From NCBI RefSeq assembly GCF_016124105.1, contig NZ_JADGMQ010000023.1:1-47966 (forward strand): DNA of 47,966 nucleotides, given 5' to 3'. Below the pieces are notes generated by a model. It ran no database searches. It saw only the letters and a program-made list of their open reading frames with translations, and was not told the DNA's origin. Positions 1-47,966 of this stretch are shown one piece after another. Within the stretch, counting starts at the first letter, position 1. Each line of letters begins with the position of its first letter. The translations under genes were made by a program, and so were the position numbers. The DNA comes from Aquamicrobium zhengzhouense (GTDB lineage Bacteria > Pseudomonadota > Alphaproteobacteria > Rhizobiales > Rhizobiaceae).

Positions 1-1
1 G

Positions 2-99
2 CTCCCCCACGGGCTTGGTGTCCCCAGGTGGCTGCGGCCTCGCATCCGCCACCGCACCAACAATGATAGCAGATGCGGCGGGATTTAACTTACAAGGTG
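2..99. repeat. Terminal inverted repeat, left copy (98 bp)
   Basis: The 98 bases here are found again, without mismatch, as the reverse complement at the right edge (47869-47966). The match stops exactly at 99/47869, where the flanking bases differ. No coding function is apparent; reading both strands gives only an accidental shared peptide. The copies most likely belong to a dispersed repeat that ended the assembly on both sides, since they touch the window edges. Confidence 0.93.
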
Positions 100-109
100 C
101 CCCGAAGGG

Positions 110-145
110 GCGGAGGGGGCGTCTGGGCAGGGCTTCCCCCTCCGC
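110..145. repeat. GC-rich hairpin (10-bp stem)
   Basis: GCGGAGGGGG (110-119) pairs perfectly with CCCCCTCCGC (136-145) around a 16-base loop. A smaller GCCCC/GGGGC hairpin (99-111) abuts it. The sequence resembles the arms of the palindromic repeats at 24.6-25.1 kb, so it is probably a fragment of that family. It lies 66 bases upstream of the deacetylase start. No T-run follows, so a terminator role is unlikely. Confidence 0.6.
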
Positions 146-211
146 ACGCTCCTGCCAGCTTGACCCGATCCCATCTTCCGTTACGTCTCAATGCACATTG
201 AGGAGCTGTTG

Positions 212-1243
212 ATGAAGACCGTCTTTTCGCCGCGCCATGCCGGGCATTCGGGCAATGTGGAGCTTGATACCAACGAGATCGTGCCGGCTTACGAAAAGCC
301 GTCGCGGGCAGAGTTCATTCGTGCCCGCATCGAGGCCGTCGGGCTGGGACCCATTGTCGAGCCGCAGGCCCATGGCCTCGAGACCGCGCGCAAGGTGCAC
401 GATCCTGCCTATCTCGAGTTCCTCGAGAGCGTCTATCCGGAATGGCTTGCCGCGGGTCGGTCGGGAACGGCGATGCCCTATGTCTGGCCGACGCGTGCGC
501 TGCGGGCCGATGTGGTGCCGACCAGCATCGAGGGAAAGATCGGGTTTTACGCCTTTGATGCCGGAGCCACCTTCGTTGCGGGCACCTGGGATGCGGTTCG
601 CTCCTCGCATGACAGCGCCCTGAGCGCTGCCTCACTGGTCGAGTCGGGCGAACCGGCAGCGTTTGCGCTGTGCCGCCCGCCCGGCCACCATGCAGGCTCA
701 AATTTTGCCGGCGGCTATTGCTTCATCAACAATGCAGCAGTGGCCGCCCAGTGGTTCCTCGATCAAGGCGCAAAGCGCGTTTCGATCCTCGATGTCGATT
801 ATCACCACGGCAACGGCACCCAGGAAATCTTCTACCGCCGCAGCGACGTGCAGGTCGTTAACCTTCACGCAGATCCCTTGTTCGAATACCCGCACTTCCT
901 CGGTCATGCGGATGAGGGTGGTGAAGGCGCGGGCGAGGGGTTCAACCACAATCTGCCGATGGCGCGCGGCACGGATTGGTCCGGATGGTCGAAAGCGCTG
1001 GAGCGCGGCTTCAAGCTCGTCAGCGACTACACCCCTGATGTGCTGATCGTCTCTCTCGGCGTCGACACATTCGAGCGCGATCCGATCAGTCAGTTCAAGC
1101 TTGTCAGCGATGATTATCCGAAAATTGGGCGTGAGATCGCGCGCCTTCGCTTGCCGACTTTGTTCGTCATGGAAGGCGGATATGCGGTTGAGGAAATCGG
1201 CATTAATGCGGTCGGAGTGCTCACCGGTTTCGAAGATCGCTAG
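212..1243 (+). CDS. Histone-deacetylase-family amidohydrolase (acetylpolyamine amidohydrolase-like)
   Basis: 343 residues, close to the roughly 341 of acetylpolyamine amidohydrolase, which removes acetyl groups from acetylated polyamines in the cytoplasm. The zinc-deacetylase residues are all visible: the His-His pair in RPPGHHAG (about 159-160), metal ligands in LDVDYHHGNG (about 194-198), the last Asp ligand in GVDTFERDP (about 285), and the catalytic Tyr in MEGGY (about 324). Residues along the whole length resemble the acetylpolyamine class more than acetoin-utilisation AcuC. The start at 212 is preferred because AGGAG lies 10 bases upstream; a start 21 bases earlier would put that site inside the gene. 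It stands alone, with no polyamine genes nearby. The substrate is inferred from family resemblance only. Confidence 0.88.
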   Translation: MKTVFSPRHAGHSGNVELDTNEIVPAYEKPSRAEFIRARIEAVGLGPIVEPQAHGLETARKVHDPAYLEFLESVYPEWLAAGRSGTAMPYVWPTRALRADVVPTSIEGKIGFYAFDAGATFVAGTWDAVRSSHDSALSAASLVESGEPAAFALCRPPGHHAGSNFAGGYCFINNAAVAAQWFLDQGAKRVSILDVDYHHGNGTQEIFYRRSDVQVVNLHADPLFEYPHFLGHADEGGEGAGEGFNHNLPMARGTDWSGWSKALERGFKLVSDYTPDVLIVSLGVDTFERDPISQFKLVSDDYPKIGREIARLRLPTLFVMEGGYAVEEIGINAVGVLTGFEDR

Positions 1244-1441
1244 AGCCGCGCTTGTTGTACAAAAGCAACATGTTGAGCGCGTGGTGCCCACCGCGCGCCT
1301 GCGCCACGAATCAACCGCAATTCAGCCGCCGAACAGCCGTTCTCGGCGCAGTTATTAACGTTGCGTTCACGGCTTATTCATGTGGCTTTGCTAAAGCTTG
1401 AAGGAACGGGAAGGCACTGGCTAGTTTTAGGACCTTGCGTC

Positions 1442-1579
1442 ATGCGTATCTGGGTTCACATCGTCAAATACATCGTCGCCGTGCGCGAGTTTTTTGCACC
1501 GAGCTATCGGCCTGAGCGCCATTATATGCGCGGGCCGGGACCTGCCAGTGCAAGGGCGCGCGAAACAAGCTACCGCTAG
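1442..1579 (+). CDS. Possible small basic protein (45 residues)
   Basis: A short open frame with AGGA nine bases before its ATG. The product is rich in Arg, Tyr and aromatic residues, with a hydrophobic start (MRIWVHIVKYIVAV) followed by a basic tail. Its stop overlaps the stop of the convergent DUF1850 gene by three bases. I do not recognise a family. The frame could be longer at the 5' end (from 1361), but only the 1442 start has a ribosome binding site. Chance cannot be excluded at this length. Confidence 0.4.
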   Translation: MRIWVHIVKYIVAVREFFAPSYRPERHYMRGPGPASARARETSYR

Positions 1580-1944
1580 CCGTCTTGCCTGCACGGCTCA
1601 AGAAGCACGGCTTCGCCTGCCGTGTCGCCGACGCTCAGGCACTTTCCTTCCGCGCAGATCGTCCAGCCGGAAGAGGTTGCGCCTGATGAAGCAAGCGAAA
1701 GCTTTTTCAGGGCCGGGACCTTCGGTCGGTAGACCCACCAGCCATCCTGCAGCACGGCATCTTCGGGAGGCTCCATCCCGGCGCCGGATCCCTTCACCCG
1801 TGCCTCGATCAGTTCAAGGCCTGCCGGTGTCACCTGCCAGTTCTCCTGCCAGGTAATTTTCTCGACCGAATGCGTCCACGACAAGGAAAAGGCAGAGACG
1901 GCCAATGCGACCGTCTTTGCTCCTGCGAGGATACAGAGTGCCAT
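1576..1944 (-). CDS. DUF1850 domain-containing protein
   Basis: 122 residues with a hydrophobic N-terminal segment (about residues 5-22) that could be a signal peptide or membrane anchor, then a small soluble domain with two Cys near the C-terminus (TICAEGKCL). DUF1850 proteins are habitually encoded beside TAXI-type TRAP permeases, as here; their exact role is not known. The start ATG shares one base with the stop of the permease gene (TGATG), so translation is probably coupled. It is the last gene of the transporter operon. Confidence 0.8.
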   Translation of the reverse strand: MALCILAGAKTVALAVSAFSLSWTHSVEKITWQENWQVTPAGLELIEARVKGSGAGMEPPEDAVLQDGWWVYRPKVPALKKLSLASSGATSSGWTICAEGKCLSVGDTAGEAVLLEPCRQDG

Positions 1945-4064
1945 CAGGCGGCGGCTTCCTCTCGCTTGATCCGGCGCACGCGCAGCCAGTGGGCGATCAC
2001 GACGATCAGGCCGAGGACGAAACCTGCCTCATCGGTCATCGGCAGGTACAGGATCATCAGAACGCCTGCCGCGAAGGCTGCGATCCGCTCCCACCAGAGC
2101 GCCTTGCCGAAGAGGTGACCGACCACCGCCATACCCCAAAGCGCGATGCCGGCGCAGGCCTTGAAGAGGACATAGGCGACCTCGACCCAGTAGCCATAAT
2201 TCTCGGCCATCGGTCCGCCATCCTGCAGCATCAGCGCCGGGGTGTAGACCGCCATGAAAGGAACGACAAACCCGGCCGTCGCGAGCTTGGTGGCCTGTAA
2301 TGATATTTTTAAGCCAGATGTCTTGGCCATGGGTGCTGCCGCAAAGCAGGCGAGAGCCACGGGCGGCGTCAAATCCGCCAGAATGCCGAAATAGAAGACA
2401 AACATGTGGCTGACGAGAAGCGGTACACCAAGTTCCAGAAGGGCAGGGCCAGCGAGCGACGAGGTGATGATGTAATTCGGGATCGTCGGGATACCCATGC
2501 CGAGAATGAGGCAGGTGATCATCGTCAGCACCAGCGACAGGAACAGATTGCTCTCGCCGACGCGGATGATCGCGCCGATGAAGGTCGAGGCGATGCCGGT
2601 CAGCGTCAGCGTGCCGATGACGATGCCGACGATGGCGCAGGCGATGCCGACAGGGAGCGCGTTTTTCGCGCCTTCCGCCAGAGAATCGCGGCAGATCGCC
2701 AGCGTCTCATGGCCGCCCTTGAAGAACAGGCACCCTGCGATCAGCGTGCCGATCACCAGCATCAGGATGTTGACGCCGAACTTCATGAACATCGCCGCAG
2801 CAAGTCCAAGTGTGATCCAGAACACCATGCGGAAGGCGAACGGGCCGATCAGGGCTGCGATCGGGGTGCCGAGAATGAGGACCACGATCAAGGCAAGACC
2901 CATCGTGCCCGCGAAGATCGGCGTGTAACCGGCAAAGAGCAGATAAACGAGCATGCCAAGCGGCAGCACCAGCGGCCAATGCTGGCGCACGGCTTTCCAC
3001 GGATCGGGAAGCTTTGCCTTGTCGAGACCGCCAAGTCCCGCCTTGCCAGCTTCCAGATGCACCATCCAGAAGCAGACGCCGAAATAGAGCACCGCTGGGA
3101 TGAGCGCGGCCTTCACGACGTCGACATAAGGTACGTTCAGCGTTTCCGCCATGATGAAGGCAACCGCGCCCATCACCGGCGGCATGATCTGCCCCCCCAT
3201 CGATGAGGTCGCCTCTACACCGCCGGCAAAGGCAGAGCGGAAGCCGAATCTTTTCATCAGCGGAATGGTGAACTGGCCGGACGCCACGACATTGGCAACG
3301 CCCGAACCCGAGATCGTACCCATCAGCGCCGAAGACAGGACGCAGACCTGTGCCGGGCCGCCGCGCCAGTGGCCGACAAGGCCAAGCGCGAAATCATTGA
3401 ACAGCGCCAGCATTCCCGCGCGTTCAAGGAAGGCCGCAAACACGACGAAGATGAAGATATAGGCGGCCGAGACATAGATCGGCGTGCCGTAAATGCCTTC
3501 GGTGCCGAAGGCAAAATGCTCAATGATCATGTCGGTCGGATAGCCGCGATGGATAAACGGCGCGGGCAGATACTGACCGAAAAAACAATACGCCAGGAAG
3601 ATACCGGCAATGATCGTCAGCGGCAGGCCCATCAGGCGCCGTGCGCCCTCAAAGACGAGCACCAGCATGATCGAGCCAACCACCAGGTCGGTGGTGGTCA
3701 GAAAACCGGAGCGATGGATGAGCGGGACATAGTTCACCCACTGGTAGACGCCGGTGAGGAAGCCCAGAATGCCGAGCGCCCAGAACCAGGCCGTTCCGCT
3801 TCTGGTTTTGGCGACGAGGTTGCCAAGAAGCGCGAACCCCAGCAGCAGCAGGAAGCCGACATGCATGGCCCGCACGACCTGACTGGGGAGCGTGCCGTAA
3901 GCGGCTGACCAGAGCTGGAACAGCGAGAAGGCAAAGGCGATCCAGAATGCCGCTTTGCCGAGAATGCCCTTGCCAAAGCCTGCTGGCAGGCCCTCGATCG
4001 GCTCCTCCGCCGAATGCGGGATATCGAGTTGATGCTCGCCTGCTCCCGTATGTGAAGCGCTCAT
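1944..4064 (-). CDS. TRAP transporter fused permease (DctQM type, TAXI family)
   Basis: 706 residues with many membrane segments. The N-terminal part (about residues 30-170) corresponds to the small DctQ-like subunit and the rest to the large DctM-like subunit (12-TM family); this fusion is typical of TAXI systems. It would use an ion gradient to import an organic acid delivered by the periplasmic binding protein encoded just upstream. Signature stretches include GGQIMPPVMGA and GMGIPT. The start MSASHTGAGE is preceded by AGGGGA. The gene lies 94 bases after the binding-protein gene, with a hairpin in between. The substrate cannot be read from sequence; relatives include dicarboxylate or glutamate transporters. 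Confidence 0.93.
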   Translation of the reverse strand: MSASHTGAGEHQLDIPHSAEEPIEGLPAGFGKGILGKAAFWIAFAFSLFQLWSAAYGTLPSQVVRAMHVGFLLLLGFALLGNLVAKTRSGTAWFWALGILGFLTGVYQWVNYVPLIHRSGFLTTTDLVVGSIMLVLVFEGARRLMGLPLTIIAGIFLAYCFFGQYLPAPFIHRGYPTDMIIEHFAFGTEGIYGTPIYVSAAYIFIFVVFAAFLERAGMLALFNDFALGLVGHWRGGPAQVCVLSSALMGTISGSGVANVVASGQFTIPLMKRFGFRSAFAGGVEATSSMGGQIMPPVMGAVAFIMAETLNVPYVDVVKAALIPAVLYFGVCFWMVHLEAGKAGLGGLDKAKLPDPWKAVRQHWPLVLPLGMLVYLLFAGYTPIFAGTMGLALIVVLILGTPIAALIGPFAFRMVFWITLGLAAAMFMKFGVNILMLVIGTLIAGCLFFKGGHETLAICRDSLAEGAKNALPVGIACAIVGIVIGTLTLTGIASTFIGAIIRVGESNLFLSLVLTMITCLILGMGIPTIPNYIITSSLAGPALLELGVPLLVSHMFVFYFGILADLTPPVALACFAAAPMAKTSGLKISLQATKLATAGFVVPFMAVYTPALMLQDGGPMAENYGYWVEVAYVLFKACAGIALWGMAVVGHLFGKALWWERIAAFAAGVLMILYLPMTDEAGFVLGLIVVIAHWLRVRRIKREEAAA

Positions 4065-4098
4065 AATTCCCCTTGCCTCCCCGCCGGGTGTCGAGTCG

Positions 4099-4138
4099 AA
4101 AACCCCCTCGGCGCTGCCTCGTGCAACGGCCGAAGGGG
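4099..4138 (-). terminator. Intercistronic hairpin followed by TTTT
   Basis: CCCCTCGGC (4104-4112) pairs with GCCGAAGGGG (4129-4138) with one bulged base. Read on the minus strand it is followed by TTTT (4102-4099). It sits between the binding-protein gene and the permease gene. The short T-run suggests a leaky terminator or mRNA-stabilising structure that would let the binding protein be made in excess of the permease, as is common in such operons. Confidence 0.5.
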
Positions 4139-4158
4139 TGTCATTTCAGTCGCGAGGC

Positions 4159-5118
4159 TTATTTGAGCACGCCGACTTCGCGGTAATAGCGCTCTGCGCC
4201 AGGATGCAGCGGCAGCGGCATTCCTTCGATCGCCTTCTGGACGTCGATTGCCTTGGCCGCGGCGTGCGAGGCGACCATCTTGTCGAGGTTCTCGAACATC
4301 AGCTTGGTCATCTGGTAGGCGGTCTCCTCCGAAACGCCTTCATGGCTGACGAGGAAGTTGCCGACGGCGGCGGTCGGGACGTCTTCGGTCTGGCCTTCAT
4401 AGGTGCCGGCCGGGATGGTCACGGCCACGAATGGCGCGCCGATCTTTTCGACGATTTCTGGTGACACGGCGACGACGTTGATCGGAACCGACGTTGCAAG
4501 GTCACGCAGCGAGGCAACGCCAAGGCCAGCCGACTGCAGTGTGGAATCCAGCTGGCGATTCTTGATCAGTTCGACCGATTCCGCGAATGGCAGATATTCG
4601 AGTTTGCCAAGATCCTGATAGGTGAGGCCCGCGGCAGTGAAGATCGCGCGGGCGTTGAGTTCGGTTCCGGATGCCGGTGCGCCGACCGACAGGCTCTTGC
4701 CCTTCAGCTCTTCGAGCGAAGTGATACCGGATTCCTTGGAGGCAACGATCTGGACATAGTTCGGATAGATCGCCGCTATGCCACGCAGCTTGTCGAGCTT
4801 GCCCGGAAAGCCTGCTTCCGTGTTGCCTTCCCAACCATCGCGCAGGGAGTCGCCGAGGGTAAAGGCGATTTCGCCTCGCCCGGCCTGGAGCAGGTTGAGG
4901 TTTTCAACCGATGCCTTCGTTGCCTGAACCTGAGCGCGGGCTCCCTCAATGCCCTGGCCGTAAATTTCGGACAGCGCGACGCCGAGCGGGTAATAGACGC
5001 CCGAGGTTCCGCCGGTGAGCACGTTGATGAATTCCTGCGCCTTGGCGCTGCCTGCCGTCAGTCCGACGGAAAGGGCCATGGCACCTGCAGCAAGCAAGTT
5101 CCGGGTCAGATGTTTCAT
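4159..5118 (-). CDS. TAXI-family TRAP transporter solute-binding protein
   Basis: 319 residues with an export signal (MKHLTRNLLAAGAMALSVGLT, cleavage probably after AKA near residue 27). The mature start INVLTGGTSGVYYPLG is the hallmark of TAXI binding proteins (TRAP-associated extracytoplasmic immunogenic). It binds the substrate in the periplasm and delivers it to the fused permease encoded next. GGAGGA precedes the ATG at good distance. It is the first gene of the three-gene transporter operon. The ligand is unknown; neighbours give no clue. Confidence 0.93.
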   Translation of the reverse strand: MKHLTRNLLAAGAMALSVGLTAGSAKAQEFINVLTGGTSGVYYPLGVALSEIYGQGIEGARAQVQATKASVENLNLLQAGRGEIAFTLGDSLRDGWEGNTEAGFPGKLDKLRGIAAIYPNYVQIVASKESGITSLEELKGKSLSVGAPASGTELNARAIFTAAGLTYQDLGKLEYLPFAESVELIKNRQLDSTLQSAGLGVASLRDLATSVPINVVAVSPEIVEKIGAPFVAVTIPAGTYEGQTEDVPTAAVGNFLVSHEGVSEETAYQMTKLMFENLDKMVASHAAAKAIDVQKAIEGMPLPLHPGAERYYREVGVLK

Positions 5119-5223
5119 GCAGTTCCTCCCAAATGATCTGCTGGCCGCAGCATTTCCTCCTCGAAACGTCTGGCGACCGGTGCGTTAGTTTTAGAGGTTG
5201 AGTGGAAGAATCCAATCGTTATT

Positions 5224-5236
5224 TGCTGGACCAGCA
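5224..5236. promoter_or_regulatory. Palindrome in the promoter region of the TRAP operon
   Basis: TGCTGG-A-CCAGCA is a perfect 13-bp palindrome 106 bases upstream of the binding-protein start, placed like an operator. The 351-base gap 5119-5469 otherwise holds a weak minus-strand promoter candidate (TTGGAT, 16 bases, TAAAAC, roughly 5175-5205), a GC-rich stretch without a credible gene, and the hairpin at 5406-5436. No regulator gene is adjacent, so the binding protein is unknown. Confidence 0.35.
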
Positions 5237-5405
5237 GCAACGAGGCGCGAGCGTGGCAGAAAACAGGAGCGGATGCTGGTTTGGGAAGGTTGCGCGGCAA
5301 GAGCGGCGCGGCAGCCATCATGGCGCCTGCGCCGCCTCGCCCGGCCGCGAGACTGATCCGCTACTCAGCGGCCGAACCACAAGGTGGAATGGGCGCGAAG
5401 CAGTG

Positions 5406-5436
5406 CCTCCGGACAGCGAAAACGCCTGTCCGAAGG
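5406..5436 (-). terminator. Hairpin downstream of the HAD gene
   Basis: CCTCCGGACAG and CTGTCCGAAGG form an 11-bp stem with one G-T wobble and a short loop, 34 bases beyond the HAD stop codon. The position fits the 3' end of the dut-HAD transcript. There is no T-run on the minus strand, so it would be a Rho-dependent end or an mRNA-protecting stem rather than a classical intrinsic terminator. Confidence 0.4.
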
Positions 5437-5469
5437 TTTGGTTCTCTCAAGTTTCGCAGAGTTGATCGC

Positions 5470-6129
5470 CTAGGCGATGGCGAGGAGGCGGGGCAGGTCA
5501 CGCATGTCATCGAACAGGACACCGCCTGCTGCCGCCAGACCCTCGCGGTCTGAATGTGGGTCGCCATGATAGGAGAAGACGCGCATTCCGGCAGCAATTC
5601 CGGCCTGCGTGCCCCAGACGCTGTCTTCGATCACGACACAATTTTCCGGCGCATGGCCCATTTCGCGCGCGGCATGCAGAAACAGGTCCGGGAACGGCTT
5701 GCCGCGCGGAACCATCGTCGCGCTGTACAGCACGTCGCGGAAATGATCGATGAGCCCGGTGGTGCCGAGGGTCAGATGCATCTTCTCGATCTTGGCCGAT
5801 GAGGCGACACACCAGGGAATACCCGCATCGCGCAGCGCGGCGAGCACCTCCTCGATGTGAGGGATGGCCTCAACGCCCTGGCTGAAGATCTGGTTGATCT
5901 CGGAATACCAGCGATCCATCAGGTGGAAGCCGAGCAAATGTCCTTCGGCTTCAATCTCCGCCTGAACGCTGGGCATGCTGCGCCCGGCAAAACGTTTGCG
6001 GCAGTCTTCGTAGGTGACTGGATATCCGGCTTCCGTCAGCCAGCGGCACAGCACGTTGTTGGCCGTCGTCTCGGTGTCTACCAGAACGCCGTCGCAGTCG
6101 AAGATGACGAGGGAAGGGCGCATGCTCAT
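5470..6129 (-). CDS. HAD-superfamily hydrolase (beta-phosphoglucomutase-like phosphatase)
   Basis: 219 residues. Motif [12 protein letters not shown] (about 9-19) gives the nucleophile Asp and acid/base Asp; motif II is in VASSAK (Ser near 110), motif III the Lys in PRGKPFPD, motif [10 protein letters not shown]. The helical cap between motifs I and II marks HAD subfamily IA, which includes phosphoglycolate phosphatase and beta-phosphoglucomutase. It presumably dephosphorylates a small phosphorylated metabolite; the substrate is not predictable. Its ATG overlaps the dut stop by four bases (ATGA), implying coupled translation. A second in-frame ATG lies two codons in. Confidence 0.87.
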
Positions 6130-6605
6130 GCCGTCCCCGTCGAGCCAAAGCCGCCACTGCCGCGTTCGGTTGAACCGGCAAGGCTGCGCTCTTCCAGGAG
6201 AGCTTGCGTGACCGGCGCGATGACCAGCTGCGCAATGCGCATGCCGCGTTCGATCAGGAACTCTTCATCGCCATGGTTGATCAGAAGGACGCGTACCTCG
6301 CCGCGATAGTCGGAATCGATCGTTCCCGGCGTGTTGAGGCAGGTAATGCCATGCTTGAAGGCGAGGCCCGAGCGAGGGCGCACTTGTCCTTCGAAGCCTT
6401 CCGGGATCTCGAAGACGAGGCCGGTGGGAACCAGCGCACGCTTGCCCGGAAGCAGCAGAAGCGGACGATCAACCGGGACCGCAGCGCGCAGGTCAATCCC
6501 GGCGGCGCCCGGTGTCTCGTATTGCGGCAGGTCGAGGCCTTCAGCGTCGGGAAGGCGCACAATGCCGATAAGGGGAGTTGTGTCGGGGGAAGAGTTCGTG
6601 TTCAT
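6126..6605 (-). CDS. dut: Deoxyuridine 5'-triphosphate nucleotidohydrolase (dUTPase)
   Basis: Hydrolyses dUTP to dUMP and pyrophosphate, keeping uracil out of DNA and supplying dUMP for dTTP synthesis. All five trimeric dUTPase motifs are present in order: [27 protein letters not shown] with the catalytic Asp and the uracil-binding hairpin, RIAQLVI, and the flexible C-terminal [10 protein letters not shown] arm. With the start at 6605 the protein has 159 residues, the usual size. An AGGAG lies 16 bases upstream, rather far; an alternative ATG at 6641 would add 12 residues and contain that site. The downstream HAD gene overlaps by four bases. Confidence 0.95.
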
Positions 6606-6821
6606 GGCCGTTGCTATGGCGCTCCTTTGGCTTGGCGTCAATTCGTCGAGCGTCCGCCGCAGCGCCAGACCCGTTCCCCTGTTGCTGCGGAGCGACAGCG
6701 TGGGCTATTTTTTCATCAAGGAAGTTTCGTTCAGAGTTTCTTGTCGCGTCTGCGGTTAGATTTCGTTTTCGCAAGTCGCGCAGCGCAAGATGATCTTGCT
6801 GTAAGGGCTGGGAGGAAGACG

Positions 6822-7625
6822 ATGTGCCGTTGGGCGGCGTATTTGGGCGAGCCTGTATTTCTCGAAGACATCGTTACGTCTCCGTGCCACTCCTTGATCG
6901 CGCAAAGTCATCATGCCCTTGAGGGCAAGACTGCGACCAATGGCGACGGGTTTGGCATTGCCTGGTATGGGGCGCGCGACGAGCCGGGCCGTTACCGCGA
7001 CGTGCTGCCCGCCTGGTCGGACTGCAATCTGAAGAGCCTGTGCGGCCAGATCAGCTCGCCGCTCTTCCTCGCCCATGTTCGGGCATCGACTAGCGGCGCT
7101 ACCAGCCGCGACAATTGTCATCCCTTCGTCTCCGGGCGCTGGTCCTTCATGCATAATGGCCAGATCGGCGGGTTTGAGCGGGTGAGGCGGCGGCTGGAAG
7201 CCAGCTTGCCGGATCATCTGTACGAGCAAAGACATGGTTCGACCGATTCCGAGCTCATCTTCCTGCTGATGATGGCGGAAGGGCTGGCCAGCGATCCGCA
7301 AGGCGCAGCCTCGCGTGCTGTTTCGCGGGTCATCGAGGCCAGCGAACATGCGATGATCGAGCCGGATCTGAAGCTCACGGCGGCGTTCTCCGATGGCGAA
7401 CGGCTTTATGCGATCCGCTATGCGACATCAGGCCATGTGCCAACGCTCTACGCAGGCACCCTGCGCGGCGGGACTGGTCGGTGCCTCGTCTCCGAACCGT
7501 TCGACCGCAGCGATCCTTCATTCGAAGCGATCCCGGCCGCCAGCTTCGTTGAAGTCACTGACCGGAATGTGCTGGTACGCCCGTTTGAGCCGCAGCAAGC
7601 GCGGGCACTTGAAATGAGTGCCTGA
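6822..7625 (+). CDS. Class II glutamine amidotransferase (YafJ/EgtC-like)
   Basis: 267 residues. The start MCRW places the nucleophilic Cys at position 2 after Met removal, as in all class II (Ntn) amidotransferases; GGAGG precedes this ATG by seven bases. Other family blocks are GDGFGIAWY, HVRASTSG and HNGQI, which form the glutamine pocket and oxyanion hole. The protein has only the glutaminase domain, so the acceptor partner is unknown; relatives act in ergothioneine synthesis or are uncharacterised YafJ proteins. No ergothioneine genes are nearby. It is divergent from dut and 84 bases before prfC. Confidence 0.87.
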   Translation: MCRWAAYLGEPVFLEDIVTSPCHSLIAQSHHALEGKTATNGDGFGIAWYGARDEPGRYRDVLPAWSDCNLKSLCGQISSPLFLAHVRASTSGATSRDNCHPFVSGRWSFMHNGQIGGFERVRRRLEASLPDHLYEQRHGSTDSELIFLLMMAEGLASDPQGAASRAVSRVIEASEHAMIEPDLKLTAAFSDGERLYAIRYATSGHVPTLYAGTLRGGTGRCLVSEPFDRSDPSFEAIPAASFVEVTDRNVLVRPFEPQQARALEMSA

Positions 7626-7709
7626 GCCGTTCGGCCTCGCTGAGGCAATCTTTATTCGACATGGGCGGCAGCACTTTGTATAAGCCGCCCACCTCAGGGA
7701 TTTCATCGA

Positions 7710-9293
7710 ATGGCCGAAACCATAACCGACGCGGTGTCGCGCCGCCGCACCTTCGCGATCATCGCCCACCCCGACGCGGGTAAGACCACCCTCACCGAGA
7801 AGCTACTGCTGTTCGGTGGTGCCATCCAGCTTGCCGGCGAGGTCAAGGCGAAGAAGGACAAGATCCAGACGCGCTCTGACTGGATGAAGATCGAACGCGA
7901 ACGCGGCATTTCGGTCGTCACTTCGGTGATGACCTTCGAATATGGCGGCAACGTCTTCAACCTGCTCGATACACCGGGTCACGAAGACTTTGCGGACGAC
8001 ACCTACCGTACCTTGTCGGCGGTGGACTCCGCTGTGATGGTGGTGGACGCTGCGAGAGGTATTGAGCCGCGTACGCTCAAGCTTTTCGAAGTCTGCCGCA
8101 TGCGCGACATTCCGATCATCACCTTCGTCAACAAGATGGACCGTGAGGCGCGCAACACCTACGAGATCCTTGACGAGATCGAACAGAAGCTGGCGCTGGA
8201 CACAGCGCCGATCACCTGGCCGATCGGGCAGGGGAAGAGCTTCGCTGGCACGTACCATCTTGCCGAGAACGCCGTTCGCCGTGGCGATTCGGAAGAAGAG
8301 CGGACCAAGGTCAACGGTCCGGATTCCAACTGGGCGGCAGGTCTGCTGCCCCAGAACGAGCGCGAACAGTTCATCGAAGAGACAGACCTCGCCCGCGAGG
8401 CATGCCGGCCCTTCGATCTTCAGTCCTATCGTGAAGGCCATCTGACTCCGGTCTTCTTCGGTTCGGCGCTGCGCAATTACGGTGTTCGCGATCTGATTGA
8501 AGCGCTGGGCGAATGGGCTCCCGCGCCGCGCGCGCAAGAAGCCGACAGCCGTACGGTCGAGGCGACTGAAGAGAAGATGACCTCGTTCGTCTTCAAAATT
8601 CAGGCGAATATGGACCCCAATCACCGGGACCGCATTGCTTTCGTCCGTGTCTGCTCCGGAACCTTGCAGCGCGGCATGAAGGCAAAGCTTGTCCGCACCG
8701 GAAAGGCGGTTCCGCTGACGGCACCGCAATTCTTCTTCGCACGCTCGCGCTCGACCGCCGATGAAGCCTATCCGGGTGACGTCGTGGGCATTCCGAACCA
8801 TGGCACCTTGCGCATCGGTGACACCTTGACCGAAGGCGAGGACATCGTCTTCCGCGGCGTGCCGAACTTTGCAGCTGAAATCCTCCGTCGCGTTCGCCTC
8901 GGCGATCCGATGAAGGCAAAGAAGCTGAGAGAAGCCCTGCAGCAGATGGCCGAGGAAGGCGTCGTTCAGCTCTTCACCCCCGAAGATGGTTCTCCGGCCA
9001 TCGTCGGCGTGGTCGGCGCGCTGCAGCTCGACGTCCTCAAGGAACGTCTCAGCATCGAATACGGCCTTCCGGTCGACTTCGAAGTTGCGCGCTTTTCGGT
9101 CTGCCGCTGGATCTCGGCAGGTTCAGATGCTGATCTCGATCGCTTCATTGAGACCCATCGTGGCGATATCGCCCGTGACCTTGATGGGGATCCGGTGTTC
9201 CTTGCCCAGCACGAATTCGGCCTTAACTATGAGGCAGAGCGCTGGAAGGCGATCAGCTTCGCTGCAATCAAGGACTATCAGGTACGCAACTGA
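7710..9293 (+). CDS. prfC: Peptide chain release factor 3 (RF3)
   Basis: 527 residues, matching the roughly 529 of E. coli RF3. RF3 is the GTPase that removes RF1 or RF2 from the ribosome after termination. The G domain shows G1 AHPDAGKTT (about 19-27), G2 ERERGISVVTSV, G3 DTPGHEDFADD and G4 NKMDRE; the GISVV switch separates RF3 from EF-G and EF-Tu. Domains II and III follow (for example FKIQANMDPNHRDR). The start MAETITDAV fits the family. The 85-base gap before it contains a small GGGCGGC/GCCGCCC hairpin (about 7662-7690). The gene precedes the helicase gene by 146 bases on the same strand. Confidence 0.96.
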   Translation: MAETITDAVSRRRTFAIIAHPDAGKTTLTEKLLLFGGAIQLAGEVKAKKDKIQTRSDWMKIERERGISVVTSVMTFEYGGNVFNLLDTPGHEDFADDTYRTLSAVDSAVMVVDAARGIEPRTLKLFEVCRMRDIPIITFVNKMDREARNTYEILDEIEQKLALDTAPITWPIGQGKSFAGTYHLAENAVRRGDSEEERTKVNGPDSNWAAGLLPQNEREQFIEETDLAREACRPFDLQSYREGHLTPVFFGSALRNYGVRDLIEALGEWAPAPRAQEADSRTVEATEEKMTSFVFKIQANMDPNHRDRIAFVRVCSGTLQRGMKAKLVRTGKAVPLTAPQFFFARSRSTADEAYPGDVVGIPNHGTLRIGDTLTEGEDIVFRGVPNFAAEILRRVRLGDPMKAKKLREALQQMAEEGVVQLFTPEDGSPAIVGVVGALQLDVLKERLSIEYGLPVDFEVARFSVCRWISAGSDADLDRFIETHRGDIARDLDGDPVFLAQHEFGLNYEAERWKAISFAAIKDYQVRN

Positions 9294-9335
9294 AACGCGG
9301 CTTCGGCGTTTCCCGCTGAGGCCTATATACTTTTT

Positions 9336-9366
9336 GCGCCATGCGAATTAAAAGCTCGCATGGCGC
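9336..9366 (+). promoter_or_regulatory. Perfect 11-bp hairpin in the helicase leader
   Basis: GCGCCATGCGA (9336-9346) and TCGCATGGCGC (9356-9366) form a perfect stem around a nine-base A-rich loop. It follows a TATATAC box (9324-9330) that could be a -10 element, so a transcript starting there would begin close to this stem and run about 75 bases to the helicase ATG. The direct repeat ATCGATTGTATCGATTG lies just downstream (about 9389-9405). No T-run follows on either strand, so this is not a typical terminator for prfC. Confidence 0.5.
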
Positions 9367-9439
9367 GTGCTCGATTAAACGGCATGGCATCGATTGTATC
9401 GATTGCTGCCTCGCGCAAATTCCGAAAGACATTCGCACA

Positions 9440-11317
9440 ATGACTCAAATTGAAGGCATCGTTCCGGCCCTTGCTGCCGCTTTGGCGACGCGCGGCTATG
9501 CCGATCTGACCCCCGTACAGAAAGCGGTGATCGCGCCTGAGCTGGCCGGAAGCGACGTCCTCGTCTCGGCACAGACGGGTTCGGGCAAGACTGTAGCTTT
9601 TGGGCTGGCAATTGCCCCGACCGTGCTCGGCGAGAGCGAACGGTTCGGCCGGGCCGAGCTTCCCTATGCACTTGCCGTTGCTCCGACCCGTGAACTGGCA
9701 CAGCAGGTGCGCCGCGAGCTGGAATGGCTCTACGCTGAAACCGGGGCGGTGATCGCCTCCTGCGTTGGTGGCATGGATATGCGCACCGAACGTCGCGCTC
9801 TCGAGCGTGGCGCACACATCGTCGTCGGCACGCCCGGACGTCTGCGCGACCACATCACGCGCGGCGGTCTCGATATGTCGCAGATGCGCGCCGTGGTGCT
9901 CGATGAAGCAGACGAAATGCTCGATCTCGGCTTTCGTGAAGATCTCGAATTCATCCTGGAATCGGCCCCTGAAGATCGTCGCACCTTGCTGTTCTCGGCA
10001 ACGGTTCCGCCAGCGATCGAGAAGATGGCGAAGAATTATCAGCGTGACGCCGTTCGCGTCTCGACTGCGTCCGAGCGCAAGCAGCATGTCGACATCGAGT
10101 ACCGTGCGCTGACGGTGGCGCCGAGCGACCGCGAAAACGCGATCATCAACGTGCTGCGCTATTACGATGCGCGCAATGCGCTGGTGTTCTGCTCGACAAG
10201 AGCTGCGGTCAATCATCTGATGGCCCGCTTCAACAATCGCGGTTTCCAGGTCGTCGCACTGTCGGGCGAACTGAGCCAGAACGAGCGCATGCATGCTCTT
10301 CAGGCGATGCGCGATGGTCGCGCCAAAGTGTGCATCGCAACCGACGTTGCCGCGCGTGGTATTGACCTGCCGCACCTTGACCTCGTCGTGCACGCCGACC
10401 TTCCGACCAATCCGGATACCTTGCTGCACCGCTCGGGCCGTACGGGCCGAGCCGGCCGCAAGGGCGTCAGCGCCCTGATTGTCCCGACGAATCTGCGCCG
10501 CAAGGCTGATCGTCTGCTGCAAAATGCGAAGATCGTCGCCGAGTGGACCAGTCCGCCGTCAGCCGATGAAGTTTCGAAGCGTGACGATGAGCGCATGATG
10601 TCCGATCCCCTGCTGCAGGGGGCTGTCGGCGAAGAAGAGGCCGAGGCCGTTGCCGCGCTGATCGAGACCTATGGCGCCGATCGGATCGCCGCTGCCTTTG
10701 TTCGCCAATGGCGATCCGGCCGCTCTGCGCCAGAGGAATTGATCGAACTCTCCGTCTTCAGCGCGCCGACGGATCGTGGCGAACGCCGCGAGCCGGCCGC
10801 TCCCCGCGAGGAGTTTGGCGAAAGCGTCTGGTTCACCATTTCAGCCGGCCGCCGCCAAAGCGCGGAGCCGCGCTGGCTGATCCCGCTGCTGTGCCGCGTC
10901 GGCAAGATCACCAAGGCGGAAATCGGCGCGATCAAGATGCAGCCGGAAGAAACTTATGTTCAGATCGCTGCTGCGCGCGCCGATGGGTTTGAAAAGTCAG
11001 TTGGCAAGGCGGGGGAACTCCAGAACGGCATTACCATTTCTCGCATGAACGGCGCTCCGGATTTCAGCCGCTCGGCTGGTCGTTCAGGCTATGCAGATCG
11101 CGCGCCTCATGGCGAACGTGGTCCAAAGCCGGAATGGAAGCAAAAGCGTGCTTTTGGCGACAGCCGTGGTCCGCGCAAGGAAGGCTGGCAGGAGCGCAAG
11201 CCCTTTGATGGACCTTCAGCCGATGGACCGGCACGCAAGCCGTGGGCGAAGAAGCCAGGCAAGGCGGCTCCGGCTGCAAAACCAGGCTGGGCCGCTAAAA
11301 AGCCGAAGCGCAGCTGA
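9440..11317 (+). CDS. DEAD-box ATP-dependent RNA helicase with DbpA-type RNA-binding domain
   Basis: 625 residues from the ATG at 9440. The helicase core has the Q-motif region (TPVQ, about 25), motif I AQTGSGKT (44-51), PTRELA, TPGR, DEAD (155-158), SAT (186-188) and HRSGRTGRAGR (330-340). A DbpA-like RNA-binding domain covers about 462-525, and the last 90 residues are a basic, Gly/Lys/Pro-rich tail. This architecture is that of DeaD/CsdA/DbpA helicases that act in ribosome assembly or mRNA turnover; which one cannot be decided here. The ribosome binding site is weak (GAAAGA). A structured leader lies upstream. An in-frame extension back to 9341 would run through the hairpin and is unlikely. 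Confidence 0.92.
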   Translation: MTQIEGIVPALAAALATRGYADLTPVQKAVIAPELAGSDVLVSAQTGSGKTVAFGLAIAPTVLGESERFGRAELPYALAVAPTRELAQQVRRELEWLYAETGAVIASCVGGMDMRTERRALERGAHIVVGTPGRLRDHITRGGLDMSQMRAVVLDEADEMLDLGFREDLEFILESAPEDRRTLLFSATVPPAIEKMAKNYQRDAVRVSTASERKQHVDIEYRALTVAPSDRENAIINVLRYYDARNALVFCSTRAAVNHLMARFNNRGFQVVALSGELSQNERMHALQAMRDGRAKVCIATDVAARGIDLPHLDLVVHADLPTNPDTLLHRSGRTGRAGRKGVSALIVPTNLRRKADRLLQNAKIVAEWTSPPSADEVSKRDDERMMSDPLLQGAVGEEEAEAVAALIETYGADRIAAAFVRQWRSGRSAPEELIELSVFSAPTDRGERREPAAPREEFGESVWFTISAGRRQSAEPRWLIPLLCRVGKITKAEIGAIKMQPEETYVQIAAARADGFEKSVGKAGELQNGITISRMNGAPDFSRSAGRSGYADRAPHGERGPKPEWKQKRAFGDSRGPRKEGWQERKPFDGPSADGPARKPWAKKPGKAAPAAKPGWAAKKPKRS

Positions 11318-11360
11318 CAGGACGGCTGACGCTCCTGGACGAATGCCGGGCAAATTAATT

Positions 11361-11390
11361 TTGCATACGCAGGGCATTCGGGATTATATT
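11361..11390 (+). promoter_or_regulatory. Candidate sigma-70-type promoter of the peroxiredoxin gene
   Basis: TTGCAT (11361-11366), 18 bases, then TATATT (11385-11390). The predicted transcript would start near 11397, a few bases before the 12-bp inverted repeat at 11406-11443, leaving a leader of about 110 bases. An imperfect GAATGCC/GGCATTC inverted repeat (11341-11380) overlaps the spacer and -35 region. Confidence 0.5.
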
Positions 11391-11405
11391 TGCGCGACTA
11401 CAGAC

Positions 11406-11443
11406 ACAATGCGAAGGGATGTCTCGATATTCCTTCGCATTGT
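11406..11443 (+). promoter_or_regulatory. 12-bp inverted repeat (operator or 5' mRNA hairpin)
   Basis: ACAATGCGAAGG (11406-11417) and CCTTCGCATTGT (11432-11443) match perfectly around a 14-base loop, immediately downstream of the candidate promoter of the peroxiredoxin gene. As DNA it could be the binding site of a redox-responsive regulator; as RNA it would be a stem at the very 5' end of the message. No T-run follows, so it is not a terminator for the upstream helicase gene. Confidence 0.55.
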
Positions 11444-11507
11444 CATATGATTGCCGCCACATATTTCTACAACGCGAACTTCGCGCGATATTTCAAGGAG
11501 AACCGTC

Positions 11508-12167
11508 ATGGGCCTTCGCATTAATGATACCGCCCCGGATTTTACCGCAGAGACCACTAAAGGCACGATCAACTTCCACGAATGGCTCGGCGATAGCTGG
11601 GGCGTGTTCGTCTCTCATCCGAAGAACTTTACGCCGGTCTGCACCACCGAGCTTGGTACGATGGCGGGCCTTGAGGAAGAATTCCGCAAGCGCAACGTCA
11701 AGCTGATCGGTATTTCGGTTGACCCGGTTTCCGACCACGCACGCTGGAAGGACGATATCCGCGTCGCAACCGGCTTCTCGGTCGATTATCCGCTGATCGG
11801 TGATAGCGATCTCAAGGTTGCCAAGCTGTACGACATGCTTCCGGCAGGCGCGGGCGACTCGTCCGAGGGGCGCACCCCGGCCGACAACGCCACTGTGCGT
11901 TCGGTCTATGTCATTGGCCCGGACAAGAAGATCAAGCTGATCCTCACCTACCCGATGACCACTGGCCGCAACTTCGATGAGATCCTGCGCGCGATCGATT
12001 CGATCCAGCTGACCTCGAAGCACCAGGTTGCCACCCCGGCCAACTGGAAGCAGGGCGACGACGTCATCATCACCGCTGCTGTGTCCAATGAAGATGCGAT
12101 CAAGCGCTTCGGCTCGTTCGAGACGGTCCTGCCTTATCTGCGTAAGACCAAGCAGCCTTCCGCCTAA
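11508..12167 (+). CDS. 1-Cys peroxiredoxin (Prx6/AhpC-TSA family)
   Basis: 219 residues. Reduces hydrogen peroxide and organic hydroperoxides. The peroxidatic Cys is residue 45 in FTPVCTTELG, and no other Cys occurs in the protein, which makes it 1-Cys; the reductant must come from elsewhere, such as glutathione. The C-terminal extension after about residue 165 (HQVATPANWKQGDDVII) is typical of the Prx6 class and forms the dimer. AAGGAG precedes the ATG by eight bases. The stop codon overlaps that of the convergent YeeE/YedE gene by three bases, so the two transcripts must run into each other's 3' ends. Confidence 0.95.
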   Translation: MGLRINDTAPDFTAETTKGTINFHEWLGDSWGVFVSHPKNFTPVCTTELGTMAGLEEEFRKRNVKLIGISVDPVSDHARWKDDIRVATGFSVDYPLIGDSDLKVAKLYDMLPAGAGDSSEGRTPADNATVRSVYVIGPDKKIKLILTYPMTTGRNFDEILRAIDSIQLTSKHQVATPANWKQGDDVIITAAVSNEDAIKRFGSFETVLPYLRKTKQPSA

Positions 12168-13228
12168 TTGGCAGTTTTTGGCGCGGCGTCGACGACACGA
12201 TCGGTCACCGCCGCGCCAAACGCCATCGCACACAGTGCGATGAGCGATGATACGGCCAGGACGGAGCCTCCCGTCAGGCCTGCGCCAACGGTGCAACCCA
12301 CGGCAAGAATGCCGCCAAATCCCATCAGAGCCGCTCCTATCGCGTAGCGCCAGATCGACGGAACGCCGGGTTCTGCGAATGTGGCGATCCTGAACTCCCG
12401 CGAAGCTATCGCCGCGACCGCTGCACCGGCGAGCGTCCCGATCAAGAGCCCCTGGTCCATTCCGACAGTCTCGGTACGACCGAGCGCCAGCATCAGCGTC
12501 GAGGCGTAGGGGCGGATATAGGACAGGCTTTCAATCGCGATCGGGTCAAAGACCTGTGATGAAAGCTCGTAGGTAAAGAGCCAGCCCCCCGCGACCGCGA
12601 TCCCCACTGCAGCGCCACCAATGACGCGCCCGATGGAGGCCCGGGCGAGAGTTGCGAGGCCGAGGGCCGCGGCAAGCAACACGGCCCCGATCATGACACC
12701 GCCAGAACGTCCCGCGCCAAGCTGCGCCAGCACCTCGTTGCTGCCGATCGATGCTGTTGAATAGAGCGTGGCGACAGCGTCTCGCGCCGGAATGAGCACA
12801 CCGGCATAGGTCGCCCACCCGACAAAGGTCATCACGATCAGTGAGAAGATCGCGCGCATATTTCCGGAGGCAGCGAGAACTGTGAGGCGCGAGACGCATC
12901 CACGCGCCAGCGCCATGCCGACGCCAAACAGCAAGCCGCCAATCAATGCCCCGGACAGGCTCTGCGCTGTCGAGAAGAAGCGGGTCTCGACCGTCGATAG
13001 ATTTCCGCTGAAAATTGCCAGCTGGACGAGGAAAATTGCAGTGGCAAAGCCAGCTGCCCAGACCGCAAGTGAGCGGAGATTGCCGTCGCGTGTTGCGTGA
13101 ATGACAGCTGCTCTGGTGCAGAAGCCACTGCGCTGTGCGGCAATGCCAAACACCAATCCGAGCACAGCTCCGCCAAGCACAGCCACGGCTGGCTCCCCGA
13201 TAGCGTCAATCAGCGGAACAAAATCCAT
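12164..13228 (-). CDS. YeeE/YedE family membrane transporter (putative thiosulfate/sulfur-compound carrier)
   Basis: 354 residues with about nine to eleven membrane segments. The conserved Cys positions of this family are present in RSGFCTRAAVIH, ARGCVSRLTVLAASGN and AVGCTVGAGLTGGS; in the thiosulfate transporter TsuA such Cys relay the substrate. The protein is a single-chain form with two related halves. The start at 13228 (MDFVPLI) is chosen because AAGGA lies eight bases before it; upstream in-frame starts reach 13348 but would add a polar stretch. No rhodanese or TusA gene is adjacent. It converges with the peroxiredoxin gene, with overlapping stop codons. Confidence 0.85.
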   Translation of the reverse strand: MDFVPLIDAIGEPAVAVLGGAVLGLVFGIAAQRSGFCTRAAVIHATRDGNLRSLAVWAAGFATAIFLVQLAIFSGNLSTVETRFFSTAQSLSGALIGGLLFGVGMALARGCVSRLTVLAASGNMRAIFSLIVMTFVGWATYAGVLIPARDAVATLYSTASIGSNEVLAQLGAGRSGGVMIGAVLLAAALGLATLARASIGRVIGGAAVGIAVAGGWLFTYELSSQVFDPIAIESLSYIRPYASTLMLALGRTETVGMDQGLLIGTLAGAAVAAIASREFRIATFAEPGVPSIWRYAIGAALMGFGGILAVGCTVGAGLTGGSVLAVSSLIALCAMAFGAAVTDRVVDAAPKTAN

Positions 13229-13337
13229 CCCCACCATCCTTGCTTGTGATTGCGGAGAATTACCCGATTGCAACCGTGCCGTCGACAAGAAGGCTTCATG
13301 CACGGCGCCAACACAGCTTCGGCGCACAATTGCGGTG

Positions 13338-13349
13338 GTTGTCGACAAC
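13338..13349. promoter_or_regulatory. Palindrome between divergent transporter and carboxypeptidase genes
   Basis: GTTGTCGACAAC is a perfect 12-bp palindrome in the 211-base divergent intergenic region, 110 bases upstream of the transporter start and 91 bases upstream of the lipoprotein start. It could be an operator serving either gene; a related GTCGACAAG occurs at 13283-13291. No nearby regulator gene supports a specific assignment. Confidence 0.25.
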
Positions 13350-13439
13350 TACAAGCTGCGGCATGATGAGCGTCGAATTTTTTGATTCAGCACGGGTGGG
13401 ATGGTGGAAGTCGCAGTCAATGCCGCAAGGATCGCAGCT

Positions 13440-14273
13440 GTGCGTATCCTCTCCCTGTTCTTCGTGCTGGTTGCACTTTCAGCCTGTACGACGCAATCCG
13501 TGATGCAATCGGCGGTTACGCCGCTTTCATCGGAAAAATACGCGGCAATCGTCGTCGATACGAATAATGGAAGAGTTCTCTTCCAGGAGAATGCCCGCGA
13601 TCTTCGCTATCCGGCATCGCTGACGAAGATGATGACCCTCTACATGCTGTTTGAGGCGATGGATGAGGGACGTATCGGACCGCAGGACGAGATCCCGGTA
13701 TCGGCCTATGCAGCAAAAAGGCCGCCGTCGAAAATCGGGCTGAAAGCCGGACAAAGCATCGACGTGCGCACGGCTATCCTCGCGCTCTCCGTCCGCTCGG
13801 CCAATGATGTGGCGGCTGCGATCGGCGAGCATCTGGGCGGCAGCGAAGATCGTTTTGCCGCCATGATGACCGCCAAGGCACGCTCGCTTGGCATGCAATC
13901 GACAGTCTTTCGCAACGCCTCCGGTCTGCCGGATGAGGGGCAGCGGACCACCGCCTACGATATGGCGATCCTCGCCATGTCGTTGCGCAAGCGCTTTCCC
14001 CACCACTATCACTATTTCGGCAATCGTGAGTTTTCCTACGCCGGGAAGGTCATTCGCGGGCACAACAATCTGCTTGGACGTGTCGCCGGTGTCGATGGCC
14101 TGAAGACGGGCTACATCCGCGCATCAGGCTTCAATCTCGCCACCTCCGTCGGGCGCGGAGGCCGCCGCATTGTTGCGATTGTGATGGGTGGCGAAAGTGC
14201 AAAGGCACGCGACGCCCACATGGAAGAGCTGATCGAATATTATCTGCCGCGCGCCTCGCTCGCGGGCGCATAG
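13440..14273 (+). CDS. D-alanyl-D-alanine carboxypeptidase-like serine hydrolase, lipoprotein
   Basis: 277 residues. The three active-site elements of low-molecular-weight penicillin-binding proteins are present: SLTK (nucleophile Ser and Lys), SAN (within SVRSANDVAA) and KTG (LKTGYIRASG). It would trim the terminal D-Ala from peptidoglycan side chains. The GTG at 13440 is the preferred start because AAGGA lies eight bases upstream and it yields a textbook lipoprotein signal (MRILSLFFVLVALSAC, lipid-modified Cys 16). An ATG at 13401 would add 13 residues. The C-terminal half of the DacA/PBP5 fold (the beta-rich domain) is missing, so the protein is short for the family, like several rhizobial members. 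Confidence 0.88.
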   Translation: MRILSLFFVLVALSACTTQSVMQSAVTPLSSEKYAAIVVDTNNGRVLFQENARDLRYPASLTKMMTLYMLFEAMDEGRIGPQDEIPVSAYAAKRPPSKIGLKAGQSIDVRTAILALSVRSANDVAAAIGEHLGGSEDRFAAMMTAKARSLGMQSTVFRNASGLPDEGQRTTAYDMAILAMSLRKRFPHHYHYFGNREFSYAGKVIRGHNNLLGRVAGVDGLKTGYIRASGFNLATSVGRGGRRIVAIVMGGESAKARDAHMEELIEYYLPRASLAGA

Positions 14274-14277
14274 CCGA

Positions 14278-15048
14278 TCAGTTGCGATAATTCGAACCTT
14301 CCTCGTCGAGGATCGCCTTCAGTTCCTGCAAATGGCGCTGGGCGTTGTCGACGGGATAATTGTCGTTTTGCCTTGCGACGGTCTCGGCAACCTCGTCTGA
14401 CAATATGCGCAGGGGTTTTCCGGTCCACAGCGCCTTGATGTAGGTCTCGCACGCGCGTTCGAAATAATAGAGGCGGTCGAACGTGTCGCCGACCGTCTCG
14501 CCTATGACGAGCACGCCATGATTGCCCATCACCATGACTTTGACCTTCGGCTCGCTGAGCAGCCTTGAGCAGCGTTCGCCCTCATCTTCGAACGCCAGAC
14601 CACCATAATGTTCGTCGATGACGACACGGTTGAAGAACATCGCTGAATTCTGATCGACCGGCAGCAGTCTGGAATCGGCAAGCGAGGCGAGGACAGTCGC
14701 GTGCACCGAATGAACGTGCATGACGCAGCGCGCATGCGGGCAGTTGCGATGGATCGCGCCATGAAGCCCCCATGCGGTCGGGTCCGGTGCATCGGCGCGC
14801 TTCATCGTGTCAGGATCATTTGCATCGATCAGCAGCAGATCGCTCGCCTTGATGCGTGAAAAATGCATCTGGTTCGGGTTGATCAGCAACCTTGTTCCTG
14901 CATCGTCGACGGCAAGCGAGAAATGGTTCGCGACCGCCTCATGCATGTTCATTCGCGCGGCCCAGCGAAAGGCGGCGGCGAGATCGATGCGTTGCTCGTA
15001 GAAAGGAAGATTGCCGCTGACTGGCGCGTTAAGTCGGGTAATGCTCAT
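14278..15048 (-). CDS. Class II aldolase/adducin domain protein
   Basis: 256 residues. The zinc-binding HVHSVH (about 115-120) and the later GNHGVLVIG with a third His (about 176) match the class II aldolase/adducin fold found in fuculose-phosphate aldolase and ribulose-phosphate epimerase; many members of this size have no assigned substrate. It could be an aldolase or a decarboxylase-like enzyme. GGGAGG precedes the ATG. It lies 71 bases downstream of the UreE-like gene on the same strand and could be the last gene of a transcript that includes the RidA and ABC-transporter genes. Its stop is four bases from the convergent carboxypeptidase stop. Confidence 0.82.
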   Translation of the reverse strand: MSITRLNAPVSGNLPFYEQRIDLAAAFRWAARMNMHEAVANHFSLAVDDAGTRLLINPNQMHFSRIKASDLLLIDANDPDTMKRADAPDPTAWGLHGAIHRNCPHARCVMHVHSVHATVLASLADSRLLPVDQNSAMFFNRVVIDEHYGGLAFEDEGERCSRLLSEPKVKVMVMGNHGVLVIGETVGDTFDRLYYFERACETYIKALWTGKPLRILSDEVAETVARQNDNYPVDNAQRHLQELKAILDEEGSNYRN

Positions 15049-15119
15049 CTCGTCCTCCCAGAGCCAAGGAGCGAGCTTATCGCAGGGTCAGCAGCGAGGA
15101 AAGTGAGGCTTGCACTGCC

Positions 15120-15674
15120 TCAGTGATGATGGCCGCATCCGCAATTCGGTCCATGATCGTGATGGTGGGCATGATCGTGATGATGTGCCGCCATATGGCC
15201 CTGTCTGGCTTGTGTCGCCGGCAGCGGGTGAAACGATCCCGAGACCTCGATCAGCTGCGCTCCAAGGTGACGCAGCTTCTCTCCGATCTCTCCATTGCGC
15301 AGGATCAGGATGCGTTCTGCGCTGGCATCCATGGCGACCTGCTGGCTGCCAAGCGCCCAGGAAAGCGCAAGAAGATGCGGAAGATCACGCCCGCTTATTT
15401 CAAGCAGTTCCTCGTCCGCATCAGCAATTTCGACCGTCCTGCGATCCTCAAGCACCAGCCGGTCACCGGAGCGCAGTTCAACTGCCTCGAGCAGATCCAC
15501 CAGGATCTTTTGGCCGTCAGTCGTCTGCAGCACCTTGCGCCGCAATTGCCGCTCGTCATGGGCAAGGGCAATGACGCCCAGGGCGGCAGCAGCGTCAGCC
15601 GGAACCTTGTCCGCGCGCAAGAAGCTCTCTGCCCGGGGCAGCTGGGTGAAGTCGGTTTTGATGTCGAGTTTCAT
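15120..15674 (-). CDS. UreE-like urease accessory protein (orphan, altered metal site)
   Basis: 184 residues. The N-terminal beta domain (ERQLRRKVL, LRSGDRLVLEDRRTVEI) and the C-terminal ferredoxin-like domain followed by a His-rich tail (HHHDHAHHHDHG, then CGCGHHH) are those of UreE, the dimeric nickel chaperone for urease. The usual LAWHLGNRH block is LSWALGSQQ here, and the LRDHV His position is replaced (LRNGE), so the central dimer-interface nickel site is lost, while the terminal His/Cys tail remains. No urease gene is in the window. A SD-like AGAGG lies ten bases before the ATG. It may be a relic, a metal buffer, or a partner of a urease elsewhere. Confidence 0.8.
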   Translation of the reverse strand: MKLDIKTDFTQLPRAESFLRADKVPADAAAALGVIALAHDERQLRRKVLQTTDGQKILVDLLEAVELRSGDRLVLEDRRTVEIADADEELLEISGRDLPHLLALSWALGSQQVAMDASAERILILRNGEIGEKLRHLGAQLIEVSGSFHPLPATQARQGHMAAHHHDHAHHHDHGPNCGCGHHH

Positions 15675-15768
15675 GCGTTGAGCGCCTCTTTTGCCTGGCC
15701 TTGGTAGCGGCTGAGCCTTGAGATAGGCGCTGGGTCGCGATGAGTCGACGGCTTTCTTGGTTAAAGGA

Positions 15769-16176
15769 TCACGCCGGGATAACCGCTGTCGCCTCGATCT
15801 CGACCTTCGCCTCGTCCTCGATCAGATCTGCAACCTGCACCATGGTCATGGCGGGGAAGTGTTTGCCCATGACAGCGCGGTAGGCTTCACCCACCCCCTT
15901 GAGATTGGCGAGATAGTCGCTCTTGTCGGTGACGTACCAGGTCAGACGGACGATATGTTCGGGACGGCCTTCGGCTTCGCTCAGGATGTCGATGATGTTC
16001 TGCAAGGCTTGCCGGATTTGGCCCGGAAGTTCCTTTTCCTCGAACACTTGCTGTCCATCCCAGCCGATCTGTCCGCCGATCCAGACGGTCTTGCCTTCAG
16101 CAAGGATCCCGTTGGCATAGCCCGATGCCTTTTTCCAGTTGGCCGGATGCAGTATCTGGTGCGGGCATTCAGTCAT
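15769..16176 (-). CDS. RidA/YjgF-family protein (possible enamine deaminase)
   Basis: 135 residues. RidA-family proteins hydrolyse reactive enamines and imines to ketones plus ammonia; 2-aminomuconate deaminases belong to the same family. The fold signature is clear (WIGGQIGWDG, QNIIDIL, VRLTWYVTD, VEIEATAV). In the motif that normally carries the catalytic Arg (PARxxVEV) this protein has PAMTMVQV, so it belongs to the branch without that Arg and its chemistry is less certain. GGAGGAG precedes the ATG. It starts 46 bases after livF and is probably co-transcribed with the ABC importer, which ties it to the anthranilate-CoA island. Confidence 0.87.
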   Translation of the reverse strand: MTECPHQILHPANWKKASGYANGILAEGKTVWIGGQIGWDGQQVFEEKELPGQIRQALQNIIDILSEAEGRPEHIVRLTWYVTDKSDYLANLKGVGEAYRAVMGKHFPAMTMVQVADLIEDEAKVEIEATAVIPA

Positions 16177-16222
16177 GGTTTCTCCTCCGACAAGCAGGGC
16201 TCGCCTGCTCCTCCAAAAGGCG

Positions 16223-16906
16223 TCATACGCCGAGATAACGATCCTGAATTTCAGGGGTGAGTTGTTCTGGCTTGCCGCGCCAGACGGTTGCGCCCTTTTC
16301 GAGAACGAAGCAGCGGTCGGCGCAGGGCAAAAGCTCCGACAGCGTCTTGTCGACGATCAGGATCGACTGGCCTTCTGCCTTCAATGTTCGGATGACCGCC
16401 CAGATGTCGTTGCGGATCACAGGTGCCAGCCCTTCCGTCGCTTCATCGAGGATCAGAAGGCTCGGATTGGTCATCAGCGCGCGCCCGATCGCCAGCATTT
16501 GCTGCTCGCCGCCCGACAGTGTCTTCGCCATCTGGTCGCGGCGCTCGGCAAGGCGCGGAAACAGGCGATTGATCTCGGCGATGTTCCAGCGCCCCGGCCG
16601 CGCGGCGGCGATCAGATTTTCTGCAACGGTCAGGTTCGAAAAGCATCGACGCCCTTCCGGAACCAGGCCCAGTCCCAGCCGAGCGATCTTGTACGGGGCC
16701 ATGGTGCGGATCTCTTTGCCGCCAAAGCGCACGCTGCCGCTCTTAGCCGGTGTCAGCGCCATGATCGAGCGGATCGTCGTCGTCTTGCCCATCCCGTTGC
16801 GGCCCATCAGCGCCACAACCTCACCCTCGGCAACGTCCAGCTCCACCCCAAACAAAGCCTGGCTCGCCCCATAGAAGGTTTCGAGACCTTTTAATTCAAG
16901 CAGCAT
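16223..16906 (-). CDS. livF: Branched-chain-type ABC transporter ATP-binding protein LivF
   Basis: 227 residues, the usual length of LivF. Walker A GRNGMGKTT (about 35-43), signature LSGGEQQ and Walker B LLILDEATEGLAP are present. Where most ABC proteins have the switch His, this one has DKT (ILIVDKTLSE), in line with LivF proteins, which usually show EQN there. Together with LivG it energises import. It follows livG after a 204-base gap filled by an inverted palindromic repeat, unlike the tight packing of livHMG. Given the downstream and upstream aromatic-CoA genes, the likely cargo is an aromatic acid rather than leucine, but this is inference. Confidence 0.92.
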   Translation of the reverse strand: MLLELKGLETFYGASQALFGVELDVAEGEVVALMGRNGMGKTTTIRSIMALTPAKSGSVRFGGKEIRTMAPYKIARLGLGLVPEGRRCFSNLTVAENLIAAARPGRWNIAEINRLFPRLAERRDQMAKTLSGGEQQMLAIGRALMTNPSLLILDEATEGLAPVIRNDIWAVIRTLKAEGQSILIVDKTLSELLPCADRCFVLEKGATVWRGKPEQLTPEIQDRYLGV

Positions 16907-16943
16907 GGCGGGCCTCAGTCCGGTTCACTTCGCGCACGGCAAC

Positions 16944-17077
16944 ACCCCCACCCCGTACCCCTCCCCACAAGGGGGAGGGGTATTCTGTGAAGCTCAGCCA
17001 GCCACCACGCCTCGATAAGCGAAACGCAACCTCAAAGTTTCCCCTCCCCCTTGTGGGGAGGGGTGAGGGGTGGGGGT
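16944..17077. repeat. Palindromic repeat pair between livF and livG
   Basis: A 37-base element (16944-16980) reading C-rich, then ACAAGGGGGAGGGG, recurs inverted at 17041-17077 as CCCCTCCCCC, TTGTGGGGAGGGG and a G-rich tail. About 60 bases separate the arms. The same element type recurs at 22938-23070 and 23151-23187. In RNA it would form a very stable long hairpin between two genes of one operon. Confidence 0.85.
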
Positions 17078-17110
17078 AACCCCCGCTCAAGATTTCACGC
17101 TGCCCAGCCA

Positions 17111-17860
17111 TCATGCCGGGTCTCCCAGATACGCACGGCGCACTTCCGGGTCGTTGCGGATGTCGTCGACGCTGCCCGAGGCAATGATGCGGCCGTAAAC
17201 CAGCACCGAGATCCGGTCGGCCAGTGCAAACACGGCGTCCATGTCGTGCTCGACGAGCAGGATCGGCGCTTCCTGTCGCAAGCCATCCAAAAAGGCGGTC
17301 AGCTGGCGCGAGCCTTCCGGGCCCATACCGGCCATTGGTTCATCGAGCAGAAACGCCTTGGAATCGAGCGCCAGCGCGATGGCGATTTCGAGCTGACGGC
17401 GCTCGCCATGCGATAATTCTGCGGCGGGAACATTGGCGCGGTCTTTCAGGCCTACGCGTTCGAGCGCTGCCATGGCAGGTTCTGTCAGGCTCTTGTCGTG
17501 CATCACCGGCTTGAAGAAGCGGAAGCTGGAACCCTGCTTTGACTGCACCGCCAGCATCACATTGCGCAGGGCCGAAAATTCCGGCGCGAGCGATGAGACC
17601 TGAAACGAGCGGCCAAGCCCCTTTCGCGCACGTTCGGCAACGCCAAGATGGTTCACGCGCTCGCCGAGGAAATGGATGTCACCGGTATCCGGCTTCAGCG
17701 TGCCGGCGATCTGGTGGATCAGCGTCGACTTTCCAGCCCCGTTCGGCCCGATCAGCGCGTGGATTTCACCGGGACGAAGGTCGAGCGTCACGCCATCGGT
17801 TGCCTTCAGCGCGCCGAAGGATTTGCGCAAATCCTTGATGTCGAGAATGGCCTCAACCAT
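17111..17860 (-). CDS. livG: Branched-chain-type ABC transporter ATP-binding protein LivG
   Basis: 249 residues. Walker A GPNGAGKST, signature LSHGERRQLEI and Walker B LLDEPMAG, followed by the switch-His block VEHDMDAVF, are all present, as is the LivG-typical RSFQVSSL stretch. The start MVEAILDIKD at 17860 is preceded by GGGAGG and overlaps the end of livM by eight bases; a longer frame to 17935 lies entirely inside livM and is rejected. It pairs with LivF as the ATPase heterodimer of the importer. Confidence 0.93.
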   Translation of the reverse strand: MVEAILDIKDLRKSFGALKATDGVTLDLRPGEIHALIGPNGAGKSTLIHQIAGTLKPDTGDIHFLGERVNHLGVAERARKGLGRSFQVSSLAPEFSALRNVMLAVQSKQGSSFRFFKPVMHDKSLTEPAMAALERVGLKDRANVPAAELSHGERRQLEIAIALALDSKAFLLDEPMAGMGPEGSRQLTAFLDGLRQEAPILLVEHDMDAVFALADRISVLVYGRIIASGSVDDIRNDPEVRRAYLGDPA

Positions 17861-18842
17861 GGCGCTGCCTCCCAGCCAGAAGTCCGACAAGGCCACCGCG
17901 TGCGAAGAGAACGACGCCAAGGAGCACGAGCCCAAGGAAGAACTGCCAGCGCTCGGTGAGCCCGCCGAGCAGGAACTCGAACATCACGAACAGCATCGCA
18001 CCGGCAACGGGTCCGGCAAGACGCCCGACACCGCCAAGGATGATCAGCACGATGAATTCGCCGGACATGTGCCAGGACAGCATTGACGGGCTGACGAAGC
18101 GGTTGAGATCGGCATAGAGCGCACCGGCAAGCGCAACGATCATGCCCGAAAGAACGAAGGCCACGAGCCGAATGCGGAACGGCGCGATACCGACCGACGC
18201 CACACGCACCTCGTTCTGGCGCGCCGCTTGAAGCGCAGCACCGAAGCGCGAATTCTTGATCAGCGCAAACAGGATCAGCGCGGCAACGAGAACGCCGTAG
18301 CAGATCAGGAAGAAATTCAGCGGCACCATCGTGTTGAAGCCGGGGAACTGGTTGCGCATCAGGATCGACAGCCCGTCCTCGCCGCCATAAGCGGGCCACG
18401 AGATCGCGAAGTAGAAGGTCATCTGCGCGAAGGCGAGCGTGATCATGATGAAATAGACGCCGGATGTGCGCAGCGAGATCGTGCCGATCGCCGCCGCCAA
18501 CAGGCCACCAACCAGCATCGCAAACAGCCAGATCGTCGGCATCTGGTTCGATCCCGGCAGCGTGAACAGGCCAAAATTCAGCGGCTGCATCGACATGGCG
18601 TGACTTGCCAGAATACCGGCGACATAGCCGCCAATGCCAAAGAACGCGGCATGGCCAAATGAGACCAGCCCGCCAAGGCCAAGCGCAATGTTGAGGCCAA
18701 CGGCGGCAAGGCCAAGGATCGCCATGCGGGTGGCAAGCGTCACATAGAACGGATTGCCGAACTTTATCGCCGCATAAGGCAGCGCAAGCAGAAGGGCGAG
18801 GAGGAGAAGGGAAACCCAGTTTTCGCGCGAAAGGTTCATCAT
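17853..18842 (-). CDS. livM: Branched-chain-type ABC transporter permease LivM
   Basis: 329 residues with eight to ten membrane segments. The blocks NIALGLGGLVSFGHAAFFGI (about 50-69) and SGMIVALAGALYA are characteristic of LivM. It forms the channel with LivH. The ATG starts one base after the livH stop, and its ribosome binding site (AAAGGG) lies inside the end of livH, so the two are translated together. The end overlaps livG by eight bases. Confidence 0.93.
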   Translation of the reverse strand: MMNLSRENWVSLLLLALLLALPYAAIKFGNPFYVTLATRMAILGLAAVGLNIALGLGGLVSFGHAAFFGIGGYVAGILASHAMSMQPLNFGLFTLPGSNQMPTIWLFAMLVGGLLAAAIGTISLRTSGVYFIMITLAFAQMTFYFAISWPAYGGEDGLSILMRNQFPGFNTMVPLNFFLICYGVLVAALILFALIKNSRFGAALQAARQNEVRVASVGIAPFRIRLVAFVLSGMIVALAGALYADLNRFVSPSMLSWHMSGEFIVLIILGGVGRLAGPVAGAMLFVMFEFLLGGLTERWQFFLGLVLLGVVLFARGGLVGLLAGRQRHG

Positions 18843-18843
18843 C

Positions 18844-19767
18844 TTACCCTTTCGCAGCCGGGAAGAGGCCCTGCGGGCGAACCGCCAGCACCACGGCCAT
18901 CACGATATAGATCAGCATGGAAGCCAGCGCGCCGCCGACAATGCCGGCCTGCGAGGCATTCATGAACAGCCCAAAGATTTGCGGCAACAAGAAACGGCCC
19001 ATCGTGTCGACGACGCCGACGATGACAGCGCCAACCAGCGCGCCCCTGATAGAGCCAATACCGCCAATGACGATCACGACGAAGGCGAGTATCAGCGCCG
19101 GTTCACCCATGCCAACCTGCACCGATTGCAGCGCACCAACCATCGCCCCGGCAAGACCTGCGAGCGCAGCACCCAGCGCAAAAACGATGGTGTAGAGCGT
19201 GCGGATATCGACGCCGAGCGCCCCGATCATCTCGCGGTCGGATTCACCGGCGCGAATGCGCATGCCAAGCCGCGTGCGGGTGATCAGAAGGAAAAGCCCA
19301 ACCGCGACCGCAACGCCCACACCGATGATGGCAAGGCGATAGAGCTGGTAGCGCGAGCCGCCCGGCAGCGGGACGGTGCCCTGCAAGAGCGGTGGAATGT
19401 CGAGATAGAGCGGGAACGAGCCAAACAGCCAGCGCGTGCCTTCAGAAAAGACGAGGATCAGCGCAAAGGTCGCCAGCACCTGATCAAGGTGATCGCGCTC
19501 GTAGAGCCGCCTGATTACCAGAATTTCGATGATTGCGCCGGCGGCTGCGGCGGCTGCAAGGCTTGCAATCAAGCCGAGCCAGAACGAGCCGGTATAGGCT
19601 GCGACGGTCGCGCACGCGAATGCCCCGACCATATAGAGCGAGCCGTGGGCCAGATTGATCAGGCCCATGACACCAAAAATCAGCGTCAACCCTGCGGCCA
19701 TGAGAAACAGCATAACCCCGAGCTGAAGCCCGTTCAGAAGCTGTTCAATGAAGAGCGCGGTTTGCAA
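18844..19767 (-). CDS. livH: Branched-chain-type ABC transporter permease LivH
   Basis: 307 residues with about eight membrane segments. GLTLIFGVMGLINLAHGSLYM near the N-terminus and VIVIGGIGSIRGALVGA near the C-terminus are LivH signatures. No ATG fits: the frame from 19881 begins in repeat-like sequence, while the family begins just before LFIEQLLNGLQLG. The best start is TTG at 19767 (reads LQTALFIEQ), although its ribosome binding site is weak. The 202-base gap up to livK holds a palindromic repeat. Confidence 0.9.
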   Translation of the reverse strand: MQTALFIEQLLNGLQLGVMLFLMAAGLTLIFGVMGLINLAHGSLYMVGAFACATVAAYTGSFWLGLIASLAAAAAAGAIIEILVIRRLYERDHLDQVLATFALILVFSEGTRWLFGSFPLYLDIPPLLQGTVPLPGGSRYQLYRLAIIGVGVAVAVGLFLLITRTRLGMRIRAGESDREMIGALGVDIRTLYTIVFALGAALAGLAGAMVGALQSVQVGMGEPALILAFVVIVIGGIGSIRGALVGAVIVGVVDTMGRFLLPQIFGLFMNASQAGIVGGALASMLIYIVMAVVLAVRPQGLFPAAKG

Positions 19768-19813
19768 GGTGAAGCTCGAGCGTTCGCCGTGAAAAGATTG
19801 CCGTAGCCGATGG

Positions 19814-19956
19814 TCCCTCGCCCCGTTTACGGGAGAGGATGGCCCGAAGGGTCGGGTGAGGGGCAGCGTCAACGCATCCACTTCTTGGCGAAGTGGGCAT
19901 CAGCCCCTCATCCCCCTGCCGGGACCTTCTCCCCGCCAGCGGGGAGAAGAAGCGCT
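19814..19956. repeat. Palindromic repeats between livH and livK
   Basis: Two GC-rich elements in opposite orientation: one at about 19814-19867 (CCCCGTTTACGGGAGAGGAT, then GGTGAGGGGC) and one at about 19903-19949 (GCCCCTCATCC, CCTGCCGGGACC, TTCTCCCCGCCAGCGGGGAGAA). A related pair lies at 27244-27372. Only about 13 bases separate the end of this repeat from the livK stop codon, so it may act as the 3' barrier of a stable livK message. Confidence 0.75.
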
Positions 19957-19969
19957 CGTAAGCTTTCGC

Positions 19970-21115
19970 CTACTTCAGCGCGCACTGCTCTGCATAGGCA
20001 TCGCCGTGGTCGGTGAAGGCGGTGGCGATGATCTTGTTGGTCAGCACGTCACCATCCTTGATCACTTCGCGGACATAGATGTCCTGGATCGGGTGGTTGT
20101 TGGTGTTGAACGAGAACTTGCCACGAACCGACTCGAACTCGGCAGCCTTCAGCGCGGTGCGGAACGCGTCGGCGTCCTTGACGCTTGCCTTGCCAGCAGC
20201 CGAAACGATCAGGCTACCGGTGTCGTATGCCTGTGCGGCATAGATCGACGGCAGACGGCCATACTCAGCCTGGAAGGTTTCGACGAACTTCTTCGACGCT
20301 TCATTGTCGACGTCCTGCGACCACGAAGCCGAGTTCTTCACGCCAAGCGCTGCATCGCCGATCGCCGGCAGAACGTCCTGTGAGAACGAGAAGCCAGGTC
20401 CGATGACCGGAATTTCAACGCCCGACTGCGCGTACTGCTTCATGAACGAGATGCCCATGCCGCCCGGCAGGAAGATGAACAGCGAGTCCGCACCCGATGC
20501 GCGGATCTGCGCGATCTCGGCTGCGTAGTCGGTCTGGCCGACCTGCGTGTAGATCTCGCCAGCAAGTTCCTGCTTGTAGTAGCGCTTGAAGCCGGTCAAC
20601 GAGTCGGTGCCCGCCGGGTAGTTCGGCGCCATGATGACGGTCTTCTTGTACGTCTCGTTGGCGTACTGGCCCATCGCTTCATGGAAATTGTCGTTCTGGT
20701 AGGCGACGTTGAAATAGTTGGCATGGCACTGCGAGCCGGCAAGCGGCGAGGGGCCTGCATTGACCGAAAGGTAGAACTTGTCCTGCGCAACCGCGCTCGG
20801 CACGACGGCCATGGCAAGGTTCGACCAGATGATGCCGGTGAGAATGTCGACCTGATCCGACTGGATCATCTTGTCGGCGATCTGGACGGCGAGTTCCGGC
20901 TTCTGGCCATCGTCTTCGACCACAACTTCGATGTCCTTGGCTGCATCGCCGGCGTTCTTCAGCGCCAGCAGGAAGCCGTCGCGTGCATCAACGCCAAGAC
21001 CTGCGCCGCCGCCCGAAAGCGTGGTGATGACGCCAACCTTGATCGGATCAGCGGCGGCCACCCCGGCGACGCTGATGGCAAGCGCGGCAACGCTTGCGGC
21101 TAGAAATTTCTTCAT
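19970..21115 (-). CDS. ABC transporter substrate-binding protein (LivK-like, Peripla_BP_6)
   Basis: 381 residues with an export signal (MKKFLAASVAALAISVAGVAA, cleavage near residue 22). The mature start DPIKVGVITTLSGGGAGLG is typical of the leucine/isoleucine/valine and aromatic-acid binding family. Two mature Cys (SQCHANYF and the C-terminal EQCALK) may form a disulfide, as in many LivK-like proteins. GAGTTGAGGA precedes the ATG. The protein would capture the imported compound in the periplasm; related proteins in aromatic-degradation clusters bind benzoate-type acids. It is the first gene of the importer and has its own promoter region with repeated GTATGC motifs. Confidence 0.93.
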   Translation of the reverse strand: MKKFLAASVAALAISVAGVAAADPIKVGVITTLSGGGAGLGVDARDGFLLALKNAGDAAKDIEVVVEDDGQKPELAVQIADKMIQSDQVDILTGIIWSNLAMAVVPSAVAQDKFYLSVNAGPSPLAGSQCHANYFNVAYQNDNFHEAMGQYANETYKKTVIMAPNYPAGTDSLTGFKRYYKQELAGEIYTQVGQTDYAAEIAQIRASGADSLFIFLPGGMGISFMKQYAQSGVEIPVIGPGFSFSQDVLPAIGDAALGVKNSASWSQDVDNEASKKFVETFQAEYGRLPSIYAAQAYDTGSLIVSAAGKASVKDADAFRTALKAAEFESVRGKFSFNTNNHPIQDIYVREVIKDGDVLTNKIIATAFTDHGDAYAEQCALK

Positions 21116-21170
21116 TCCTCAACTCCCGTTGTTCTGGCACCCTCTGGGTCCCACACGATGATCAAAAATT

Positions 21171-21219
21171 GGCTGCATTGCCAGTATGCGGCGGTATTTT
21201 TGTTGGGCTGTATGCAGCC
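21171..21219. promoter_or_regulatory. Repeated half-sites upstream of the binding-protein gene
   Basis: GGCTGCAT (21171-21178) and ATGCAGCC (21212-21219) form an inverted repeat; inside it GTATGC occurs twice (21184-21189 and 21210-21215), and GGCTG-N4-CAGCC forms a second small palindrome (21206-21219). The cluster lies 56 to 104 bases upstream of the livK-like start, just beyond the ligase stop, where an activator or repressor would bind. Which regulator uses it is unknown. Confidence 0.35.
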
Positions 21220-21238
21220 ATGTTCCCCTTGTCCAGCC

Positions 21239-22864
21239 TCAACTTGACGCTGCGTCCCGAAGGCGGAAGCGCTGGATCTTTCCGGTTTGTGTTTTTGGCA
21301 GCGTCTCGACGAAGCGCACCGAGCGCGGATATTTGTACGGTGCGATCATCGCCTTCACATGCGCTTGCAGGAGGCGAATGGTTTCCTCATCGCCATCAGC
21401 CCCGTTCGCAAGCACGATGTAAGCCTCGACAATCTGTCCGCGCTCCTCATCTGGAGCACCGATGACGGCGCATTCTGCGACGAGCTCATGCGACAGCAGC
21501 GCAGCTTCGACCTCAGGTCCGGCAATGTTGTAGCCAGCCGACAGGATCATGTCGTCGGATCGCGCGGCAAAGTGAAAATGCCCGTCCGTATCGTGGGTGA
21601 AGGAATCGCCCGTCAGGTTCCAGCCGTCGCGCACATAGTCCTTCTGGCGATCGTCGTCGAGATAACGGCAGCCCGTCGGCCCCCGCACGGCCAGCCGTCC
21701 AACCTCGCCCCGCGGCAATTCGTTCATGTCCTCATCAACGATTTTTGCTTCGTAGCCGCTCACCGCCTTGCCGGTAGAACCCGGCGCGCGATCATCCAGC
21801 CGATTGGTGATGAAGATATGGAGCATCTCCGTCGCCCCGATCCCATCAAGGATCGGCTTGCCAGTCTTGCGCGTCCATTCCTCATAGACTGGCGCGGGCA
21901 GCGTCTCGCCCGCCGACACCGCGATGCGCAGCGACGACAAATCCGCACCTTCATCCATCGCCTTCATCATCGCGCGATAGGCGGTGGGCGCGGTAAACGA
22001 GATCGTCGCGCGATATTTTTCGATGATCTCGATCATGTTCGGCGGCGTCGCGCTTTCGAGCAAAGTCGCCGCCGCCCCAAAGCGCAGCGGGAACACGGCC
22101 AGACCACCAAGGCCGAAGGTAAAAGCCAGCGGCGGTGAGCCGACAAACACGTCATCCGGCGTGACGTTCAGCACTTCCTTGGCATAGCCATCGGCAATGA
22201 TCAGCACATCGCGATGAAAGTGCATCGTCGCTTTGGGAATGCCGGTCGTACCCGAGGTGAAGCCCAGCAGGCAGACATCATCGCGTCCGGTCTTCACCGC
22301 CTCAAACGTCACCGGCTTGTCGAGCGCGACACGATCGAGCTCGGCATCGTGATTGGCCGTGCCGTCAAAGCCGATCACTTGCTTGAGGAAGCGGCTGTCC
22401 TTGGCGCATGCGATCAACTCGTCCTTGATACGCGTGTCGCACAGCGCCAGCGAGATTTCCGCCTTGTCGACGATCTTGGTCAATTCACCCGCCCGCAACA
22501 TCGGCATCGTGTTGACGACAACCGCCCCCGCCTTCGTCGCGGCGAGCCAACACGCGACCATGGCCGGATTGTTGGGCGAGCGGATCAGGACGCGGTTTCC
22601 CGGCGTGACGCCGTAATTTTCAACCAGCGCCCGCGCCAGCCGATTGGTCCAGTCGGCGAGTTCCTTGTACGTCCGCCGCCGCCCATTGCCGATCAACGCC
22701 GTGCGATCGCCAAAACCCTTTTCCACCAACCGATCGGTCAGCTCGACGCCGCAATTGATGTAATCCGGATACTCAAACCCCACCTGTGGCAAGTCCGGCC
22801 ACTGATCGAACGGCGGAAGATTGTCCCGGCTAAACGTATCCACATGCGCAGAAGGCCCCAGCAT
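21239..22864 (-). CDS. 2-aminobenzoate-CoA ligase-like aryl-CoA synthetase (ANL superfamily)
   Basis: 541 residues. Activates an aromatic acid with ATP and CoA through an acyl-adenylate. The phosphate loop GFTSGTTGIPKATMHFHRD, the GIGATEML block, the hinge Asp region HFAARSDDMILSAGYN and the C-terminal catalytic Lys in PKTQTGKIQRF are present. The N-terminal DNLPPFDQWP start resembles 2-aminobenzoate-CoA and benzoate-CoA ligases. The start at 22864 has GGAGGG eight bases before it; the longer frame to 23098 is made of palindromic repeat. Neighbouring 2-aminobenzoyl-CoA monooxygenase/reductase-like and beta-oxidation genes make anthranilate the most likely substrate; salicylate is the main alternative. 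Confidence 0.88.
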   Translation of the reverse strand: MLGPSAHVDTFSRDNLPPFDQWPDLPQVGFEYPDYINCGVELTDRLVEKGFGDRTALIGNGRRRTYKELADWTNRLARALVENYGVTPGNRVLIRSPNNPAMVACWLAATKAGAVVVNTMPMLRAGELTKIVDKAEISLALCDTRIKDELIACAKDSRFLKQVIGFDGTANHDAELDRVALDKPVTFEAVKTGRDDVCLLGFTSGTTGIPKATMHFHRDVLIIADGYAKEVLNVTPDDVFVGSPPLAFTFGLGGLAVFPLRFGAAATLLESATPPNMIEIIEKYRATISFTAPTAYRAMMKAMDEGADLSSLRIAVSAGETLPAPVYEEWTRKTGKPILDGIGATEMLHIFITNRLDDRAPGSTGKAVSGYEAKIVDEDMNELPRGEVGRLAVRGPTGCRYLDDDRQKDYVRDGWNLTGDSFTHDTDGHFHFAARSDDMILSAGYNIAGPEVEAALLSHELVAECAVIGAPDEERGQIVEAYIVLANGADGDEETIRLLQAHVKAMIAPYKYPRSVRFVETLPKTQTGKIQRFRLRDAASS

Positions 22865-22937
22865 CACGCGAGCCCTCCGACTGAGACGTTCGCGTAATGC
22901 AACCCCGGCTCTCCGCCGGAGACGCCCGCGCCAGGCA

Positions 22938-23187
22938 ACCCCCACCCCGTGCCCCTCCCCACAAGGGGGACGGGGATTCTGAGATGCCGCGACGCTTCGT
23001 GGCGTCTTCCTAGAGCAGTTACTCTTCCAAATTCCCCTCCCGCCTGTGGGGAGGGGTAAGAGGTGGGGGGACTGCCACGCACCGTGCCCTCCGCCCATCT
23101 CCGCCCCAACGCCCCCCGCCTATCAATGCTTAGCAGGGCCTCTCCATTTTCCCTTCCCTCTTGTGGGGAGGGGTAAGGGGTGGGGGT
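22938..23187. repeat. Palindromic repeats between ligase and acyl-CoA dehydrogenase genes
   Basis: The 405-base gap 22865-23269 holds no gene. It contains an inverted pair of the same element as at 16.9 kb (22938-22975, and 23034-23070 with TGTGGGGAGGGGTAAG), and a third single copy at 23151-23187. Between the arms lies a short GACGCTTCGTGGCGTC palindrome (about 22991-23006). The region would form strong RNA structures within a presumed operon. Confidence 0.82.
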
Positions 23188-23269
23188 GCCTTTGCGCCCA
23201 ACCGTCCCCGCTAACCGCCAACCTTCTTCAAAAATGCAGCCGCATTGGCTGCCGAACTGGCTCATGTCG

Positions 23270-24415
23270 TCAGGCTCCCATTGTCTGCCGGGCGATCACC
23301 ACCTTCTGGACGTCTGATGCGCCCTCATAGATGCGGAGTGCCCGGATTTCGCGATAAAGGCTCTCGACGATGTGCCCCTTTCTCACACCGTCGCCGCCAT
23401 GCAATTGAACCGCCTTGTCGATGACGCTTTGGGCGCGATCGGTGGCGTGAAGTTTGGCCATTGCGGCCTCGCGTGTCACACGCGGCGCGCCGGAATCCTT
23501 GGTCCAGGCGGCGCGATAGACGAGTAGCGCCGAAGCATCGACGTCGAGTGCCATCTCGGCGACGTTGCCCTGCACCATCTGCAGATCAAACAGAGGCGCA
23601 CCGAAGAGCTGTCGATTGGCGACGCGCGACAGCGTTTCATCGAGCGCCCGCCGCGCAAAGCCAAGCGCAGCCGCGCCTACCGTCGAGCGGAAGACATCCA
23701 GCACCGACATCGCAATCTTGAACCCGTCACCCGGCTTGCCGATCATGGCGGAGGCGGGCAGGCGCAGATCATCGAACACGAGGCGCGCCAAAGGATGCGG
23801 CGCAATCGTCTCCAGTCGCTCGGCAATGATCATCCCCGGCGTATCCGCCGGTACCAGAAACGCTGACAGCCCCTTCGCCCCAGGCGCTTCGCCGGTGCGG
23901 GCAAAGACGCAATAAAGGTCGGCAATGCCGCCGTTTGAAATCCAGGTCTTTTCGCCCGACAGCACATAATCGCCGCCATCACGCGTTGCCGTCATTTCCA
24001 TATTGGCAAGGTCCGAACCCGAACGCGGCTCGGTCAGCACAAAGGCCGAAATCGCCTTGCCAGTGCGGGTCTTCTCCAGCCACTGCTTCTGCTCGGGCGA
24101 GCCAAACAGACTGATCGCGCCAGTGCCCAGCCCCTGCATCGCAAAGGCAAAATCCGCCAGCCCATCATGCCGCGCCAAAGTCTCGCGCGACAGGCACAGA
24201 GTGCGCACGTCGAGCGGCTTCGGATCAGCCGGATCAATCGCCGTCGGCAGCAACAAACCCGCCTCGCCAAGGGAAGCCACGAGTTTTCGGCAGGCAGCGT
24301 CAACGTCGCCATGATCTACCGGCAGATGAGCCTCGCACCAAGCCTCAAGCTTTTGCGCATGCGCGCGATGGTGATCGTCGAAGAACGGCCAGGAGAGAAA
24401 CGAACGATCAGCCAT
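23270..24415 (-). CDS. Acyl-CoA dehydrogenase
   Basis: 381 residues, usual for the family. FAD-dependent introduction of a double bond next to a CoA thioester. The flavin-binding block [17 protein letters not shown] and TWISNGG, the C-terminal [12 protein letters not shown] helix and IYEGASDVQ with the catalytic-Glu position are visible. The start MADRSFLSW at 24415 is preceded by AGGAGAA; the longer frame to 24481 enters repeat DNA. In 2-aminobenzoyl-CoA clusters such an enzyme is thought to act on the dearomatised ring-CoA or its ring-opened product. It lies between ligase and hydratase genes, separated from both by repeats. Confidence 0.9.
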
Positions 24416-24446
24416 GGTGAATTCTCCTGCGCGAGGTCGCGGAAGC

Positions 24447-25090
24447 GCCCCCCTCTGGCCTCCCGGCCCTCTCCCCCTCAAGGGGGGAGATCAGCAGTGG
24501 CTGACGATCCGCGCAGCTTGCGACGTAACAAATCGGCGAAACCCAAGATGCCACCTCCTCTCCCCCCTTGAGGGGGAGATGGGCGGCAGCCCAGAGGGGG
24601 GCTTGAATGAGTTTGCGCAGAGCTAAGTCCGCCCCCTCCGCCGCTCCGCGGCACCTCCCCCGCTGCGCAGGGGAGGATCCAGGTTTGCGCACTACATTTC
24701 CACCGATCCTCCCCCGTTCACGGGGGAGGTGTCGCGAAGCGACGGAGGGGGCGCCCGAGCACTTGCCGTCAAAATTCGCTGAGAAGAATCCAGCACGGTA
24801 AAGCTCGGCACCCCTCACGCTTGATATTACCGGTTCGGCCTTTCCGTTGATCGTTCCCCGCTCCCGGAGGAGATGGGCGGCAGCACAGAGGGGGGCGTTG
24901 TCGAGTGGGCGCCGCTTCAACGCCGTGCCACCCGCCCCCTCCGCCGCTCCGCGGCACCTCCCCCGCTGTGCAGGGGAGGAACCAAGGCCGCGGCTTTCAA
25001 GAAGTTCGCTGCCTAATTCATCAGGCACGCCATCTCCACGGATCCTCCCCCGTTCACGGGGGAGGTGGCGCGAAGCGACGGAGGGGGCGG
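24447..25090. repeat. Mosaic of palindromic repeats between acyl-CoA dehydrogenase and hydratase genes
   Basis: The 776-base gap 24416-25191 contains no credible gene and is mostly repeat. Family C: CCCCCTCTGGCCTCCCGGCC with CTCCCCCTCAAGGGGGGAG, inverted at 24541-24604, and a half copy at about 24855-24898. Family D: GCCCCCTCCGCCGCTCCGCG to a terminal GCGACGGAGGGGGCG, present twice in the same orientation at 24631-24753 and 24934-25090, each itself an inverted pair. The two D copies differ in their central spacers, as independent insertions would. Confidence 0.85.
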
Positions 25091-25191
25091 CTTGGCTCGC
25101 ACCTGCAATTCCTACGGAGCGGGCGGCCTCGTCCCTGCCGGAGGGGGCTGCCTGATGCATCTCTCTTCCGATCCCCATCCGCGCGCGCATC

Positions 25192-26004
25192 TCAGTTCCC
25201 CTCGAAGACCGGACGTTCCTTGGCCACAAACGCGTGGTAGGCGCGTTCGAAGTCGCGGGTCTGCATGCAGATCGCCTGCGCCTGCGCTTCAGCCTCGATC
25301 GCCTGCTCCAGCCCCATCGACCATTCCTGGTTGAGTTGGGTCTTGGTGATGCTGTGCGCGAAGGTCGGGCCCGCCGCAATCTGCCGGGCGAGCTTCATCG
25401 CCTCCGCTTCAAGCTCACCTGCCTCGACAAGCCGATTATAAAACCCCCAGCGCTCGCCCTCGGCGGCGCTCATGGTGCGACCGGTGTAGAGCAGCTCCGC
25501 CGCGCGGCCCTGTCCGATGATACGCGGCAGCATGGCGCAAGCGCCCATGTCGCAACCGGCAAGGCCGACGCGCGTGAACAAAAATCCGGTCTTGGCTTCG
25601 GGTGTCGCAAGGCGCAGATCGGACGCCATCGCAATTATGGCCCCAGCCCCGACCGCGACGCCATCAACCGCCGAAATGATCGGTTTGCCGCAGCCGATCA
25701 TCGCCTTGACGAAGTCACCGGTCATGCGCGTGAAGGCCAAGAGCTCCTTCATGTCCATCTTGACCAGCGGGCCGATAATGTCGTGCACATCGCCGCCGGA
25801 GCAGAAATTGCCGCCATTGGGCAGGAAGACGACGACATCGACATCTTCCGCATAGACCAGTGCGCGAAAGGTGTCGCGCAGCTCGGCATAGCTGTCGAAG
25901 GTCAGCGGGTTCTTGCGCTCGGGCCGGTCCAGCATCACACTTGCCACGCGGTCCTCGACCTTCCAGAGGAAGTTCTTCGGCGCAAGTTCAGCCATCTTCG
26001 TCAA
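25192..26004 (-). CDS. Enoyl-CoA hydratase/isomerase (crotonase) family protein
   Basis: 270 residues. The CoA oxyanion-hole blocks [10 protein letters not shown] (about 66-75) and [22 protein letters not shown] (about 113-134) are present. Where many hydratases have the first catalytic Glu (PEI/PEV block) this protein reads [16 protein letters not shown], so it may hydrate, isomerise or hydrolyse a ring-type CoA ester rather than a simple enoyl-CoA. The start is either TTG at 26004, which overlaps the MarR stop (TTGA) and has GGGAG eight bases upstream, or ATG at 25995 with a poorer spacing; I prefer TTG. It is the third of three overlapping genes SDR-MarR-hydratase. Confidence 0.88.
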
Positions 26005-26462
26005 TGTTCACTCTCCCAATTGCTGCGAAACGCCTTCAGCATCGAGGACAGCACGCGGGCATCCTCTTCGCTGATGTCGTGCAGAAGTTCTTCAACCCAG
26101 CTGCGATGGGCTTCGGCCATCAAGGCAAAGCGCTCTTCTCCCGCCCTGGTCAGGCGCGCGATCGAGGTGCGTCGATCTCCCTCGCGGTTGGATCTTGAGA
26201 CGAGACCCTCTGCAACCAGCCGGTCAACGATCCCGGTAACATTGCCGTTCGAAACCAGCAGAAACCGCGACAGGTCGCTCATCAGCATGCCGTCGCGTTC
26301 GCGGTAGAGGGCCGACATCACGTCAAAGCGTGGTAGCGTCGAGTGGAACTCGCGCTTCAGCCGCTCGCGAAGCTCACCCTCAACGATCCGCGCAACGCGC
26401 AGCAGCCGGATCCACAGGCGCAAACGTTCGCGATGGGCCGGATCGGCGATGGCGGCGTCCAT
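26001..26462 (-). CDS. MarR-family transcriptional regulator
   Basis: 153 residues. Winged helix-turn-helix of the MarR type: the recognition region [25 protein letters not shown] and the wing [13 protein letters not shown] with its DRR triplet. MarR proteins in CoA-dependent aromatic pathways are usually repressors released by an aryl-CoA ester. The ATG shares one base with the stop of the SDR gene and its own stop overlaps the hydratase TTG, so it is inside the operon it probably controls. The palindrome TTCAAGGTTGAA upstream of the monooxygenase gene (29749-29760) is a candidate site. The longer frame to 26918 is inside the SDR gene and rejected. Confidence 0.92.
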
Positions 26463-27217
26463 CACATCTCGCCTCCTGTGATTGCAATGGTCTGGCCGGT
26501 GACGGAACGCGCTCCCTCCGAACACAGCCACATCACGGCGTCCGCAACCTCCTGCGGCTCGATGATCCGGCCTTGAGGATTGCCCCTGGCGATGGCGTCG
26601 CGCGCGGCCTGTTCGTCGCGGCCGGTCTTGCCAACGATGTTGGCGACAGTGCGCTCCAGCATCGGCGTCTCGACATAGCCGGGGCAGACTGCGTTCACGG
26701 TAATCGGGGTCTGCGCCAGTTCCGCCGCCATCGAGCGCATCAGCCCGACGACACCATGCTTGGAGGCGGCATAGGCTGAAATATACGGCGCGCCCTTCAG
26801 CCCTGCGATGGAGGCGATGAACACGATCCGGCCCCCTCCTGCCGTTTTCATCGTGTCCATCGCGGGACGGACGCTCAAGAAGGCGCCCGTCAGATTCACG
26901 GCCAGCGTCTGGCTCCACATGTCGAGCGAGGTCTTGCCCACCGGCGCGCTCAGCGCGATGCCGGCATTGGCAATGACAACGTCAAAATTCCCCCGCGCAG
27001 CCTGCGCGCTCTCATAAAGCGCTTCGACGGAAGCTTCGTCGGTGACGTCTGCGGTCATGGCATGAATGCGCGGATTGCCAGCGGCCACCTTCTCCAGCGG
27101 CTCGATGTTGCGACCGCAAATGGTCACCTCCAGACCCGCGGCCGCCAGGCTTCCCGCAATCGCCTGCCCAATCCCGGTCCCCCCACCGGTCACCAATGCA
27201 TGTTTGAATTGGGTCAT
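26462..27217 (-). CDS. Short-chain dehydrogenase/reductase (probable 3-hydroxyacyl-CoA dehydrogenase)
   Basis: 251 residues. Classical SDR: cofactor loop TGGGTGIG (about 10-17), NAG (about 86-88), catalytic Ser in IASIAG, Tyr and Lys in YAASK, and the PGYVETPM block. CGRN after the second beta strand suggests NAD(H) or NADP(H) without clear preference. In the pathway it would oxidise a 3-hydroxyacyl-CoA to a 3-oxoacyl-CoA. GGAGA precedes the ATG. It lies 172 bases downstream of the monooxygenase/reductase gene, with a palindromic repeat in between, and overlaps the MarR gene by one base. Confidence 0.9.
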   Translation of the reverse strand: MTQFKHALVTGGGTGIGQAIAGSLAAAGLEVTICGRNIEPLEKVAAGNPRIHAMTADVTDEASVEALYESAQAARGNFDVVIANAGIALSAPVGKTSLDMWSQTLAVNLTGAFLSVRPAMDTMKTAGGGRIVFIASIAGLKGAPYISAYAASKHGVVGLMRSMAAELAQTPITVNAVCPGYVETPMLERTVANIVGKTGRDEQAARDAIARGNPQGRIIEPQEVADAVMWLCSEGARSVTGQTIAITGGEM

Positions 27218-27243
27218 ACAGAAATCTCCAAGGCTGGGCGCTG

Positions 27244-27372
27244 CTGCCCCTCACCTGCCTGCCGGCATCCTCTCCCCGTAAGCGGGGCGAGGAAGGCTGC
27301 CATCGACGATGCCACCTGTCTCTTCTCTCCGTTTACGGGGAGAAGTCCCCGGCAGGGAGATGAGGGGCGGCA
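27244..27372. repeat. Palindromic repeat pair between SDR and monooxygenase/reductase genes
   Basis: Two arms in inverted orientation: about 27244-27295 (GCCCCTCACCTGCCTGCCGG, CCTCTCCCCGTAAGCGGGGC) and about 27317-27372 (CTCTCCGTTTACGGGGAGAA, CCCCGGCAGGGAGATGAGGG). Same family as 19814-19956. It fills most of the 172-base gap. Confidence 0.8.
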
Positions 27373-27389
27373 CCAACGCTTCAGACCCA

Positions 27390-29678
27390 TCACACCTTCC
27401 CCGTCATCTGTTCCGGCCCACGCTCTGCCAAGCGATAAAGCTGGTCGCGGCCAGGGTGGTAGGGGTTCGGCCAGACGACACGCTTGTCACCAAGCTTCGC
27501 CGCCGCGTGCAGCGTCCAATAGGGATCTGCGAGATGCGGGCGGGCGAGGCAGACGAGGTCGGCGCGCCCTGCCATCAGGATCGAATTGACGTGGTCGGGC
27601 TCATAGATGTTGCCGACGGCCATCGTCGCCATGCCGGTCTCGTTGCGAATGCGATCCGAAAACGGCGTCTGGAACATGCGGCCATAGACCGGCCTTGCCC
27701 GCGTCGAAGTCTGGCCCGCCGAGACGTCGCAAATGTCGACGCCAGCGGCCTGCAGCATGCGCGCAATCTCGACGGCCTCGGCAGGCGTTACACCCTCATC
27801 GCCGACCCAGTCATTGGCCGAAATACGCACCGAGACCGGTTTGTTTTGCGGCCAGACGGCGCGAACGGCATGAAACACTTCAAGCGGAAAACGCATGCGG
27901 TTTTCGAGCGAGCCGCCATACTCGTCCCTGCGCAAATTCGTCAGCGGCGAAATGAACGACGATAGCAGATAGCCGTGCGCCATGTGCAGTTCGATCATGT
28001 CGAAGCCGCAGCGTTCCGCCATGACAGCTGACGCCACAAACTGGTCGCGCACCATGTCCATGTCAGCGCGGGTCATCGCCTTCGGCGTCTGGTTGCCGTC
28101 TTGCCACGGCGTTTCTGACGCCGACAGAAGCGGCCAGTTGCCTTCCTTCAGCGGCGCGTCGGCATCTTCCCAGCCAATCTGCGTCGAGCCCTTGGCTCCC
28201 GCATGGCCGATCTGCGCCGACATCTTTGCCGGTGTCTCTGCATGGACGAAATCGACAATGCGCTTCCACGCCGCTTCATGTTCCGGCTTGTAAAAACCGG
28301 GGCAGCCGGGCGTGATCCGCCCTTCCGGCGACACGCAGGTCATCTCGATCGTGACGAGCCCTGCACCACCCTTGGCGCGCTCGGCATAATGGACAAAGTG
28401 CCAGTCGGTCGGCGTGCCATCGACGGCACGATATTGCGCCATCGGCGAGACGACGACGCGGTTGGGCAGTTCGAGGCCGCGCAGCTTGAACGGCGCAAAC
28501 ATTGGCGCGCGCTGAGCCTTAGCTCCCGCCTGTTCCTGATACCACTTTTCCGCGCCGCCGAGCCAGTTGCCATCGCGCAAACGCAGGTTTTCGTGGCTGA
28601 TGCGCTGCGAGCGGGTCAGAAGCGAATAGTTGAACTGCACCGGGTCGAGATCGAGATAACGCTCAACCTCTTCGAACCATTCCATCGAATTGCGTGCCGC
28701 CGATTGCAGGCGCAGAACTTCCAGCCGCCGCGCTTCTTCGTACTTGGCGAAGGCCGCCTCAAGCGTCGGTTCCGAATGGAGATAATCGGCAAGCGCGATG
28801 GCGGATTCGAGCGCGAGCTTCGTGCCCGAGCCAATCGAGAAATGCGCGGTTGCTGCCGCATCGCCCATCAGCGCAAGGTTCTTGTAGGACCAGCGCTCGC
28901 ACAGGACGCGTGGGAAATTGATCCAGGCCGAGCCGCGCACGTGGTTGGCGTTGGAGATCAACGCATGGCCGCTCAGATGGTCCTTGAAGATCGCCTCGCA
29001 GGTCGCGATGGATTCTTCCTTCGACATGTCGCCGAAGCCGAACTTGTCCCAGGTCTCTTGCGTGCACTCGACGATGAACGTCGCTGTCTCCGGGTCGAAC
29101 TGGTAGGCATGGGCCCAGACCCAGCCATGCTCGGTCTTCTCAAAGATGAAGGTGAAGGCGTCGTCGAATTTTTGGCGCGTGCCAAGCCAGACGAACTTGC
29201 ACTTTCGGGTGTCGACGTCGGGCAGGAAATGCTCGGCAAAGGCCGTGCGCGTTTTCGAGTTCAACCCGTCCGCCGCGATGACGAGATCGTACTCGGCCAT
29301 CAGCTTTTCGTGGTCGTCGATTTCGGTCTGGAAACGCAGGTCAACGCCAAGCTCCCTGGCGCGTTCTTGCAGCAGGATCAGGAGGCGCATGCGGCCGATG
29401 CCGCAAAAGCCATGGCCGGTCGAGACGGTTCGCACGCCCCTGTGCACCACCGCGATGTCATCCCAATAGGCAAAGTGTTCGCGAATGGACGCGGCGCTCT
29501 TGGCGTCGTTGACCGCAAGGTTATCCAGCGTCTCGTCAGATAGAACGACGCCCCATCCGAAGGTGTCATCCGGGCGGTTGCGCTCGAAGACTACGACTTC
29601 GTGCGCCCCATCTCGCAGCTTCATCGAAATGGCGAAATACAGGCCAGCAGGCCCGCCGCCAAGCACGGCAACCTTCAT
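27390..29678 (-). CDS. Fused FAD monooxygenase / old-yellow-enzyme reductase (2-aminobenzoyl-CoA monooxygenase/reductase-like)
   Basis: 762 residues in two parts. Residues 1 to about 380 are a flavin hydroxylase ([10 protein letters not shown] at 8-17, the GD motif in [13 protein letters not shown]). From about 395 follows an FMN reductase of the old yellow enzyme type ([43 protein letters not shown]). This fusion is known from 2-aminobenzoyl-CoA monooxygenase/reductase, studied in Azoarcus evansii, which hydroxylates the ring and then reduces it, and from salicylyl-CoA 5-hydroxylase-type enzymes. Ligase, RidA and ammonia-yielding chemistry nearby favour 2-aminobenzoyl-CoA. GGAGG sits directly against the ATG, an unusually short spacing. 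It heads the minus-strand operon. Confidence 0.92.
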
Positions 29679-29733
29679 CCTCCACAGTCCCCATTATTAT
29701 GTTTTCAGGGAGAGTGACACCGATTTTGCTGTC

Positions 29734-29760
29734 CTTCAAGCATAAAACTTCAAGGTTGAA
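29734..29760. promoter_or_regulatory. Candidate operator in the divergent promoter region
   Basis: The 153-base gap between the divergent monooxygenase and hydrolase genes contains the perfect palindrome TTCAAGGTTGAA (29749-29760), and CTTCAAG occurs as a direct repeat at 29734-29740 and 29748-29754. The size and symmetry fit MarR-family sites. TATGCT on the minus strand (about 29738-29745) could be a -10 element for the monooxygenase gene, which would put the palindrome between the core promoter elements. Confidence 0.5.
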
Positions 29761-29831
29761 ACATTTCCGTCTGGACATTCGCCGCGTGTCTGCGCGATTG
29801 GTTTTGGCAAGCAAAGGGGAGCTGTTGCGCG

Positions 29832-30662
29832 ATGATCTTTCACGGCATTGACGATTGGGATGACGCCTACGCAAACGGTCCCAACATTCCTCGCGGGGAT
29901 GAGTGGCCGCAGCGCTGGTCTGACCTGGCAGAGCCGTTTCGCACGCGAATGGATGAGGAAGGCCGCGCGATGCTGGGCCAGCGCTATGGCACCCGCTCAC
30001 GCAATCTGTTCGATCTCTTCATGCCGCAAGTCGATGCAAAAGGGCTGGTGGTCTTCATCCATGGTGGCTTCTGGCTCAGGCTCGACCGCGATTTCCTCTC
30101 GCACCTTGCCGCAGGGCCAATGGCACACGGTTACGCCGTGGCCATGCCGTCCTACACGCTGTGCCCGGACATCAAGGTCTCAGGCATCGTCAAGGAGATC
30201 GGCTCGGCAGTTGAAGTTGCGGCGTCGCGGATCAACGGGCCGATCTACCTCACCGGACATTCGGCCGGCGGGCATCTTGCGACCCGCATGGTGTGTGCGA
30301 ACTCTGCGCTCAAGGAAGAAACACGCAGCCGCATCGTCACCACGGTGTCGATTTCCGGGGTTCATGATCTGCGCCCGCTGCTGCGGACCAAGCTGAACAA
30401 CGGACTGCGTCTTGATCCCGAAGAAGCGCATCGGGAAAGCCCGGTTTTGCTGGCGCCGATTGAGGGCGCGAAAATATGCTGCTGGGTCGGCGCTGGCGAA
30501 CGCGCCGAGTTCATCCGGCAAAATGCACTTCTTGCCAATGTCTGGACCGGCCTCGGTGCAAAGACAATGACGGTAGAAGAGCCCGACCGGCATCATTTCA
30601 ATGTCGTCGACGGCCTTGCCGATCCCGAGCATCCTTTGACGCGCACGCTGCTGATGGGGTGA
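29832..30662 (+). CDS. Alpha/beta hydrolase, kynurenine formamidase-like
   Basis: 276 residues. HGGFW (about 76-80) is the oxyanion motif of the animal-type arylformamidase and hormone-sensitive-lipase group; the nucleophile Ser lies in TGHSAGG and the catalytic His in DRHHFNV. Arylformamidase converts N-formylkynurenine to kynurenine, one step before anthranilate. That would link this island to tryptophan breakdown, although no tryptophan dioxygenase or kynureninase is in the window. It could instead hydrolyse an N-formyl or N-acyl anthranilate or an ester. AAGGGGAG precedes the ATG. Divergent from the monooxygenase gene. Confidence 0.82.
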   Translation: MIFHGIDDWDDAYANGPNIPRGDEWPQRWSDLAEPFRTRMDEEGRAMLGQRYGTRSRNLFDLFMPQVDAKGLVVFIHGGFWLRLDRDFLSHLAAGPMAHGYAVAMPSYTLCPDIKVSGIVKEIGSAVEVAASRINGPIYLTGHSAGGHLATRMVCANSALKEETRSRIVTTVSISGVHDLRPLLRTKLNNGLRLDPEEAHRESPVLLAPIEGAKICCWVGAGERAEFIRQNALLANVWTGLGAKTMTVEEPDRHHFNVVDGLADPEHPLTRTLLMG

Positions 30663-30717
30663 CGGGGCCGGACAAGTCTGGCAGAAGGGTTCAGCAGTTT
30701 TTACCGGAGCAGGTTTG

Positions 30718-30954
30718 ATGAGAGCGGTTTTCGTGCAGCTTCAGGTTTCGCCGGGCAGGACCTACGAGGTCGCCGACGAATTGTTCAAGCGCGAGGTCGC
30801 GTCGGAGCTTTATTCGACCAGCGGTGACTTTGATCTCCTGATGAAGATCTACATCGAGGACGGCGTCGATATCGGCAAGTTCATCAATGACAACGTCGCC
30901 AACGTGCCGGGCATTGTCCGCTCGCTGACGACGCTGACCTTCCGCGCCTTCTGA
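30718..30954 (+). CDS. Stand-alone Lrp/AsnC ligand-binding (RAM) domain protein
   Basis: 78 residues forming only the alpha/beta effector domain of Lrp/AsnC regulators (FVQLQVSPGRTYEV, GDFDLLMKIYIED, VPGIVRSLTTLTF); the DNA-binding helix-turn-helix is absent. Such lone domains bind amino acids or related small molecules and some act as dimerisation partners or enzymes; the role here is unknown. GGAG lies eight bases before the ATG at 30718. It is 55 bases after the hydrolase gene, same strand, and probably co-transcribed. Its stop is eight bases from the convergent BKACE stop. Confidence 0.88.
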   Translation: MRAVFVQLQVSPGRTYEVADELFKREVASELYSTSGDFDLLMKIYIEDGVDIGKFINDNVANVPGIVRSLTTLTFRAF

Positions 30955-30962
30955 TCGATCGC

Positions 30963-31781
30963 TCAGGCTGGCGAACGCCAGCCATTGCGCAGATCATCCG
31001 CCGTTGCGAGGCGTCGCCCGGAGGCGGCGCACGCCGTTGCCGTCGCGGCAACAATCGCCGCATTCGATGGCGCATCCGTGCCGTCCGGCAGCCACAGATT
31101 GTTTTCAAAGCCAACGCGCGCATTGCCGCCCGCATGTGAAGCGCGTTCCATGAACTGCGTCTCCTGCGGGCCGAAGGCGCACATCATCCACTGATGGCGT
31201 GAAATGTTCGCGGCAATGTAAGTGTCGAGCTCTTCGGGCGTCGCGCCCTGTTCGGTGTAGCGCCCGGCAACAGCCAGAACCGCCAGCGGTCCATCCGGCA
31301 ACAAGCCGCGCTTGGCCAGCGCATCAAGGCGCTCAAGCTCGCCTGCCTCGTAGATGATGATCTGATAGAGCGTGCCAGCCTTCTCCATGCGCACAAACAG
31401 AGCCGCAGCCTCTCGCTCATCTTCGCCTTCGGGAAGAATTTCGCGCAGGGCGATCGACACCGATTCTGGCATCAAGACATCGACCAACGCGATCTGCTCT
31501 TGCGGTGTATAGCGGCCGACCGCCTCGGTGGTGATCTGGATCACCAGCTTGTCGCCAACCGCCGTTTTCACAGCCGCCACCGCCTCACGATAGAGATCTG
31601 CGTCCAGCGTATGCGCACCGTTTTCGTCGCGCACGTGGAGGTGGATCATCGCCGCGCCCGCGTCCAGCGCTTCCGCCGCATCGCGCGCAATCTCATCTGC
31701 CGTCATTGGCAGGCGAGGGTGGTCAGCCTTCGTACACCGCGCTCCGTTGGGGGCAACTGCAATGGCAAATGGGTTCGTCAT
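30963..31781 (-). CDS. Beta-keto acid cleavage enzyme (BKACE, DUF849)
   Basis: 272 residues. The family condenses a beta-keto acid with acetyl-CoA and splits it into acetoacetate and a new CoA thioester, using a zinc ion. The zinc-site HLHVRD (about 47-52) and the family blocks GAAMIHLHVRDENG, QITTEAVGRYTP and GFENNLWLPDG are present. In this setting it may take the place of a thiolase at the end of the ring-degradation route, or clean up a beta-keto acid released from CoA. It is 33 bases downstream of the MFS gene and likely in the same transcript. Substrate is inferred from context only. Confidence 0.88.
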   Translation of the reverse strand: MTNPFAIAVAPNGARCTKADHPRLPMTADEIARDAAEALDAGAAMIHLHVRDENGAHTLDADLYREAVAAVKTAVGDKLVIQITTEAVGRYTPQEQIALVDVLMPESVSIALREILPEGEDEREAAALFVRMEKAGTLYQIIIYEAGELERLDALAKRGLLPDGPLAVLAVAGRYTEQGATPEELDTYIAANISRHQWMMCAFGPQETQFMERASHAGGNARVGFENNLWLPDGTDAPSNAAIVAATATACAASGRRLATADDLRNGWRSPA

Positions 31782-31814
31782 CGAAATTTCCGGTATTCTT
31801 CTTCTGCAAAGAGA

Positions 31815-33035
31815 TCAGGCTGTCAGCGCGCGCGGCATGCGCGTACGCCACAGGATCAGGATCATGATCAGGATGTTGAGAACGTTCCAGGCGATGCCAT
31901 TGAGGAACGCCTTGGCGTAGGAGCCGGTAAGATCGTAGATCCAGCCCGACATCCAGCCGCCGACGGCCATGCCGACGATTGTCGCGAGAATGACGAGGCC
32001 AACGCGCTGGCCTGCCTCATGTGCCGGCAGATATTCGCGCACGATGATCGCATAAGCCGGAACAATGCCGCCCTGCGACAGGCCGAAGATCAGCGACACG
32101 ATGTAAAGCGAAGCCAGCCCGTCGAACGGGATATAGGCCAGCAGCGCAAGGCACTGCAGCACCGATCCGATCAGCAAGGTCTTCACGCCGCCAATATAGT
32201 CGGCGAGGACGCCGGAAGCGAGGCGGCTGACCACGCCGCCAATCAGCATCAGCGACAGCATCTCGGTTCCCCGCGCAACGCCAAAGCCGAGATCAACGCA
32301 ATAGGCGACAATGTGCACTTGCGGCATCGCCATGGCCATGCAGCAACCAACGCCTGCAACCGCAAGCAAAAGCTGCAGCGCTCTTGGCGACAGATCGATG
32401 CTTTTTGACGGAACAGCTGCGGATGTACCGGCAGGAGCACTGACATAAGGCGCTCTGCGACGCAGCATCAAGGCCAGCGGAACCATGCCGACGAGGCAGG
32501 CGATCGAGATTACCGCATAGGTGTAGCGCCAGCCTTCGCCGCTCATCATCATCTGCATGAGGATCGGCCAGATTGCACCGCCAAAATAGTTTCCGCTTGC
32601 CGCTGCCGCGACTGCAACGCCACGCCTTTTGTTGAACCAATGCGACAAATCGGCGATCAGAGGCCCGAAGGTTGCTGCGGCCCCGAAACCCACGAGGCCC
32701 TGCATCAGCCCGAACAGCCAGATCGACGTCACCATCGAGGCGACGACGTAGCCAACGAAAAGCGCTGCGGCAGCCACCAGAAGCGGTACCACGATGCCGG
32801 AGCGATCCACCATCCGGCCCAGCACCACATTGCCAAGCGCAAAGCCGATCATTGTCATGGTGTAGGGCAGGGAGGCCGAGCCGCGATCGACGCCGAATTC
32901 AGCCTGCACTTCCGGAAGCACCACCACGACCGACCACATGCCGACGCTGCCCACGGTGCCGATCAGCACCGACAAAATGAGCCGCGTCCAGGCGTATCGG
33001 CCGTCAATTTCACTGGGGGAGGTGATGGTGTGCAT
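31815..33035 (-). CDS. MFS transporter (OFA/monocarboxylate-type)
   Basis: 406 residues with about 12 membrane segments in two halves. The loop motif GRMVDRSG after segment 2 and its copy ADYIGGVKTLLIGS after segment 8 are those of the major facilitator superfamily; the overall pattern resembles oxalate/formate and monocarboxylate carriers. It may import aromatic or keto acids for the neighbouring BKACE, or export an intermediate. AAGGG precedes the ATG. A weak promoter (TTGCGT, 16 bases, TAACAT) lies on the minus strand at 33095-33068 in the 252-base divergent gap to the RlpA-like gene. Confidence 0.87.
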   Translation of the reverse strand: MHTITSPSEIDGRYAWTRLILSVLIGTVGSVGMWSVVVVLPEVQAEFGVDRGSASLPYTMTMIGFALGNVVLGRMVDRSGIVVPLLVAAAALFVGYVVASMVTSIWLFGLMQGLVGFGAAATFGPLIADLSHWFNKRRGVAVAAAASGNYFGGAIWPILMQMMMSGEGWRYTYAVISIACLVGMVPLALMLRRRAPYVSAPAGTSAAVPSKSIDLSPRALQLLLAVAGVGCCMAMAMPQVHIVAYCVDLGFGVARGTEMLSLMLIGGVVSRLASGVLADYIGGVKTLLIGSVLQCLALLAYIPFDGLASLYIVSLIFGLSQGGIVPAYAIIVREYLPAHEAGQRVGLVILATIVGMAVGGWMSGWIYDLTGSYAKAFLNGIAWNVLNILIMILILWRTRMPRALTA

Positions 33036-33287
33036 CCGAAGCCCTTGCCGCAGCTGCGCTGCTTCACATGTTATTCATCTATAGTGTGCACGCAAAAGTC
33101 CAGCGGTGACAGCGCCACCGGGCTTGTTTGATCGCACCAGACGCATGCGCCTCCCAAATCGGGCGGAACCAGCCCCTGAGCGCGCAAATGTTTCAACGTG
33201 ACTCGATAAGTGTCTGGCCAGGTCCCATCGTGGCCCGATTCCCTTCCTAGGCGGCCTGCAAGTTCAACAGCAGGAGCACCCTTCGGC

Positions 33288-33632
33288 ATGAAGGCACCCA
33301 AGGCCCTAAGCCTCGCAGCAATTTTTCTCACCCTTTCTGTAGTTCACGCCGCGGCTCAATGTGGAGGTGCATCCTGGTATGCTCTTGGGTCGAAAACGGC
33401 ATCCGGCGAGCGTATGAACCCCGCCGCCATGACAGCGGCACATCGCTCTCTTCCCTTCGGCTCGAAGATCAAGGTCACCAACCAGCGCAACGGCAAATCC
33501 GTCGTCGTGCGGATCAATGATCGCGGACCGTTCATCAAGGGCCGGGTCATAGATCTTTCCAGGGCCGCGGCGGCAGAGCTTGGCTTCATCCGCGCAGGCC
33601 ATACCAAGATCTGCATGCAGCAGATCGGTTAA
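33288..33632 (+). CDS. RlpA-like double-psi beta-barrel protein
   Basis: 114 residues with an export signal ([19 protein letters not shown], cleavage near AAAQ). The mature part is a single RlpA-like domain: [32 protein letters not shown] and [20 protein letters not shown], including the Asp and His expected of lytic transglycosylases. Full-length RlpA also carries a SPOR domain that binds septal peptidoglycan; it is absent, so this is the short form common in rhizobia. GGAG lies 12 bases before the ATG. The stop overlaps the stop of the convergent GGDEF-EAL gene by two bases. Confidence 0.9.
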
Positions 33633-34987
33633 GCGCCGATAGCTGCGCGGGCACCTTTTTTCGGGCCATAGCATGCATGGAGAAATGCCGACGTAGCCTC
33701 GGCATTTTGTGGTCGGCCGAACAGGTAACCCTGTCCGCCGCTACAGCCGAACTCGCTCAGCATCTCGGCTTGAGCGTCGTCCTCAATGCCTTCAGCGACC
33801 ACATACATTCCAAGCCCCTCGCACATTGCGAGGATTGCGCGGATGATGTGCTCGGATGGCTTGTCATTGAGGATCGAGGAGACAAAGGCCCGATCGATCT
33901 TGAGTTTGTCGAACGGAAAGTCGCGCAGACGTCCGAGTGACGATTGGCCGGTGCCAAAATCGTCGAGCGAAATCCGTATGCCTACGCTGCGCAATTCGCC
34001 GATGATCTTTTCTGCCGAGCTTGCATCGGTCATCAGCCCGGTCTCGGTGATCTCGATTTCCAGGCGGCGTGGGTCGAACTCGTTGCGCGCGAGGATGGAA
34101 AGGATCTGGTAGCCGGTGTTTTGGTCAACGAGTTGCGATGGCGAGAGGTTGAATGACAAAAACAGCTCATCCGGCCACTGGCTTGCCACCCGTGTCGCTT
34201 TATCCAGCAGGAGCTGGCTTAGCGAAGCGATGACGCCACGCTCTTCCGCAATCGGGATGAAAACATCCGGCGGCACGAAGCCGAGATCTCGATCATTCCA
34301 GCGCGCTAGCGCCTCAAAGCCGATGACGCGGCGGGTTGAAAGGTCAACAATTGGCTGGAAATGCGGCTCGACCTCACCTGCGGAAACCGCGCGCCTGAGT
34401 GCCTGTTCGATCCGGGTCAGACGTTTGGCGGCCTCTTCCATCTCCCGCGTGTAGACCACGACCCTGCCGCGGCCCGACCGTTTCGCGTGGTAGAGCGCAG
34501 TTTCTGCCTTGGAGACGAGGGTTTCGGTGTTCTCCTCGCCGGAAAACAACAGGGAGCATCCGACCGATGCGGAAAGGCGGGCCGTGCGGTTGCCGACATC
34601 ATAGGGAGCCGACAGAATCTCGATCAGCATATTGGTGCGATCAAGTACGGCTTCTTCGCTGAAGATCATGGGAAACAGGAAGGCGAACTCGTCGGCGCCC
34701 ACCCTGGAAACCGTCGAGTGCGGATCCATCGCAGCTTTCAGGCGCATCGCAACCTGCTGCAAGATATCGTCACCCGCCTTGCGGCCGAACAGATCGTTGA
34801 TCGGCTTGAAACCGTCGAGATCAAGAATGCCGATTGCAAACGGAGCAGGATCTTCCGACCGCTCAATGATCAAGCGATCGACCTTGTCGAAGAAGCGACG
34901 CAGATTGCCAAGACCGGTCAACGGGTCGGTATAGGCAAGATCCCTCCCGACAGCAGAGGTCTGTTCCATGGCAAGCTGGTTCGGCAT
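33629..34987 (-). CDS. GGDEF-EAL protein (probable cyclic-di-GMP phosphodiesterase)
   Basis: 452 residues: GGDEF domain (about 20-190) followed directly by an EAL domain (about 200-445), with no sensor or membrane segment. The GGDEF signature is RVGADEF; replacement of the second Gly by Ala probably disables cyclase activity, though GTP binding may remain. The EAL domain keeps its catalytic set ([50 protein letters not shown]). The likely role is a soluble phosphodiesterase that may be activated by GTP. The start at 34987 has AAGGGGAG before it; an upstream TTG at 35002 would place that site inside the gene. Confidence 0.92.
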
Positions 34988-35229
34988 CGTCTCCCCTTGC
35001 ACGCAAGTTCACTCCTATCCCCCAACCGACCCTGTCACGAAAAGTGTTTAGGAACGGTATCGATAACGCGCCGAATTTCCTTTTAGTACCCGCTGTTTAA
35101 GTAAAGCGGGACGTTAGGGCTGATGCCTTGCGCGCCAACCCTTTCCAGCACGCGCGGTCCGAAGCTGCTCTAGGCAAGAGCGACGCGACCATCTAAATGC
35201 GAAGAACGTCAGGAACACGGGAAGATCAC

Positions 35230-36171
35230 ATGTCGCTCAAGGTCGCGGTCCAGATGGACCACATTTCCACGATCAGCATTGCTGGAGACACCTCCTTCGC
35301 CTTGTCCCTCGAGGCGCAGCGGCGCGGACACCAGCTCTATCACTACACGCCTGATCGCCTGACGATGCAGGACGGCCGGGTCTTTGCCCGGATCGAGGAG
35401 CTTGAGGTGCGGGATGTCGAAGGCGACCATTTCACGCTTGGCGAGCCAGTGCGCACCGATCTTTCGGAAATGGACGTCATCTTGCTGCGGCAGGATCCGC
35501 CGTTCGACATGAACTACATCACGACGACGCATCTTCTGGAGCGCATCCACCCGAAGACGCTGGTGGTGAACGACCCTGCCTGGGTGCGCAACAGTCCGGA
35601 AAAGATCTTCGTCACCGAATTTCCCGACCTGATGCCAGAGACCCTGATCACCAAGGATCCGCTCGAAGTGGCCGAGTTCCGCAAGCAGCATGGCGACATC
35701 ATCGTCAAGCCGCTCTACGGCAATGGTGGTGCAGGCATCTTCCATCTGCCGGGCGGCGACCGCAACCTGTCTTCGCTCCTGGAAATGTTCGGCCAGATGT
35801 TCCGCGAGCCCTTCATCGTCCAGCGCTATCTTGATGATGTGCGCAAGGGCGACAAGCGGATCATCCTGATCGATGGTGAGCCCGTTGGCGCGATCAATCG
35901 CGTGCCCGCTGAGCATGATGCCCGTTCGAACATGCATGCAGGCGGTCGCGCTGAAGCCACCGAGTTGACCGAGCGGGAGCGTGAGATCTGCGCGCGTATC
36001 GGACCTGCGCTGCGCGAGCGCGGCTTCATTCTCGTCGGCATCGACGTCATCGGTGACTACATGACGGAAATCAACGTCACGTCTCCAACCGGCATCCGCG
36101 AGGTCAAGCGTTTCGGCGGCGCCGACATTGCGGCCTTGTTCTGGGACGCGGTCGAAGCCAAGCGCAGCTGA
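35230..36171 (+). CDS. gshB: Glutathione synthetase
   Basis: 313 residues. Joins gamma-glutamylcysteine and glycine with ATP, the second step of glutathione synthesis, in the cytoplasm. The N-terminal [19 protein letters not shown], the ATP-grasp blocks [13 protein letters not shown] (about 158-170) and INRVPAE, and the C-terminal [21 protein letters not shown] with Mg ligands are diagnostic. GGGAAG precedes the ATG at 35230. An intrinsic terminator follows 34 bases after the stop. Pairing with comM downstream is a common rhizobial order. Confidence 0.96.
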
Positions 36172-36204
36172 CACTCCTCCAGCGCTTCGTATCTTTTCTC
36201 GAAT

Positions 36205-36235
36205 AAGGCGCTCCCGTGAGAGCGCCTTTTCGTTT
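36205..36235 (+). terminator. Intrinsic terminator of gshB
   Basis: AAGGCGCTC and GAGAGCGCCTT form a GC-rich stem with a short loop followed by TTTTCGTTT, 34 bases after the gshB stop. This isolates gshB from comM. Confidence 0.85.
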
Positions 36236-36299
36236 CGGCAAGCAACCGGAGAGAACAAATGTTCTTCAATTGCAACCTGTTGCAACTTGAGCTCCATTT

Positions 36300-36314
36300 G
36301 TTCTTTAAATGTTC
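36300..36314. promoter_or_regulatory. LexA (SOS) box of the alphaproteobacterial type
   Basis: GTTC-TTTAAAT-GTTC matches the alphaproteobacterial LexA consensus GTTC-N7-GTTC exactly, 73 bases before the comM start. A second LexA-like element, GAAC-N4-GTTC (36253-36264), and a TTGCAAC direct repeat (36270-36286) lie upstream. comM belongs to the DNA-damage regulon described for this class, so this site very probably represses comM until SOS induction. Confidence 0.85.
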
Positions 36315-36387
36315 TTGCGGCTTGGTTGTATTTGTGTTTCCTTAAACAGGAGTTTCGATCCGGATTTCCTTGTTAGGGGCAAGCAGC

Positions 36388-37920
36388 ATGATCGCACGCG
36401 TCACGACTGTTGCTTTTGAGGGCATCGAGGCCATTCCGGTCGATGTCCAAATCATGGTGGCCCCTGGCAAGGTGGGGATTCAGATTGTCGGCCTTGCGGA
36501 CAAGGCTGTAACGGAGAGCCGCGAACGGGTTCAGGCAGCGCTGCACGCGTCGGGTCTGTCGATGCCGGCCAAGCGCGTCACCGTAAACCTCGCTCCCGCC
36601 GATCTTCCTAAAGAGGGAAGCCATTACGACCTTCCAATCGCGCTTGGACTGATGGCGGCCCTCGGAGCCATTCCGCCGGATGCGCTGACTGATTATGTCG
36701 TGGTTGGTGAGCTCGCCCTTGATGGCACCACTGCGTCTGTGGCCGGGGCGCTGCCTGCCGCAGTCGGAGCCAACGCACTTGGCAAGGGGCTGATTTGCCC
36801 ATACCCGGTAGGAGCGGAAGCGGCCTGGGCGGGAGCCGACATCGACATTCTTGCGCCTCGCAGCCTCATTGCGCTGGCGAACCATTTTCGCGGTCTGCAG
36901 GTGCTGTCCCGCCCCGAGCCGGCGATCCAGCCACCGGCGATGAACCTGCCTGACCTTGCCGACATCAAGGGCCAGGAATGTGCAAGGCGGGCGCTGGAAA
37001 TCGCCGCCGCAGGCGCACACAACATGCTGATGGTCGGGCCGCCCGGATCCGGAAAATCGATGCTTGCGCAGCGCCTGCCATCGATCTTGCCTTCCTTGTC
37101 GCCACGCGAACTGCTTGAAGTTTCCATGATCGCCTCGATGGCCGGGGGTATTCCCGGGGGACGTCTTTCGGATCGGCGTCCGTTCCGCGCCCCGCATCAT
37201 TCCGCCACCATGGCCGCTCTGGTCGGGGGAGGCATGCGGGTGCGGCCGGGGGAGGCGTCATCCGCACATCACGGCGTCCTCTTTCTTGATGAATTGCGGG
37301 AATTTTCACCGCAGGCGCTTGATGCGCTGCGACAGCCACTCGAGACAGGTGAGTGCGTCGTCGCGCGGGCCAATGGATGCGTGACCTATCCGGCAAAGTT
37401 TCAGCTGGTTGCGGCGATGAACCCGTGCCGCTGTGGCATGTCCGGGGAGCCCGGCTATCGCTGCGCCCGTGGTGAGCGATGCCGGGCGGACTATCAGGCG
37501 CGTCTGTCCGGCCCGCTTCTTGACCGGATAGACTTGAAGATCGAGGTGCCGGCGGTCACGGCAAGCGACCTCATTTCACCTGGCAGGGCCGAAGCCAGCA
37601 GTGAAGTGGCGCAACGTGTGGCGCGCGCCCGCGACCTTCAGGCTGCACGTTATCAGACGTTGGGCGCAGAGAGCGTCACGGTCAATGCGCACTGCCCGAC
37701 CGGCCTGATCGAGGAGGTCGCGCAGCTTGATCAGGCTGGTGCGTCGTTGCTTCGAGATGCCAGCGAAAAACTCGCCCTGTCCGCGCGCGCCTATCACCGT
37801 GTTCTGAAGGTTGCGCGCACAATTGCCGATCTTGATGCGTCGGAGGCGGTCAGGCGCATCCATCTTGCAGAGGCAATATCCTACCGTATGGCAGGTGAGC
37901 GCGTGAAACAGGCTGCGTGA
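36388..37920 (+). CDS. comM: ComM/YifB-family AAA+ ATPase (Mg-chelatase-like)
   Basis: 510 residues. ComM is a hexameric helicase that extends branch migration during integration of transformed DNA. An N-terminal Lon-like domain (ESRERVQAAL, VNLAPADLPKEGSHYDLPIA) precedes the AAA+ core: Walker A GPPGSGKS (about 218-225), Walker B VLFLDELREF, the Cys-rich CRCGMSGEPGYRCARGERC block (possible zinc site) and the arginine-finger region GPLLDRIDL. The ATG at 36388 has AGGGG nine bases upstream. An SOS box overlaps its promoter region, tying it to DNA damage. Confidence 0.95.
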   Translation: MIARVTTVAFEGIEAIPVDVQIMVAPGKVGIQIVGLADKAVTESRERVQAALHASGLSMPAKRVTVNLAPADLPKEGSHYDLPIALGLMAALGAIPPDALTDYVVVGELALDGTTASVAGALPAAVGANALGKGLICPYPVGAEAAWAGADIDILAPRSLIALANHFRGLQVLSRPEPAIQPPAMNLPDLADIKGQECARRALEIAAAGAHNMLMVGPPGSGKSMLAQRLPSILPSLSPRELLEVSMIASMAGGIPGGRLSDRRPFRAPHHSATMAALVGGGMRVRPGEASSAHHGVLFLDELREFSPQALDALRQPLETGECVVARANGCVTYPAKFQLVAAMNPCRCGMSGEPGYRCARGERCRADYQARLSGPLLDRIDLKIEVPAVTASDLISPGRAEASSEVAQRVARARDLQAARYQTLGAESVTVNAHCPTGLIEEVAQLDQAGASLLRDASEKLALSARAYHRVLKVARTIADLDASEAVRRIHLAEAISYRMAGERVKQAA

Positions 37921-37957
37921 ACGCGCGCTTGGAAGAGGCGGGCATTTCGGGCAAAAG

Positions 37958-38581
37958 CTACCTGACCGAGCCCACCAGCATGTTCTGATCGTCGTAGATC
38001 GTGACCCAGCGCCCGGTATGATTGCTCGCCTGCCGCTTCAGATATTGATAGCCGGTTTCCTGCCACGGGCGCAGATCATCGTTGAGATTGTCGAGGATCA
38101 GATCGCCGCGATCGGTCCGCACGGTCAGAACGGCATGGCCTTCGCCATCCGGCTTGCGCAGAACCGTGATCAGCAGATTGGACAAGGAGATGCCGAGCGC
38201 GTTGAGGTGACGGCGCTTTTCCAGCACGTAATCCTCGCAATCGCCGACATTCTGGTCCGGATATGTCCAGTACTCGTCCTGACCGTAAATGTCGTAATCG
38301 CTCATCGGCTTGATTGCCGCATTGACCGAACTGTTGATTCGGTGGATTTCGGCCCACAGCTTTTCGTCGAGAGCGACAGGGCCATGATCACGCGGGCGCA
38401 CCGAGCACTCGCTCGGCATCCGCTTGCACAGTTCGTAGTGACCGATTGGCTGGGAGGTCAGGCCGCCGGTGATCATTGCACCTGCGCCGGAAGCTTCCGT
38501 CGTCGATCCAGTCGCAGCTGCGATGAGCAGGAGGGAAGCCGTAAAGATCCCTGGCTGCCACCTGCTAAGCGTGGCCCACAT
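37958..38581 (-). CDS. Transglutaminase-like cysteine peptidase (LapG/BTLCP, Peptidase_C93)
   Basis: 207 residues. Predicted periplasmic protease of the LapG type: signal-like N-terminus (FTASLLLIAAATGS), then the catalytic triad Cys in NVGDCEDYV (about 110), His in EGHAVLTV and Asp in DLILDNLNDD. LapG cleaves surface adhesins under control of a membrane cyclic-di-GMP receptor (LapD). No LapD or adhesin gene is adjacent; the only cyclic-di-GMP gene here is 3 kb away and soluble. Start MWATLSRW at 38581, with an upstream GTG at 38602 as alternative. Confidence 0.88.
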   Translation of the reverse strand: MWATLSRWQPGIFTASLLLIAAATGSTTEASGAGAMITGGLTSQPIGHYELCKRMPSECSVRPRDHGPVALDEKLWAEIHRINSSVNAAIKPMSDYDIYGQDEYWTYPDQNVGDCEDYVLEKRRHLNALGISLSNLLITVLRKPDGEGHAVLTVRTDRGDLILDNLNDDLRPWQETGYQYLKRQASNHTGRWVTIYDDQNMLVGSVR

Positions 38582-38613
38582 ACGCCCTAACCCCAAAATC
38601 ACTGGTTGTTTTA

Positions 38614-38636
38614 GTCGTTAATGAAACGTTAACGAC
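38614..38636. promoter_or_regulatory. Inverted repeat upstream of the LapG-like gene
   Basis: GTCGTTAA (38614-38621) and TTAACGAC (38629-38636) are perfect inverted repeats with a seven-base spacer, 33 bases upstream of the peptidase start and 98 bases after the phaZ stop. No T-run follows, so an operator is more likely than a terminator. The regulator is unknown. Confidence 0.35.
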
Positions 38637-38733
38637 GAAGGGCGCGTGAAGTCAATCAAGCTAAAGAGCTGTTTGCGCTTATGGTTACCGCGAGCAATTC
38701 ACTGTTGCCGATGGCACACAGTCGATGTGCCGC

Positions 38734-40029
38734 TCACTGGTCGGCAGCATTGCTCTTCCTGGACGGAGAACGCTTGGCGCGCCTGGGCTTTGTCGCAACG
38801 CCTTCCGAATTGGCCGCCATGAAGTCGACGATCCGCGGCACGATCTGCGAGCGGAAGCGAGACCCGTTGAACACGCCATAGTGCCCAACCTGCGGCTGAA
38901 CGTAATGGGCACGCTTTTCCTGCGGAATGTTCACGCAAAGATCGTGGGCGGCCTGGGTCTGACCAAGTCCGGAGATGTCGTCGTTTTCGCCTTCGACGGT
39001 GAAAAGGGCAACGTTCCGCACGGCTGTCAGATCGACTTTTTCGCCCCGATGCAGCATCTCGCCCCTGGGCAGATCATGGCGGATAAATACAGTGTCGACT
39101 GTTTGCAGATAAAACTCGGCGGTCAGATCCATGACGGCCAGATATTCGTCATAGAACTCGCGGTGTTTCTCCGCCGGCTCGCCATCGTTCTTCACAAGGT
39201 TCATGAAAAAGTCCTGATGCGCGTTCAGGTGCCGGTCGAGGTTCATCGACATGAAGCCGGAGAGCTGCAGGAAGCCGGGATAAACATCGCGGCCAAAACC
39301 GGCATTCGGCCATGGCACCTGCATGATCACATTGTCGCGGAACCAGTCGATGCTCTTTTCCTGCGCGAGCTTGTTGACGGCCGTGGGGTTGCGCCGTGTG
39401 TCGATCGGCCCGCCCATCAGGGTCATGCTGGCCGGTGCGCAGTTATCGCCGCGTTGTTCCATCACGCCAACCGCTGCCAGAACCGGAACAGAAGGCTGGC
39501 ACACGGCCATCACATGCGTGTTCGGTCCGAGCTCGTGCAGCATCTCAATGATGTAGTCGACATAATCATCGAGATCGAAACGGCCTGACGAGAGCGGCAC
39601 GGTGCGCGCATCGACCCAGTCGGTAATATAGACGTCGGCATGCTCAGCCATGGATCTGACCGTACCACGCAGCAGCGTCGCATAATGGCCGGACATCGGC
39701 GCAACGATCAAAAGCTTGGGCGCGTTGCGCTGCGCGTCAGGCAGATCACGTTCAAAGCGAATGAGGTTGCAGAACGGGCGCGACCAGACGACTTTCTCGG
39801 CTATTGCGACGTCCGCATCGCCGATCCGCACGCTTTCGATCCCGAAAGAAGGCTTGGCATAGCGCCGCGTGGTGCGCTCAAACATTTCGGCAGCTGCTGC
39901 GAGCGAGCGCCCGACCGGCGTAAGCGCGAAGGGGTTGAGCGGGTTTTGCGACATGAGCCGAACCGCATCGGCATAGGCACGAAGCGGCTGCAAGGCTGCA
40001 TGGTTCATTTCATAAAGCTGATAGTACAT
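38734..40029 (-). CDS. phaZ: Intracellular polyhydroxyalkanoate depolymerase
   Basis: 431 residues. Breaks down stored poly-3-hydroxybutyrate granules inside the cell. The N-terminal MYYQLYEMNHAALQPLRAYA, the nucleophilic Cys in VMAVCQPSVPVLA (Cys replaces Ser in this family), LMGGPIDTRRNPT and the C-terminal VGHYGVFNGSRFR with the catalytic His are diagnostic of class I intracellular depolymerases. The C-terminus is a basic Lys/Arg/Ser tail, which may bind granules or nucleic acid. The start at 40029 has TGAGG nine bases upstream; an extension to 40044 is less likely. Confidence 0.94.
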   Translation of the reverse strand: MYYQLYEMNHAALQPLRAYADAVRLMSQNPLNPFALTPVGRSLAAAAEMFERTTRRYAKPSFGIESVRIGDADVAIAEKVVWSRPFCNLIRFERDLPDAQRNAPKLLIVAPMSGHYATLLRGTVRSMAEHADVYITDWVDARTVPLSSGRFDLDDYVDYIIEMLHELGPNTHVMAVCQPSVPVLAAVGVMEQRGDNCAPASMTLMGGPIDTRRNPTAVNKLAQEKSIDWFRDNVIMQVPWPNAGFGRDVYPGFLQLSGFMSMNLDRHLNAHQDFFMNLVKNDGEPAEKHREFYDEYLAVMDLTAEFYLQTVDTVFIRHDLPRGEMLHRGEKVDLTAVRNVALFTVEGENDDISGLGQTQAAHDLCVNIPQEKRAHYVQPQVGHYGVFNGSRFRSQIVPRIVDFMAANSEGVATKPRRAKRSPSRKSNAADQ

Positions 40030-40118
40030 TCGCGAAGACCTCAAGGTCTGGACCGCGGCCGGTTGGGGAGGGGGGGCGACCGGTCAGGCAAGAAACTACC
40101 GCCGAAGCTAACAGGCTT

Positions 40119-40300
40119 TTGCTGCGTTGCAATAGAAATGCCTATAATAAACACGTTACGGACCGGCAGTTTTTAGCCGGGAGGGCAAATTCAGGCTCCG
40201 GTCACTACACGATTTCGCTAGGGAATGGGGCCGAAAAAGCGGATCATTCGACAAAGACGGTGGCAATAAAAAAGGACCGCATGGATGTTGCGGTCCTTTT
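40119..40300 (+). ncRNA. Possible small RNA transcription unit (promoter, stems, terminator)
   Basis: On the plus strand a good promoter (TTGCTG at 40119-40124, 18 bases, TATAAT at 40143-40148) points into a region with no gene. A transcript from about 40155 would be about 145 bases and end at a 12-bp stem (40270-40281 with 40289-40300) closing in TTTT. Inside it GACCGG and CCGGTC enclose a CCGGC/GCCGG stem (about 40160-40205). The same terminal stem also serves the minus-strand DUF1330 transcript. The promoter could instead be accidental. Confidence 0.35.
40268..40300 (-). terminator. Intrinsic terminator of the pyrF-DUF1330 transcript (bidirectional)
   Basis: TGCGGTCCTTTT (40289-40300) pairs perfectly with its complement at 40270-40281 around a seven-base loop. 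Read on the minus strand the stem runs into six T residues (40273-40268), 17 bases after the DUF1330 stop. On the plus strand TTTT closes the stem. Confidence 0.88.
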
Positions 40301-40316
40301 GCTGAAGCGGGGAAAC

Positions 40317-40610
40317 TCAGCCCTCGTAGCCGTCGATAATCACCATTTCGGCGTCGGCGACCGTGATACGAATGGCCTTGGCAGCTTGATATTCTTCGCT
40401 GTTGTAGCAATCGAGTGCCGCCTGCATCGAGGGGAATTCGATCACGACATTGCGCGAACGTCCCGTGCCTTCCATGGCCTGATACTCGCCGCCGCGGGCA
40501 AGAAACTTTGCGCCATAGCGCTCAAAAGCGGGCTTGGCGGTCGCGACGTAGTCCTTGTAGCGTTCCGGGTCGCGAACATCGACATGCGCGACCCAATATC
40601 CCTTTGCCAT
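40317..40610 (-). CDS. DUF1330 domain-containing protein
   Basis: 97 residues, a single ferredoxin-like dimeric domain (KGYWVAHVDVRDPERYKDYV, RGGEYQAMEG, VVIEFPSMQAALDCYNSEEY). The biochemical role is not established. AAGGGAGGAAG precedes the ATG. It begins 24 bases after pyrF and ends before a strong terminator, so it closes that operon; the pyrF-DUF1330 pairing is common in rhizobia. Confidence 0.9.
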   Translation of the reverse strand: MAKGYWVAHVDVRDPERYKDYVATAKPAFERYGAKFLARGGEYQAMEGTGRSRNVVIEFPSMQAALDCYNSEEYQAAKAIRITVADAEMVIIDGYEG

Positions 40611-40634
40611 TTCTTCCTCCCTTAGATGTTGAAT

Positions 40635-41318
40635 TCAGGCCGCCTGCATTTCTGCAAGGATCGCCTGTGCCGCGGCGCGCCGATCTGGTGCACCAATGAT
40701 GGGGCGAGCGACAACAAGGTGCGTTGCGCCAGCGCGAAGCGCGTCGGCGGGCGTCATCACCCGCTTCTGGTCGCCGCGCTCGGCACCTGCCGGGCGAATG
40801 CCGGGCGTGACGATCGCCATGTCGTTGCCAAGGATTTCGCGAACTGATGCTGCTTCTGCCGCCGAGCAGACAATCCCGCCCATGCCGGCCTCACGCGCCT
40901 GTGCTGCGCGTTTGCGCACCAGCGTTGCCGGATCGTCGGCATAACCTGCCTCGCGCACATCGTCCTCATCCATGGAGGTCAGCACGGTCACGCCAAGCAG
41001 GCACAGATCCGATCCTTTTGCAGCCGCAACTGCGGCACGCATTGCTTTCGGATAAGCATGAAGCGTCAGCATGGAGACGCCCATCATGGCGATGTTCTCG
41101 ACGCCCTCGGCCACCGTATTGTCGATGTCCAGCAGCTTCATGTCGAGAAAGACCTTCTTGCCCTCGGCAGCAAGGTCACGGGCAAACTCGAGGCCGCCGC
41201 CGAAGACCAGCCGATAGCCGATCTTGTAGAAGTCGACGACGCCGTCGAGTTCGCGAACCACCTTTTCGGCGTCCGCAACGTTCGGCAGATCAAGGCCGAC
41301 AATCAGCTTGCCTTGCAT
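40635..41318 (-). CDS. pyrF: Orotidine 5'-phosphate decarboxylase
   Basis: 227 residues. Converts OMP to UMP, the last step of pyrimidine synthesis. The active-site block [11 protein letters not shown] with the Lys and two Asp, the N-terminal IVGLDLPN and the phosphate-binding VTPGIRPAG near the C-terminus are characteristic. The start at 41318 has GAGGAG eight bases upstream and overlaps the stop of the FMN reductase gene; an ATG six bases earlier has no spacing for a ribosome binding site. Confidence 0.95.
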
Positions 41319-41320
41319 GA

Positions 41321-41914
41321 TCATGCTCCTCGCGACTGGCCGCTGAGCAGCCAAGCGTGGTCAATCAGGGTTTTGCACACGCCCTGCATGGATTTGAGGC
41401 TGCGCTCTTCAACGAAGTTGCCGCCGTCATCAAATGCCTTGCCAGCGTCCGGTACCAGGCACTGCGGCGCGATCAGGTCGACGCCCATATGGGTCAGGAT
41501 CTGGCGCAAGTGCTGCACCGCGCGAATACCGCCCCAGCGGCCATTCGATGAGCCGCACAGCGCCATCACCTTGGCGTCGAACGGCTTCACCTTCTTGCCA
41601 TTGTCGGTGCGGATACGGCTCACCCAGTCGAGCGCGTTCTTCAAAAGCGGCGGCACCGAGCCGTTATATTCCGGCGTCGCAATCAGAACGCCGTCATGCG
41701 CGATCAGCAGGCGGGCAAGCTTGTAGGCGTTTTCCGGGATACCTTCAGCTGCCTCAAGGTCCTGATCCATGATCGGCAGCGGATAATCAGCCAGCGAAAT
41801 GCGGGTTACTTCTGCGCCCAGAAGCGCGAGTTCTTTTTGCGCGACATCGGCTGTCTTGCCGCTGAACGCGCCTGTGCGCGTCGAACCGGCGAAAACGAGG
41901 ATTTTTGGCGTCAT
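41321..41914 (-). CDS. NADPH-dependent FMN reductase family protein
   Basis: 197 residues of the flavodoxin-like fold. FMN-phosphate loop [11 protein letters not shown] (about 9-19), [18 protein letters not shown] and [10 protein letters not shown] bind the isoalloxazine ring. Members reduce FMN, quinones or azo compounds with NAD(P)H. The start at 41914 begins [10 protein letters not shown] as is usual; the longer frame to 41971 is polar and unsupported. It lies between pmtA and pyrF, its stop overlapping the pyrF start. Confidence 0.88.
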
Positions 41915-41992
41915 GAAGTACGGATCCCGTTGCTCGTCCCTCGGATATAGCCGAGCCAACGGGTCCGTCAAAGTTTCATCTGTCGGGTGTGG

Positions 41993-42595
41993 TTACGACG
42001 CCAGCGGACGACGGTAGATCCACAGCTGGGCCGGCGGAATGTTGCGTAGCACGAGGTCGAGATGTTCGACCACGTAATTGCCCTTGTGCGCCGGAACTGG
42101 CGAACGCGGCGAATAGGTGATCTGTACCACCGGACGGCCAACTGGCAGACGGTCGAGCAGGGCTTCGACATAGGCGATGCGCTGCGGCACCGGGAAGCTT
42201 AAGAGCGGCACGGCGGAAATCACCGAGTCAAAGCGCTGGTCAGCCTTGTCGCCGAGCGTCTTGTTGAGGTCGAAGGCATCGCCGTGAATGATGTTTACCG
42301 CCGGGTAGTGCTCGCGAAGGTGCTCGACGAAGTCGGCTGAATATTCGATCGACCACAAATTCTGCGGCTTGATGCCGGCCTGAAGAATGGCCTTGGTGAT
42401 GACGCCGGTGCCAGGCCCAAGTTCCAGAACCGGCAAATCGGAGGCGGGATTGACCACGCTTGCCATCTTGCGAGCCGTGATGCTGCTCGTCGGCACGATT
42501 GCACCGACGGCCTGTGGCATGTCGATCCAATTTTTGAAGAATTTCAGCTCTTCATCGAAACGTTCGGCCAAGGCCCGTCGTAAATTGCCTGCCAT
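41993..42595 (-). CDS. pmtA: Phosphatidylethanolamine N-methyltransferase, Rhizobium type
   Basis: 200 residues. Methylates phosphatidylethanolamine three times with S-adenosylmethionine to make phosphatidylcholine at the inner membrane, a lipid important for rhizobium-host interactions. The SAM-binding VLELGPGTGVITKAIL (about 56-71) and the N-terminal FFKNWIDMPQAVGAIVPTSS are typical of the soluble Sinorhizobium-type PmtA. GGAGG lies ten bases before the ATG, but that site is part of the right arm of a large inverted repeat (42607-42687), so ribosome access may be controlled by RNA structure. Confidence 0.95.
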   Translation of the reverse strand: MAGNLRRALAERFDEELKFFKNWIDMPQAVGAIVPTSSITARKMASVVNPASDLPVLELGPGTGVITKAILQAGIKPQNLWSIEYSADFVEHLREHYPAVNIIHGDAFDLNKTLGDKADQRFDSVISAVPLLSFPVPQRIAYVEALLDRLPVGRPVVQITYSPRSPVPAHKGNYVVEHLDLVLRNIPPAQLWIYRRPLAS

Positions 42596-42606
42596 TGATG
42601 ATGTCG

Positions 42607-42687
42607 CCTCCGGGCAAGAAAATGTCGCTTTGGTAGCGTAAGGGCAGCTCCCTCATTTGCAACCGAAAAGCGACACTTGCCCGGAGG
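42607..42687 (-). promoter_or_regulatory. Large hairpin in the pmtA leader covering the ribosome binding site
   Basis: On the minus strand CCTCCGGGCAAG (42687-42676) pairs perfectly with CTTGCCCGGAGG (42618-42607), and just inside GTCGCTTT pairs with AAAGCGAC, giving 20 base pairs with a small asymmetric bulge and a loop of about 34 bases. The GGAGG in the right arm is the pmtA ribosome binding site, ten bases before its ATG. The structure begins 12 bases after the dnaJ stop. A possible promoter (TTGCAA, 16 bases, TACGCT) lies in the loop; a transcript from it would lack the left arm. Confidence 0.8.
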
Positions 42688-42699
42688 AAATTGCGTCGG

Positions 42700-43821
42700 T
42701 CAGGCGCTGGACGAGTCGAAGAATTCTTTCATGCGGGCGAAAAAGCCGGTCGACTGCGGATGGTTCTCTTTCGAAGAGATCCGCTCGAATTCTTCGAGCA
42801 GCTCGCGCTGGCGCTTATTGAGGCTCTGGGGGGTCTCAATCGCGACCTGAATGTAAAGATCGCCGACAGCAGATTGGCGCAGGATCGGCATGCCCTTGCC
42901 GCGCAGGCGGAACTGCTTGCCGTTCTGGGTTCCTTCCGGAACCTTCACGCGTGTCTGGGTCCCGTCGAGTGTCGACACCTCAAACGATCCGCCAAGTGCG
43001 GCCGTCGTCATCGAGATCGGTACCTTGCAGAAAAGGTCGGCACCATCGCGCTGGAACAGATCATGCGGCTTGATCGACAGGAAGATATAGAGATCGCCAT
43101 TCGGTCCACCGCGCAGACCGGCCTCTCCTTCGCCAGCCAGGCGAATCCTCGTCCCGTCCTCGATGCCGGCCGGGATATTGACGGAGAGCGAACGCTCCTC
43201 GGTCGTGCGGCCCTGACCCGCGCATTTCGGGCACGGATCGCTGATGGTCTGGCCCTTGCCATGACACTGCGGGCAGGCGCGCTCGATGGAGAAGAAGCCC
43301 TGGGTTGCACGAACGCGCCCTGCGCCTCCGCACATCTGGCAGGTGACCGGCTGGGTTCCGGGCTTGGCGCCGGAGCCGGTGCAATCGTCACACACGACGG
43401 ACGCCGGCACGTGGATTTGGGCCGTCTTGCCGGTGAAGGCTTCCTCGAGCGTCACTTCCATGTTGTAGCGCAGATCAGCGCCACGTTCGCGACCGCCAGA
43501 GGAGCGACCGCGCCGCCCCATCATGTCGCCGAAAATGTCTTCGAATATGTCCGCGAAGCCGCCGCCGGCAAAGCCGCCACCGCCGCCCATGCCGCCATTT
43601 TCAAAGGCGGAATGACCGAAGCGATCATAGGCTGCGCGCTTCTGAGGATCCTTGAGGCATTCATAAGCCTCGTTGATTTCCTTGAATTTGGCTTCGCATT
43701 CGGCATCCCCCGGATTCCGGTCGGGATGATACTTCATCGCAAGCTTGCGGAACGCGCTCTTGAGTTCCTTCTCGTCCGCTCCCTTTTGAACGCCGAGAGT
43801 TTCGTAGTAATCCGCCTTCAT
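42700..43821 (-). CDS. dnaJ: Molecular chaperone DnaJ
   Basis: 373 residues. J domain with the HPD triplet (KYHPDRNPG, about 31-39), a Gly-rich linker ([20 protein letters not shown]), four zinc repeats [24 protein letters not shown] and CPKCAGQG, and the C-terminal substrate-binding domains. It stimulates DnaK ATPase and delivers unfolded proteins. AAGGCG precedes the ATG at 43821; the longer frame to 43944 is not family sequence. Unusually, an acyltransferase gene lies between it and dnaK, and pmtA follows after 104 bases. Confidence 0.97.
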
Positions 43822-43979
43822 GTTCGCCTTGGTCAACCTGCCTGATTGCGCCGTTCTCGCGCTGTCTCGCGGGAAGCCCGCAGGAAATGCATGGCCTCCA
43901 TTTAGTGAGCCTGACAGGCGTATGCCAGAGGACAGAGCGCACACAAGCGGCTTTTTGCCAGCTCGCGGCGTAAATGCCG

Positions 43980-45080
43980 CTATTGAGCAGGCTCTAGCGT
44001 GCTTTTTGACGCCAGAAGCGCACCTTCATGCCAGCCGACAATTGCCCTGCCGACAGGGCGTTCGAACCAGCGATTCGATGCAAGCGCAACCACCATCACG
44101 ACAGCCATGGGGAAAAGCCAGTAGATGAAGAACGGAATTGCCCCCAGCGGCTCCAGCAACGTGCGCCAGACCAGCGAAAACAGGCCGATCTCCACCACCG
44201 GGTGAATGAGGTAAATGCCAAAGGCCACCTGGCCGAGCGGATGAAGCGGCTTCAGGAAATTCGCTGCCGCCGGGTTGTTGCGCTCTGCAAGGGCGGCGAG
44301 AAACACGGCTGCCGCGAGCAACGCCAATGACAGATAGTCGCTGACCTTCAGATACATCACCACAAGCGCGGTGAAGAAGATGGTCCAGGCCAGCAGGTGA
44401 GAGCGCAGGGGCCAGCGCGCGGTCATCGCGACCTTGGCGATGAGTGCGCCGACCGTGAAGTCGGCAAATGCCCTGAAAGCTGCCCAGGAATTAGATTTCA
44501 GCCACGAGCCTTCGGGAACCCAGCCCGCGGCGCTGAACGCTTCCAGAAGCAAGACTGCGATGGATGCCAGCGCAACCAGGCCGCCCGGACCCAGCCATCT
44601 GAAAACCACCACGATGAGGGGGAACATCAAATAGCAGAACCATTCGGAAGACAGCGTCCACGCGACGTAGTTGAAGCTCAGATGTTCAACCAGCCCCCAG
44701 CTTTGGATGAGAAGGATGTTGTGGGGCAGATAGGCAAAGTTGAACCGGTCGACCCATCCGCTGGTCAGATAGCCAAGATTGACCGCGATGCCGAGCGCGA
44801 CGAAAAAGAGCAGGGTTGCAAGGTAGAGCGGATAGATCCGCGCGAAGCGGCGCACGATAAACCGGCGGAACGATCCGGCGCCCGAAAGAACGCTTTCCCC
44901 ATGATGCAGCATGATGAGGAAGCCCGATATCATGAAGAACATGTCCATGACCGGCAGCAGCCGATGCAGCGATTCTTCGGCCCAGCGATAGTCCGCAGGC
45001 GCATAGCGCAGGAAGTGGAAAGTCATCACCCCCACCGCTGCGAACAGACGCCAGAACTCCAGGATCCGGAAATGCTGCAT
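43980..45080 (-). CDS. Acyltransferase 3 family membrane protein (O-acetyltransferase-like)
   Basis: 366 residues with about ten membrane segments. The block MTFHFLRYA with the conserved catalytic His near residue 21, [10 protein letters not shown] and the C-terminal [11 protein letters not shown] are typical of the family that transfers acyl groups onto exopolysaccharide, LPS or Nod-factor sugars across the inner membrane. The start at 45080 begins in front of FRILEFWR; longer frames overlap the dnaK terminator. No sugar-biosynthesis genes are close, so the acceptor is unknown. It is inserted between dnaK and dnaJ, downstream of the dnaK terminator. Confidence 0.9.
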
Positions 45081-45211
45081 GCTTCCGCCTCGCTCCCCCA
45101 GGCGCTCCTTCACGGAACAATTTATCGGGAAAGACCATAGCAGGAACGTTCCCCTGTCGTGCCTTTGCTTTCCATTAAGCTTAACGCAGGGCCCGATTTT
45201 CCCCGGACATG

Positions 45212-45239
45212 AAAAAACCCGGCGCAAGGGCCGGGTTTT
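45212..45239 (-). terminator. Intrinsic terminator of dnaK
   Basis: AAAACCCGGC and GCCGGGTTTT form a perfect ten-base stem around a six-base loop. On the minus strand it ends in six T residues, 21 bases after the dnaK stop. It separates dnaK from the acyltransferase and dnaJ genes. Confidence 0.9.
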
Positions 45240-45260
45240 CTGCTTTTGATCAGGAGCGGA

Positions 45261-47177
<1,917 letters not shown>

Positions 47178-47297
47178 ATCTAATCTCTCCATTAGCAGGC
47201 CGTCGAGGACCCTATGAGGCGTTCCGGGGGACGGCCCCTTTCACAAGAATGTCACGGCGAGCTCGTGGTCGATGACCTCCCCGTGATGATGCCGCGT

Positions 47298-47326
47298 ATA
47301 TAAGAACCGGGATATTGCGGCGCAAG
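47298..47326 (-). promoter_or_regulatory. RpoH (sigma-32)-type heat-shock promoter of dnaK
   Basis: On the minus strand CTTG (47326-47323), 18 bases, CTTATAT (47304-47298) fits the alphaproteobacterial RpoH pattern CTTG-N17/18-CYTATNT. It can also be read as a sigma-70 pair TTGCGC, 17 bases, TATATA. Transcription would start about 110 bases before the dnaK ATG. A GCGGC-N4-GCCGC inverted repeat overlaps the -35 region. Confidence 0.75.
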
Positions 47327-47433
47327 CCGCTTGAGGCAGTCTGGATCAAGGATTGGCCTGCGGTAGTTGGCGCAGTTGACACGCGGACCCTTTCGGCGGC
47401 GTCACAAAGCCGACAAAAGGAGCAGATCGGGCT

Positions 47434-47784
47434 ATGGCAAACAGCGCTTTTATTCTTGTGGGTGGCCTCATCGGAGCGGCCGGCGTCGCACTTTCTGCCG
47501 CATCAGCGCATCTTGGTGGCGGAAATGTCGGCACGGTCGCCAGCTTTGCACTCGCCCACGCACCGGTGTTTCTCTCAGTTGGCCTTCTTGGCCGCAACAG
47601 GGTGATGAATACCGGAAGCGTCGTGCTTCTGGTCGGCCTTCTCCTGTTCAGTGCCGATCTTCTGATGCGCCAATTCCACGGCACCCGCCTCTTCCCCATG
47701 TCCGCCCCCCTGGGCGGCACCGCCATGATCGCCGGCTGGCTCACCCTCGCCGCCTCGGCATTCTGGACAAAGAAGTCCGGCTGA
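47434..47784 (+). CDS. DUF423-family small membrane protein
   Basis: 116 residues with four membrane segments and little else. SAASAHLGGG, FALAHAPVF and PLGGTAMIAGWLTL are typical of the DUF423/YgdD family, whose function is not known. AAGGAG lies 12 bases before the ATG. Divergent from dnaK, sharing a 256-base promoter region. Confidence 0.85.
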   Translation: MANSAFILVGGLIGAAGVALSAASAHLGGGNVGTVASFALAHAPVFLSVGLLGRNRVMNTGSVVLLVGLLLFSADLLMRQFHGTRLFPMSAPLGGTAMIAGWLTLAASAFWTKKSG

Positions 47785-47868
47785 GGCCCACACAAGCCAC
47801 CCTCCACCCATACAGCCCCGGCCAAATCACCCACGCCCGCGCCGCATCGCCCCTCCGGCCCGTTGGCC

Positions 47869-47966
47869 CACCTTGTAAGTTAAATCCCGCCGCATCTGCT
47901 ATCATTGTTGGTGCGGTGGCGGATGCGAGGCCGCAGCCACCTGGGGACACCAAGCCCGTGGGGGAG
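47869..47966. repeat. Terminal inverted repeat, right copy (98 bp)
   Basis: Exact reverse complement of bases 2-99. It touches the right edge of the window. Between the DUF423 stop and this repeat (47785-47868) I see only C-rich sequence with no feature. Confidence 0.93.

Follow-up and report, generated by a model that had tools for sequence, protein, structure and literature searches.

An arginine-less Rid-family protein as candidate deaminase in a probable anthranilate operon of Aquamicrobium zhengzhouense

The 2-aminobenzoyl-CoA pathway of anthranilate breakdown is itself already known. The locus described here raises the question of what a Rid-family protein devoid of its catalytic arginine does among genes of this kind, and which of its neighbors share in the same route. 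The window, i.e. the whole stretch of DNA analyzed, comprises 47,966 nucleotides of contig NZ_JADGMQ010000023.1. As a whole, we consider it fairly likely that it holds an anthranilate operon in which the Arg-less Rid protein deaminates the product of the ring enzyme (ACMR) and a crotonase-family protein opens the ring, with the adjacent BKACE gene standing outside the pathway.

Organization of the locus

All genes named in the first-pass annotation were recovered between 15769 and 33035 (Table 1). Gene families and the corresponding loci of relatives uphold its proposal of an operon that degrades anthranilate as CoA thioesters and includes an importer, and we accordingly assign to 15769-29678 a probable role in the uptake and breakdown, via 2-aminobenzoyl-CoA, of anthranilate, the likely substrate in this strain. 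The listed reading frames of the ligase, acyl-CoA dehydrogenase (ACAD) and MarR genes, which extend to 23098, 24481 and 26918 respectively, probably start too early; homology to ligases begins at about 22864, and our reading of the translations places the other two starts near 24415 and 26465. Since the frame at 24408-25379 returned no family match in profile searches and overlaps repeat-rich DNA, we read it as intergenic. No thiolase was seen among the cluster reading frames scanned, and the earlier description of the island as "self-contained" is thus not borne out.

Table 1. Features of the locus, in window coordinates
Feature	Position	Strand	Remarks
Rid-family protein	15769..16176	-	without catalytic Arg (Met110); PF01042, E 4.2e-21
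LivF-type ABC ATPase	16223..16906	-	
LivG-type ABC ATPase	17111..17935	-	start probably internal
LivM-type permease	17853..18842	-	
LivH-type permease	18844..19881	-	
ABC substrate-binding protein	19970..21115	-	probable aromatic acid importer
50-bp gap	21205..21254		G098 counterpart is 887 bp (blastn)
Aryl-CoA ligase	21239..22864	-	probable 2-aminobenzoate-CoA ligase; TIGR02262, 358.9 bits
Acyl-CoA dehydrogenase (ACAD)	23270..24415	-	PF00441, PF02770
Crotonase-family protein	25192..26004	-	candidate ring-opening hydrolase; NF006107
MarR regulator	26001..26465	-	PF01047, E 6e-11
Short-chain dehydrogenase/reductase (SDR)	26462..27217	-	
ACMR (FAD monooxygenase-Old Yellow Enzyme fusion)	27390..29678	-	NF006101; PF01494, PF00724
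Alpha/beta hydrolase like kynurenine formamidase	29832..30662	+	divergent; orphan here; NF058665
BKACE	30963..31781	-	PF05853; neighbor, not a conserved operon part
MFS carrier	31815..33035	-	PF07690; partly conserved neighbor

The ring enzyme displays the fused FAD monooxygenase-Old Yellow Enzyme architecture, passes the NF006101 cut-off (1283.6 bits against 1078) and shares its operon with an aryl-CoA ligase and beta-oxidation genes. Strong matches to it occur in 89 of 151 genomes of the family. Among the 51 clade A loci of the family, SDR and MarR genes each accompany it in 50, the crotonase in 48, ACAD in 47, the ligase in 45 and Rid in 37, many of the loci that lack a partner ending at contig or stretch ends. 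Paracoccus denitrificans PD1222 carries the operon in full. A substrate-binding protein lies near ACMR in 29/80 named loci (the best 80 of 590, overlapping the family loci in organism) and in 27/80 family loci; all such counts rest on identity limits that we set. The crotonase-family protein matches NF006107 at 480.4 bits (cut-off 330), its nearest solved chain being 3g64.

Among the closest known systems is the aerobic route through 2-aminobenzoyl-CoA in Azoarcus evansii (Schuhle et al. 2001, as related in PMC4539516 and PMC3534580), which has the ligase, the fused monooxygenase/reductase and genes of beta-oxidation type in common with the window, and for which the ligase and ACMR reactions have been described (PMC4539516). 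The Arthrobacter sp. Rue61a plasmid (NC_009453, pAL1/pARUE113) likewise groups genes for ACMR (49% identity), the ligase (53%) and a Rid of the Met type (38%); it differs in carrying thioesterase, cupin and fumarylacetoacetate-hydrolase-family genes, with no SDR, ACAD or crotonase match within the 18.4 kb fetched.

The Rid protein and its linkage to ACMR

The window Rid shares fold and family with the RidA/RutC imine-enamine deaminases: it matches PF01042, and its AlphaFold2 model (pLDDT 96.2) adopts the Rid fold. In contrast to those enzymes it lacks the conserved catalytic arginine (Arg105), in place of which it has Met110, and it falls below the curated cut-offs of both TIGR00004 (59.1 bits against 106.25) and RutC. 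The aligned UK114/RidA chains have Arg at this position, which is Met in 101/101 homologs from the fetched loci. Hence, of the first-pass designation "RidA", the conserved membership in the operon stands and the RidA identity does not. The NCBIfam profiles matched were TIGR00004, PRK11401 and RutC only, none of them a numbered subfamily. In known Rid enzymes the arginine binds the substrate carboxylate (PMC4433059), and its replacement by alanine abolishes the activity of RidA and RutC; the available portions of PMC4433059 and PMC8113886 report no deaminase activity for Rid proteins without it. The arginine is likewise absent from Rid4-Rid7 and, in our alignment, from 5v4f, the nearest solved sequence by profile; Rid4 and Rid7 have Trp and Rid5 and Rid6 a variable residue there (PMC4433059), whereas the window lineage almost always has Met. 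Rid-superfamily deaminases are known from aromatic breakdown: AmnE (2-aminomuconate deaminase) is one, and regulons for aromatic compounds are predicted to include further Rid genes (PMC6742747, PMC6449761). Deaminases of the AmnE type act on a free acid, unlike the CoA thioester proposed below for the window Rid, which resembles 6izh, of that type, weakly (E 2.4e-6).

We then considered the distribution of this protein relative to ACMR. The first-pass annotation had staked its reading on the co-conservation of RidA and BKACE in homologous clusters, and the Rid half of this expectation holds: Rid is present in 88/89 ACMR-positive and 0/62 ACMR-negative genomes of the family, which are not independent of one another. 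In a phylum-wide sample the figures are 69/71 and 0/327. ACMR without Rid was met in G056, which is fragmented, in G487, which has a stop inside the ACMR match, and in G538, where ACMR is seemingly intact. As a yardstick from the same family genomes, tryptophan 2,3-dioxygenase occurs in 43/52 clade A genomes (44/52 if the weak match in G066, omitted here, is included) and 5/63 genomes without ACMR, and the formamidase-like hydrolase in 48/52 and 19/63, after leaving out its nine weakest rows (seven genomes; 123/130 kept). Both are coupled more loosely than Rid and ACMR; G089, in which a contig end leaves ACMR partial, is ACMR-negative in the yardstick (63) and positive in the Rid count (62).

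Rid also stays beside ACMR when the rest of the lower pathway changes. In Arthrobacter Rue61a, Rhodococcus and Tsukamurella the other lower enzymes give way to hydrolase, cupin and thioesterase genes, and one haloarchaeon shows the gene order ACMR-Rid-ACAD-MaoC-SDR-crotonase. Loci of clade C (ACMR 46-49% identical) were dropped as a Rid-free control when Rid proved to be present in 11/11 genomes; in 6/8 genomes with clade C only, it lies 12-40 kb away on the ACMR contig, and two clade C loci feature the same SDR-MarR-crotonase-ligase-Rid cassette as is found elsewhere.

Counting against the linkage, Sulfitobacter plasmids carry an importer-thioesterase-Rid arrangement, with no ACMR within the stretches opened.

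A proposed role for the Rid protein

Based on these families and on chemistry worked out in other organisms, we propose that the Liv-type system imports anthranilate, which the ligase would convert to 2-aminobenzoyl-CoA, and that ACMR attacks the ring by hydroxylation and reduction, yielding 2-amino-5-oxocyclohex-1-ene-1-carbonyl-CoA. Because it co-travels so faithfully with ACMR, Rid is the best candidate for removing the amino group, and we posit that it hydrolyzes this enamine, releasing ammonia and leaving 2,5-dioxocyclohexane-1-carbonyl-CoA. In RidA the arginine anchors the carboxylate of the substrate; in the present case that group would be tied up as the CoA thioester, and the arginine would therefore not be needed. 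The crotonase-family protein might then open the beta-diketone hydrolytically to 4-oxopimeloyl-CoA, with ACAD, SDR and enzymes encoded elsewhere probably completing the chain to its end products, and MarR presumably regulating the operon. In Rue61a, a CoA ester assigned to C7H8O4, which may be cyclohexanedione-carboxyl-CoA, was detected only in anthranilate-grown cells (PMC3534580), and its formula matches that of the predicted Rid product.

Rid might instead be a protective or accessory factor that traps a side product of ACMR, or acts in a chaperone-like or ligand-sensing capacity, while the enamine decays on its own. The ACMR product deaminates spontaneously in acid and is unstable below pH 5 (PMC3534580), so that an enzyme may not be needed; the arginine of known Rid deaminases is missing, and PMC4433059 and PMC8113886, in their available portions, ascribe no activity to the Arg-less subfamilies. 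We nevertheless regard an accessory role as rather unlikely, given that so nearly unbroken an association with ACMR, in different families and alongside unlike lower routes, fits a catalytic partner better than a generally protective one. Also counting against the catalytic proposal, plasmid-cured Rue61a keeps its growth on anthranilate, via presumed chromosomal paralogs. The broader form of the catalytic proposal, that the Met-type lineage is a dedicated CoA-thioester-enamine deaminase and obligate ACMR partner from proteobacteria to actinobacteria and haloarchaea, supplying the first function for an Arg-less Rid and the missing ammonia-releasing step of the pathway, we hold to be evenly poised. 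Among the literature matches listed, no paper joins Rid to the aminobenzoyl- or anthraniloyl-CoA pathway.

Substrate, extent and meaning of the route

NF006101, whose cut-off the window protein exceeds, bears the name salicylyl-CoA 5-hydroxylase, under which plasmid records are also annotated, and the locus could accordingly be taken for one of salicylate degradation. We think this improbable in view of the linkage with kynurenine genes, which yield anthranilate, of the anthranilate-CoA ligase activity demonstrated in Rue61a (PMC3534580) beside a 49%-identical protein, and of a Rid partner that fits an amino rather than a hydroxy substrate; the NCBI name of the ring enzyme probably misleads annotation.

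As to kynurenine itself, the first-pass call of a formamidase-like hydrolase is sound insofar as the divergent hydrolase resembles kynurenine formamidases (NF058665, 352 bits, cut-off 320; solved formamidase 4e11, E 3.7e-15), with a stronger match to the putative esterase 2pbl (1.7e-67). Its counterpart in relatives is accompanied by genes for tryptophan 2,3-dioxygenase and kynureninase, within the operon or close by, all three occurring together in 40/52 clade A genomes, and G098, of the same genus, has 887 bp holding the dioxygenase where the window has a 50-bp gap. This genome returned no match to either the dioxygenase or the kynureninase family, so the kynurenine/tryptophan route is not supported here, and for this genome we rejected a complete pathway from kynurenine. 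The hydrolase may be a leftover, or a still useful formamidase, of a larger tryptophan-kynurenine-anthranilate cluster; compared with a view to relaxed selection, its identity is 62% between window and G098, 68% between window and G172 and 73% between G098 and G172, several other window genes also being lower.

BKACE is a clear family member (PF05853, E 2e-67, 227.9 bits, cut-off 24.8), and its preset co-conservation with the operon fails: it was found at none of the 160 fetched ACMR loci (80 named and 80 family). In G172 its ortholog (75%) belongs to another module, 15.7 kb upstream of ACMR, with a SIS-domain regulator, a class III aminotransferase and a TAXI-TRAP transporter. We therefore rejected it as a lower-pathway enzyme. 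Though BKACE and the MFS carrier adjoin the operon and the carrier does so in a few relatives too (3/80 named loci and 5/80 of the family, the latter including a partial one), the earlier picture of a complete kynurenine/anthranilate route, in which BKACE cleaves a late beta-keto acid, is most improbable given its absence from the fetched loci, its separate module in G172 and the missing dioxygenase and kynureninase matches.

For the Rid superfamily, Arg-less subfamilies have been called mysterious, with no substrate, and the co-occurrence with ACMR names a precise one, while the thioester reading offers a chemical reason for the loss of the arginine. If true, it would assign the nitrogen-release step in a widespread anthranilate/tryptophan route of soil and marine bacteria.

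Linkage of Rid to ACMR

We found that Rid, the PF01042 protein of the anthranilate operon, is a close companion of ACMR, the 2-aminobenzoyl-CoA monooxygenase/reductase. Among 151 family genomes searched for both, which are related to one another and not independent, 88 carry ACMR and Rid, one (G056) ACMR alone, none Rid alone and 62 neither, the yardstick being the looser partners dioxygenase, kynureninase and hydrolase in the same family genomes; in 72 of the 88 the two lie within 15 kb on one contig. Given this relatedness, the formal p-value of the association is not to be read literally. Genome-wide, the Rid protein (E <= 1e-15) has matches in 115/199 family genomes, and ACMR matches at E <= 1e-200 occur in 89 of the 151, 80 of them above the family cut-off. 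In a phylum sample of 398 likewise interrelated genomes, all 69 with Rid are among the 71 with ACMR (E <= 1e-180); for the other two, G487 (a stop inside the ACMR match) and G538 (no stop), the 20 kb of sequence retrieved with ACMR held no tblastn match to Rid.

Gene presence, scored by identity limits set for this analysis in the best 80 of 590 relatives with flanks of up to 10 kb per side, was high for MarR (75), crotonase (75), SDR (74) and the acyl-CoA dehydrogenase ACAD (68); the counts for ligase (50), Rid (47), substrate-binding protein (29), formamidase-like hydrolase (23), MFS (3) and BKACE (0/80) follow, the low values of distal genes arising partly because the stretches are cut. By ACMR identity, 80 family loci of at most 20 kb each fall into clades A (51 loci, 68-90%), B (18, 54-57%) and C (11, 46-49%), with Rid inside 37/51, 18/18 and 0/11, respectively. 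Rid is missing from 14 clade A loci, two of which (L095, L099) extend 14.4 kb downstream; the genomes of these two (G108, G104) hold Rid elsewhere. NCBIfam NF006101 is named salicylyl-CoA 5-hydroxylase; its gene context points to 2-aminobenzoyl-CoA instead.

Plasmid records matching ACMR (E <= 1e-100) number 95 and those matching Rid (E <= 1e-10) 94; among the matches listed, Rid adjoins ACMR in Arthrobacter Rue61a, Rhodococcus, Tsukamurella, Streptantibioticus and the haloarchaeon Halomicrococcus. By annotation, the first three clusters lack the SDR-ACAD-crotonase set (two have weak SDR matches, 27-30%) and contain fumarylacetoacetate-hydrolase-family, cupin and thioesterase genes, which suggests a second lower route in actinobacteria. 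As Rid stays while the later enzymes differ, it follows ACMR rather than these enzymes. However, three Sulfitobacter plasmid stretches carry importer, thioesterase and Rid, with ACMR absent from the stretches opened; the remaining pathway genes may lie on another replicon. A second counter-example is an eroded cluster on a Mycetohabitans endofungorum plasmid, in which Rid and crotonase are almost complete, SDR, ACAD and ligase give short matches, and ACMR gives none.

Gene calls and neighbouring modules

The window is bases 1-47966 of contig 16 in a 4.07 Mb genome of 29 contigs (99.98% complete). The genes listed in the first-pass annotation lie where it placed them, with true starts probably internal to some of the listed ORFs, but its "RidA" is not RidA. 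Palindromic GC-rich repeats account for long false ORFs.

Features of the window discussed here
Feature	Position (nt)	Remark
TRAP DctM permease and TAXI-type binding protein	1944-5118	28-46% similar to counterparts in relatives' BKACE modules, among the matches listed
UreE-like urease accessory gene	15120-15674	directly adjoins Rid; the ACMR loci retrieved hold no match to UreE
Rid	15769-16176	
Repeats upstream of ligase	22900-23200	palindromic, GC-rich, interspersed
ORF	24408-25379	read as repeat-rich intergenic DNA
Repeats filling the ACAD-crotonase gap	24446-25191	palindromic, GC-rich, interspersed

RidA, BKACE and the formamidase had been taken to suggest a complete kynurenine/anthranilate route; in our reading BKACE, and perhaps the MFS carrier, belongs to the border of a separate module that has come to lie near the operon. 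BKACE orthologues (63-75%) occur in 4/199 family genomes besides the window's (G172, G070, G148, G055). The order in G172 is MFS, SIS-domain protein, class III aminotransferase, BKACE, TAXI-type binding protein and TRAP permease with DUF3394; G070 has MFS, SIS-domain protein and TRAP permease near BKACE, and G148 a TRAP permease. BKACE lies upstream of ACMR by 15.7 kb in G172 and 21 kb in G070, and in the same-genus G098 the MFS adjoins the hydrolase with BKACE absent.

Of the kynurenine genes, dioxygenase, kynureninase and hydrolase occur in 43 (44 with one weak match), 43 and 48 of 52 clade A genomes, and no more than 15 kb from ACMR in 28, 21 and 23. Searches of the window genome for dioxygenase and kynureninase gave no match, and the hydrolase also stands alone of the three in four further clade A genomes. 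The gap from ligase to substrate-binding protein is 887 bp, with dioxygenase, in G098 versus 50 bp in the window. Dioxygenase occupies this position in G098 and in G172, the two same-genus genomes searched, which makes its loss on the branch leading to the window more probable than two acquisitions.

The missing arginine of Rid

The position aligned with RidA's arginine is Met in 83/83 clade A-type and 18/18 clade B homologues (with some overlap between named and family sets). Another 32 matches (distant families, clade C, paralogues) have Met in 30 cases and Ser in two Bradyrhizobium-order-level paralogues (G352, G410) not near ACMR, and the eight plasmid Rids have Met in seven cases and Val in the haloarchaeal one; Arg was seen in none of these sets. 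The predicted model (pLDDT 96.2) matches the folds of YabJ, RutC and RidA.

We propose that crotonase is a candidate ring-opening hydrolase; the window protein seems to lack the glutamate of ordinary hydratases, and in the haloarchaeon a MaoC-type gene is present in the cluster in addition to, and distinct from, crotonase. Rid is predicted to act on the ACMR product, yielding 2,5-dioxocyclohexane-1-carboxylic acid as its CoA ester; the acid's formula, C7H8O4, equals that of the acid whose CoA ester is reported for Rue61a. PMC3534580 describes this CoA ester in anthranilate-grown Rue61a, where cyclohexanedione-carboxyl-CoA is the suggested identity, and states that in acid the ACMR product is deaminated by hydrolysis; the presence of deaminated species in cells is no proof that Rid produces them. 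Work on A. evansii has defined what ligase and ACMR catalyse (PMC4539516).

According to PMC4433059, RidA's arginine binds the substrate carboxylate, and Rid4-7 lack it and are of unknown function, as repeated in PMC8113886, where RutC activity depends on its arginine. The operon is of a known kind, and Rid is its new, testable part. Because the carboxylate of the ACMR product is masked as a thioester, the arginine would be dispensable in Rid.
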